This document shows, piece by piece, positions 1-39,542 of a stretch of 39,542 nucleotides of DNA. The stretch is from contig JAJRPE010000445.1 of NCBI GenBank assembly GCA_024280935.1, forward strand, positions 1 to 39,542, read 5' to 3'. Within the stretch, counting starts at the first letter, position 1. Every line of letters starts with the position of its first letter. The notes below the pieces were generated by a model. It ran no database searches, had not been told where the DNA came from, and was given only the letters and a program-made list of their open reading frames with translations. A program made the translations under genes and the position numbers. The stretch is from Candidatus Hydrogenedentota bacterium. GTDB taxonomy: Bacteria; Hydrogenedentota; Hydrogenedentia; Hydrogenedentales; JAEUWI01.

Positions 1-264
1 CTTCTCACTCCGAAGCATCTCCAGGGCGCAACGCGTCGCGACGGTATGGAGCCAGCCGGGGAGGGAGGTCTTGATGGTGGTCGGTGCCTCGGCCAGCTTC
101 AGGAAACACGTCTGGGTCGCGTCTTCCGCAGCGGTGGCGTTCCCCAATATTCGTCGGCAGGTGCCATAGACCATGCCGCTGTGGCGGGACATGAGCCGCT
201 GGAAGGCCTCCGCGTCCCCATCTTCTCGCCACTGCCGTAGCAGTCTCACTTCCGCTGGACTCAT
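1..264 (-). CDS. ECF-type RNA polymerase sigma factor, N-terminal part (runs off the window)
   Basis: Reading the minus strand from the ATG at 264 gives 88 codons open to the window edge. The start reads MSPAEVRLLRQWREDGDAEA, followed by FQRLMSRHSGMVYGTCRRIL, an acidic stretch AAEDATQTCFLKLAE and PGWLHTVATRCALEMLR. This is the order of sigma-70 region 2 in ECF sigma factors: the helix around the YGTCRRIL segment, the core-binding acidic AEDATQ(D/E)xF motif, and the W-L-xx-VA-TR segment contacting the -10 element. Regions 2.4 to 4 lie outside the window. A GGGAG lies about 13 nt before the ATG. The gene lies downstream of the SEC-C gene on the same strand, with 128 nt between them. A cognate anti-sigma factor would be expected beyond position 1. 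Only the sigma family is secure; the regulon is unknown. Confidence 0.85.
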   Translation of the reverse strand, partial: MSPAEVRLLRQWREDGDAEAFQRLMSRHSGMVYGTCRRILGNATAAEDATQTCFLKLAEAPTTIKTSLPGWLHTVATRCALEMLRSEK

Positions 265-380
265 CGCTTGTCTTTACTCCCGTGGCACCATCATACGATT
301 TACCCTTATGATGCCGCCAACGAGAAATTGGCAAGTTTTATTATTACCGTCCCAATCAGAACTCCCACTTTCAGGCACGA

Positions 381-407
381 GCCTAACGTGGGTTAGGCTT
401 CCAGCCC
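381..407. repeat. Dispersed palindromic repeat, copy A, at the 3' end of the SEC-C gene
   Basis: 381-398 is a perfect 7-bp hairpin (GCCTAAC, loop GTGG, GTTAGGC). It overlaps a 4-bp triloop palindrome at 396-406 (GGCT-TCC-AGCC). The core ACGTGGGTTAGGCTTCCAGC (386-405) matches 28812-28831 at 18 of 20 positions and also resembles the reverse complement of 29005-29025. The TAA that ends the SEC-C frame lies inside it. Confidence 0.65.
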
Positions 408-1181
408 GCTGCCGCAGGGACATGGCTTGTTTGGACCAACCGATGTTTCGACCCGCCTTTGTGTCGTTCGGGACGCCAGAATATTTCGATTGCCATCGCC
501 ATACCCTTTTTCAACGGCATGCCGGAACAGCTCATAATGCTGCCGGAGCCGATTCACATAGGCTGGGTCCTCTGTCATCGACTCGAACAGCTCCAGGAAA
601 TGGGGGGCCAGTTCGCTTTGCTCTGCAAGAGCAAGGGAGGAACCCTCCATCACTGCAACGATGTCATCGTCTTCGGAGACGTGAACCCAGTCGCGATAGA
701 ACGCCTCGCTCTCCCAGCCAAAGTTGATGGTGGCAAGCGGGGCTTCGTTATTTGCGCCAGGGCTGATAACCTGGATAAATACCCGTCTGCAATCGCAGCC
801 CGCCTCGTTGCAATAGAGTTCGAGAAAGCCATATTCCCCATCCGGGATCTCAGTATCCCCGGATAGTTGGGCTGTTCGGGTTTCCGCAGCGGCTATATCG
901 GAAAATTTCGCGTAAAAAGGTGCCATTGGCATTGAGTCTTCTCTCCAGTATATTCCTGAAAGTAAATCCAACTCGCTGTCGCAGCGTAAACAGCGCTGGA
1001 TAGGGTGTCCATCGCTATACTCCGCAGAACTGCACTGGTCACAGTAATTGCGCCAGCATTTTGGACAATCAAAGAGAGCATGAACCTTTTTACCGGTTCG
1101 TTCGCTCTGCTGCCCAACTGTAGACCCACAGAAAATGCAATAGCCGCGTATCTCGCTTGGATATTTATTGTGTTCTGTCAT
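393..1181 (-). CDS. Cys-rich protein with truncated C-terminal SEC-C motif
   Basis: 262 residues. The N-terminus carries four CxxC pairs (C15/C18, C39/C42, C47/C50, C64/C67), suggesting two zinc-ribbon-like sites. The middle contains LELYCNEAGCDCRRVFIQV, a pattern I associate with uncharacterised SEC-C-containing proteins. The last twelve residues are NKPCPCGSGLEA. The family motif normally continues after PCPCGSG with a basic stretch and a second Cys-Cys/His pair; here the frame stops at once, so half of the zinc site is missing. The stop codon lies in a copy of a dispersed palindrome (381-406) found twice more at 28.8-29.0 kb. Start at ATG 1181; the upstream GGGAAC is a poor ribosome site. 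Function unknown; SEC-C zinc sites are known from SecA, where they bind SecB or ribosomes, but most family members are uncharacterised. Confidence 0.7.
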   Translation of the reverse strand: MTEHNKYPSEIRGYCIFCGSTVGQQSERTGKKVHALFDCPKCWRNYCDQCSSAEYSDGHPIQRCLRCDSELDLLSGIYWREDSMPMAPFYAKFSDIAAAETRTAQLSGDTEIPDGEYGFLELYCNEAGCDCRRVFIQVISPGANNEAPLATINFGWESEAFYRDWVHVSEDDDIVAVMEGSSLALAEQSELAPHFLELFESMTEDPAYVNRLRQHYELFRHAVEKGYGDGNRNILASRTTQRRVETSVGPNKPCPCGSGLEA

Positions 1182-1298
1182 TGTTCCCGTATCTTCGTAT
1201 AGGATGGGGTTCCGAACACGTGTGTGCTCAGCCTCCCATATGCCAAACCGAGCCAGTTTAGTGTCTCGGGCACGTTCTCCGCAAACTGCGAAAGAAAG

Positions 1299-2780
1299 AT
1301 GATGATTTCCAAGCCCAAGTTCCCTTCGGTTTTACCAATCATCCGAGTAACGTTGCTTGTGAGCTTTCTGTGTGCAATGCTGCCACTGACTGTAGCCTTT
1401 GCCGCCCCAACCCGCCCCAACATCATCCTGCTCATGGCCGACGATCTCGGCTGGGGCGATGTGGGCTTTAACGGTGGCACCATCATCCAGACGCCCCACC
1501 TCGATGCCATGGCCGACGCGGGCCTGAAGTTCAATCGCTTCTACGCCGCCGCACCGGTCTGTAGTCCTACACGGGGCAGTTGCCTCACGGGGCGCCACCC
1601 CTATCGCTACGGAATACTGTCCGCCAACATCGGCCACCTGAAAGAAGGCGAATGGACCCTGGCCGAATTGCTCAAGCAGCACGGCTACCGGACCGGGCAC
1701 TTCGGAAAATGGCACCTCGGCACCTTGTCGCCGGACTACTCGGGAAAGAAGAAGCGCCAGCCCAAACTGCACTATGCCACGCCCGGCATGAACGGCTTCG
1801 ATGAGTGGTTCAGCACGGAGTTCGCTGTGGCGACGTGGGATCCCTATGACCCGAATAACTCCCACTTGGGCAACGAGGTCGCCCCCGACACCCGCGCCCT
1901 CTATTGGCACAACGGCGTGAATGTGAAGAGCGGACTCGAAGGCGACGATTCCCGCATCATCATGGACAAGGCCATTCCCTTCATTCGCGACGCGGTGGCT
2001 GCGAAGCAACCTTTTTTCTCGGTGGTCTGGTTTCACGCGCCCCATGCGCCCGTGGTGGGTGGCCCCGAATACCGCAAGCGATACGACGAGTACGACGAAG
2101 AGGCCCAGCACTACTACGCCTGTGTCACGGCCCTTGATGAACAGGTGGGACGCCTGCGTGCCATACTCCGTGAACTCAACGTGGCCGAAAACACCATGGT
2201 CTTCTTCTGTTCCGACAACGGCCCGGAGGGCAACCAACCGGACGGACGCTTCGTTGGAACGACGGGTCCTTTTCGCGGGCGAAAGCGCTCCCTCTTTGAA
2301 GGCGGCATCCGTGTTCCTGCCTTGCTGGAATGGCCTGCTGCGGTGAAGGCGGGCGCGGAGACCGACTATCCCGCCGTGACCAGCGACTACCTGCCCACCA
2401 TCCTGGCGGTGCTGGGCGTGGAGCGAATCGACGTGCGTCCCCTGGACGGCCTGAGCCTTTTGCCAGCAATTCGCGATGGTGTCACCGAACGCGCCGCCCC
2501 CATCGCCTTTGAGACCCTCGGTGGTGTAGGCACGGCCCAATCACGCAAATCGCCCCGCATTGGACTGATAGACAACCGCTATAAGCTGCTCACCGATTTC
2601 AGCGACAGCGGGGAGGAGGACCTGCTCTACGACTTGGTAGGCGATCACGGCGAAACAAACAATCTCGCGGGAGAAAAGGCGGATATTGTGAAGACAATGA
2701 AGGCCACACTCGCGAATTGGCGGGAAAGCTGTCGGACAAGCGCCGCCGGGGCTGATTATCTGCGAAATGGATCGGAATGA
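1299..2780 (+). CDS. Secreted type I sulfatase (arylsulfatase family)
   Basis: 493 residues from the ATG at 1299 (the frame is open back to a GTG at 1224, but the signal peptide fits the ATG; a second ATG follows at 1302). Residues 1-35 form a signal peptide ending LTVAFA. The mature part begins with RPNIILLMADDLGWGD, holding the metal-binding Asp pair D48/D49. C88-S-P-T-R is the motif in which Cys is converted to the catalytic formylglycine. GHFGKWHLG and FFCSDNGPEG are the later active-site segments (Lys/His and Asp-Asn metal ligands). It hydrolyses sulfate esters, probably on polysaccharides, outside the cytoplasm; the substrate cannot be read from sequence. Length is normal for the family. 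No sulfatase-maturating enzyme is in the window. It is one of three sulfatases within 11 kb. Confidence 0.92.
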   Translation: MMISKPKFPSVLPIIRVTLLVSFLCAMLPLTVAFAAPTRPNIILLMADDLGWGDVGFNGGTIIQTPHLDAMADAGLKFNRFYAAAPVCSPTRGSCLTGRHPYRYGILSANIGHLKEGEWTLAELLKQHGYRTGHFGKWHLGTLSPDYSGKKKRQPKLHYATPGMNGFDEWFSTEFAVATWDPYDPNNSHLGNEVAPDTRALYWHNGVNVKSGLEGDDSRIIMDKAIPFIRDAVAAKQPFFSVVWFHAPHAPVVGGPEYRKRYDEYDEEAQHYYACVTALDEQVGRLRAILRELNVAENTMVFFCSDNGPEGNQPDGRFVGTTGPFRGRKRSLFEGGIRVPALLEWPAAVKAGAETDYPAVTSDYLPTILAVLGVERIDVRPLDGLSLLPAIRDGVTERAAPIAFETLGGVGTAQSRKSPRIGLIDNRYKLLTDFSDSGEEDLLYDLVGDHGETNNLAGEKADIVKTMKATLANWRESCRTSAAGADYLRNGSE

Positions 2781-2887
2781 ACACGTATTTTGGTTGCCCC
2801 TGAGTTCCTGATCCGGCAGGAATTCTGTTTGGCACTTTTTCCCTTCACGCTCGAAGGAATGTAGCATAGGTCGAAGACGCGCCGTGG

Positions 2888-2935
2888 TGGGCGTCCCGCC
2901 TGTGTTTTTCACAGCCGAGACGGCTGTGCCACTTT
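2888..2935. repeat. Composite triloop palindrome with GTGCCAC flank
   Basis: Two palindromes lie side by side: GGCG-TCC-CGCC (2890-2900) and CACAGCCG-AGA-CGGCTGTG (2910-2928, perfect 8 bp), followed by GTGCCACTTTC. The same pair of stems, in the opposite order, is at 26203-26253 with the same GTGCCACTTTC flank. It sits between the stop codons of two convergent sulfatase genes (2781-3010), with no other gene in that gap. Confidence 0.8.
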
Positions 2936-2984
2936 CTTGTTGCCGTTGCCTGTGGGATCCACGCAAGCGGGCAGAGCCTATATG

Positions 2985-2999
2985 CCGTAACGCTTACGG
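2985..2999. repeat. Triloop palindrome 3' of the minus-strand sulfatase
   Basis: CCGTAA-CGC-TTACGG is a perfect 6-bp palindrome with a 3-nt centre, 11 nt past the stop of the sulfatase ending at 3011. There is no T-run after it on either strand, so intrinsic termination is doubtful; it fits the general triloop plan of the window. Confidence 0.6.
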
Positions 3000-3010
3000 A
3001 GAATCAATGG

Positions 3011-4522
3011 CTAACCCGGAAACGGAACCGGATTTTTCGTTTCTTTGCTAATGGGCATAAACGCCCCTGCATCCCTCAGAAATGCTCCCAGCTCTCTCGA
3101 TAGTCTTTCGGCTGTCTGCACTTGTTTGCTGTAAAGGTTGTCGGTTTCGCCGATGTCATTCTTCAGGTTATAGAGTTCATAGTGCTGGTCCTCGTGGAAG
3201 TAGATAAGCTTCCAGTCGCCCTTGCGAATCACGCTATAGGGATATTGATTATAGCTGTGGGGGAAATGCCAGAAGATGGCCCGGTCCTTCGGGTAGCCTT
3301 CCTCCTGTTTGAGGAGCGGAATGAAACTGACTCCGTCAACGTTGCCGCCGATTTGATCATAGTTGGCGACCCCGCCCATCTCCAGAATCGTCGGAAAGAT
3401 ATCCTCGATAATGAAGTAATCATCACAAACCGCTCCCGCTTCCGTTACGCCGGGCCATTTCACCAGGGCGGGCACCCGGATGCCGCCTTCATACGGGGTG
3501 AGCTTATGGCCCCGGAGCGGTTTGTTCCGGTCTGCCTGGCTGGGCTGGCCGTTGTCACTCATGAAAATGATGATGGTGTCATCCTCAACCCCATGCCGTT
3601 TTAGATTGGCCCGCAGGTCGCCCAGAGATTTGTCCATCCCCTCGATCATAGAGGCGTAGGCCGCGTCCCAGTCGTCAAGGCCCTGGTCCTTATATTTCTG
3701 GAAATACCGGGCATCTTTCTCCCACGGCGCATGGATGGCATAGTGCGACATATACAAATAGAAAGGCTTATTGTCCGCCACGGCTTGGTCAATGGCCTTG
3801 TTCGCCTCCAGGGTCAACGCCTCGGTCAGGTAGATATCCTGCCCGTGATAGGCTTCCAGGCCCGGCACGTCCCAAATCCGGTCTGGACTGCGCCATGAGG
3901 CGCTGAAATTGTACTTGCCATAATAGCTGCCCGGCCCGCCAGCGGCATGACCTGCAATGTTTACATCGAAGCCCAGATTCAGCGGGTCTTCGCCGGGCGT
4001 GCCCTGAGCGCCCCAATGGGCTTTCCCCGCATGAATCGTGCGGTATCCCGCTTCTTGCAGGAACATAGGCAAGGTCTTTACATGCTTCGTTCGTTCGATT
4101 CCAGCCACCGGGCTGATGCCATTAAGGTTCCATTCAGGCATTGTCAGAGTTTCATGGGGCGGATCGGGCGATTTGTTTTTTCGAAGCGTCCAGTTCGTCA
4201 CCCCGTGGCGGGCCGCATTCAGCCCGGTCATCAGGCTCACCCGGCTGGGAGAGCATACGGCGCTGGCATAGGCCTGCGTAAACTTCATGCCCTCATCCGC
4301 AAGCCGCTCCATATTGGGCGTGTAATAGCGCCTGTTTAAGTCTGTCACTTCTGTATGGAACGGCTCCGACGTGTCCTGCCAGCCCATATCGTCGACGAAG
4401 AAAAAGAGGATATTGGGTCTGGAAACAGGTGCAGCGTCTGCCCTTCGGACGGAGATGGGTGCTTGGAATAAAGCCGCTATGCCCAATGCCCCCGTACGTT
4501 TCAGAAAATCACGTCGATTCAT
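3011..4522 (-). CDS. Tat-exported type I sulfatase
   Basis: 503 residues from ATG 4522, which has AGGGAG about 8 nt upstream; the frame is open to 4603 but the extension carries no signal. The N-terminus MNRRDFLKRTGALGIAALF is a twin-arginine (Tat) signal, so the enzyme is folded before export. RPNILFFFVDDMGWQD holds the metal Asp pair (D44/D45) and C90-S-P-S-R is the formylglycine motif. Later segments include HAGKAHWG and IIFMSDNGQPS. The use of Tat here and Sec-type signals in the other two sulfatases suggests different folding or cofactor needs. It is divergent from the SNF2 gene at 4771, with a 248-nt shared upstream region. Substrate unknown; sulfated glycans are likely by family and neighbourhood. 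Confidence 0.92.
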   Translation of the reverse strand: MNRRDFLKRTGALGIAALFQAPISVRRADAAPVSRPNILFFFVDDMGWQDTSEPFHTEVTDLNRRYYTPNMERLADEGMKFTQAYASAVCSPSRVSLMTGLNAARHGVTNWTLRKNKSPDPPHETLTMPEWNLNGISPVAGIERTKHVKTLPMFLQEAGYRTIHAGKAHWGAQGTPGEDPLNLGFDVNIAGHAAGGPGSYYGKYNFSASWRSPDRIWDVPGLEAYHGQDIYLTEALTLEANKAIDQAVADNKPFYLYMSHYAIHAPWEKDARYFQKYKDQGLDDWDAAYASMIEGMDKSLGDLRANLKRHGVEDDTIIIFMSDNGQPSQADRNKPLRGHKLTPYEGGIRVPALVKWPGVTEAGAVCDDYFIIEDIFPTILEMGGVANYDQIGGNVDGVSFIPLLKQEEGYPKDRAIFWHFPHSYNQYPYSVIRKGDWKLIYFHEDQHYELYNLKNDIGETDNLYSKQVQTAERLSRELGAFLRDAGAFMPISKETKNPVPFPG

Positions 4523-4770
4523 AAGGCTCTCCCTGTTTTTCCGATGTTTGTTGCCGGGCGATTCTAGTGCGCAGACAGGCGACGCGTCAAATGAGGTGCG
4601 CAAGATGGAACACGATGGACAGAAACTTCTCTTGTTTTTCTTCTATCTGCTCTTTGGGATTGAATCTGTCCATTCAAATCCGGTAATTTCAACCCGCTCC
4701 CTGTGCTTCGCCACAAGCGAAACCTGTTTTCCCGTCTCAAATGTTTAACCCAGAAAAGAAGCATTAATAC
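4523..4770. promoter_or_regulatory. Divergent intergenic region between sulfatase (-) and SNF2 gene (+)
   Basis: The region must hold both promoters. I see a 9-bp inverted repeat, ATGGACAGA (4615-4623) and TCTGTCCAT (4665-4673), 41 nt apart, which could be an operator or chance. No convincing -35/-10 pair could be fixed by eye on either strand. Confidence 0.3.
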
Positions 4771-7700
4771 ATGTGCGCACGAAAAAAAACCAGAAAAAGT
4801 ACAAAAAATAAAAAAGTCACGCCTCCGCAGGACATTCGCGGAAAACTCATGGCGGACTACGAAGGGCTGTCGGATTTTGAGAAGGGTATCCTCGATGTTC
4901 TCTCGCTACTTTATATGCCCGCTGATTGGGGAAAAGTAGTCAGGGTCCTCAAGGGCTGCGGGGTGCGCGACGGAGCCAATCGCGTACCAACGCGAAACTC
5001 GATTGACAACGCGCTCAGGAAGCTGATGAAGTTGGGCCTTGTTGAAAAGAGCGGCCAACGTTATACCTGTGTTCGGCCTGTGGTGGAATTACTCACGCGA
5101 CGTGTGGTCGAATCGGGACGTTTTTCGGTGTGGGAACCCACCGTTTTCAAAACAATACCCTATGAGCAGTATTGGGGCGGGCGAAGCTACTTTCATTCTG
5201 TACCCCATGCGTTGGCGCATATCCGATTGGCCTTTTACGCCAAGGATTTTAAGCGCCTGGATCAGATCATGGAAGATGTTTACGCGTGGGACGGCTTTCC
5301 CGAAAACGAACGCTACCCTTTGTCCGAGTTCATTGAAAATCCCTTTGATGGGGATTGGTTTGCTCAGTTTCCCCCGAAACGCCAGGGAGTGTGGTTGATT
5401 TACCTGTTGCAAGATTGCGCACGGACAGGTGCTGCGTCTGGCGATATTGTTGCGTACACTTGGCGGCGCATGGGTAAATTTCCTAAGGAAAATCAAGCAA
5501 CGCTTCACTTTCTTCTCGCTGAGATTTCCTTGATGCAGGGTAATTTTGAGGAGCCTCCGTCCGCCTTAGAGGTGTTGCCCGACTACTATATCGATTTGCT
5601 CCGTGCCCGGCGTTTTCTGCTGACCGGATCCACGCTGGAAGCCATTGCCCTCTATGAATCTTGTCTGGCGATAATCAAGAAGTCAACGCGCAAGAGAAAA
5701 CCTAAGTTTGAGACGATTGACTGGATCTTTTTCATCCTGGCTTTACTCGATGCGGGCGATACCCATTGGCCCCGTGCCTTGGAGTTGGCCCAATGGGGTG
5801 CTTCAGACAATTCGTATTATTTTGGGACCCTTTGCCAGGAATTGAAAAATCTGATCAAAACAGAAATTGATGGTGTCGACGAGCGCATAGATCCCCATGC
5901 CTGGAGGTATAACACGTGGAAAAATGAAACAAGCAGACCCCTTCAGTATATCGGACTGCTTCTGGCGTGCTGGAAGAATCGGGCCGATATCGAGAACGCC
6001 CACCCCTTGCTCGAAGATATTTTCGCAGAAACCCAAGCGAATGGGTACACCTGGTTCGCGGCTGAATACGCCGCGATTCTGCACAGGGCAGGTTGCGTCA
6101 ACAAGGGTTATGGAAAACTTTCCGACGAACTGCACTTGATCATGGGTACACGGTCGTTGACCACAATAATCAAGCTCATGGCACCATGGGAACGCACCTT
6201 GAAGGCCCTGGCGCGAATAAAGAAGGCCGGGGGTGGGGCGAAAGGCACCACGGAAAAAGAGGTCAGGCTGGTTTGGTTTGTCTCGGTGACGAAGGGCTAT
6301 TGTGACATCCAGCCCAAAGAGCAAAAATGCTCCGCGAAGGGGCGGTGGACCAAGGGACGCAATATTGCCCTGCGTCGCCTCTATGAAGAGGGGGAGAAAC
6401 TGGGTTACCTGACCGACCAGGACCTGAGCGTATGCCGACACATTGTTGCGGATATGGATACGGGCTACTGGGGGCGCTCCGGGGTGGACTATTACCTTCC
6501 CACGCGGGCGTTGACGGCGCTGGTCGGTCATCCCCATATTTTCCTCATGGACACCACAATTAGTGTGGACGTTGTGGCGGCGACACCGGAGCTTCAGGTA
6601 ACAAAGACCAAGCGGGCGCTGAAGCTGACGATGAATCCTCCGAAGCCCGAAAACGATGATGTTTATGTGGAGCGTGTCGGGGATTCTCGCATTGTCGTTT
6701 ACGAATACACGCCCGAGATTTGCCAGGTGGCCAAGATAGTCGGCAAGGGGGTAGAGGCCCCTGCCAAGGCAAAGGAGGATGTCCTCAAGGCGGTGGGTAA
6801 CGTGGCCTCCATGGTGACGGTGCATTCCGATATCGGCATTGCCGATGCATCTATCCCCAAGGTGGATGCTGATGCCACACCCCTGCTGCAACTTCTGCCC
6901 TCGGGGGAGGGCCTGATTGTGCAACTGCGAATCCAACCCTTGCCGGATGGCGGCCCCTTATTTCCTCCGGGAGCTGGGGGAACAGCCGTTATTGCCGAAG
7001 TGGAGGGCACCCGTATACAAACCGAGCGGAACTTCGAGACGGAGAAAAAGAACGCCGACGAAGTGATTGCAGCCTGTGCAACGTTGTCCAACGCAGAGGC
7101 ATGGGAAGGGGAGTGGCAACTGGATGAGCCGGAGTCGTGCCTTGAGTTTTTAGTGGAGTTGGAGGCGTGTGAGGCGACCATGCGGGTGCAGTGGCCCAAG
7201 GGCCAGAATTACAACATTCAGGGATCGGCGGGCATGGGTCAGTTCCGGGCCAAAATCAACGGGGGCCACAATTGGTTTGAGCTTTCGGGCGAGGTGAAGG
7301 TGGATGATGATCTCGTGCTCGATATGCAGCGCCTTCTCGAACTTACCGAAACATCGAAATCGCGCTTCGTCGATTTGGGCAACGGGCAATTTCTGGCATT
7401 GACCCGGTCCTTCCGAAAGAAGTTGGACGAATTGCGTGGCCTGGGAGAGATGGGCGATAAGGGACTGCGTATGCATGCCCTGGCGGCACCGGCGATGGAT
7501 GACCTGGTGGAGCAGGCGGCATCGGTCAAAGCCAATAAGAAATGGAAAGACCAGGTCCAGCGCCTTCAAAAAGCCCGTGAACTCGACCCGAAGATTCCCT
7601 CCACCCTTCAAGCTACGCTGCGTGATTATCAGATTGATGGCTATAAATGGCTCGCACGCCTGGCAGAATGGGGCGTGGGCGCCTGTCTCGCCGACGACAT

Positions 7701-8988
7701 GGGCCTGGGCAAGACGGTGCAGATATTGGCGGTGATGCTGGAGCGTGCCACCGATGGGCCGCAGCTTGTTATGGCGCCGACGTCGGTTTGCATGAACTGG
7801 GAAGACGAGGCCCGCCGTTTCGCCCCCACCCTGAAGGTGCATCGCTTTGGCGTGGGTGATCGCGAAGAACTCATGCGTGATCTGGGAACCTTCGATGTGG
7901 TCGTCGCCAGCTATGGCCTCTTGCATAGCGAAAGCGCCCTCTTTAAGGAGGTGGACTGGCAGACCATTGTGCTGGATGAAGCCCAGGCCATCAAGAATAT
8001 GGCGACCAAGCGCTCCAAGGCCGCCATGGACCTCAATGGTTCCTTTAAGATTATCGCGACCGGCACGCCCATCGAAAATCATCTGGGCGAACTCTGGAAC
8101 CTCTATCGCTTCATTAATCCCGGCTTTTTGGGTTCTGCGGATAGCTTCAATAAGAAATTCGCCCTGCCCATCGAAAAGTATAAGGACAAGGATACACGGC
8201 AACACCTTCGGCAACTTATTCAACCCTTTATCTTACGTAGGCTCAAGGGCGATGTGCTGGATGAGCTGCCGCCCCGAACTGATATCGTCCTCCATGTGGA
8301 GTTGAGTAAAGAGGAACGGGCCTTTTACGAGGCAATCCGTCAGCAGGCGCTGAAAAACCTCAGTGACGTGAAAGCAGAACCCGGCAAGCACCACGTAAGA
8401 ATTCTCGCGGAGATCATGCGGCTGCGGCGGGCCTGTTGCAACACGCAGTTGGTGGACGAAAAAAGCACCCTGCCGAGCGCCAAGCTGGAGGTCTTTGAGG
8501 CGGTCCTGGATGAACTGTTGGAAAACCGCCACAAGGCCCTGGTTTTCAGTCAGTTCGTCGGCCACTTGAATCTCTTGCGGGCGCTCTTGGATAAAAAGGG
8601 GATATCCTATCAGTACCTTGATGGGAGTACGCCCGCCAAAAAACGCAAGAAGGCGGTTGATGCCTTTCAGGCAGGAGAAGGCGATCTCTTTCTCATCAGC
8701 CTCAAAGCAGGGGGCGTAGGATTAAACCTGACCGCCGCCGACTACGTCATCCATATGGATCCGTGGTGGAACCCAGCGGTCGAAGATCAAGCCTCGGACC
8801 GCGCCCATCGAATCGGGCAACAGCGGCCCGTGACCGTGTATCGACTGGTGGCGAAGGACACCATCGAAGATCAAATCGTTGATCTCCACCATCAAAAACG
8901 AGATTTGGCAAGTAGTCTGCTTGAAGGCAGTGATATGGCCGGAAAAGTCACCGCCGAACAGTTGCTGGCCCTGCTCAAAAACAACTGA
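4771..8988 (+). CDS. Large SNF2/SWI2-family DNA translocase (DEAH-type ATPase) with long novel N-terminal half
   Basis: 1405 residues. The C-terminal 450 are a complete SNF2 motor: ADDMGLGKT (Walker A, about 973-981), LDEAQ (Walker B, about 1067), the ATGTPIENH segment (motif III), SLKAGGVGLNLTAADYVIHM and DRAHRIGQ (motifs V-VI, about 1310-1350). These proteins move along double-stranded DNA using ATP. The N-terminal half has no family I can name. Residues about 25-110 look like a winged helix (FEKGILDVLSLLY to LMKLGLVEK), and about 130-480 look helical and repeat-like. No SWIM zinc-finger (CxC...CxH) is visible. An alternative start is Met27 at 4849; the ATG at 4771 has only AGAAAAGAAG upstream. 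It stands alone between sulfatase genes, with no nuclease, methylase or other defence partner. Possible roles are chromatin-like remodelling, repair or transcription recycling; the sequence does not decide. Confidence 0.88.
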   Translation: MCARKKTRKSTKNKKVTPPQDIRGKLMADYEGLSDFEKGILDVLSLLYMPADWGKVVRVLKGCGVRDGANRVPTRNSIDNALRKLMKLGLVEKSGQRYTCVRPVVELLTRRVVESGRFSVWEPTVFKTIPYEQYWGGRSYFHSVPHALAHIRLAFYAKDFKRLDQIMEDVYAWDGFPENERYPLSEFIENPFDGDWFAQFPPKRQGVWLIYLLQDCARTGAASGDIVAYTWRRMGKFPKENQATLHFLLAEISLMQGNFEEPPSALEVLPDYYIDLLRARRFLLTGSTLEAIALYESCLAIIKKSTRKRKPKFETIDWIFFILALLDAGDTHWPRALELAQWGASDNSYYFGTLCQELKNLIKTEIDGVDERIDPHAWRYNTWKNETSRPLQYIGLLLACWKNRADIENAHPLLEDIFAETQANGYTWFAAEYAAILHRAGCVNKGYGKLSDELHLIMGTRSLTTIIKLMAPWERTLKALARIKKAGGGAKGTTEKEVRLVWFVSVTKGYCDIQPKEQKCSAKGRWTKGRNIALRRLYEEGEKLGYLTDQDLSVCRHIVADMDTGYWGRSGVDYYLPTRALTALVGHPHIFLMDTTISVDVVAATPELQVTKTKRALKLTMNPPKPENDDVYVERVGDSRIVVYEYTPEICQVAKIVGKGVEAPAKAKEDVLKAVGNVASMVTVHSDIGIADASIPKVDADATPLLQLLPSGEGLIVQLRIQPLPDGGPLFPPGAGGTAVIAEVEGTRIQTERNFETEKKNADEVIAACATLSNAEAWEGEWQLDEPESCLEFLVELEACEATMRVQWPKGQNYNIQGSAGMGQFRAKINGGHNWFELSGEVKVDDDLVLDMQRLLELTETSKSRFVDLGNGQFLALTRSFRKKLDELRGLGEMGDKGLRMHALAAPAMDDLVEQAASVKANKKWKDQVQRLQKARELDPKIPSTLQATLRDYQIDGYKWLARLAEWGVGACLADDMGLGKTVQILAVMLERATDGPQLVMAPTSVCMNWEDEARRFAPTLKVHRFGVGDREELMRDLGTFDVVVASYGLLHSESALFKEVDWQTIVLDEAQAIKNMATKRSKAAMDLNGSFKIIATGTPIENHLGELWNLYRFINPGFLGSADSFNKKFALPIEKYKDKDTRQHLRQLIQPFILRRLKGDVLDELPPRTDIVLHVELSKEERAFYEAIRQQALKNLSDVKAEPGKHHVRILAEIMRLRRACCNTQLVDEKSTLPSAKLEVFEAVLDELLENRHKALVFSQFVGHLNLLRALLDKKGISYQYLDGSTPAKKRKKAVDAFQAGEGDLFLISLKAGGVGLNLTAADYVIHMDPWWNPAVEDQASDRAHRIGQQRPVTVYRLVAKDTIEDQIVDLHHQKRDLASSLLEGSDMAGKVTAEQLLALLKNN

Positions 8989-9106
8989 CGTATATTGAAT
9001 TGAATGCATGAAGCAGTCTAGCATGTCACAGGTGGTGAAATTCTGGAATGCGTTCGCAACGACGAATTTGTTGGTGCTCCCTGTGCAACAGGGCGAAAGG
9101 AGTTTT

Positions 9107-10345
9107 ATGAGTTTCAGGGCCGTATTCTTGTCCGCTTTTTCCGTTGTCCTTCTCCTTGCCGCCAGGCAATCTTTTGCGCAACCTGGGGAGACAGTTTCTC
9201 CCGATGGGGCGAACGTTGTTAACGTTGTTGATTTTGGTGCCAAGGGGGACGGACTGGGGGATGATGCCGCCCCGATTCAGAAGGCGCTTGACAGCGGCGC
9301 GGCGCTGGTGACGATCCCCAAGGGAGTCTACCTCGTTGCACGCACGCTCCAGATTCCTTCGGATGTGACGCTGAAGGCCGACCCGGAGGCCGTAATTCGA
9401 TTAGCGGATGGTGCAGGCACGCATGCCCGTGTATTCGTACTGACCAATAAAAATCAGGGTAATGGCAACAGAAACATCACGGTAGAAGGGGGGATTTGGG
9501 ATGGCAACAACGAGCACAACCACCGGGGCAAAGATGGCGACCTGAATGGCTACACGGGCACGGCCATCAATTTCGTCAATGTAAAAAATCTTACACTTCG
9601 AGATCTCACGGTGCGCAATCCAGACGCATTTTCAATACGCCTGGGGGAAGTGGAAGACTTCCTGGTGGAAAACATTGTGTTGGATCATACCGTGATTCGC
9701 CCCAACCAGGATGGCGTGCATGTGGGAGGATTTTCCCAGCGAGGCACTATCCGCAATATACGCGCCCTTCATCCCAACACACCCAATGATGACATGATCG
9801 CGCTTAATGCGGATGATGACGTGGAACGGGTTCTCAACCTGGGAATGCGGCGCGGCCCCATCCGCGACATCCTTGTGGAAGATATCCAGGCCGAAGGCGC
9901 TTATAACTTTGTCCGCCTCCTGAGCCAGGAAGCGCGCCTTGAAAATATTGTCGTGCGGCGCGTTAGCGGTACTTGCCGCATCTACGCCGTGAACATGAAC
10001 CGTTGGCGCTTTCCCGCCGGATCCGGCGACATCCGCAATGTACGGCTCGAAGAATTTGACGTGACCAAAACACCCGGTTCGGCGCCGGCGCAAAGCTTGA
10101 TACATATCACGCTCATGGTCCGCGATCTCTATATCACCGACTTTCAACGAAACTCCCCTTCGGAAGCATCGAAGGCGACGACCCTGCTCCTTGATAACGG
10201 GCGCACCAACACGATTCAGGAAGGCGACGGCCCGCCGCAGGAAAAAACGACTGCTTTCAGCATCCCACAGGGCAGTATCAAGGCGCTTTGGGTGAACCGC
10301 TCGCCAAGCGTTCAGCCCCAGCATTCCGATGCGAGTTCCAAGTAG
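9107..10345 (+). CDS. Secreted right-handed beta-helix protein, pectate lyase / GH28-like
   Basis: 412 residues. ATG 9107 is chosen because AAAGGAG lies 5 nt upstream and a signal peptide follows (MSFRAVFLSAFSVVLLLAAR to SFAQ); the frame is open to 9008. The mature N-terminus NVVDFGAKGDGLGDDAAPIQ is the hallmark of the pectate-lyase-3/GH28 entry strand. Many later turns repeat an NITVEGG / NLTLRDL / NIVLDH pattern of beta-helix rungs. NQDGVHVGG and NDDMIALN are where polygalacturonases carry their catalytic Asp residues, but the GHG and RIK motifs of canonical GH28 are not clear, so hydrolase, lyase or binding-only are all open. Its TAG stop is directly followed by the ATG of the next sulfatase, suggesting joint translation and action on one sulfated, uronate-containing glycan. 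Confidence 0.8.
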   Translation: MSFRAVFLSAFSVVLLLAARQSFAQPGETVSPDGANVVNVVDFGAKGDGLGDDAAPIQKALDSGAALVTIPKGVYLVARTLQIPSDVTLKADPEAVIRLADGAGTHARVFVLTNKNQGNGNRNITVEGGIWDGNNEHNHRGKDGDLNGYTGTAINFVNVKNLTLRDLTVRNPDAFSIRLGEVEDFLVENIVLDHTVIRPNQDGVHVGGFSQRGTIRNIRALHPNTPNDDMIALNADDDVERVLNLGMRRGPIRDILVEDIQAEGAYNFVRLLSQEARLENIVVRRVSGTCRIYAVNMNRWRFPAGSGDIRNVRLEEFDVTKTPGSAPAQSLIHITLMVRDLYITDFQRNSPSEASKATTLLLDNGRTNTIQEGDGPPQEKTTAFSIPQGSIKALWVNRSPSVQPQHSDASSK

Positions 10346-11968
10346 ATGGGGGCGTTTTTGAAATCCTTTGTTTTTGGCGTGACAGCATTTGTCTGTATGT
10401 TTTTGGCCTGTGCGGCGGACGGCTCGACAACCCGGCCGAATGTGCTACTCATTATCTGCGACGATCTCAATGACTGGGCATTGCATCCGCCGGGGCACCC
10501 AAAGGCAATAACGCCGAACCTGGACCGTCTTCGTGAACGGAGTACGAGTTTCAGCAATGCCCATGCGGTCGTGCCGGTATGCGGCCCCTCACGCAAGTCG
10601 CTGTTTTCGGGATTATATCCACAGACCCTGGATGATTATGGGTTTGCCCGCTGGGACGCTGTTCCGTTGCTTCGGGACTGCGTGCCGCTCCCCCTCCACT
10701 TCAGGAACAACGGATATGATGTCTATGGGACTGGCAAGTTGCTCCACGAGGGGGCTGGCGGAGATTTTTATACCGCCTACGGGATCGGACCCGACTACGG
10801 TCCCTGGCCCTGGCAGGGGAAAGGGCATCCCAGCAACACGCCCCATCCCACACAGTTTAAGACATGGGAAAATTTTCTCCCGACCAAAATGCACAGAGAT
10901 CTCAACTATGGCCCTTTGTCCAACGTGCCGGACTGGAAGCCCAATCCAGCCCAGGACATCCCCGGCGCGAAAGGCTGGTACACCGAAGCGGGAAATCCGT
11001 TCCAGTATGTTGACGCCAATGACCGCGACAAAATGCCCGATGAACTATCCGCCGATTGGGCCATAGACATCCTGAATAAGAAACATGATCGTCCCTTTTA
11101 TCTGGGGGTTGGCTTCATTCGTCCCCATACGCCGCTCTATGTTCCCAGAAAGTACTTCGACCTGTTTCCGCTGGAAAACATTCAACTTCCGCCGTATCTG
11201 AAAAATGATCTCAGCGATTGTGCTTCGGTTCTTCGCCAGCGGTGGCAGTGGGGTTTCCAGAAGTATGACGCATTAATCAAAGCCGGTGGAGAAACCGCAT
11301 GGAAAGAATGGGTGCAAGCCTACCTGGCCTCCATGGCATTCGCAGATGCCCAGGTAGGCAAGTTGCTGACGGCGCTGGATGCGAGTGAGTATCGTGATAA
11401 CACGATAGTGGTTTTGACGGCTGATAACGGATACCATGTGGGCGAAAAGGATTGTATCCAAAAGTGGCATTTGTGGGACGAATCCACCCGGGTGCCCCTG
11501 TTTATTCATGTGCCTGATTCGCGGGGAAACGGCCGGACCTGCGACCAGCCCGTTTCCTTGATAGACCTCTATCCCACGCTGGCGGACCTCTGTGGCCTTC
11601 CCGACCATCCCAACAAGGGCCGCAGCAACAGGCCCCTCGAAGGCCATTCACTTCGAGCGCTACTGGAGAATCCTGAAAGCGATACGTGGAACGGACCGGC
11701 AGTAGCCCTCATGGGCATCCAGGATGGCAAGGAGAATCCGCATTTCTCGGTTCGTTCCAAGCGCTACCGATATACCCGTTGCGGCAATGGCGAGGAAGAA
11801 CTCTACGACCACGACAAGGACCCCCACGAGTGGACCAATCTGGCAGGCAATCCGACGCATGCGGAAACCAAAAAACAACTGCGTGAGGAAATGATGCAAA
11901 TCCTTCGCTCCACCAAGGTACCCAACGGGTTTCAGACTGGCGAAGTCAGGGAGCGTGGCAATAAGTAG
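10346..11968 (+). CDS. Exported sulfatase, iduronate-2-sulfatase-like
   Basis: 540 residues. The ATG starts at the base after the upstream stop codon (TAGATG), so translation is probably coupled. The N-terminus MGAFLKSFVFGVTAFVCMFL is hydrophobic. A Cys at 22 follows FLA, a weak lipobox, so it could be a lipoprotein or cleaved later by signal peptidase I. RPNVLLIICDDLNDW is typical of iduronate-2-sulfatase-like enzymes. C79-G-P-S-R is the formylglycine motif. GVGFIRPHTPLYVPRKYF and TADNGYHVGEKD are conserved active-site segments in this subgroup. It removes sulfate esters from glycans outside the cytoplasm. Together with the preceding beta-helix protein it forms a two-gene saccharide unit. 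The exact sugar is inference only. Confidence 0.9.
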   Translation: MGAFLKSFVFGVTAFVCMFLACAADGSTTRPNVLLIICDDLNDWALHPPGHPKAITPNLDRLRERSTSFSNAHAVVPVCGPSRKSLFSGLYPQTLDDYGFARWDAVPLLRDCVPLPLHFRNNGYDVYGTGKLLHEGAGGDFYTAYGIGPDYGPWPWQGKGHPSNTPHPTQFKTWENFLPTKMHRDLNYGPLSNVPDWKPNPAQDIPGAKGWYTEAGNPFQYVDANDRDKMPDELSADWAIDILNKKHDRPFYLGVGFIRPHTPLYVPRKYFDLFPLENIQLPPYLKNDLSDCASVLRQRWQWGFQKYDALIKAGGETAWKEWVQAYLASMAFADAQVGKLLTALDASEYRDNTIVVLTADNGYHVGEKDCIQKWHLWDESTRVPLFIHVPDSRGNGRTCDQPVSLIDLYPTLADLCGLPDHPNKGRSNRPLEGHSLRALLENPESDTWNGPAVALMGIQDGKENPHFSVRSKRYRYTRCGNGEEELYDHDKDPHEWTNLAGNPTHAETKKQLREEMMQILRSTKVPNGFQTGEVRERGNK

Positions 11969-12395
11969 GTGTATGACGACTTTTCTTTGGACGAAATGAC
12001 AGTTTTTCATTTCTGAAGATATCAGTTCGTCAAAAGGTAAACGCTGGCCGGCAGGAGTGCGGAGTTTCCAGTCCGCAACAAAGGAAGCGTTGTACCAGCA
12101 AAGGCATCTCGGGTTTACATACATGGGCTGGTGCAACGTGTGCCCTGCGGGGGCAGGAAAACCCGCCCTCCTGGACCCAGTGAACGCTTACGTCAAGAGT
12201 TTGAACGCATTGGCTTGGTCCGTTGGAACACCACTTTCCGAATCGAGTACACTCTACGTGTATTGGCGTGTAGCTCAGGGGGACGTGTTGCTAATGTCGG
12301 CTGCGCTCTTCGCCCGTGCGTCTTTCGGCGGACTTTCTCTTGTTACAGCATCGCGCCGCATGAGGCCAAAAACAACCAACTCGGGATCTATTTTG
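11969..12395. other. Intergenic region, no gene recognised
   Basis: 427 nt between the sulfatase and prpD. There is a weak AT-rich hairpin (GAAATGA 11993-11999, TCATTTC 12007-12013) without a U-run, and GCGGAGTTTCCAGTCCGC (about 12058-12075), which resembles the palindromic repeats elsewhere but has no exact 3-nt centre. The prpD frame is open through 12057-12395, but the encoded peptide does not look like part of the family. Confidence 0.5.
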
Positions 12396-13916
12396 ATGAA
12401 ATCCTACGAAGTAAGCGTGTACCCCTCCAAAGTCGAACTCCCGCGTGAGGAACAATTGGCCCATCGCCTCGCGGAATTGGCTGTTCATCGCAGCGAAATT
12501 GACCCGGAAGCCGGTGAGATGGTGATCAACCGTTTCATCGATAATGCGGCCGTGGCCATTGCCGCCATTAGTCGCGAGCCGGTGTCCAATGCGCGCAGTC
12601 AGGCTTTGTGCCATCCCCGCAGTGGGGGAGCGGCGGTCTTTGGTATGCCGGTTGAACAGACCTTTGATGCGGAGTGGGTTGCATGGGCGAATGGCACCGC
12701 CGTCCGTGAGTTGGATATGCACGATACCTTTCTGGCGGCGGACTATTCCCATCCAGGCGATAATATTCCACCCATACTCGCCGTTGCCCAGCAATGCGGA
12801 CTGGCCCATGGGTTGAGTGGTGTGGACTTGGTGCGGGGGGTCTTGGCTGCCTATGAAGTGCAGATCAGTCTGGTGCGCTCCGTTTGCTTGCATGAGCATA
12901 AAAAGGACCACATTGCCCACCTTTGTCCGGCACAGGCCGTTGGTATCGGCACGCTCCTTGGTCTGGAGCATGGTATGGTGCTTCAGGCGGTTCAACAGGC
13001 GGTGCATGTATCCTTTACGACGCGCCAATCGCGGAAAGGCGAGATTTCCAGTTGGAAGGCCTATGCGCCCGCCCACGCAGGAAAACTCGCTGTGGAAGCC
13101 ATTGACCGCGCCATGCGGGGTGAGAAAAGCCCTTCGCCCATCTATGAGGGGGAAGACAGCGTCATTGCCTATATGCTCGACGGGGTGGACGCGACATACA
13201 CGGTCACACTGCCCGAAAAAGATGACCCCCATCGCGCCATTCTCGAATCTTACACGAAGCAGCATTCCGCCGAGTATCAGAGTCAGGCCCTCATCGATCT
13301 GGCCTTCAACATGCGTGGAAAAATTGGAAACTTCGAGGCTATCGACGAAATTATTATCCACACCAGCCACCACACCCACTACGTTATTGGCAGTGGCGCG
13401 AACGATCCGCAAAAAATGGATCCGAACGCAAGCCGGGAGACCTTGGATCACAGCATCATGTATATCTTCGCGGTGGCCCTCCAAGACGGCGCGTGGCATC
13501 ATATCGCCAGCTATTCTCCAGAACGGGCCTCACGACCAGACACGGTCAAACTTTGGCATAAGGTATCCACGGTGGAGGACCCAGAATGGACGCGGCGCTA
13601 TCACGCCAGCGACCCCCATGAAAAGGCCTTCGGGGGGCGTGTGGAAATCCGGTTTAAGGATGGCAGCAGCATCGTGGATGAAATGGCCGTGGCCAATGCC
13701 CACTCTCTCGGGGCGAAACCCTGGAAACGGGCGGACTACATCCGAAAATTTGAGACGCTGACCAGCGGTATCATTTGCGCCGAAGAAAGTGACCGTTTCC
13801 TGGAGGTGGTGCAGAACATCATGAATCTCGAAGCGAATGACCTGCTCCAGCTCAATGTTCAGGTCCCACTGGCTAATCTGTCTCGAAGTCGACGCGACAG
13901 CCGGGGTATCTTTTAG
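12396..13916 (+). CDS. prpD: MmgE/PrpD family protein, 2-methylcitrate dehydratase-like
   Basis: 506 residues from ATG 12396, the start that matches the usual N-terminus (family length about 480-500). LDMHD (106-110) and [10 protein letters not shown] (117-126) are the signature region of Prp[15 protein letters not shown] and SCWKAYA-like [11 protein letters not shown] also fit. PrpD dehydrates 2-methylcitrate to 2-methyl-cis-aconitate in propionate breakdown; other family members act on related tricarboxylates. Neither prpB nor prpC nor a propionyl-CoA ligase lies nearby, so the pathway is unproven and the gene appears to be a single-gene unit. The ribosome site is weak (CGGGATC). I am sure of the family, less so of the exact substrate. 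Confidence 0.85.
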
Positions 13917-13975
13917 GGACGAAGCCAAATCTTGCCCGTGTTTCAATCAGACGGCTCTGGGTTATGGAGAAAAGG

Positions 13976-14395
13976 ATGTCATTGAATACTGAACACCTTC
14001 AACGTTGCGTCCAAACTTTGGAAAGCGCGCTGGTGTTGCTGGAGCAAAGCCCCTCAGACAGCATTGAGTATGAAGTCTTCCGTAACGCTGTTGTCAAGGG
14101 GTTTGAGTTGACATTGGAAACCTCCGTGAAACTGCTGCGCAAAACCTTGAAGCTTTATTTCAGCAGTTCCAAAGCGGTCGATCAGTTGACCTTTAAGGAT
14201 GCCTTTCGCCACGCAGCCAAGCACGACCTGCTTACCGGCGAGGAAGTCGAACGTTGGTTCATCTATCGGGATAACAGCAACAACACCGCACACGACTACG
14301 GTGAGCGTTTTGCTGAAACGACACTGGTGCTCATGCCAGGCTTTGTCGAGGATGCAAAACGCCTGGAGGAAAGACTTGCCCGTGGCGCAGATTGA
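13976..14395 (+). CDS. HEPN-domain protein, nucleotidyltransferase substrate-binding (HI0074 family)
   Basis: 139 residues. ATG 13976 has GGAG 6 nt upstream; an in-frame ATG at 13964 overlaps that ribosome site and is less likely. All-helical protein with FRNAVVKGFELTLETSVKLL early and YRDNSNNTAHDYGE at 97-110. In HEPN proteins an R-N-x-H-type motif marks either an RNase active site or the contact with the partner; here R98 and H106 are slightly further apart than the usual Rx4-6H. The minimal nucleotidyltransferase gene follows with an overlap, forming the well-known HEPN/MNT toxin-antitoxin-type pair. In characterised pairs MNT adds AMP to the HEPN protein and silences it. Whether this one is toxic is not shown by sequence. 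Confidence 0.88.
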   Translation: MSLNTEHLQRCVQTLESALVLLEQSPSDSIEYEVFRNAVVKGFELTLETSVKLLRKTLKLYFSSSKAVDQLTFKDAFRHAAKHDLLTGEEVERWFIYRDNSNNTAHDYGERFAETTLVLMPGFVEDAKRLEERLARGAD

Positions 14396-14726
14396 TCTCA
14401 AGCCGGAATCCCTCAAAACGATCAGGGAATTGCTTAAAGCGTATGTGCCGAAGGCTGAAGTCTGGGCCTACGGAAGCCGAGTGGATGGCACCGGGCACGA
14501 TGCCAGCGACTTGGATTTGGCGTTGCGAAATACCGATAACTTGGAAGAAGCGCAAGAAAAACTTTTTGAACTCCGGGAAGCGTTGCGTGAAAGCAACGTG
14601 ACCATTCTCGTCGATGTCCTCGATTGGGCCCGAATGCCAGCGCGATTTCACCGGGAAATCGAGAAAGCCCATGTTGTGCTTCAGAGCGGCAGGGGCGACT
14701 CATTCCAAGATTTGCAATCTCAATAA
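14376..14726 (+). CDS. Minimal nucleotidyltransferase (MNT), partner of the HEPN protein
   Basis: About 116 residues. I place the start at TTG 14376 because GGAGG (14365-14369) lies 6 nt upstream; GTG 14382 is the alternative. Either way it begins inside the end of the HEPN gene, an overlap of 14-20 nt. YGSRVDGTGHDASDLDLAL is the pol-beta nucleotidyltransferase signature: GSR (33-35) and the catalytic Asp pair in SDLDL (about 45/47). The rest, LVDVLDWARMPARFHREIEK, supplies the third strand with a likely third Asp. In related systems MNT transfers AMP to the tyrosine or other residue near the HEPN active site. No ATG is available near the true start, so automated calls may extend it upstream wrongly. 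Confidence 0.85.
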   Translation: MPVAQIDLKPESLKTIRELLKAYVPKAEVWAYGSRVDGTGHDASDLDLALRNTDNLEEAQEKLFELREALRESNVTILVDVLDWARMPARFHREIEKAHVVLQSGRGDSFQDLQSQ

Positions 14727-14735
14727 AATTTGCTT

Positions 14736-15515
14736 CTAAATATGCGGAGTTCCATGGGCAAGAAGTCCTCGCGGGTTGCGCAGCAGCAGCGCAACGAGCC
14801 ATTCGGTGAGGGCCTTAGATTCCATCAGGCGGCATGGCGCGGTGCCCACGTTTCCACACCTGACGATATCCGCAGACACCAATGCATCATTCCAGGACTC
14901 GAAGCACCGGGGTCGGTCCCATCGATGTATCGGTGAACGCACCAACATCGACTTGCCGTCTGCATCGACCACCGAGGCGTCGTGCCTTCCCGGATAGGAA
15001 ACGTAGGGCATCGCGGCCAGTTCCTCGGCGGTGTGAAACGTCGTGTTTGAGTCGTGCCCCACGCCAATAAGCAAAATGCGTCCGCCCATGTCCGCCAACC
15101 TTGTATAGGGGCTTCCATGACCACATGGGCTTACTGCATGCTGGTGCCCTTTGGTCAATACTTCGGCACACGCCCCAATAGCAGCGACGGAGTGGGTCGG
15201 GTGCAAACTCCGAACGTGGCGCGGATGTTGCAACGCGGCACGCGGTATTTCGCCGCACCAGGTAGTGTCATGGCGAATATCGAAATGGGGCGGATTCTCG
15301 GGCGTGTCTGTCGAGGCACCCGTCAAGGTGGGAAATACGACGGTCCCCTCAGGCCCGGTCACTTGGAGCAACGCCTCGATCACGGCATCTGCGCCGCCCT
15401 CCACCCAGCCAAGAGCACTGAGCGAACTGTGAACCAACACTCTGTCGCCATCACGCAACCCCAATGCGCGGAAGTCCTCCGCGAGGGAACTTGTAGTGAA
15501 TGCCCCGGATGTCAT
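14736..15515 (-). CDS. AAC(3)-family N-acetyltransferase (aminoglycoside 3-N-acetyltransferase-like)
   Basis: 259 residues from ATG 15515, which overlaps the stop of the upstream glycosylase gene as ATGA; this fixes the start although the frame is open to 15563. VLVHSSLSALG (27-37), HPTHSVAAIG (105-114), GHGSPYTRL (132-140) and HDSNTTFHTAE (154-164) are the conserved blocks of the AAC(3)/YokD family, which uses acetyl-CoA. Clinically known members acetylate aminoglycosides; many chromosomal relatives have other or unknown amine substrates, so resistance should not be assumed. Length is typical (about 260). Its stop is 9 nt from the stop of the convergent MNT gene. Confidence 0.88.
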   Translation of the reverse strand: MTSGAFTTSSLAEDFRALGLRDGDRVLVHSSLSALGWVEGGADAVIEALLQVTGPEGTVVFPTLTGASTDTPENPPHFDIRHDTTWCGEIPRAALQHPRHVRSLHPTHSVAAIGACAEVLTKGHQHAVSPCGHGSPYTRLADMGGRILLIGVGHDSNTTFHTAEELAAMPYVSYPGRHDASVVDADGKSMLVRSPIHRWDRPRCFESWNDALVSADIVRCGNVGTAPCRLMESKALTEWLVALLLRNPRGLLAHGTPHI

Positions 15516-16231
15516 AAGGCGATGCCAAGACGCTTCAAATCGAGTTCGGCAGCTTCGGCCCACCCTCGGTTGGCGGCGGGACTCGCGGGACTCGGATGCA
15601 GAATGCGACCGATAGTACCCGAATAGCGGGGGAGCGCCGCTTTGATCTGGCGTTCCGCGAAAGCCCCGACACCCAGTACATAGCGTGGCTCCAGATGGGC
15701 GACCAGTGCCACCAGCGCAACGTCGCAGGTAGCAAACAAAGGTGCCTGCTCAGTCTTGGGAAGCTTATCCGGCGTAAAATTGCGTCCGCTTTCCTCCATA
15801 AAGACGAGGGGGCAGTAATTGTGGACAAAGAAGCGGGAGAAGAAGGCCTCGGGCTCGCCGAATCGGTCCTGGACCCACCCCCAGAGACGTCTGCCGCTGA
15901 CTTCGCTCCGTTCGCAGGCAAAGCCTTGGATCGGTCGCTTGGGATGTTCTTGGCTGGGGCGCTCCGTTGTCGCCGAAATGCCCATCCAATCTCGAACAGC
16001 ACTAATCTCGCCAAAGGGCACCCCGGTTTGCGCCATGCCCCAAGGCCCTGGGTTCATGCCGACCAGCAACACCTCGATGCCCCTGTGTGCATAACTGCGA
16101 AGGTACTTTTCGTGGCTGAGACGGGCATAACGCAACGGGTTGTACACATGGGTTACAGGAAGGCCAAAGGTCTGGCTATCCACCGAGTCGGCAAGTTTTC
16201 TTGAGATCTGGACGGGACGTGAAAGGGGCAC
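15512..16231 (-). CDS. SMUG1-type uracil-DNA glycosylase
   Basis: About 239 residues with the start at GTG 16231; the frame is open to a TTG at 16354, but that would overlap the upstream gene and adds a low-complexity stretch. GMNPGPWGMAQTGVPFGE (58-75) and HPSPASPAAN (about 212-221) are the two SMUG1 signature motifs; the Asn of the first and His of the second are the expected catalytic residues. VHNYCPLVF is also conserved. The enzyme removes uracil and 5-hydroxymethyluracil from DNA to start base-excision repair. Its TGA overlaps the ATG of the acetyltransferase gene, so the two are translated together. No strong ribosome site precedes the chosen GTG, so the exact start is uncertain. Confidence 0.88.
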   Translation of the reverse strand: MPLSRPVQISRKLADSVDSQTFGLPVTHVYNPLRYARLSHEKYLRSYAHRGIEVLLVGMNPGPWGMAQTGVPFGEISAVRDWMGISATTERPSQEHPKRPIQGFACERSEVSGRRLWGWVQDRFGEPEAFFSRFFVHNYCPLVFMEESGRNFTPDKLPKTEQAPLFATCDVALVALVAHLEPRYVLGVGAFAERQIKAALPRYSGTIGRILHPSPASPAANRGWAEAAELDLKRLGIAL

Positions 16232-16271
16232 GGTAAACTCAATAGCACCGGACGTAACAGCTAACTGCTGC

Positions 16272-17354
16272 TCAGGCGTTGGATTTTGGTTTTCGCTTTG
16301 CTGCGGACTTTTCTTCGGCCTCGGCTTCTTCCCTGATGCGTTGCGTGGCTGCAAAGAAGGGATCTATGTTCGGAATAGAAACATCGTCCTCATCCTCTTC
16401 CACATCAACGCGCACCGGTGCTTTATGCTGTCCGTTGTCCGCTTTGAAATCCGGTTGAGCAGACTCTTGCGCATGTCGCTCATCGTTCTCATCGAAGAAG
16501 GGATCGTCGCCGTCCTCCTCCGCAGCGTTGCTCGATTCGCTGCGGGGTTCTGCGGCACCATAGAGTGATGCCATACGCGCCAATTCGGTATGGGATAATT
16601 GCCCGTAGCGAGAATCATAGGTGCGCTCGATGACTTGCTCAAGAAGCGCCATGGCTTCCGCAGTCTGATGGAGATTATCCGCTTTCAGTTTGGCGAGTTG
16701 GAAAACCGCTTCCGCCCAAATAAGTTTCTTGCCAAAAAAGCGTTCCCCGATCTCTTGAAAAAGGGCAGCAGCTTCCGCGAAACGATCTTCCGATTTAAGA
16801 AGTCGTGCGGCCTCAAAAAGTGCGTCTTCCGTATTGTCCAAATAAGCACGGTAGCGTTTGACCGCGCCGTCCACATTGCCCCGCAATGCCATTTTGCGCG
16901 CTTCCGCGAACTCCGATGGCTCGTTGATTTGCATCCCGAAGGGACTCACTCTGTCGATGGCACGGGACGCGAAGGAATTTACGATGATGAGTCCGTAGTA
17001 AAAAAGGGGAAAAACGACCGCGACCATGCACCACACAAGGATGCCGATATAGTGGCTGTCCGGCGCGAAGGCGGCCATCTCGCGACCATCCGGCATAACA
17101 ACGCTGTCAATGCCATTGCTTTCCACCATGCGACGGTAGAACATCGTGACCAGGAAAAAGAAACCCACCAGCATGGAAAATCCCATGCCCAGCGCAATTG
17201 GAATCGGAACGGTTTCGTTATTCCGCTCCCAGTAGCTCTTGATCAGTTTGCCGATTAGAATAAAGCTACCGGTAAACAGAACAAGAATCAGAAACTCCCC
17301 CGCCGTGGGTAGCTTCAAGGCAAAATTCAGCCATTGATACTGTTCTATTTCCAT
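16272..17354 (-). CDS. Membrane protein with three N-terminal helices and a TPR-like cytoplasmic part
   Basis: 360 residues; ATG 17354 is preceded by GGAAAGGG. Hydrophobic helices lie at about 19-38, 51-73 and 101-126. Residues 145-250 form helical pairs (AEARKMALRGNVDGAVKRYR, EDALFEAARLLKSEDRFAEA, AEAMALLEQVIE) that look like tetratricopeptide repeats. The end is acidic (EEDGDDPFFDEND, VEEDEDDVSIPNIDPFF) and finishes in a basic Lys/Arg tail. I do not recognise a named family. It probably anchors or assembles proteins at the inner membrane. The glycosylase gene follows, its proposed start 41 nt after this stop, so the three minus-strand genes may be one transcript. Confidence 0.75.
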   Translation of the reverse strand: MEIEQYQWLNFALKLPTAGEFLILVLFTGSFILIGKLIKSYWERNNETVPIPIALGMGFSMLVGFFFLVTMFYRRMVESNGIDSVVMPDGREMAAFAPDSHYIGILVWCMVAVVFPLFYYGLIIVNSFASRAIDRVSPFGMQINEPSEFAEARKMALRGNVDGAVKRYRAYLDNTEDALFEAARLLKSEDRFAEAAALFQEIGERFFGKKLIWAEAVFQLAKLKADNLHQTAEAMALLEQVIERTYDSRYGQLSHTELARMASLYGAAEPRSESSNAAEEDGDDPFFDENDERHAQESAQPDFKADNGQHKAPVRVDVEEDEDDVSIPNIDPFFAATQRIREEAEAEEKSAAKRKPKSNA

Positions 17355-17758
17355 CTTCCCTTTCCAACACCCCGCGAGGGGTGGATCCTTCCAAACATAC
17401 CCGTTGCGGCGGGAGACGGCAATGCACCCCTCTCACCACTAGGAACCAGTATAAGAATTATTCGGCTTTCCGTCAAATGTTTTGTAGCGTGTTCCCGTTC
17501 TGTGCTGTGACCAGTGCATAAATACAACGGAAATGATAGCGCTGAGAGCCATGTTTTTGACATTGGTACCGAAGTTTCCGCAAGATATCACTGGCGCGGC
17601 AACCCCGTCCGCCTGATATATGTTAACAATATACCCCAGGTAATCACATTTTTTCCAATTTTTCCCGATGCCCCCATTCGGTTCCGTGGCGACACGCCTA
17701 TAAAACTGGACCCCAGCGGTTTTGGCGCAAGGAAGCTCTCACAATACGGAGTGATTTT
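17355..17758. other. Divergent intergenic region, promoters expected
   Basis: 404 nt between the membrane-protein gene (-) and the GspE-like gene (+). A TTGACA (about 17556) faces the ATPase gene but has no good -10 at normal spacing. The stretch around 17618-17640 is AT-rich with GTTAAC at its centre. No gene, repeat or RNA is recognised. Confidence 0.4.
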
Positions 17759-19024
17759 ATGGTGGAGCAGTCACAGTTAGAGCGGGACAAGGCCCGGGCC
17801 ATCCCCCTGAAGCAGATACAAACGGAATTACTGGCGGCCCTGGAGAAGACGGATGAATCCGGTGTCGCGGACGCGGTGGATCTTCTCATCAGCCAAGGGG
17901 CCTATCACGGGTGCAGCGATATCCACCTGGAGCCTTGGACGGATTATTTTTCCCTCCGTTACCGAATTGATGGGATACTCCATCAGTGCGCCTTCATTCC
18001 CAAGGAATTCCAGGCCAAGATAAACGCACGGATCAAGGTGCTTGCGGATTTGGTGGTCTACCGTAAGGATGTGCCGCAGGATGGCCGCATCGATTTTGAA
18101 AAAACCACGTGTGGTCGGCCGCTTCGCGTTTCCACGGTACCCACGGTCAAAGGGGAAAAAACGGTTATTCGTTTGCTGGGCGACATGATGGAGACCTATA
18201 CCCTGACCAGTCTCGGTTTTCAGCCCAAAGTGCTGAACACGCTCCGCGAGATCATCATGCGAACCTCGGGCACGCTCATGCTGACGGGACCCAGTTCCAG
18301 CGGGAAGACCACGACCATCTATGCGTTGCTGGTCGAGATGATGGCGCTGCAAAAGAACACGACCAACATTGTTACCATCGAGGATCCGGTGGAGTACACG
18401 ATGGATCGCATATCACAGATCCAGACGAATCCACACGCGGACTTTACTTTTGCGACGGCACTGCGAGCCATATTGCGGCAGGATCCGGAAATTATAATGG
18501 TGGGCGAAATTCGTGACCTGGAGACGGCGCAAATGGCAATTCGCGCCGGGCTTACCGGGCACTTTGTGATCAGCACAATCCACAGTGGGACGGCGGCGGG
18601 GGTATTTACGCGATTGCTTGACATGGGCATCGAACCCTTTCTCGTGGCCTCTTCGGTTACAGCCGTACTGGCCCAACGGCTTATACGCCTGAATTGCCCG
18701 GAATGCACCGAAGCCTATACGCCCGATCCGGGTATGCGGGCGCGGTTCTATTCGGGCAAGAAGCGCTACAAGTTCTTTCGTGGCACGGGCTGCGACGCCT
18801 GCAACAATATCGGCTTTCGGGGCCGGGCCACCATTGGCGAACTTCTCACGGTGGATCAGCAATTGGCGGAGACCATTCTGGAGCAACCAACGACATCGAA
18901 ACTGGAGGCGTTGGCCATCACCAAGGGCATGGAGACCATGGCGGAGGATGGTTTTGCGAAGGCACGGAAGGGTATCACCGCCTTGGAGGAACTCGCCCGG
19001 GTGCTGCCGAGCGTCCTGGATTAG
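17759..19024 (+). CDS. Short GspE/PilB-family secretion or pilus ATPase
   Basis: 421 residues; ATG 17759 with GGAG about 8 nt upstream. Blocks in order: SDIHLEPW (53-60, N2 domain), Walker A GPSSSGKT (177-184), Asp box VTIEDPVEY (205-213), Walker B IIMVGEIRD (245-253), His box GLTGHFVISTIHSG (264-277), and a zinc tetracysteine (C313/C316, C345/C348). This is the hexameric ATPase that drives type II secretion or type IV pilus assembly. It is about 130-150 residues shorter than usual GspE/PilB because the N-terminal N1/MshEN region is missing. The Walker A has Ser-Ser-Ser where Thr-Gly-Ser is common. No pilin, GspF or secretin gene is adjacent, so it is an orphan ATPase here. Confidence 0.9.
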   Translation: MVEQSQLERDKARAIPLKQIQTELLAALEKTDESGVADAVDLLISQGAYHGCSDIHLEPWTDYFSLRYRIDGILHQCAFIPKEFQAKINARIKVLADLVVYRKDVPQDGRIDFEKTTCGRPLRVSTVPTVKGEKTVIRLLGDMMETYTLTSLGFQPKVLNTLREIIMRTSGTLMLTGPSSSGKTTTIYALLVEMMALQKNTTNIVTIEDPVEYTMDRISQIQTNPHADFTFATALRAILRQDPEIIMVGEIRDLETAQMAIRAGLTGHFVISTIHSGTAAGVFTRLLDMGIEPFLVASSVTAVLAQRLIRLNCPECTEAYTPDPGMRARFYSGKKRYKFFRGTGCDACNNIGFRGRATIGELLTVDQQLAETILEQPTTSKLEALAITKGMETMAEDGFAKARKGITALEELARVLPSVLD

Positions 19025-19345
19025 GTGTTCGTTCGCCGGGAAGAATCGAATGTATATGTTGAACGTTTTTCTACGTTCTCATTCTTGAGTAAGCGTTCAC
19101 AGTGAGCACTCAGGGTGCCACCCTTACACGGAGGAGCGAAGCGGGGGAGTTTAAGGGTGTAGCAGGACATCAGGGAAAGAATTACGCCAGCAATTAAGGC
19201 GGTGTGTTGTCCCTGTCCTCTGAAATGCTACCCACGGGTGTCGGCTCCTCTTGGTAGCCCGCACCCACAAGGCCACTCGTGTCCGTGTAGGTGGCACCCT
19301 TGGGTTCGTTTGGGATGTTTGGGCTAGTTAAGCGGAAGCTCCGCA
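19025..19345. repeat. Intergenic repeats downstream of the ATPase and pabB genes
   Basis: 321 nt with no gene. 19119-19159 is a symmetric inverted repeat: 19-nt arms around a central GAA, with the outer CACCCTTA/TAAGGGTG perfectly paired and inner mismatches, like an old member of the triloop family. 19261-19299 is a GTGGCACC-ended element whose reverse complement recurs, with small changes, at 21229-21276 on the other side of pabB. Confidence 0.65.
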
Positions 19346-21082
19346 TCATCCATCCTGCCAGTTCACCTCAATCCACTTGCGGACACTGTTAATCAGGTAG
19401 ATGCGGTCGGCACGGGCGAGATCCTCCACAGTCAGGGAGCGTTCTTCCAAGGTGCCTTCTTCCAGGAGTTGCCGCCTGAATACACCATCGAGCAGACCAT
19501 CCTCCAAGGACGGCGTGTATTTCTTATCCCCTATTTGCAACACGATATTCGCATAGGTGGTTTCCGTGAGGTATCCGTCTGCGGTGGCTAAGATAACGTC
19601 GGTGCAATCAGGACGAGTGGCCCGTGCGATGTCGTAGCAATCGCGATGGGTGGTCTTGTGATAGACCCAGGGCTGGGCCGTGTCAATGGGGCCTTGTGCC
19701 AGTCCCACTTTCCATGGTGTGGGTTCGGACACCTCGGCATGGCTTATCGAGACGTGGCCCTTATCGTCCATACACAGGCGCACCTTGGCGGGCAGGGTTG
19801 TCACCGTGGCGCCGTAGGCATCGAGTGTTTCTGTGATAGTCTTCCGGTCAAAAGGGAAGGCAAAGTAGGCGGCGGAGCGTTCCAGTCGGTCCAGATGATG
19901 GGACCGGAGGAAGTATCCCTCCGAATCCAGGCGGAGTGATGTCAGTAATTCAAAGTCAGGGTGTGTGTGTTGCAGCACAGTGGCCTTCGTTTCGCATTCC
20001 TGGTACTCCAGTGCATCGACAGAATCCCAGGTGATGCCGCTGCCCACAGAATAGCACGCGCTGCGACTTGCGGTATTGACGACCGCCGTCCGTATGGCGA
20101 CGTTGAATTGTGCCTGCCGTTCTGGACTCCACCAGCCAATGGCCCCACAGTAAACGCCCCTGGGGCTGGACTCAAGCTGGCGAATTATTTTCATGGTTTC
20201 GATCTTGGGCGCACCCGTTACGGAGGCACAGGGAAACAGCGCCTGGAAGATGGCGGGTATGGAGGCGTGGGTTGTTCCGGTAACGGTGCTGGTCATTTGC
20301 CAAACCGTGGGGTATTGCTCAATGGAGAAGAGCGACGGCACGCGGATGGAACCGGTATCGCAAACCCGCCCCATGTCGTTGCGGAGCATGTCGACAATCA
20401 TCAGGTTTTCCGCTTGTTCCTTGGGAGAGTGACGCAGTTCTTTCGCGAGGGCCTCGTCTTGTGCCGCGCTCAGGCCGCGTGGACGGGTGCCCTTCATGGG
20501 ACGACTGGTCAGGGCGGTGCCATCCAGCGAAAAAAAGAGTTCGGGGGAAAGGGAAATTATCTCGTGATGCCCCAGATTCAAGTAGGCGCTGTAGGCGGCG
20601 TTCGGGGCCTGCTGGCGCTCATGAAACCATGTGAGGCCGTCCAGATGAAAGTCGGCGGTGGTGGGAAAGGTATAGTTGACTTGGTAGGTGTCGCCCGCAG
20701 CGATATGCTTTTTGATTTGGGCTATCGCGGCATCATAGGCCACCCGTTTCAGGGCGGGTTTCCACGCGGGGGTATCCGTTAGGGGATGGGCCGATCGGGC
20801 GGGCGAAGGTTTGCTGTACGCCTCCTTGTAGATGCCAAAGGACAAGAGGGGGAGCACGCTCAGTTCGTGGGTCTGGAAGGCTGGATCGAATGCCGACGCA
20901 GCCTCGTAAGCCACATAGCCCGCCGCATGATAGCCCTCGGCCACCCGGGCCTCGACGTGCGCCAGCGCGTTCTGGACCTCGCGGACATCGTTCGTTTCGA
21001 TGCGCTCCACAGGGTCGGTGTAGACACGCCGCATATCGCCGTCGGAAAATTCGATGTGTCCGATTGGGGTCGGTGTAGACAT
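19346..21082 (-). CDS. pabB: Fused aminodeoxychorismate synthase component I and aminodeoxychorismate lyase (PabB-PabC)
   Basis: 578 residues. Residues 1-370 are a chorismate-binding enzyme: PMKGT (195-199, Lys197 being the PabB-type catalytic Lys), MIVDMLRNDMGR (228-239) and FPCASVTGAPK (283-293). Residues about 375-578 are a class IV PLP-dependent lyase with the likely cofactor Lys476 in VYHKTTHR, followed by LTETTYANI and LLDGVFRRQLLEE. Together they turn chorismate and ammonia into 4-aminobenzoate for folate. The glutaminase subunit PabA is neither fused nor nearby, so it must be shared with tryptophan synthesis or encoded elsewhere. No clear Shine-Dalgarno lies before ATG 21082. The gene is flanked by inverted copies of a GGTGCCAC repeat. 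Confidence 0.93.
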   Translation of the reverse strand: MSTPTPIGHIEFSDGDMRRVYTDPVERIETNDVREVQNALAHVEARVAEGYHAAGYVAYEAASAFDPAFQTHELSVLPLLSFGIYKEAYSKPSPARSAHPLTDTPAWKPALKRVAYDAAIAQIKKHIAAGDTYQVNYTFPTTADFHLDGLTWFHERQQAPNAAYSAYLNLGHHEIISLSPELFFSLDGTALTSRPMKGTRPRGLSAAQDEALAKELRHSPKEQAENLMIVDMLRNDMGRVCDTGSIRVPSLFSIEQYPTVWQMTSTVTGTTHASIPAIFQALFPCASVTGAPKIETMKIIRQLESSPRGVYCGAIGWWSPERQAQFNVAIRTAVVNTASRSACYSVGSGITWDSVDALEYQECETKATVLQHTHPDFELLTSLRLDSEGYFLRSHHLDRLERSAAYFAFPFDRKTITETLDAYGATVTTLPAKVRLCMDDKGHVSISHAEVSEPTPWKVGLAQGPIDTAQPWVYHKTTHRDCYDIARATRPDCTDVILATADGYLTETTYANIVLQIGDKKYTPSLEDGLLDGVFRRQLLEEGTLEERSLTVEDLARADRIYLINSVRKWIEVNWQDG

Positions 21083-21483
21083 GATTGGAGCAAGCCCGGA
21101 TGGATTTATGAATACTTACGATTTACGAAACGTTTCTTTATTTTTGCGTCTTTGCGTGTCAAAAAAAATGGTAAGTGTTCATGGCCCAACGTTTCCGATG
21201 TTGACCTTGTCTCTTTCAAAATGACCTGGGGTGCCACCGACACGGACACGAGGCACGAGTGGCCTTGTGGGCGTGGGTTCACAGACTGCTCAGGGTGCCA
21301 CGGACAAGGGGCGATAGCCCTTGCCCGTGTTTGTGGACACCCTGTCCAACATTAAAAAACAGGTGTTGAGCTGAACCCATGTTTCCACACGGGCAAGCCC
21401 CACAGGGCTTGACCGTGGCACCCAGAGGTGTGTCTTTGTCCTCTGACGTTGCCTGTGTGGTAGAAACGTTTACTTGTTGGCTG
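21083..21483. repeat. Repeat-rich intergenic region upstream of pabB
   Basis: 401 nt with no gene. 21229-21276 matches, inverted, the element at 19261-19299, with one copy carrying an extra GGCACGA. 21296-21344 (GGTGCCACGGACAAGGGGC, then complementary GCCCTTGCCCGTG) and 21388-21417 (CACGGGCAAGCCC, loop CACA, GGGCTTGACCGTG, one mismatch) are two long hairpins, each flanked by GTGCCAC or GTGGCAC. Three related hairpins thus lie within 200 nt. Confidence 0.65.
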
Positions 21484-22254
21484 CTACGCGGTTTTCGGTA
21501 TCCGATAGACCTGATGGGCGTTCGCTGTGGTTTGGGCTTCGAGCGCTGCCGGATCCACGCCTTTCAGTTCCGCAAGAAAGGCCGCCGTGTGGGCCACGTA
21601 GTGGGGTTCGCAGCGCTTCCCGCGCATCGGCACGGGTGCCAGGTAGGGTGCATCCGTTTCGACAAGCAGACGCTCCAGTGGGACGACTTTGGCGGCCTCT
21701 TGAAGTTGAATGGCTTTTTTGAAGGTTACGTTGCCCGCAAAAGAAATATAGAAGCCCAAGTCGAGGAACTTCCGGGCATACTCCGGGCCGCTGCCGAAGC
21801 AGTGCATGATACAACCCGCAAGGCGGTCCGCATACTCGCTGAGGATGGCATGACAGTCCTCATCCGCCTCACGATTGTGAATCACGACGGGCAAGTTCAG
21901 TTCGCAGGCCAAATCCAACTGGTGCCGAAAGGCAAGCGCCTGGACATCCCGTGGAGAATATTCGTTGAAATAGTCGAGGCCCATTTCGCCCAGCGCGACA
22001 ACCTTCTCGGTTGCAGCCATGGACCTCAGGCACTCCAGCGTTGCGTCGTCGAAATCCTTGGCATAGTAGGGGTGCATGCCGACCACGCCGTAGATCCGGG
22101 GGCCGAGCAGATCCAGCGCGGCTTCGCTGCTGGGGATATCGTCGCCGATAACCACGATCCAGTCCAACGCTTTCAGGCAGGCGACCTGGACGGTGGCCCG
22201 GTCTACGTCAAAACGCTGGCTCTGCAAATGGCAGTGGGTGTCGACCAAGCCCAT
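21484..22254 (-). CDS. tatD: TatD-family metal-dependent deoxyribonuclease
   Basis: 256 residues. DTHCHL (5-10) gives the first metal ligands; VALGEMGLDYF carries the conserved Glu, PVVIHNREA and IMHCFGSG the His ligands, and LLVETDAPYL the final Asp. TatD proteins are TIM-barrel 3'-5' exonucleases and endonucleases, and some act in DNA repair or D-aminoacyl-tRNA handling. The ATG shares one base with the stop of ricT (TGATG), so translation is coupled. It is the last gene of the operon; no terminator hairpin with a T-run is visible after it. Length is normal for the family. Confidence 0.93.
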   Translation of the reverse strand: MGLVDTHCHLQSQRFDVDRATVQVACLKALDWIVVIGDDIPSSEAALDLLGPRIYGVVGMHPYYAKDFDDATLECLRSMAATEKVVALGEMGLDYFNEYSPRDVQALAFRHQLDLACELNLPVVIHNREADEDCHAILSEYADRLAGCIMHCFGSGPEYARKFLDLGFYISFAGNVTFKKAIQLQEAAKVVPLERLLVETDAPYLAPVPMRGKRCEPHYVAHTAAFLAELKGVDPAALEAQTTANAHQVYRIPKTA

Positions 22255-23375
22255 CAGTCCTTGGTCCCACCGCTCGTTCCCTTACCCGGACCACGCTTCC
22301 GCTTTCGTTTGCGGCGACGGCGGCCGGTTTTCTTCTCCGCGCCTTCCGCTGATTTTTCTGGCGTGGGGGAGCCATCCGCAGCAGTCACTGCTGGAGACAC
22401 AGGAGATTCCACGGCGGATTCCGTCTTTTGGGGCGAGTCGTTGCTTTGCTCTTCGCCTCGGTTACTTGCCTGTTCGCTACCTCGACCACGATTGCGGGCA
22501 CCACGACTTGGCGCTACCTCCCCCTTGGGCCGCGCTTCTGTTCTTGAATGCTCAGCGCTGGGGCGTGATTCTGTTCTCGGGCGAGCATCGGCGGTGCCCC
22601 CCTTAGCATCCCGTCGTCGACCAGGTCTTTCTGTGCGTTCGGGCGCCACACTTTTTTCTTTCGCTCCTTCGCCCTCCAGATTCGCCCCGGCCTTTTCCTG
22701 GCGCGCCTTGATTTCCTCGCGGGCTTTCTTGCGCATCTCTTCGTATCGGTCGTTTTCGTAGCTGAGACAGCAAAGCAAACGACCGCACTGTCCGCTGATC
22801 TTCGACGGGTTCAAGGATAGGTTTTGGGCCTTGGCCATGCGCATGGAAATGGGTCGAAATTCGTTCATCCAACTGCTGCAGCAAAGTTCGCGACCACAAC
22901 CGCCAAGGCCACCCACCATTTTTGCCTCATCACGAACCTGAATATGGCGCATTTCGATGCGGGCACGCAAATCATGGGCCAAGTCGCGCACAAGCTCCCG
23001 AAAATCAACCCGGTCGTCCGCCGTGAAGTAGAAGATGACTTTGCGTTTGTCGAAGGTAACCTCGACATCCACCAGCTTCATGGGCAGCTTGCGTTCTTTG
23101 ATTTTTTTCAGGCAGATATCGAGCGCACGGCGTTCCTCTTCCTCAATAAAGGAGCGGCTCCGTTCGTCTTTCTCGGTGACCTTGCGCACGACCTTCATGG
23201 AAAATCGTTTGATCATTTCTTCGGGGCAGGGTTCCGGCGGAAGAATACAGGTACCGAACTCCTCGCCGCGATCGCTTAACACGATGCAGGCCTCGTCCCG
23301 TTTGAGGGGAAGCTCCGTGCATAAAAAGGAAAACACCCGGCGTGGTTTGCGCAGGCGTATTTTAACAACATTCAT
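22254..23375 (-). CDS. ricT: PSP1-domain protein RicT (YaaT) with long basic C-terminal tail
   Basis: 373 residues. Residues 1-215 are the PSP1 domain. GGCGRELCCSSW (C160, C165, C166) and GQCGRLLCCLSY (C197, C202, C203) are the paired Cys motifs of RicT, which in Bacillus helps hold iron-sulfur clusters in the RicA-RicF-RicT complex that assists RNase Y. From about 215 to the end the protein is low-complexity, rich in Arg, Glu, Ser and Pro, ending in RRRRKRKRKRG, which suggests RNA or ribosome contact. This tail is much longer than in Bacillus. No ricA or ricF is in the window. AGGAGA lies 11 nt before ATG 23375. It follows holB by 99 nt in the same operon. Confidence 0.9.
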   Translation of the reverse strand: MNVVKIRLRKPRRVFSFLCTELPLKRDEACIVLSDRGEEFGTCILPPEPCPEEMIKRFSMKVVRKVTEKDERSRSFIEEEERRALDICLKKIKERKLPMKLVDVEVTFDKRKVIFYFTADDRVDFRELVRDLAHDLRARIEMRHIQVRDEAKMVGGLGGCGRELCCSSWMNEFRPISMRMAKAQNLSLNPSKISGQCGRLLCCLSYENDRYEEMRKKAREEIKARQEKAGANLEGEGAKEKSVAPERTERPGRRRDAKGGTADARPRTESRPSAEHSRTEARPKGEVAPSRGARNRGRGSEQASNRGEEQSNDSPQKTESAVESPVSPAVTAADGSPTPEKSAEGAEKKTGRRRRKRKRKRGPGKGTSGGTKD

Positions 23376-23474
23376 TGTAAACTATGTCTCCTAAAGTGAC
23401 GGAACAACAACTATTATTGTTCAGCCACGTGGAAATATCAGGATAGGGTTGACCATATCTGCGGAAATTCTGTT

Positions 23475-24560
23475 CTACGCGGCAAGGGCAAAAAACAGAT
23501 CACGGAATACCCGATCAATACTCAAATTTCGCTCAATGTAGACCCATGCTTTTTCGATGGCGGTTATTTTGGCGGAATGTTCCTGGCCCGCGTATTGCGC
23601 CAGCGCGGCTGCCTGGTCGCGATTGAGAAGGCGCTCTTCGTCGCGTGTGACATCAAAGACCCACGCGTCACGATACCACGTTTCGAACAGGTAAAGGTAC
23701 TCCAGGTAGTCCCGCCGCACCTGTCCTTCGATGTAGGCATCCTGTTCTTTTTTCTGATCCTCCAGGTCTTCCCGCGTACCTTCGTCCGTTGCGCCGCTTT
23801 CAAGTTCGCTCTTTAGGGAGGACTTCAAGTTATCCATGTGCTCCTTGAGGTGGCTCACGAATACGCCGCTGAGGAGGAGGGGGTCCTCACCGGCCCGCAG
23901 ACGCGCAGCCATATCCAGGACCGACTCCCGCTTGTTCGTCGTAACGAGGTCCAGGGCGCGCGAAGCCTGGCCTTGAGACACCAGAGCGATGGCATGAGCA
24001 GCTTTATCGTCCAGGGAATGCTCCCGTTGGAGAATCCGCGCCACCGTGGCGGGCTGGAGGCTGCCGAATCGCACCGCCTGGCACCGGGAGCGAATCGTGG
24101 GGAGGAGGTGCTGGGGGAAGGCGGTCTGCAAAATGAACGCCGTCTTGCTTGGCGGCTCTTCCAGGGTCTTCAGGAAGTGATTTTGCGCGTCGGCGCGCAT
24201 CCGATCAGCATCCTGAACAATGACAATCCGCCATTCGCTCTGAAAAGGACGATACGCCGAAAGTTCCGTGATGAAATCAATGGTATCGACATTGATGTTG
24301 CGCACTTTGCCCGATGGCGCGACGATCTTCACGTCTGGATGGTTGCCCGACATGATTTTCCGGCAGGAAAGGCACTGGTCGCAGGCATCGCCCTTGCCTT
24401 CGGTGCAGTTGAGGGCTTTGGCCAACTCAATCGCGGCGAATTGCTTGCCAACGCCCTCGGGTCCCCAAAACAAAAGCCCGTTGGGGACGCGATTCTGCTG
24501 AAGGATATTGCGCAGCAGACGGCGGGGGACTTCCTGGTCTTTTAGATCACTCAGACTCAT
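23475..24560 (-). CDS. holB: DNA polymerase III delta-prime subunit
   Basis: 361 residues from ATG 24560, which overlaps the tmk stop as ATGA and has AAGGAA upstream; the frame is open to 24584. Walker A GPEGVGK (33-39), a zinc-binding group C52, C60, C63, C66, and the SRC motif (158-160) identify a clamp-loader subunit of the AAA+ class. Delta-prime works with DnaX and HolA to load the sliding clamp. The C-terminal 150 residues are poorly conserved and rich in charged helices (LKSELESGATDEGTRED), longer than in E. coli HolB (334). The Walker A is intact, so it may bind ATP, unlike E. coli delta-prime. It sits between tmk and ricT, the order also seen in Firmicutes. Confidence 0.93.
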   Translation of the reverse strand: MSLSDLKDQEVPRRLLRNILQQNRVPNGLLFWGPEGVGKQFAAIELAKALNCTEGKGDACDQCLSCRKIMSGNHPDVKIVAPSGKVRNINVDTIDFITELSAYRPFQSEWRIVIVQDADRMRADAQNHFLKTLEEPPSKTAFILQTAFPQHLLPTIRSRCQAVRFGSLQPATVARILQREHSLDDKAAHAIALVSQGQASRALDLVTTNKRESVLDMAARLRAGEDPLLLSGVFVSHLKEHMDNLKSSLKSELESGATDEGTREDLEDQKKEQDAYIEGQVRRDYLEYLYLFETWYRDAWVFDVTRDEERLLNRDQAAALAQYAGQEHSAKITAIEKAWVYIERNLSIDRVFRDLFFALAA

Positions 24561-25192
24561 GGCGCGTTCCTTTCCGCGAGGCATTGCTGAACACGTTCCT
24601 GGACTGCCGCAGCAATCGCCTCAATGGAGGCATCACCATCAATAATGGCAATGCGTTCCGGCTCGGTGGCCGCAAGGGCAAGGAACCCATCACGCACACG
24701 CTGATGAAATTCGACGGCTTCCCGCTCCAAGCGGTCTTGACGTCCGCGATGGCGCGCCCGCTCCAAGCCGATGGTGATGTCGAGGTCAATCAGCAGGGTC
24801 AAATCAGGCCACACGCCGCCTGTGGCCATATGGTGGAGGTCGTGGAGCACTTCTGGGCCGAAACCGCGTCCCGCGCCTTGGTAGGCGGTGGTGGAATCGG
24901 CGAAGCGGTCGCACAAGACAATCTTGCCTTCCGCCAGGGCGGGGGCTATCTTCTCGTGGATGTGCTGCGCGCGGGCTGCTTCGTAGAGCAGCAATTCGGT
25001 CGTGGAACCCATGGCCGTATTCGCGGGATCCAGGAGAATTTCGCGGATGTTTTCGGCAATGGGCGTGCCCCCCGGCTCGCGGGTGGTGACCACGGCATGG
25101 CCTTCGGCCTCAAGAAATGTTTGGAGTCCTTTAAGCTGGGTGGACTTGCCACAGCCTTCCACGCCCTCGAAAGTGATGAACAGTCCACTCAT
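24557..25192 (-). CDS. tmk: Thymidylate kinase
   Basis: 211 residues. Walker A GVEGCGKST (10-18), the TTREPGGTP block (36-44), DRFADSTTAYQG (95-106) and the Arg-rich lid RARHRGRQDRLE are all present. It phosphorylates dTMP to dTDP for DNA synthesis. The basic residues in the lid rather than the P-loop mark the E. coli-type (type II) enzyme. Its ATG overlaps the tyrA stop and its stop overlaps the holB start, both as ATGA, so the three genes are tightly coupled. Length is typical. Confidence 0.96.
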   Translation of the reverse strand: MSGLFITFEGVEGCGKSTQLKGLQTFLEAEGHAVVTTREPGGTPIAENIREILLDPANTAMGSTTELLLYEAARAQHIHEKIAPALAEGKIVLCDRFADSTTAYQGAGRGFGPEVLHDLHHMATGGVWPDLTLLIDLDITIGLERARHRGRQDRLEREAVEFHQRVRDGFLALAATEPERIAIIDGDASIEAIAAAVQERVQQCLAERNAP

Positions 25193-26046
25193 TCGGCGAG
25201 TACTTTCTCTCGGGAAATTTGCCCCGCTTCAAAAAGGGTAGACAGCGCCTGGTCATCCTTCGCTTCCATCGCAACAAGGAAGGTGTCAATCAACTCCTTC
25301 ATGGCCTCCAGGCCATCCGTGATGGCTTCTCGATTGGTCAGCGTGATGTCCCGCCACATTTCAGGACTGCCTGCCGCGACGCGGGTCATGTCGCGAAATC
25401 CATTGCCCACGAAATCGCACGTTGCATTTTGGTGTGCCGCCAACAGGGCCAAGGTGCTTGCAAGGATATGGGGCACGTGGCTTGTGCATGCCAGAATTCG
25501 ATCATGCGATTCCGCGTCCACGGCGACTACACGGGCACCAACGCGCTCCCAAAGCTGGCGAACTTGAGCGGCAGCGCCGGGATCGAGGTCGGGGCTGTCT
25601 TCAATAAGACACACCGTGTTTTCGTAGAGGGAGGCTGTGGCGTGCTCCGGGCCGGATTTTTCCGAACCGGCCATGGGGTGGCAGCCGATAAAGCGTCGGG
25701 GACGGTCCCAATGGGCGGCGGCATGGGCGCAGATGGTGGCTTTGGTGCTCGCCACATCGACGACGATGGCCTGCGCTGAACAGGCCTCACGAACAATATC
25801 CAACGTGGAGATGACGGTGCTGGCGGGGGTAGCGATAACGATGAGGTCGGCATCGGAAACCGCTTGGGCCAAGTCCAGGGACGTTTCATGCACGGCCCCG
25901 GCCGCCAGGGCCTTATCCAGGCTGCTTTGGCGTCGCCCCACACCGATGACACGGCGGGACGCACCGGACGCTTGCAGCGCCAGTCCCAGTGATGCCCCTA
26001 ATAAACCCGCGCCCACAATGACGACGCGGTCAAAAATTGGATCCAT
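25189..26046 (-). CDS. tyrA: Prephenate dehydrogenase
   Basis: 285 residues from ATG 26046, with GGAG 8 nt upstream (the frame is open to 26073). VIVGAGLLGASLG (9-21) is the NAD(P)-binding glycine loop. FIGCHPMAGSEKSG carries the conserved His and substrate-binding segment, and CTSHVPHILAS is a further family signature. It oxidises prephenate (or arogenate) to 4-hydroxyphenylpyruvate (or tyrosine). No ACT or chorismate-mutase domain is attached, so regulation by tyrosine, if any, is not through ACT. First gene of the tyrA-tmk-holB-ricT-tatD operon. Confidence 0.94.
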   Translation of the reverse strand: MDPIFDRVVIVGAGLLGASLGLALQASGASRRVIGVGRRQSSLDKALAAGAVHETSLDLAQAVSDADLIVIATPASTVISTLDIVREACSAQAIVVDVASTKATICAHAAAHWDRPRRFIGCHPMAGSEKSGPEHATASLYENTVCLIEDSPDLDPGAAAQVRQLWERVGARVVAVDAESHDRILACTSHVPHILASTLALLAAHQNATCDFVGNGFRDMTRVAAGSPEMWRDITLTNREAITDGLEAMKELIDTFLVAMEAKDDQALSTLFEAGQISREKVLAE

Positions 26047-26104
26047 GCCTGCTCCGCTTCGGAGGGTCTTCAACGACCGCCCGGCTATTCCCGCAATTGG
26101 CGCT

Positions 26105-26135
26105 ATTTTAGTGCCTCAGACGCTGCGAAAGCCAA
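26105..26135 (-). promoter_or_regulatory. Possible promoter of the tyrA operon
   Basis: On the minus strand a -10-like TAAAAT (26110-26105) lies 19 nt after a -35-like TTGGCT (26135-26130). It is about 60 nt before the tyrA ATG. Spacing is longer than ideal and the -35 is weak, so this is a suggestion only. Confidence 0.35.
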
Positions 26136-26202
26136 CAAAAAGGGAGGAAATTTCTCACTGTACACGGAACACCTACACGCAGAGGAATCCTTGCATGGGA
26201 AT

Positions 26203-26257
26203 GTGGCACAGCCGTCTCGGCTGTGATCTACACAGGCGGGACGCCTGTGCCACTTTC
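26203..26257. repeat. Composite double palindrome flanked by GTGGCAC/GTGCCAC
   Basis: Two perfect 8-bp triloop palindromes in tandem: CACAGCCG-TCT-CGGCTGTG (26207-26225) and CACAGGCG-GGA-CGCCTGTG (26231-26249). The outer ends GTGGCACAG (26203-26211) and CTGTGCCAC (26245-26253) are themselves complementary, so the whole unit can also fold as one stem. The copy at 2888-2935 has the same two stems. It lies between the tyrA and padR upstream regions. Confidence 0.85.
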
Positions 26258-26352
26258 CTGCGCGGGGTGATTCAACATGCCGCGATGTCGCCCATAGCTC
26301 CCTATTCCTGCCCATGCCAAGACGGTGAGTACTGGAAATACCTGCGGACCCC

Positions 26353-26381
26353 TTGACTTTTTAGGCCGGACAGTCTATTCT
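26353..26381 (+). promoter_or_regulatory. Sigma-70 type promoter of the PadR gene
   Basis: TTGACT (26353-26358) and TATTCT (26376-26381) are separated by exactly 17 nt. It is the cleanest housekeeping promoter in the window. Transcription would begin near 26388, about 40 nt before the padR ATG. Confidence 0.6.
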
Positions 26382-26429
26382 ATGCCTAGGTGCGCTATGC
26401 ACAAACCCACGAGGAGGCGTTGTCGCTCC

Positions 26430-26768
26430 ATGGATTCCAAATTCTTGACCGGTAGCTTGGAAATGCTCGTTCTGCAGATCGCGCAGGAGGGGGAGACCTA
26501 TGGCTATGAGATTACCCAGCAGGTAATGAAGCGTTCCGAGGGATATTTCGAACTCAAAGAGGGAAGCCTCTATCCCGCTCTGCACCGCATGGAACGGCGC
26601 GGTTTGCTGGAGTCCTTCTGGGAAGACAAAAAGACCGGGCGCCGACGGAAGTTCTACCGAATCACGCCCCAGGGCGCGACCACTCTGGTGGAACATCGCA
26701 AGGAATGGAAGCGCTTCGTTACGGGGGTCAATGGCGTCTTGGGGATGCCGCTGGCATCGGGGGGGTGA
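26430..26768 (+). CDS. PadR-family transcriptional regulator
   Basis: 112 residues from ATG 26430; GAGGAGG lies 12 nt upstream, rather far. LTGSLEMLVLQIAQEGETYG (6-25), YEITQQV, and LKEGSLYPALHRMERRGLLE (42-61) followed by GRRRKFYRITPQG (70-82) are the complete PadR winged-helix signature. The C-terminus is short, so it belongs to the small PadR group that dimerises through one last helix. These repressors often control an adjacent transporter or permease; none follows here, and the 348 nt downstream are repeats. The ligand is unknown. It may regulate itself from the promoter at 26353. Confidence 0.92.
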   Translation: MDSKFLTGSLEMLVLQIAQEGETYGYEITQQVMKRSEGYFELKEGSLYPALHRMERRGLLESFWEDKKTGRRRKFYRITPQGATTLVEHRKEWKRFVTGVNGVLGMPLASGG

Positions 26769-27043
26769 CTGGCGGGGACTGCCTCGCCCAAGCTAATGAC
26801 GAGAAGAGAAGTGTGCTTCGGGGCGAACATGCATCAGGGGCTGTGTGGCAAGAACCTGAACAGGCGGGGCTGTCCCCATCCACAATGCTAGAGTTCCGTG
26901 ATCTGGGGACAGCCCCGCCTGTCTCAGTGCGCTTTGTTTATCCGCAATCAGTGTGCTCGCCACAGCGCAAAATTCGTTTCCTGACGAGCGCTTGGGCGAG
27001 GCAGTCCCCTGCATTCGATACCACCATAGAACATCGTAAATGG
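26769..27043. repeat. Intergenic region with an 18-bp perfect inverted repeat
   Basis: No gene. ACAGGCGGGGCTGTCCCC (26860-26877) and GGGGACAGCCCCGCCTGT (26905-26922) are exact complements separated by 27 nt. There is no U-run, so it is not a standard terminator; it looks like two head-to-head copies of a mobile or dispersed palindrome. The rest of the region shows nothing recognisable. Confidence 0.8.
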
Positions 27044-27088
27044 AAAACGGGCTGGCGGAGCGGCCCACTACGCCGCTCACGCCAGCCC
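27042..27088 (-). terminator. Probable rho-independent terminator of the metal-handling cluster
   Basis: On the minus strand a GC-rich stem of 16 bp with one bulged base (27088-27072 with 27064-27049) is followed by GTTTTCC. It starts 29 nt after the stop of the gene ending at 27117. The T-run is short, so efficiency is uncertain. Confidence 0.6.
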
Positions 27089-27116
27089 ACCCGCTGATCC
27101 GGGCGGAGAGAGCGCG

Positions 27117-27638
27117 TTACTGCTTCTCTTTCTTCATGTTCTTCATGTTCTTCATGGCTCCACTACCCGGTGTGGACGCGGCGCAGAACATGGCGTCATC
27201 ACCGCACTTCGAGCAAACGTACTTCACCTCGGCGTTCTTGCCTTTACCTTTGCCCGTGGCGGCGACTTCGACCGTGCCACCGCAGCTATGGCACATAATC
27301 TCTTCTCCAACGGTCATCATTTTTACATGCGCCATGTCCTCGGTCACTTTCTGGACCATGACCGACTTGCACATCGCGCAGGCCATGGCCATAGAGTCGC
27401 CCGGCTTCAATGCTTCCGCTTGTGCCTGTGTCGTAATGTGACTCAAATGCACCGTATGATGGGACATTCCCGAATGGTCGTCAGATGGGGTCCCATGGTT
27501 CGTGCCCGAAGCCGGGTGGTCACCGTGACCGGCATGTTTGTTTTTGCCATCCTCGGCCGTTGCAGTAAAGACTGCACCCGCGAGGAGAATAGTTGTGATG
27601 GCAAACAGAAATCCTACCTTAAAAGAGATACTTTTCAT
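27117..27638 (-). CDS. Small exported His- and Cys-rich protein, putative metal binding
   Basis: 173 residues; ATG 27638 with AAGGA 7 nt upstream. Residues 1-28 form a Sec signal peptide (KVGFLFAITTILLAGAVFTA, then TAED). Residues 35-68 hold about ten His residues. Three CxxC pairs follow (C87/C90, C116/C119, C142/C145) plus C152, with the FCAAS end of a possible zinc-ribbon-like fold. The C-terminus is MKNMKNMKKEKQ. Such a mix of His, Met and CxxC in an exported protein suggests binding of Cu, Zn or similar ions; no named family is recognised. It lies 48 nt downstream of a heavy-metal-associated-like gene on the same strand and is followed by a terminator. Confidence 0.7.
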   Translation of the reverse strand: MKSISFKVGFLFAITTILLAGAVFTATAEDGKNKHAGHGDHPASGTNHGTPSDDHSGMSHHTVHLSHITTQAQAEALKPGDSMAMACAMCKSVMVQKVTEDMAHVKMMTVGEEIMCHSCGGTVEVAATGKGKGKNAEVKYVCSKCGDDAMFCAASTPGSGAMKNMKNMKKEKQ

Positions 27639-27686
27639 GACTCATTCCTTATTGTTGTGATTGAAGTGAAGACGGGAAATGGTCTA

Positions 27687-28034
27687 TTACTTTCTGCGTG
27701 ATGCAGACGTTATTCCTTTCGGATTCGAGCAGCAGGGGGCGGGCTTTGCCATCATATTGTTGTATTCGTTCTCCTCTGTGAAGTCTATCCAACTTCTTTT
27801 CCATCGGGACAAGAACCCATTCGGAAGCTCGAAACCAAGTGCGCGAATGTTTTCTTCAATTTGACGAAAGCGGAGCTTCGCCAGATCATATTGGATGCAC
27901 AATTCTCTGGTTCCGAGGAGTTCCACCTCCTTTACGCCAGGAACCGCAGCCAAGATGTCACGCAAGCGCGTCTCACCTTTTGATTCTGTCGTCTCGCGGA
28001 CGGTAACCGTCCTTTTCTTCAGTATTTCAACCAT
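27687..28034 (-). CDS. HMA-like ferredoxin-fold protein without the CxxC motif
   Basis: 115 residues from ATG 28034 (AAGGA about 9 nt upstream); the frame is open to 28130. Residues 10-70, from TVRETTESKGETRLRDILAA through VPGVKEVELLGTRELCIQYD to IEENIRALGFEL, follow the beta-alpha-beta-beta-alpha-beta plan of heavy-metal-associated domains, but the usual metal-binding CxxC in the first loop is absent (TESKGE stands there). A C-terminal tail contains a Cys pair (C101-C102), which might serve instead. It pairs with the exported Cys/His-rich protein downstream. Role: possibly a metal or redox accessory factor; the HMA assignment is by fold pattern only. Confidence 0.6.
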   Translation of the reverse strand: MVEILKKRTVTVRETTESKGETRLRDILAAVPGVKEVELLGTRELCIQYDLAKLRFRQIEENIRALGFELPNGFLSRWKRSWIDFTEENEYNNMMAKPAPCCSNPKGITSASRRK

Positions 28035-28242
28035 GGTCCAGTCCTTTCCATAACCTTTGTGCCGCAATTTCCGACACCGGAGATAAACGCAGATCAATTT
28101 GTCGTATCGCCGACCACGACAACTGGGCAACCGCTATGTATGCAGATAAGAAACTCTAAAGCAAGAACCGCGCCAATAAATGGGCTGCGCGTCAAACCAC
28201 GTGAAAGTCGCGTGAAATGTCCTCTGCCGGATGTCCTGTTCG

Positions 28243-28479
28243 TCAACGTTTTGGAGCGCGCTTACGAGATTTTTCGGCGGACTCAAAGAAGTGCCTGCCG
28301 CCTTCCAGAATGTTCCCAAGATTTCGCTTGGACTCATCACCATCAATCTTCACGCCCGCTTTCCGGACGTCTGCCAGTAGTTTCTCCCATTCTTCGTGCC
28401 CCCAATGGCCCTTTTGAGAGAGAACGAAAGATTCGGCAAGGGTGACTACCTTCTTCAGTGCTGTTTTCCCTGTTGGCAT
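28243..28479 (-). CDS. Small charged protein of unknown function
   Basis: 78 residues from ATG 28479, with GAGGAG 8-9 nt upstream, a good ribosome site that supports a real gene. The protein is rich in Lys/Arg and Glu, predicted mostly helical, with no signal peptide, membrane segment or Cys. The end is AEKSRKRAPKR. I do not recognise the family; a DNA- or RNA-binding role would be a guess. The HMA-like gene starts 208 nt downstream on the same strand, so it could belong to the same regulon or be independent. Confidence 0.55.
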   Translation of the reverse strand: MPTGKTALKKVVTLAESFVLSQKGHWGHEEWEKLLADVRKAGVKIDGDESKRNLGNILEGGRHFFESAEKSRKRAPKR

Positions 28480-29195
28480 GTTTTGGTCTCCTCTTTTGTA
28501 TGAACGATGCCGTATGCATGCGTCCATTAACTGCTTGGGTTCAGCAAAACGTGTGCCATAAACCCCAACACCAAAAACTGAAGATTAAACCGGTGTACGA
28601 TGGCTTGCCAAGGCAAGTGCGCCGAATAGTGATTAGGATCTGTGCATCCGATGGTCAGTATCCTCTCAGAGCGTGTTAGGCCATGCCATGGAATACTAGA
28701 TTACCCTCAGCTTGGAAATTAACACTTCTCGTTCCGGCCATACGGTAGATGTCAAGCCTATTGAGACAGCCGTTACTTTTAACGAAGACCCTTTATTTGA
28801 GCAAGGAGTTCACGTAGGTTGGGCTTCCAGCCTGAGACAAAGGAATCGGTGTTGTTCAACGGGTGATTGCGCCATGGAATGGCCGTCCGGATTAGGCACG
28901 GCCATGGTGTGCTGCGGTGACGGCGACGAGGTACCTTGGACTCAAAAGGGGGTAGCATTCCATGGCACGCGGCGCTTATTGGCAAGCAGGGCACACCTTG
29001 TCTCAGGCTGGAAGCCTAAGCTACGTTCGCGACCTTCTGAACATCCATCCATTCTCCAAAGTCTACGGGTGCCACGGGTAGGCCCGAAGGGTTTACCCGT
29101 GTAAAACCGTGACTCGTTATGTAACACTTGGGTTTATTCAGCAACCCGATTCCGGCGGTTGCACGTATTTGTTCTATTCGGAGATCCACAGACCC
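28480..29195. repeat. Long repeat-rich intergenic region with facing repeat copies
   Basis: 716 nt with no convincing gene. Copy B of the dispersed repeat (28812-28838) and copy C (29002-29026) face each other: both contain GCTTCCAGCCTGAGACAA read towards the middle, and both reach a GCCATGGAATG block about 30 nt further in (28870-28880 and, inverted, 28956-28966). 29073-29101 is a 13-bp triloop hairpin (outer CACGGGTA/TACCCGTG, centre GAA, two wobble pairs) preceded by GGGTGCCAC. Open frames here merely translate the repeats. Confidence 0.7.
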
Positions 29196-32003
29196 TTGCG
29201 GAATACCCCCCATACCGAAGGCCCCATCACCGACTCCGCCACGACGACCTCTTCCTGGCCTTCCGACTTTGCGAAGCCCCGCGATACGGCCCTGATCGGG
29301 TTTTGCCTTGTGGCCTGGGGGGGCATACTCTCCGTGCTTTCCGCCGGGAACAGTTTGCTCCAGGTGAAACAGGCCCTGCTCGTGGTGGCCGGGGCGCGTC
29401 TCCAGCCCCTTCTGGGCGGGGAGGCCCTCCACAGCACAGACATCGCCGTGGTCCTGTTTGGGGCCATGCTCGTGGTGGCTGGTGGGTATGTTCATGTGTC
29501 CGTGGGGCTGGCAGTCGTGCTGGCCCTCCGTCCCTGGCTCGATGGATTCACCTATCCGGCGGACAACATCTATTTTCTGTGGGCTATTTTGTACTTGTTG
29601 GGGCTTTGGGGCGTTCGGCAAATCCGGGATCCAAAGCCCTTTCGCGGCGGCCTTCCGATCGGGTTGCTGGCCCTTTACATCGTATATGGAATGATAAGTG
29701 CCACGACGGCCATCCAATTGAATACCACCTACACTGAATTACTGCTTTGGGTGGGCTATGGTGCCTTGCTTCTGGTGGCCATAAACGGGACGCCCTCGTC
29801 CCATGCCCGGGGGGTGGTCCTTCTTGGGCTTCTGGCGGGTGTGGCGGGGCAGGCGCTCTTCGCCTACCCCCACCTGGCGTATATCCTGCCCTGGCTGCGG
29901 GAGTCCCTCCAAGCGGATCCAGAGCAATTGGCACGGTGGTTCAAGGGGGCCACTGAATTTACCCCCGAGCTGGCCCGGCGTTTTAACCTCAATCGCGCAT
30001 TTGCCAGCATGGTCTTCCCCAACGCCCTCGCGGCCCTTTTGTTGCTTGGAATACCCGTAACTATCGCCTTGTCCATAGACGGCTGGAGGTCATTATTTCG
30101 CTCGGTGCCAAGGCCTTCCACACCATCGCAGAAAGGCTATGCGGTACTGTTGGCCGTGGCCGTCCCACTTTTTGTCACCGTCTTGCTAAGCGTATTTGCA
30201 CTGGGAATTCTGAGTCTGACCTACCGATTAAATGGTCCGCCATGGTTTGGCTCCAGGGGGAATCTCAATGTGCTCAGCGTCATCGTCGCGGCTGTACCCA
30301 CCGTGTGCTTCCTGTTGGCCGGGCGAAGCCGGGGGGCAGGCTATGCGCTGCGCTGCTTGCAGGCCGGAACAGCAACCCTATTCACGCCTATTGTGCTTGG
30401 CGCCCTCTGGATAACCTATTCACGTGGTGCCATGTTGGCCTTGCTGCTGGCCTCCATTGGGGTGGCGTGCATGTTGTGGTGGGCACGCCGCGATAGCAGA
30501 CCCACGGCCACGAAGGCAAAGGCCATGGGCGTGCTTAGCATTCTCGCGGTGCTTGGCGCGATAGGGGCCATGGGTTTCGGCGTGGCCCTTCCCGTAGTTG
30601 CTGATAATCCGGCACCCGCTCCATCCGGGGAGTTGTTGCCCGAAGGTATGGATATTTCCATGGCAGAACTGGCGAATCCAGCCTCCTTCGCGGCACGCAT
30701 CGGATATTGGCGCGTGGCCCTGCGCATTGTCGCGGACCATCCCCTGTTGGGCGTGGGCTTGGGCAATTTTGGCATGGCTTATGGTCCGGCCCAGGATTTG
30801 GATGCCGGTGACGTGCGCAATGCCCATAGCGTGATACTGCAAAACCTGTGCGAAGTGGGAATTCCGGGTTTGCTCCTCTTTATGGCCTTTTGGGGTGTTT
30901 TTCTCTGGCAAGGCGCGAAATTCCTTTTCGTCACGGGGAAAAAGGGTTCCATGCTCCCCCTTGGACTCTTTGTCGGCCTTGTGGCCTTCCTGATACACGC
31001 ATTGATTGACATAAATTTTTCCCATCCATCCCTGGTCATGATGGCGATGGCGGCGCTCGGCCTCTTTTATAGCGGTTTGCCGGAAAGTCCCGCGCCAGCC
31101 CGTCCACGTACCCGCCGCGTTGTGGCGATGCTGCTTGTGACAAGCGCCGCCGTTGCGGCTGGTTTGATGATGCGGCCCTATGTGCAAGCCCTCGGTCTCA
31201 ATGGGGGCAAGCTGATCAACGTGAGCAACCGGAGTTGGGTGGATACACGCCAGAAGACCGCGAATTTCTTCTTGTCCGACGTGCCAACATGGGCGATGAA
31301 GGGCAAGGCCGACCCGCCGCCGCGCATTCCGCTGGCGACCGTCGTCAGCTTGCTCCCCGAACGCGATATCCTGTTTAAGATTGGCCGCGTGCTCGCACCT
31401 GATCCGCAGCGTCGGGCGTGGGTGGAAGTTGATGCCGACCAGTCCCTTCCGCCTAACGGCGTTCTGGAAATAAGCCGTCCCTGGGATGCCCACGCCCTTG
31501 TCATGGAGCGCACCGAGTTATGGGTGAAGGAGCTTGCCTTTCTGGACACCCGATTTCCTTACGACCCCAACCTTGCTTTGAGGATTAGCAGGGTCTATAA
31601 ATCAATGCTAGATGGGGTATCCAAGCAGCAGGCAGATCGAAAAGACGGCTATCTTGCGGCGATGGAGTCATGGGGTAAAGAAGCCCTTCGGCGGAGTCCC
31701 TGGCACAAGGACATGCATCAGAATATGGCCTGGGTCTATTGGACGATGGGTTCCAACAGCAAGGGGGCGGAGAGTATAGCGTATTACGAGAAGGCCCTTG
31801 ATGCGTTTAAGCGGGCGCGGGAGTTGGGGCACCTTGAACCCAATTACTATTTTGTTCATTCGGGCGCGCTGGCGGCCATTGGGCAATCCTACAAGAACCA
31901 AGGAGTTACCGATGAGGCACAGCGTTACCAGGATGAGGCCGATGCCATCGAGGCAGAAGGCCTCCGCTTGCAGGCCGAGCGCTGGAGCAGGGGCTTGCAA
32001 TAG
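29196..32003 (+). CDS. O-antigen ligase (WaaL/Wzy)-like membrane protein with C-terminal TPR-like region
   Basis: About 935 residues with the start at TTG 29196; the frame opens at GTG 29109, which lies inside a repeat, so the start is uncertain. Roughly twelve hydrophobic helices span residues 35-640. RIGYWRVALRIVADHPLLG, GVGLGNFGMAY and NAHSVILQNLCEVGIPGLLL are the O-antigen ligase/polymerase signature with the periplasmic His. The C-terminal 300 residues are soluble, with helical pairs (KEALRRSPWHKDMHQNMAWV, AYYEKALDAFKRARELG) like TPRs. Family members join or polymerise glycan chains on the periplasmic face. No glycosyltransferase genes lie beside it. It could make surface polysaccharide or glycosylate proteins. 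Confidence 0.82.
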   Translation: MRNTPHTEGPITDSATTTSSWPSDFAKPRDTALIGFCLVAWGGILSVLSAGNSLLQVKQALLVVAGARLQPLLGGEALHSTDIAVVLFGAMLVVAGGYVHVSVGLAVVLALRPWLDGFTYPADNIYFLWAILYLLGLWGVRQIRDPKPFRGGLPIGLLALYIVYGMISATTAIQLNTTYTELLLWVGYGALLLVAINGTPSSHARGVVLLGLLAGVAGQALFAYPHLAYILPWLRESLQADPEQLARWFKGATEFTPELARRFNLNRAFASMVFPNALAALLLLGIPVTIALSIDGWRSLFRSVPRPSTPSQKGYAVLLAVAVPLFVTVLLSVFALGILSLTYRLNGPPWFGSRGNLNVLSVIVAAVPTVCFLLAGRSRGAGYALRCLQAGTATLFTPIVLGALWITYSRGAMLALLLASIGVACMLWWARRDSRPTATKAKAMGVLSILAVLGAIGAMGFGVALPVVADNPAPAPSGELLPEGMDISMAELANPASFAARIGYWRVALRIVADHPLLGVGLGNFGMAYGPAQDLDAGDVRNAHSVILQNLCEVGIPGLLLFMAFWGVFLWQGAKFLFVTGKKGSMLPLGLFVGLVAFLIHALIDINFSHPSLVMMAMAALGLFYSGLPESPAPARPRTRRVVAMLLVTSAAVAAGLMMRPYVQALGLNGGKLINVSNRSWVDTRQKTANFFLSDVPTWAMKGKADPPPRIPLATVVSLLPERDILFKIGRVLAPDPQRRAWVEVDADQSLPPNGVLEISRPWDAHALVMERTELWVKELAFLDTRFPYDPNLALRISRVYKSMLDGVSKQQADRKDGYLAAMESWGKEALRRSPWHKDMHQNMAWVYWTMGSNSKGAESIAYYEKALDAFKRARELGHLEPNYYFVHSGALAAIGQSYKNQGVTDEAQRYQDEADAIEAEGLRLQAERWSRGLQ

Positions 32004-32633
32004 TGCCCGTCCACCCGTATGATGAAAAAGTCCGCGAGGCGACCGACGGAAAAGACGAGTATAGCGCGGGCTTTCAGCCCTTATCATTGAATTTGGCCCC
32101 GTTAACATGGGGCGTTGCCCCATGCTGATATGGGTTCGGGCCGTTGGCCCTGTATTCAACGTGTGTGAAATTTGGGAGAACCTGATAGCGCCAACGGCGC
32201 GATATATACCAGCTTGAGGCGAAGCCCCAGGAAAAGGGTATAAAACAGGATAGGGCTGTAGGCCTGAAATATCTTTCTGCTGGCTACGCCACATAAAACA
32301 CGTGATTCCACGATGGGTGAAGCGGCAATAAGAAAGCAGCACCCCAAAATAGTATGCGTTTTTATTGGCCTGAAAGGCCTGAATAGGTTAGCCCAGGGCA
32401 ACGCCCTGGGTTAGCGGATGCGACAAAACAAAACGCCCTGAAAGGGCACAATAGGAGTTTATCGTCATCTTGTTGTGCCCTTTCAGGGCGTAAACAAAGT
32501 GAAATAAATCCTGACCCAGGGCGTTGCCCTGGGCTAACCTGTAATGCCCCTTCGGGGCGCTGGACCGTAAGCGAGAGCTTGATTGCCACGCCGATATCTT
32601 TGAGGCCAGGCAAACGGTACGAAAGATGGTGCT
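32004..32633. repeat. Cluster of triloop palindromes in 630-nt intergenic region
   Basis: No gene. Perfect palindromes with 3-nt centres: GGGCT-TTC-AGCCC (32068-32080), CATGGGGC-GTT-GCCCCATG (32106-32124), GGGCC-GTT-GGCCC (32138-32150), GCGCC-AAC-GGCGC (32188-32200), TGGC-TAC-GCCA (32281-32291), GGCCT-GAA-AGGCC (32367-32379), CCCAGGGC-AAC-GCCCTGGG (32392-32410), GCCCT-GAA-AGGGC (32435-32447), GCCCT-TTC-AGGGC (32477-32489), CCCAGGGC-GTT-GCCCTGGG (32515-32533), GCCCC-TTC-GGGGC (32546-32558). Imperfect ones are at 32212-32230 and 32253-32265. From 32386 to 32539 the set is a nested mirror: outer 29-nt arms 28/29 complementary, inner 19-nt arms (32433-32451, 32473-32491) perfect. Confidence 0.85.
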
Positions 32634-33704
32634 ATGTCTGCACGCTTGGACATCCTGCGTTCCGAATTAGAAACCCACGATTGCGACGCGTTTGTTAGCT
32701 TTTCTCCCCCAGCCAACGAGTATTTGACGGGGTTCAGGGGCAGTACCTCTGCCGTTCTTGTCACCCCGGAAGCATCGGTGTTTCTTTGCGATTTTCGCTA
32801 TACCGAGCAGGCCGGAGAGCAGGTAAAGAACTTTGACGTTGAAGAAGTCCAGGGGACCATGGAAACCCGTGCGGGGGAGGCCTTGGCCCGTTTGGGCGCA
32901 TCCCGTGTTGCCGTAGAACCCGGCACCCTGTCTTTGGCCCAGAGTCTGGCCTTTGAGGAGGCTTTTGGCACCCCGGTTCATCCTGTGAAGGGCGTGGGCG
33001 TAAATGCCCGCCAGGTAAAGTCGCCCGAAGAACAAGAGAAACTTCGGGCCGCGACCGCCTTGGCGGAGGCCGCTCTTTCCGCCTTGCTTCCTATACTCAA
33101 AGAAGGCATTACGGAAGCGGAGTTTGTGGCGCAACTTGAGTTTGAGTTCAAGAAACGGGGGGCGCAAGGTGCCTCTTTCGACCCCATAGCCCTCTTTGGT
33201 TCGCGCAGTTCCCTGCCCCACGGAATGCCCGGAAACAAGCCGCTGGAGCGGGGTGATATCGTATTGCTCGACCTCGGTTGCATCCTTGAAAGTTACTGCT
33301 CTGACTTGACTCGAACTTTTGTATTCGGTACCATCCCCGGAACGTGGTTTGAAGAGATCTACCATGTTACCCTTAACGCCCAATTGGCAGCGCTCGACGC
33401 TATTCGACCCGGCGTGCCCTGTCGCGAAGTGGATGCTGTTGCCCGAGACATTATTTCGGATGCCGGCTACGGCAAATATTTTGGTCACGGTCTCGGCCAT
33501 GGCGTCGGCTTGGAAATCCACGAAGCACCGCGATTAAACCAGCATTCCGACACGATTCTGGAATCCGGTATGGCCGTAACGGTCGAGCCGGGCATCTATC
33601 TGCCGGGCAAGGGGGGGGTGCGTATTGAAGATTTGGTTTTGGTTACAGATTCGGGTTGCGAAATTCTGACGCAGCTTCCGAAGGATTTGAAGGTACTTGA
33701 TTAA
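32634..33704 (+). CDS. Xaa-Pro aminopeptidase / dipeptidase (M24B metallopeptidase)
   Basis: 356 residues from ATG 32634. The five metal ligands of the pita-bread fold are in place: D213 and D224 (LLDLGCILES, SDLTRTF), H289 (FGHGLGHGVG), E318 (VEPGIY) and E332 (RIEDLVLV); H196 in LPHG is also conserved. The N-terminal 125 residues form the creatinase-like domain. It cleaves the bond between a residue and a following proline in small peptides. Length matches the short YqhT/PepQ-like group. The TAA stop shares its last A with the efp ATG, so the two are coupled. The ribosome site before the ATG is weak. Confidence 0.93.
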   Translation: MSARLDILRSELETHDCDAFVSFSPPANEYLTGFRGSTSAVLVTPEASVFLCDFRYTEQAGEQVKNFDVEEVQGTMETRAGEALARLGASRVAVEPGTLSLAQSLAFEEAFGTPVHPVKGVGVNARQVKSPEEQEKLRAATALAEAALSALLPILKEGITEAEFVAQLEFEFKKRGAQGASFDPIALFGSRSSLPHGMPGNKPLERGDIVLLDLGCILESYCSDLTRTFVFGTIPGTWFEEIYHVTLNAQLAALDAIRPGVPCREVDAVARDIISDAGYGKYFGHGLGHGVGLEIHEAPRLNQHSDTILESGMAVTVEPGIYLPGKGGVRIEDLVLVTDSGCEILTQLPKDLKVLD

Positions 33705-34270
33705 TGAGCATTTCAACATCTGATTTTCGTAACGGACTTGTCGTCGAAAGCGACAAGGGCCTGATCGAAATCGTTGAGTTTCAACATGTAAAGCCCGGCA
33801 AAGGCCCCGCCTTTGTGCGCACCAAGTTTAAGAATCTTCTTAGCGGTCGGGTGATTGAAAAAACCTTTCGTTCTGGCGAGAAGTTTGAAGAGGCCCGTGT
33901 TGAGTCACAGACGTGGCAATATTTGTATACGGACGGTGACCTTTACCACTTCATGCACAACGAAACCTATGAACAACTCGGGGTAGGTGCTGATTTGGTG
34001 GGTGATAATTCGCGTTGGATGAAGGAAAACTCCAACGTGACCATCCTGTTTCACAACGGGAAGGCTATTTCCCTGGCGGTCCCACTCAGCGTTGAGCTTA
34101 CGATTACCAAGTCTGACCCCGGTGTACAGGGTGATCGCTCCTCAGGGGCGACCAAGCCCGCAACCCTGGAAACGGGTGTCACTATCCAAGTGCCGCTCTT
34201 TTTGGAAGAAGGTGAAGTGGTTAAGGTGGACACGCGTACGGGTGACTACTTGGAACGTATTAACAAATAA
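33704..34270 (+). CDS. efp: Translation elongation factor P
   Basis: 188 residues with the three-domain EF-P plan: KOW-like domain I with KPGKGPAF (30-37), then two OB folds; VPLSVELTI, GDRSSGATKPATLETG and LFLEEGEVVKVDTRTGDYLER are typical. EF-P binds between P- and E-sites and relieves stalling at polyproline. The tip residue is Lys33, so the modification would be of the lysine kind (EpmA/EpmB or another) or none, not arginine rhamnosylation. The modifying enzymes are not in the window. Overlap with the upstream peptidase (TAATG) indicates one transcript. Confidence 0.96.
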   Translation: MSISTSDFRNGLVVESDKGLIEIVEFQHVKPGKGPAFVRTKFKNLLSGRVIEKTFRSGEKFEEARVESQTWQYLYTDGDLYHFMHNETYEQLGVGADLVGDNSRWMKENSNVTILFHNGKAISLAVPLSVELTITKSDPGVQGDRSSGATKPATLETGVTIQVPLFLEEGEVVKVDTRTGDYLERINK

Positions 34271-34348
34271 GTTGATGCATAGCAGGTGCAACGGAATGGG
34301 TTGAGGAACTTAATTCACTTGCACCGTCCGTGATGGAGGGTATGATTC

Positions 34349-34813
34349 GTGGACTTGAAAGAACTCAAAGAACTCGTCAGCTTGCTGGAATCTTCCGAGC
34401 TGTCTGAACTGGAAATAGAAGAAGAAGGCCGTCGGATTCGTCTTACGAAGAAGCCGGACCCCGTTGTCGCACAGGCGGTGGCAATTCCCGCGCCCGCAGC
34501 AGAGCCAGTGGCCGCCGCGCCCCTGCCAGCGGCTGGTCCGCCCGCCGAAGCCACCTTGGCTGATGAGGGCCTGGTTTCTGTGGATTCACCCATGGTGGGC
34601 ACGTTCTACGTGAGTCCTGCGCCGGGTGAGCCTTCCTATGTTCAGGTCGGCGACAGCATTTCGGCCGATCAGACGGTTTGCATCGTCGAAGCCATGAAAA
34701 TCATGAACGAAGTGGCTGCGAAGGTGGCGGGGACGGTAGAGCGCGTCTTGGTGGAAGGTGGCGAACCCGTTGAATTCGGCCAGCCTCTTTTTGCCATTCG
34801 ACCTGCCTCCTGA
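34349..34813 (+). CDS. accB: Biotin carboxyl carrier protein of acetyl-CoA carboxylase
   Basis: 154 residues; the start is GTG 34349, with GGAGGG 8 nt upstream. An N-terminal helix region (LKELKELVSLLESSELSELE) leads into an Ala/Pro-rich linker (about 40-70) and the biotinyl domain, with the biotin-accepting Lys117 in EAMKIMNE. AccB carries carboxybiotin between biotin carboxylase and carboxyltransferase in fatty-acid synthesis. The segment SPMVGTFYVSPAPGE (80-94) includes the thumb loop seen in E. coli-type BCCP. It precedes accC by 19 nt. Confidence 0.96.
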   Translation: MDLKELKELVSLLESSELSELEIEEEGRRIRLTKKPDPVVAQAVAIPAPAAEPVAAAPLPAAGPPAEATLADEGLVSVDSPMVGTFYVSPAPGEPSYVQVGDSISADQTVCIVEAMKIMNEVAAKVAGTVERVLVEGGEPVEFGQPLFAIRPAS

Positions 34814-34832
34814 CGACGAAAGAGCCACCATT

Positions 34833-36176
34833 ATGCTGCGACGCGTACTAATTGCGAACCGGGGTGAGATCGCCGTCCGGATTATTCGGGCATGCCGCGA
34901 AATGGGCATTGTGTCCATTGCGGTGTATTCTACGGCCGATGAGGACTCGCTCCATGCGGCCTTGGCCGACGAGAGCATCTGCATCGGGCCGCCGGAACCG
35001 GCCAAAAGCTACCTTAACATTCCCAGTATCATATCGGCTGCCGAGATTACCGACGCTCAGGGAATCCACCCCGGCTATGGTTTTCTTTCGGAGAGCACCA
35101 AATTCGCCAATATTTGTGCGGATTGCAACATTAAGTTCATCGGACCCTCGCCTGAAGCCATCTCCCTGAGCGGTGACAAGGCCGCCTGCCGTGAGGCGGT
35201 AAAAGCCGCCGGGGTTGTCACGGTTCCCGGTAGTGATGGACTCGTGTCCGACCCCGAGATAGCCCTGAAACTTGCCCAGGAAATCGGGTACCCGATTTTG
35301 GTAAAAGCCGCCGCAGGTGGTGGCGGCAAGGGCATGCGGATGGCCCACAACGATGCCACGCTGAAACACTCCATGACCACGGCCTCGAACGAAGCCCAGG
35401 CGGCCTTTGGCGACGGCGGGGTGTATCTGGAAAAATTTATTGACAACGCCCGGCACGTGGAAGTGCAGGTTCTCGCCGACGAGTACGGCAAGATCGTGAC
35501 GCTGGGCGAGCGCGAATGCAGTATTCAGCGCCGCCATCAAAAGCTGATTGAGGAATCCCCCTCCGCCACGCTTAGCAACTCTCTCCGCTCCAAGATGTTC
35601 AAAGCGGCGATGAAGGCCACCAAAGCCATCAATTACAGCAATGCGGGCACGGTTGAATTTGTGCTGGCTCCCAATGGGCAGTTCTACTTCATTGAGTTTA
35701 ATGCGCGAATTCAGGTGGAGCACCCGGTGACGGAGCAGGTGACGGGAATCGACTTGGTGCGGGAGCAGTTGCGTATCGCATCGGGCGAAGCCCTGGGCTA
35801 CAGCTCTGTGAAGTTGAGCGGGGCGTCTATCGAGGCCCGCATCTACGCGGAGGATCCCGAAAGGAACTTTATGCCCAGCCCGGGTATAATAAAGAGTTGT
35901 CACATGCCTGGGGGACCAGGTGTTCGGGTGGATACCCACATTTTTGCCGGATACGAAGTCCCTCGGTATTACGATTCCCTGCTGGCCAAGGTGATTACCA
36001 CTGGTAAGGATCGGGACCAGGCCATTGAACGCCTGGGTGGTGCATTGGATGAATTCATCGTTGAAGGGGTGAACACGACAGCGAAGCTGTGTGCGCGCAT
36101 AATTCGGGGAGACCGATTCCGACGGGGCGACTTGGGTCCGGATTTGATCAACGAGTATGTGGATATGTCGGGCTGA
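34833..36176 (+). CDS. accC: Biotin carboxylase subunit of acetyl-CoA carboxylase
   Basis: 447 residues from ATG 34833, the start matching the family's MLxRVLIANRGEIAVR opening; the frame is open into accB. ATP-grasp features: K116 (GDKAA), K159, the glycine loop GGGGKGM (162-168), and metal/bicarbonate residues E275, E288, N290 and R292 in FIEFNARIQVEHPVTEQ. Most homologues have Thr after that Asn; here it is Ala. It carboxylates biotin on AccB using ATP and bicarbonate. Length and motifs are standard, so the enzyme should be active. Confidence 0.97.
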   Translation: MLRRVLIANRGEIAVRIIRACREMGIVSIAVYSTADEDSLHAALADESICIGPPEPAKSYLNIPSIISAAEITDAQGIHPGYGFLSESTKFANICADCNIKFIGPSPEAISLSGDKAACREAVKAAGVVTVPGSDGLVSDPEIALKLAQEIGYPILVKAAAGGGGKGMRMAHNDATLKHSMTTASNEAQAAFGDGGVYLEKFIDNARHVEVQVLADEYGKIVTLGERECSIQRRHQKLIEESPSATLSNSLRSKMFKAAMKATKAINYSNAGTVEFVLAPNGQFYFIEFNARIQVEHPVTEQVTGIDLVREQLRIASGEALGYSSVKLSGASIEARIYAEDPERNFMPSPGIIKSCHMPGGPGVRVDTHIFAGYEVPRYYDSLLAKVITTGKDRDQAIERLGGALDEFIVEGVNTTAKLCARIIRGDRFRRGDLGPDLINEYVDMSG

Positions 36177-36252
36177 GCGTCGGTCTTCACAGCGTAGCGG
36201 GTTGCTTTTGTTACAGGGTTCCTTTTCAATGAGGGTTCAGAAAACAATTGAT

Positions 36253-36278
36253 GCGTGGGTGTCAATAGACACGCACGC
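36253..36278. other. Hairpin in the leader of the AmaP-like gene
   Basis: GCGTGGGTGTC and GACACGCACGC pair over 11 positions with one G-G mismatch and loop AATA, 69 nt before the ATG at 36347. No T-run follows. It may be an mRNA stabilising stem or an attenuator between accC and the next gene; the 170-nt gap holds no gene. Confidence 0.4.
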
Positions 36279-36346
36279 CGAGGCGGACTTACGTTCGGCC
36301 CCAACAGGGTGTCTCGCGAACGATTGCTTGAAAAGGAACTAATCCC

Positions 36347-37825
36347 ATGAAACTGTTCATCCTGAAACTGCTGAGTCTTTTCGTGCTGTGCCTCGGCCTG
36401 ATATCCTTGGCCTACAACATCGGATTCGCCCCTGTAACCGATATGGTTGCGCAGATTCCTGATCAACTCGTGGAACTGCAAAACAACCTGCCGGAGTCCG
36501 TCGTACAGGCAAAAGGTGTGTTGGAGATTAAGATTCTCTGGCTGATTGGCTCTATCGTGGCCATCGTTTTTGGCATTTATGGCTTTATGCCCCGTTCTAA
36601 CAAATGGAGAAAGCCGAAAAAGATTTCCTATGACGGCCCCCATGGCTTGGTTCAGATTCAACTCGATACGGTGGAAGAATCCCTCAACCGGGTGCTCGCG
36701 CGCATGCCCGAGGTCAAGAAGATTGATGTGAAGGTCGAGCCACGGGAGGGGGGCCGAAGTGCCCTCATCAAGGCCGATGTCGTGCTCCAGCACCAGGCGG
36801 GCCAGAATGCCCGTGCTATTGCGGGACTCGTAAGCGACTACATCGCTGAAACAGCCACCAAGATGCTTGGTTTGGAGGAACTGGCGACCATAGAGCTGAA
36901 CATTGTGGGGATAAACGTAAACTCCAGAAAATCGAGCAAGGTAATCAGAAAAGAGAGTCTTAGTCACTCGGGCAATGCGCCCGTTGAGTTGCTGGAAGCT
37001 TCCCCAAAACCAATGGTCCTCTCCGCGCCCGGCGAACCCCTTGGCAGCGGTCCCGTTGAGGAGGAGCTGGAGGAGGATGGTGGTGGAGTTGATGCCGCCT
37101 TGGAGGCCAGTGCGGTTGGTTCCGTCGAAGAGGAGTCCAAGCAGGCTGCCGCCCGTTCCGAACTCCTGGAGCCGCTGAGCCTTCATGAACCAGCTGCGGA
37201 GCAGACGGGTGAGCATAAGGAGGCATCGGTGGACCCCGGTCAGGAGGACGATGGCGTGGGGGAGTCCGCTGAGTCCGTAGAGGAAGCGATGCCCGCCATC
37301 GAATCGCCTTCCGTTGATGGCGACGTTGCGAGCGTTCAGGTTGTTCCCGAACCTTTGGGCGATCTGGTCGACGATGACGAGCATGTCGAATCTGGCGCCG
37401 ACGTGACGGTGCCAGAGACGGATGTGGAAGTTCCCGAAACGGACACGCCCACCGACGATCTGGCATCGCCGGAAGAGGCCCCTTCTCCCGCGTCGCCGTG
37501 GGCTCCGCTTGATACGGAACCAGAACCGCAGGTCGAAATGCCCGATGATTTCGATGCGAATAGCTCAATAACGGTGGACTCTGAAGGTGAAGTCGCAGCA
37601 GAGTCGAACGATCCGCTTGAATCGACAGAGGAAGGCGGCGCGACCGATTTTGTGCCTGACGCTGAAGTCGGCGCGAGTGAATCGACCGATTCTATTCTTG
37701 GCGATTTGGCTCCCGAAGGCGAAGAGGCGCTATCGGATAGCGCGCTGGAATCGGATGGCGAAGAAGCTGCATCAGAGGACGAGCCAGCGCAGAGCGAGAA
37801 AAAAAGCTGGGGGTGGTTTAATTAA
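36347..37825 (+). CDS. AmaP/Asp23-like membrane protein with a long acidic tail
   Basis: 492 residues; ATG 36347 with AAGGA about 9 nt upstream. Helices at about 4-24 and 62-81 bracket a 35-residue loop, as in AmaP. Residues 93-192 (ISYDGPHGLVQIQLDTVEES to IELNIVGINV) fit an Asp23/Gls24-like alpha-beta domain. From about 205 to 488 the chain is a disordered, Glu/Asp-rich region (EEELEEDGGG, ETDVEVPETDTPTDD), ending in KKSWGWFN. In Firmicutes AmaP anchors Asp23 to the membrane and is tied to cell-envelope stress. It lies where yqhY, an asp23 paralogue, follows accC in Bacillus, which supports the assignment. The acidic tail is unusual and its role unknown. Confidence 0.7.
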   Translation: MKLFILKLLSLFVLCLGLISLAYNIGFAPVTDMVAQIPDQLVELQNNLPESVVQAKGVLEIKILWLIGSIVAIVFGIYGFMPRSNKWRKPKKISYDGPHGLVQIQLDTVEESLNRVLARMPEVKKIDVKVEPREGGRSALIKADVVLQHQAGQNARAIAGLVSDYIAETATKMLGLEELATIELNIVGINVNSRKSSKVIRKESLSHSGNAPVELLEASPKPMVLSAPGEPLGSGPVEEELEEDGGGVDAALEASAVGSVEEESKQAAARSELLEPLSLHEPAAEQTGEHKEASVDPGQEDDGVGESAESVEEAMPAIESPSVDGDVASVQVVPEPLGDLVDDDEHVESGADVTVPETDVEVPETDTPTDDLASPEEAPSPASPWAPLDTEPEPQVEMPDDFDANSSITVDSEGEVAAESNDPLESTEEGGATDFVPDAEVGASESTDSILGDLAPEGEEALSDSALESDGEEAASEDEPAQSEKKSWGWFN

Positions 37826-38116
37826 TTGTTGAAAAGGGGGAGGATTTTTACCTTTAGCGCATAAGTTAAACCATCAGCTTTGCTGGTGAGGATTCATCAG
37901 GTTCTGCCGTTCCCGCGTTAGTTGTTGGCATTCATACACTGAGCGGTTGCGCTATGTTGTTTTAGTCCCTACGGGACTAGCTGCTTTGGCTTCGTAATCG
38001 GCCCCTTTTTTGGGGGCTTTCTCAAGCCACCTGCACTGCAGGTGGTTGCTGGTTGTTCCTGAACGCAGGAGATATGAATTATCCTCCACACCGGACCGCA
38101 TCGAAAACGCGAAGTC
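37826..38116. repeat. Intergenic cluster of triloop palindromes
   Basis: No gene. CATCAGC-TTT-GCTGGTG (37872-37888, one wobble), TAGTCCC-TAC-GGGACTA (37963-37979, perfect) and CCACCTGC-ACT-GCAGGTGG (38027-38045, perfect 8 bp) share the 3-nt centre plan. GCCCC-TTTTTTG-GGGGC (38001-38017) is a further hairpin with a 7-nt loop, followed by TTT, and might act as a weak terminator. Confidence 0.75.
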
Positions 38117-38476
38117 GTGACCGATAGCCCCCCTGCACTGCCGATTTCGACGCCGACTCCCTGTCCGGCGTGCGGCAGGGCCATTGATACAAAGGATGTG
38201 TTTTGTAGGCATTGTGGTCGGCGACAGAGCCGTTCCAATTCCTGGTACTATCATCCGGTGGGCATCCTCCTTCTCGCCCTTTTTGTGTTGGGTCCTTTCG
38301 CTCTCGGTCTCGTCTGGAAAGCACCCAGGATGGGGCGCGGTGTAAAGTCAACGCTGGTCCTTATCATCGTGGTTTACACGATGGCCACGTTTTATCTCAC
38401 CTATCAAATTGGGATGATAGAGTATCAGGAGTTACAGAAGCTTGGTGATCTTATGAATCAGGTTGGGGGCATCTGA
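38117..38476 (+). CDS. Zinc-ribbon membrane protein of unknown function
   Basis: 119 residues; start GTG 38117 with only a weak ribosome site (AAGTC). Residues 16-35 are a zinc ribbon, [20 protein letters not shown], with two CxxCG knuckles. Two membrane helices follow at about 49-67 and 79-97, then a short helical tail. This plan, a double zinc ribbon ahead of transmembrane segments, is common among small uncharacterised envelope proteins. It precedes hisF by 106 nt on the same strand but has no evident link to histidine synthesis. Confidence 0.75.
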
Positions 38477-38582
38477 TTCAGCAACACGGATACAGCCCGG
38501 TTTATACCCTTTTCTGTGGTTTTCCTGCTGGCGGTCATTGATTTCAAACTTCACCTTTCAAATTTCTCCCCCGGAGCAAGAC

Positions 38583-39350
38583 ATGCTAGCTAAACGAATT
38601 ATACCGTGCCTGGATGTGGCCGATGGCCGCGTCGTCAAGGGCGTTCAGTTCCTGGGACTCCGTGATGCGGGCGATCCCGTGGAGATTGCACGGCGCTACG
38701 ACGAAGAAGGTGCCGATGAACTCGTTTTTCTTGATATCCAGGCCTCGACCGACAACCGCAACACCATGCTGGATGTGGTTTCCCGCACCGCCGAGCAGGT
38801 TTTTATGCCCCTGTGTGTTGGGGGCGGCATTCGCAGCCAGGACGACATTCGCCGTATGCTGAACGCCGGTGCGGACAAGGTCTCGATTAACACCCCCGCG
38901 ATTCAGGACCCCGACTTTGTGAACAAGGCAGCAACGCGCTTTGGCTCCCAATGTATTGTGGTCGCCATTGATGCCAAGAAGCAGGAGGACGGCTCTTATA
39001 TCGTGAAGAGTCACGGCGGCCGGGAAGGTGGCCGTGCAACGGCTCTGGAACCCATTGCCTGGGCGAAAGAAGTGGAATCCCGGGGCGCGGGCGAAATCCT
39101 CTTGACGTGCATGGATGCGGATGGCACGAAAAACGGTTACGATATTTCGTTGACCAGCGCCATTGCCGACGCTGTGGGCATTCCCGTTATTGCCAGTGGC
39201 GGCGCGGGGAGCCTGGAACATCTTCGGGAAGCCCTCGTGGAGGGGAAGGCCGACGCGGCGCTGGCGGCCTCCATCTTCCACTTTCGCGAGCACACCATCC
39301 AGGAGGCCCGCGATTACCTTGCAAAACACGGGGTTCCTGTGCGATCCTGA
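38583..39350 (+). CDS. hisF: Imidazole glycerol phosphate synthase, cyclase subunit
   Basis: 255 residues from ATG 38583, with GGAG 7 nt upstream (the frame is open to 38463). Catalytic D11 (IIPCLDV) and D130 (VVAIDAK) match the two acids of the family. GGGIRS (80-85) and IASGGAGS are the phosphate-binding loops of the (beta-alpha)8 barrel. With HisH it converts PRFAR and ammonia into imidazole glycerol phosphate and AICAR, linking histidine and purine synthesis. hisH and hisA are not in the window, so hisF is away from a his operon at least on this side. Length is typical. Confidence 0.97.
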
Positions 39351-39364
39351 CTGGCCGCACCGTG

Positions 39365-39532
39365 TGTCCTGTCGTTGGTGAATAAAGCGGCGCCTCTTCC
39401 GTTAACGACAGGACAGCCCATAAGGGACTGACGCGGACCAGTCACCTCCGGTATGGAGGTGGCGCGTGGTTTTATAAATTAATTCTCACGAAAACAAGAT
39501 TACTTAGAGGTCCGTGGCTGTCCTGTTTTTTT
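39365..39532 (+). ncRNA. Putative structured RNA or attenuator downstream of hisF
   Basis: The segment AACGACAGGACA (39404-39415) can pair with TGTCCTGTCGTT (39365-39376, 12 bp, 27-nt loop). The overlapping ACAGGACAGCC (39408-39418) can instead pair with GGCTGTCCTGT (39516-39526, 11 bp), which is followed by TTTTTTT to 39532. The two folds exclude each other. Inside the second fold are CACCTCC-GGTAT-GGAGGTG (39443-39461), ACGCG/CGCGT (39431-39435, 39463-39467) and CGGACC/GGTCCG (39434-39439, 39509-39514; the last two compete). This suits a riboswitch-like leader or small RNA ending in a terminator. It matches no class I can name; the strand is chosen from the T-run, and the gene it would control lies beyond the window. 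Confidence 0.5.
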
Positions 39533-39542
39533 GGCGAATAAA

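Follow-up and report, generated by a model that had tools for sequence, protein, structure and literature searches.

Acido-Lenti-1 (RF01687) has reportedly been listed as an RNA of no known function since 2010. It is typed as sRNA in Rfam, where its model comprises two hairpins over 46 nt and its gathering threshold is 37 bits. It stands as a probable RNA in the table of Weinberg 2010, and a passage of a 2026 paper guesses at a regulatory role (PMC13298647). Among single-strand (HUH) transposases of the Y1 type, RAYT (TnpA-REP) genes are flanked by REP/REPIN elements, and for some REPs a domesticated host role has been proposed. TnpA-Y1 subclass 1.2 is described as having no REPs and generally no terminal IS200 hairpins and as occurring mostly in Cyanobacteria and Bacteroidetes, and class 3 as having CnGA-tagged atypical hairpins beside the gene, at high copy number in Solibacter (PMC6006769). 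No DNA partner of the subclass 1.2 transposases has been reported in the open-access literature.

The window analyzed here is a stretch of 39,542 nucleotides from Candidatus Hydrogenedentota bacterium (GCA_024280935.1, contig JAJRPE010000445.1, positions 1 to 39,542, forward strand), in which an earlier note had described one window-wide family of intergenic palindromes with a fixed three-base centre and freely varying arms. Using a genome sample of 867,182 bases, of which the 138,666 bases without an ORF of at least 100 aa served as crude intergenic DNA, we counted 335, 133, 81, and 60 perfect palindromes with a loop of 3 nt at arms of at least 5, 6, 7, and 8 bp, compared with means of 104.7, 26.4, 6.0, and 1.2 and maxima of 122, 37, 11, and 3 in 20 dinucleotide shuffles. 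The proposed intergenic enrichment of loop length 3 is thus confirmed (60 versus 1.2 at arms of at least 8 bp), although 3 nt is the peak size and not the sole one: at the same arm length, loops of 2 and 4 nt are also raised (22 versus 1.7 shuffled and 19 versus 1.4, respectively). Coding DNA, for which the counts at loops 0 and 1 were left out as inflated by N runs, has a mild loop-3 excess at arms of at least 8 bp (26 versus 8–16 at loops 4–12), an excess to which repeats lying inside the crude ORF calls contribute in part. Within the 4,619 intergenic bases of the window, 15 loop-3 palindromes with arms of at least 5 bp were found against 3.64 in 200 shuffles (maximum 9); when 4-bp arms are allowed the figures are 29 and 14.0 (maximum 24), so chance alone would supply roughly half of this larger set. 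The excess is therefore present in the window, but its spread is uneven: 10 of the 15 sit at 32068–32558, inside one 630-nt spacer, and the other five are at 2910 (in a REP pair), at 37963, and, as singletons, at 2985, 19332, and 21334. A further REP pair, at 26203–26253, is missing from the count because a spurious ORF covers that stretch.

Most of the cluster in the 630-nt spacer is accounted for by one type of module, which consists, in order, of a hairpin H3, about 23 nt, a hairpin H1 with 8-bp arms, a foot at the base of H1 that is usually 12–13 nt long and begins CT, and a hairpin H2, with loops that are mostly 3 nt and T-rich on the outward strand. Module 1 (32068–32150, plus strand) comprises H3 GGGCT-TTC-AGCCC (32068–32080), H1 CATGGGGC-GTT-GCCCCATG (32106–32124), the foot CTGATATGGGTTC (32125–32137), and H2 GGGCC-GTT-GGCCC (32138–32150), and its hairpin order matches the downstream end of the transposase gene L007. 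Module 2 (32188–32231, minus strand) is inverted, with H2 GCGCC-AAC-GGCGC at 32188–32200, a foot, and an imperfect H1 at 32213–32231. Modules 3 and 4 are the opposite ends of a miniature element at 32367–32558. Module 3 (32367–32447, minus strand) reads H2 GGCCT-GAA-AGGCC, foot TGAATAGGTTAG, H1 CCCAGGGC-AAC-GCCCTGGG, and H3 GCCCT-GAA-AGGGC, and module 4 (32477–32558, plus strand) reads H3 GCCCT-TTC-AGGGC, H1 CCCAGGGC-GTT-GCCCTGGG, foot CTAACCTGTAAT, and an H2, GCCCC-TTC-GGGGC, unlike that of module 3. The Acido-Lenti-1 model covers H1, foot, and H2; modules 4, 3, and 2 score 36.8, 33.6, and 26.9 bits against it, all under the threshold of 37.

The arms do not vary freely. The H1 arm is mostly C[CA][CT][AGT]GG[GC]C, and across eight aligned main-family copies from this genome neither H1 nor H3 varies, whereas H2 takes two main forms. 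The covariation proposed for the arms is real: of 100 foot octamers selected irrespective of pairing, 84 lie beside an H1 with at least 7 of its 8 positions paired (0.45% in the background). Compensatory changes are present in this set, and six of the eight H1 pairs occurred as at least two Watson-Crick pair types. An unpaired foot beside the hairpin is common to the copies; feet after H1 read CTGG[TG]AT.., CTAACCTGTT, and others, and on the other strand the 5' side reads CCAG, TTAG, and others.

Four Y1 transposase genes of the Y---Q--HH type were found in this genome, and inverted H1-foot-H2 copies flank all four. Y---Q--HH, DH[IV]H, and WQ are invariant in the four proteins, one of which is a C-terminal part, and this signature would assign them to subclass 1.2. 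The NCBIfam IS200/IS605 model scored above its cut-off for both proteins tested, and the transposase profile matches the solved IS608 and ISDra2-type transposases with the HUH motif and the Tyr aligned; the genes are Y1 HUH transposases as defined for IS200/IS605. Related loci (the best 80 of 539, by record title mostly from Verrucomicrobia together with other phyla) were chosen by similarity to the proteins of this genome, and five with less than 150 nt on a side were left out. Among the 75 scored, H1-foot-H2 was present upstream in 56, downstream in 56, and on both sides in 44, against 4.15, 4.45, and 0.15 in shuffled flanks, rates that, given how the loci were chosen, are not valid for subclass 1.2 as a whole. 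H3 was found in 27/32 and 23/31 ends (3.6 and 3.5 in shuffles); for both flank scans the shuffles were mononucleotide, a weaker control. The feet at the two ends of one gene agreed at 0.90 versus 0.63 when permuted (0/10,000; 32 loci), and foot and transposase protein were correlated (Mantel r 0.40, 1/2000; 55 loci). In the flank scan of the best 80 of 539, 13 loci had no module on one or more sides having at least 150 nt, and a few, including the sole Bacteroidetes member (L198), had none on either side.

Miniature copies, which are inverted pairs of modules with no transposase, are dispersed in the genome, and 20/20 have two different outer hairpins (H2); these loci were chosen from Rfam matches, and for 9 of the 20 directional elements the source was the window or a contig picked by its number. 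Within main-family miniature copies the hairpins and feet are conserved and the spacers are not, so these copies do not stem from recent transposition; they are either old or maintained by selection. An internally deleted form of the transposase occurs as five full-length copies with 89–100% identity at five sites, and in two of the five it was read as lying between both ends. In sister genomes G001 and G002 the modules are absent from the orthologous spacer, but each sister spacer has one other loop-3 palindrome, that of G001 (CCCGCT-TTC-AGCGGG) looking like H3, so these may be remnant spacers rather than pristine, empty ones.

In our judgment the main palindromes are likely to be the terminal modules of an element family with a Y1 transposase and of the short derivatives that carry no transposase; among the longer palindromes of the window, most resemble folded termini of tiny mobile elements with hairpin-reading transposases. 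The sequence shows that inverted modules flank the genes, that the foot is common to both ends, and that the feet track the transposase; the short two-ended copies are dispersed, absent at orthologous spacers, and unlike at their ends. On an exposed strand, for example during replication, the ends would fold, and the transposase would read hairpin, loop, and foot, excise the unit, and reinsert it elsewhere. Because a fold would be read, arm changes that come in pairs would be tolerated, and loop size and foot would stay constant. Counting against this interpretation, Acido-Lenti-1 reaches threshold in just 17 of the best 80 of 539 relative loci, and its occurrence does not fully coincide with that of the transposase. 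At a 1e-20 cut set after the list had been inspected, 8 of the 45 relatives in which Acido-Lenti-1 is present have no strong transposase match, and 5 of the 42 in which the transposase is present have no Acido-Lenti-1; such mismatches may stem from incomplete assemblies, from loss, or from drift. The loci that lack a module on a side, the unconserved spacers of the miniature copies, and the loop-3 palindromes in the sister spacers weigh on the same side.

The modules could instead be genuine small RNAs or 3'-UTR structures, their proximity to transposase genes being secondary, a reading that we regard as unlikely. In this genome, 150 candidates were scored with the Acido-Lenti-1 model; 139 matched at E≤0.01 and 85 passed the threshold. 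Its typing as sRNA in Rfam and its place in the Weinberg 2010 table favor an RNA, as do the conservation of hairpins and feet while spacers drift and the strandedness of the loops. In the best 80 of 539 relative loci, however, 32 of the 34 above-threshold matches lie within 600 nt of the transposase gene, an area that makes up 29% of these transposase-picked loci. The two-ended inverted organization, and the dispersal of multi-copy modules that are absent from orthologous sites, also argue against this reading.

Still less probable is that ends and transposase have been domesticated and are immobile, with a host role in DNA topology, replication, or mRNA stability, a reading that differs from the transposon-end interpretation in present activity alone. 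The four genes are mutually diverse (35–41% identity to the first) and not multi-copy, L008 is frame-broken, and hairpins persist between saturated spacers, all as domestication would have it; against it, the internally deleted copies at five sites and the copies missing in congeners point to past spread. A reading of the palindromes as chance products or as terminators, intrinsic or bidirectional, is scarcely credible in spite of their intergenic position and G+C-rich stems: in the flank scans H1 runs into a conserved foot, for example CTGG[TG]ATG, and not into a T-run, and chance is rejected by the dinucleotide shuffles.

The REP pair at 2884–2932 has outer GTGG tags, an imperfect hairpin near 2888–2904, TTTTT, a second hairpin, CACAGCCG-AGA-CGGCTGTG (2910–2928), and CCAC; that at 26203–26253, also with outer GTGG tags, has CACAGCCG-TCT-CGGCTGTG (26207–26225) and CACAGGCG-GGA-CGCCTGTG (26231–26249) with a 5-nt spacer. 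With a GT[AG]G tag, a perfect short stem, and an inverted pair, both fit REP/REPIN fully. The stretch at 26203–26253 is missing in the orthologous spacer of G003 and G001, and a match to an animal microRNA family of Rfam at 26191–26265 was rejected (34.2 bits, threshold 84), the stretch being the REP pair. GTRG stands on one side of 16 of the 22 perfect hairpins of the REP class in the 867 kb. The Y1 gene L018 has one GTGG REP copy on each side, the upstream copy with a mismatch, and none was detected next to L015, L016, and L022, which resemble it, at loops 2–4 and arms of at least 6 bp; the 14 other Y1 genes of the genome were scanned at these settings, at which long-loop H1 hairpins would be missed. 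The GTRG-tagged pairs are a second system in the window, classic REP pairs probably served by L018. A single H2-like palindrome, TAGTCCC-TAC-GGGACTA (37963–37979), lies inside a repeat at 37930–38051, as does CCACCTGCA-C-TGCAGGTGG, with a loop of 1 (38027–38045). Other copies of this repeat are interrupted at the H2-like palindrome by about 200 bp (six were read directly), with H2 at both edges, which fits insertion or excision alike. Outside the window, the genome contains further sets (AGCCGG-TTC, GTTGGC-GAA, foot AAGTTCCGTC). A single window-wide family is therefore rejected: the window contains at least two unrelated sets. The earlier appeal to selection on structure or hairpin copying, with REP/RAYT as the parallel, was right in kind, given the Y1 flanks, inverted pairs, and absence from sister spacers, but it merged several families, and its contrast that REPs share sequence and these palindromes geometry is not supported, since a foot and arms of limited variation are common to the module copies and the classic GTGG tag marks the pairs at 2884–2932 and 26203–26253.

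The main family resembles REP/REPIN in being short, multi-copy, and intergenic, in its inverted pairs, and in flanking a Y1 gene, but it has no GT[AG]G tag 5' of the hairpin, each end has three hairpins, the two ends are unlike, and its transposase belongs to a different subclass. IS608 and ISDra2 of IS200/IS605 have the closest solved transposases and share hairpin ends with T in the loop; IS200/IS605 elements, which insert next to a fixed short target without duplicating it, have ends that are not mutual inverted repeats, whereas here both ends carry H1-foot-H2 outward with the same foot, and the genes are single-copy and diverse with many short gene-less derivatives. Published subclass 1.2 (PMC6006769) shares Y---Q--HH, DH[IV]H, WQ, a length of about 150 aa, and low copy number, but here the ends are elaborate and the relatives, among the best 80 of 539, are mostly Verrucomicrobia with other phyla. 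Class 3 (PMC6006769) is alike in its atypical hairpins beside the gene and its Planctomycetes and Acidobacteria, but its motifs NHVH, W[TA], and Y----Q differ from those of the genes here, and the foot here starts CT. Acido-Lenti-1 corresponds to H1, foot, and H2, and what was described as an RNA is here part of a three-hairpin end, in inverted pairs, beside a Y1 gene.

We lean, with modest confidence, toward a class of single-strand transposons that is widespread and whose parts had not been linked before, with subclass 1.2 Y1 transposases, triple-hairpin inverted ends, direction in the outer hairpin, and miniatures catalogued as a small RNA. Such a link joins two loose ends, the function of Acido-Lenti-1 and the DNA partner of subclass 1.2. 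If it is true, a transposon end would be the better description of the Rfam entry, and many annotated ncRNAs would be the remains of mobile elements. On this reading the ends keep their 3-nt-loop geometry while arms and foot drift with the transposase, so that comparison could yield a hairpin recognition code, and the many pairs of transposase and foot would be a natural collection from which to learn how these enzymes recognize folded single-stranded DNA.

The palindromes reported in the earlier note are present in the window, contig C572 of a 6.76-Mb genome in 661 contigs, which has ordinary gene content (sulfatases, an SNF2-type helicase, thymidylate kinase, prephenate dehydrogenase, biotin carboxylase and others). 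In crude intergenic DNA from 867 kb of the genome, we counted 60 perfect palindromes with a three-base loop and arms of at least 8 bp, as against 1.2 in dinucleotide shuffles (~50-fold), which bears out the enrichment that the note had named as its check; with arms of at least 6 bp there were 133 as against 26.4 (~five-fold), and loops of 2 and 4 also exceeded shuffles, less strongly than loop 3. The palindromes are not spread evenly across the window, 10 of the 15 cases with arms of 5 bp or more falling in a single spacer (32004-32633). Three in the window (2985-2999, 19332-19344 and 21334-21348) are assigned to no family and are possibly chance, since shuffling yields 3.6 expected at arms of at least 5 bp.

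When loop-3 hairpins with arms of at least 6 bp were listed (140 rows, 7 window rows being entered twice), their constant part was the unpaired flank, and several families each carried a foot of their own; for example, GGTTAG or TATACCAG adjoins CCCAGGGC or CCTGGGGC hairpins, GTGG or GTAG adjoins [CG]ACAGNCG hairpins, and AAGTTCCGTC adjoins several unlike hairpins. With the flank constant within each family, the claim that the palindromes share geometry and not sequence is not supported.

The genome contains 18 matches to Y1 transposase (PF01797), 17 of them exceeding the cut-off, and four of the 18 bear the signature Y---Q--HH that marks one type; this is subclass 1.2 of the published classification, which the available text of PMC6006769 describes as lacking REPs and, in general, the typical terminal hairpins. 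Inverted copies of a module consisting of the H1 hairpin, foot and H2 hairpin stand on either side of all four genes, with H1 beside three of them (L005, L006 and L008) longer than that of the window copies. No such module was found beside the other 14 Y1 genes in a listing confined to loops 2-4 and arms of at least 6 bp. A further repeat family, CACACGC-AGCCGG-TTC-CCGGCT-AAGTTTGCGG, occurs at loci L017 (1876-1890), L032, L048, L072, L084 and L093, and its L017 copy adjoins a Y1 gene of another kind.

A scan of genome contigs extended this to transposase relatives, of which the best 80 of 539 belong, by record title, mostly to Verrucomicrobia and also to Acidobacteria, Planctomycetes, Armatimonadetes, Deltaproteobacteria, Kiritimatiellota, Lentisphaerae and others. 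In the 75 relatives where both flanks reach 150 nt or more, the module lies upstream in 56, downstream in 56 and on both sides in 44, compared with 4.15, 4.45 and 0.15 expected from mononucleotide shuffles. Requiring a CT-type foot leaves 98 modules, and in 61 of these the distance between the protein-match edge and the start of H1 is 41-64 nt. Some 23 nt inward of H1 stands a third hairpin, H3, in most cases GGGCT-TTC-AGCCC or GCCCT-TTC-AGGGC, which 27/32 upstream and 23/31 downstream ends possess (3.6 and 3.5 in shuffles). For a given gene, the foot upstream agrees with that downstream at 0.90, versus 0.63 with permuted partners (0/10,000; 32 loci). Across 55 loci, protein identity correlates with foot identity (Mantel r 0.40, 1/2000 permutations), H1 arm identity (r 0.25, 1/2000) and H2 arm identity (r 0.26, 13/2000); common ancestry feeds into both foot and protein similarity.

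Pairing was assessed in a set chosen blind to it, comprising all outward-facing CTG[GT][TG]AT[GA] octamers within 500 nt of the genes (n = 100, from 54 of the 80 loci; 26 further octamers face inward). H1 is paired at seven or more of eight positions in 84 (background 0.45%), and all five H2 pairs form, at the best of six offsets, in 84 (background 4.8%). Two or more Watson-Crick types occur at six of the eight H1 pairs, while departures at pair 1 are mismatches alone and pair 5 is invariant; pairing is thus maintained as had been proposed, but the arms do not vary freely. On the outward strand the H1 loop is GTT in 56/84 and AAC in none, and the H2 loop is TTT, GTT or TTC in 71/76. Because these T-loops face outward and a loop T is contacted by the transposases of IS608 and ISDra2 (available text of PMC8266576), the outward strand would be the likelier transposase substrate.

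Modules also occur as inverted pairs in the order H2-foot-H1 ... H1-foot-H2, with 21 in the examined sequence of this genome. Twenty are of CCCAGGGC or CCCAAGGC type (nine from the window or contigs chosen by number, the remainder from regions retrieved because of an Rfam match) and form miniature elements, 17 of which have an inner gap of 95-104 nt, giving a unit of ~190 bp. In all 20 the H2 hairpins are unlike, one GGCCT-like and the other GCCCC-like, and ten L005-type copies, aligned end to end at 81% mean column identity, have unlike ends too; the ends are therefore non-equivalent, like those of an insertion sequence. Hairpins and feet are kept across eight aligned miniature copies and spacers are not, which speaks for age or selection. 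The 21st pair (L049:6423-6687) is a two-ended element with ends from two foot families, CTAACCTGTT and CTGGTATATC.

Signs of movement were seen in related genomes and within this one. The 630-nt window spacer with four modules has orthologous counterparts of 205 nt (G001) and 181 nt (G002), which hold no modules and one arm-6 loop-3 palindrome each, that of G001 (CCCGCT-TTC-AGCGGG) being H3-like and possibly a leftover. The GTGG-pair stretch at 26203-26253 is absent from the orthologous spacer, which spans 108 nt in G003 and 117 nt in G001 versus ~320 nt and in both is free of arm-5 loop-3 palindromes; as these genomes are different species, exact edges are lost. The repeat at 37930-38051 is continuous at four sites (the window and contigs C518, C479 and C215), and many other copies are split at the 13-bp H2 palindrome; in six inspected directly, the split holds a 201-205-bp unit with H2 at each edge, which fits insertion or excision alike. 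A transposase gene with a single large internal deletion has five full-length copies (89-100% identity to the query copy), and both ends flank it in the two of these inspected. This deleted form occurs at L319, L320 and other copies in the genome (C75, C305, C163, C127, C289), and the longest of its relatives, L008 in C320, also has a broken frame.

The hairpins with GGTTAG or TATACCAG feet and CCCAGGGC or CCTGGGGC arms are matched by Rfam Acido-Lenti-1 (RF01687), which the available text of Weinberg 2010 lists for Acidobacteria and Lentisphaerae as a probable RNA. The window has three matches, all below threshold; the genome has at least 139 at E ≤ 0.01, at least 85 of them above threshold, these being lower bounds from 150 scored out of 2,200 first-look candidates. 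The 80 loci yield 34 above-threshold matches over 17 loci, 32 of them within 600 nt of the transposase gene, a zone that makes up 29% of the area; the other 63 loci have none at this threshold, so that there the tie to Acido-Lenti-1 is one of shared architecture. Of 67 relatives ranging up to order level, 37 carry both RF01687 and a strong transposase match, 8 the RNA alone, 5 the protein alone and 17 neither (Fisher p 5.5e-6, relatedness among the genomes uncorrected). No link to a transposase was found in the available text of publications naming the motif or accession. Tandem matches at 67-68-nt steps, five in L173:3751-4068 and three in G044 contig C24:55209-55388, indicate that modules also accumulate as arrays.

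A second system is represented by CACAGNCG hairpins at 2884-2932 and 26203-26253, with GTGG outside both arms. In the 867 kb, GTRG flanks one side in 16 of 22 perfect hairpins of this class and both sides in none; 15 of those 16 have TCT or TCC as the loop on the GTRG strand. The Y1 gene at L018 has one such hairpin per side, the upstream copy with a mismatch. The GTGG-tagged hairpins conform to the REP description in the available text of PMC3733652 and PMC6006769.

A literature search at title and abstract level found, beyond two REP surveys, no description of ends like these for Y1 transposases from the phyla concerned; the nearest published case, TnpA-Y1 class 3 (available text of PMC6006769), has protein motifs unlike those here. 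The earlier observation was partly right, and the best explanation for the palindromes is a family of transposon ends and its miniature derivatives, alongside ordinary REPs. By analogy with relatives of the transposase, the unit may be excised and inserted as a single strand, with the enzyme using one particular strand and the foot acting as a putative guide.
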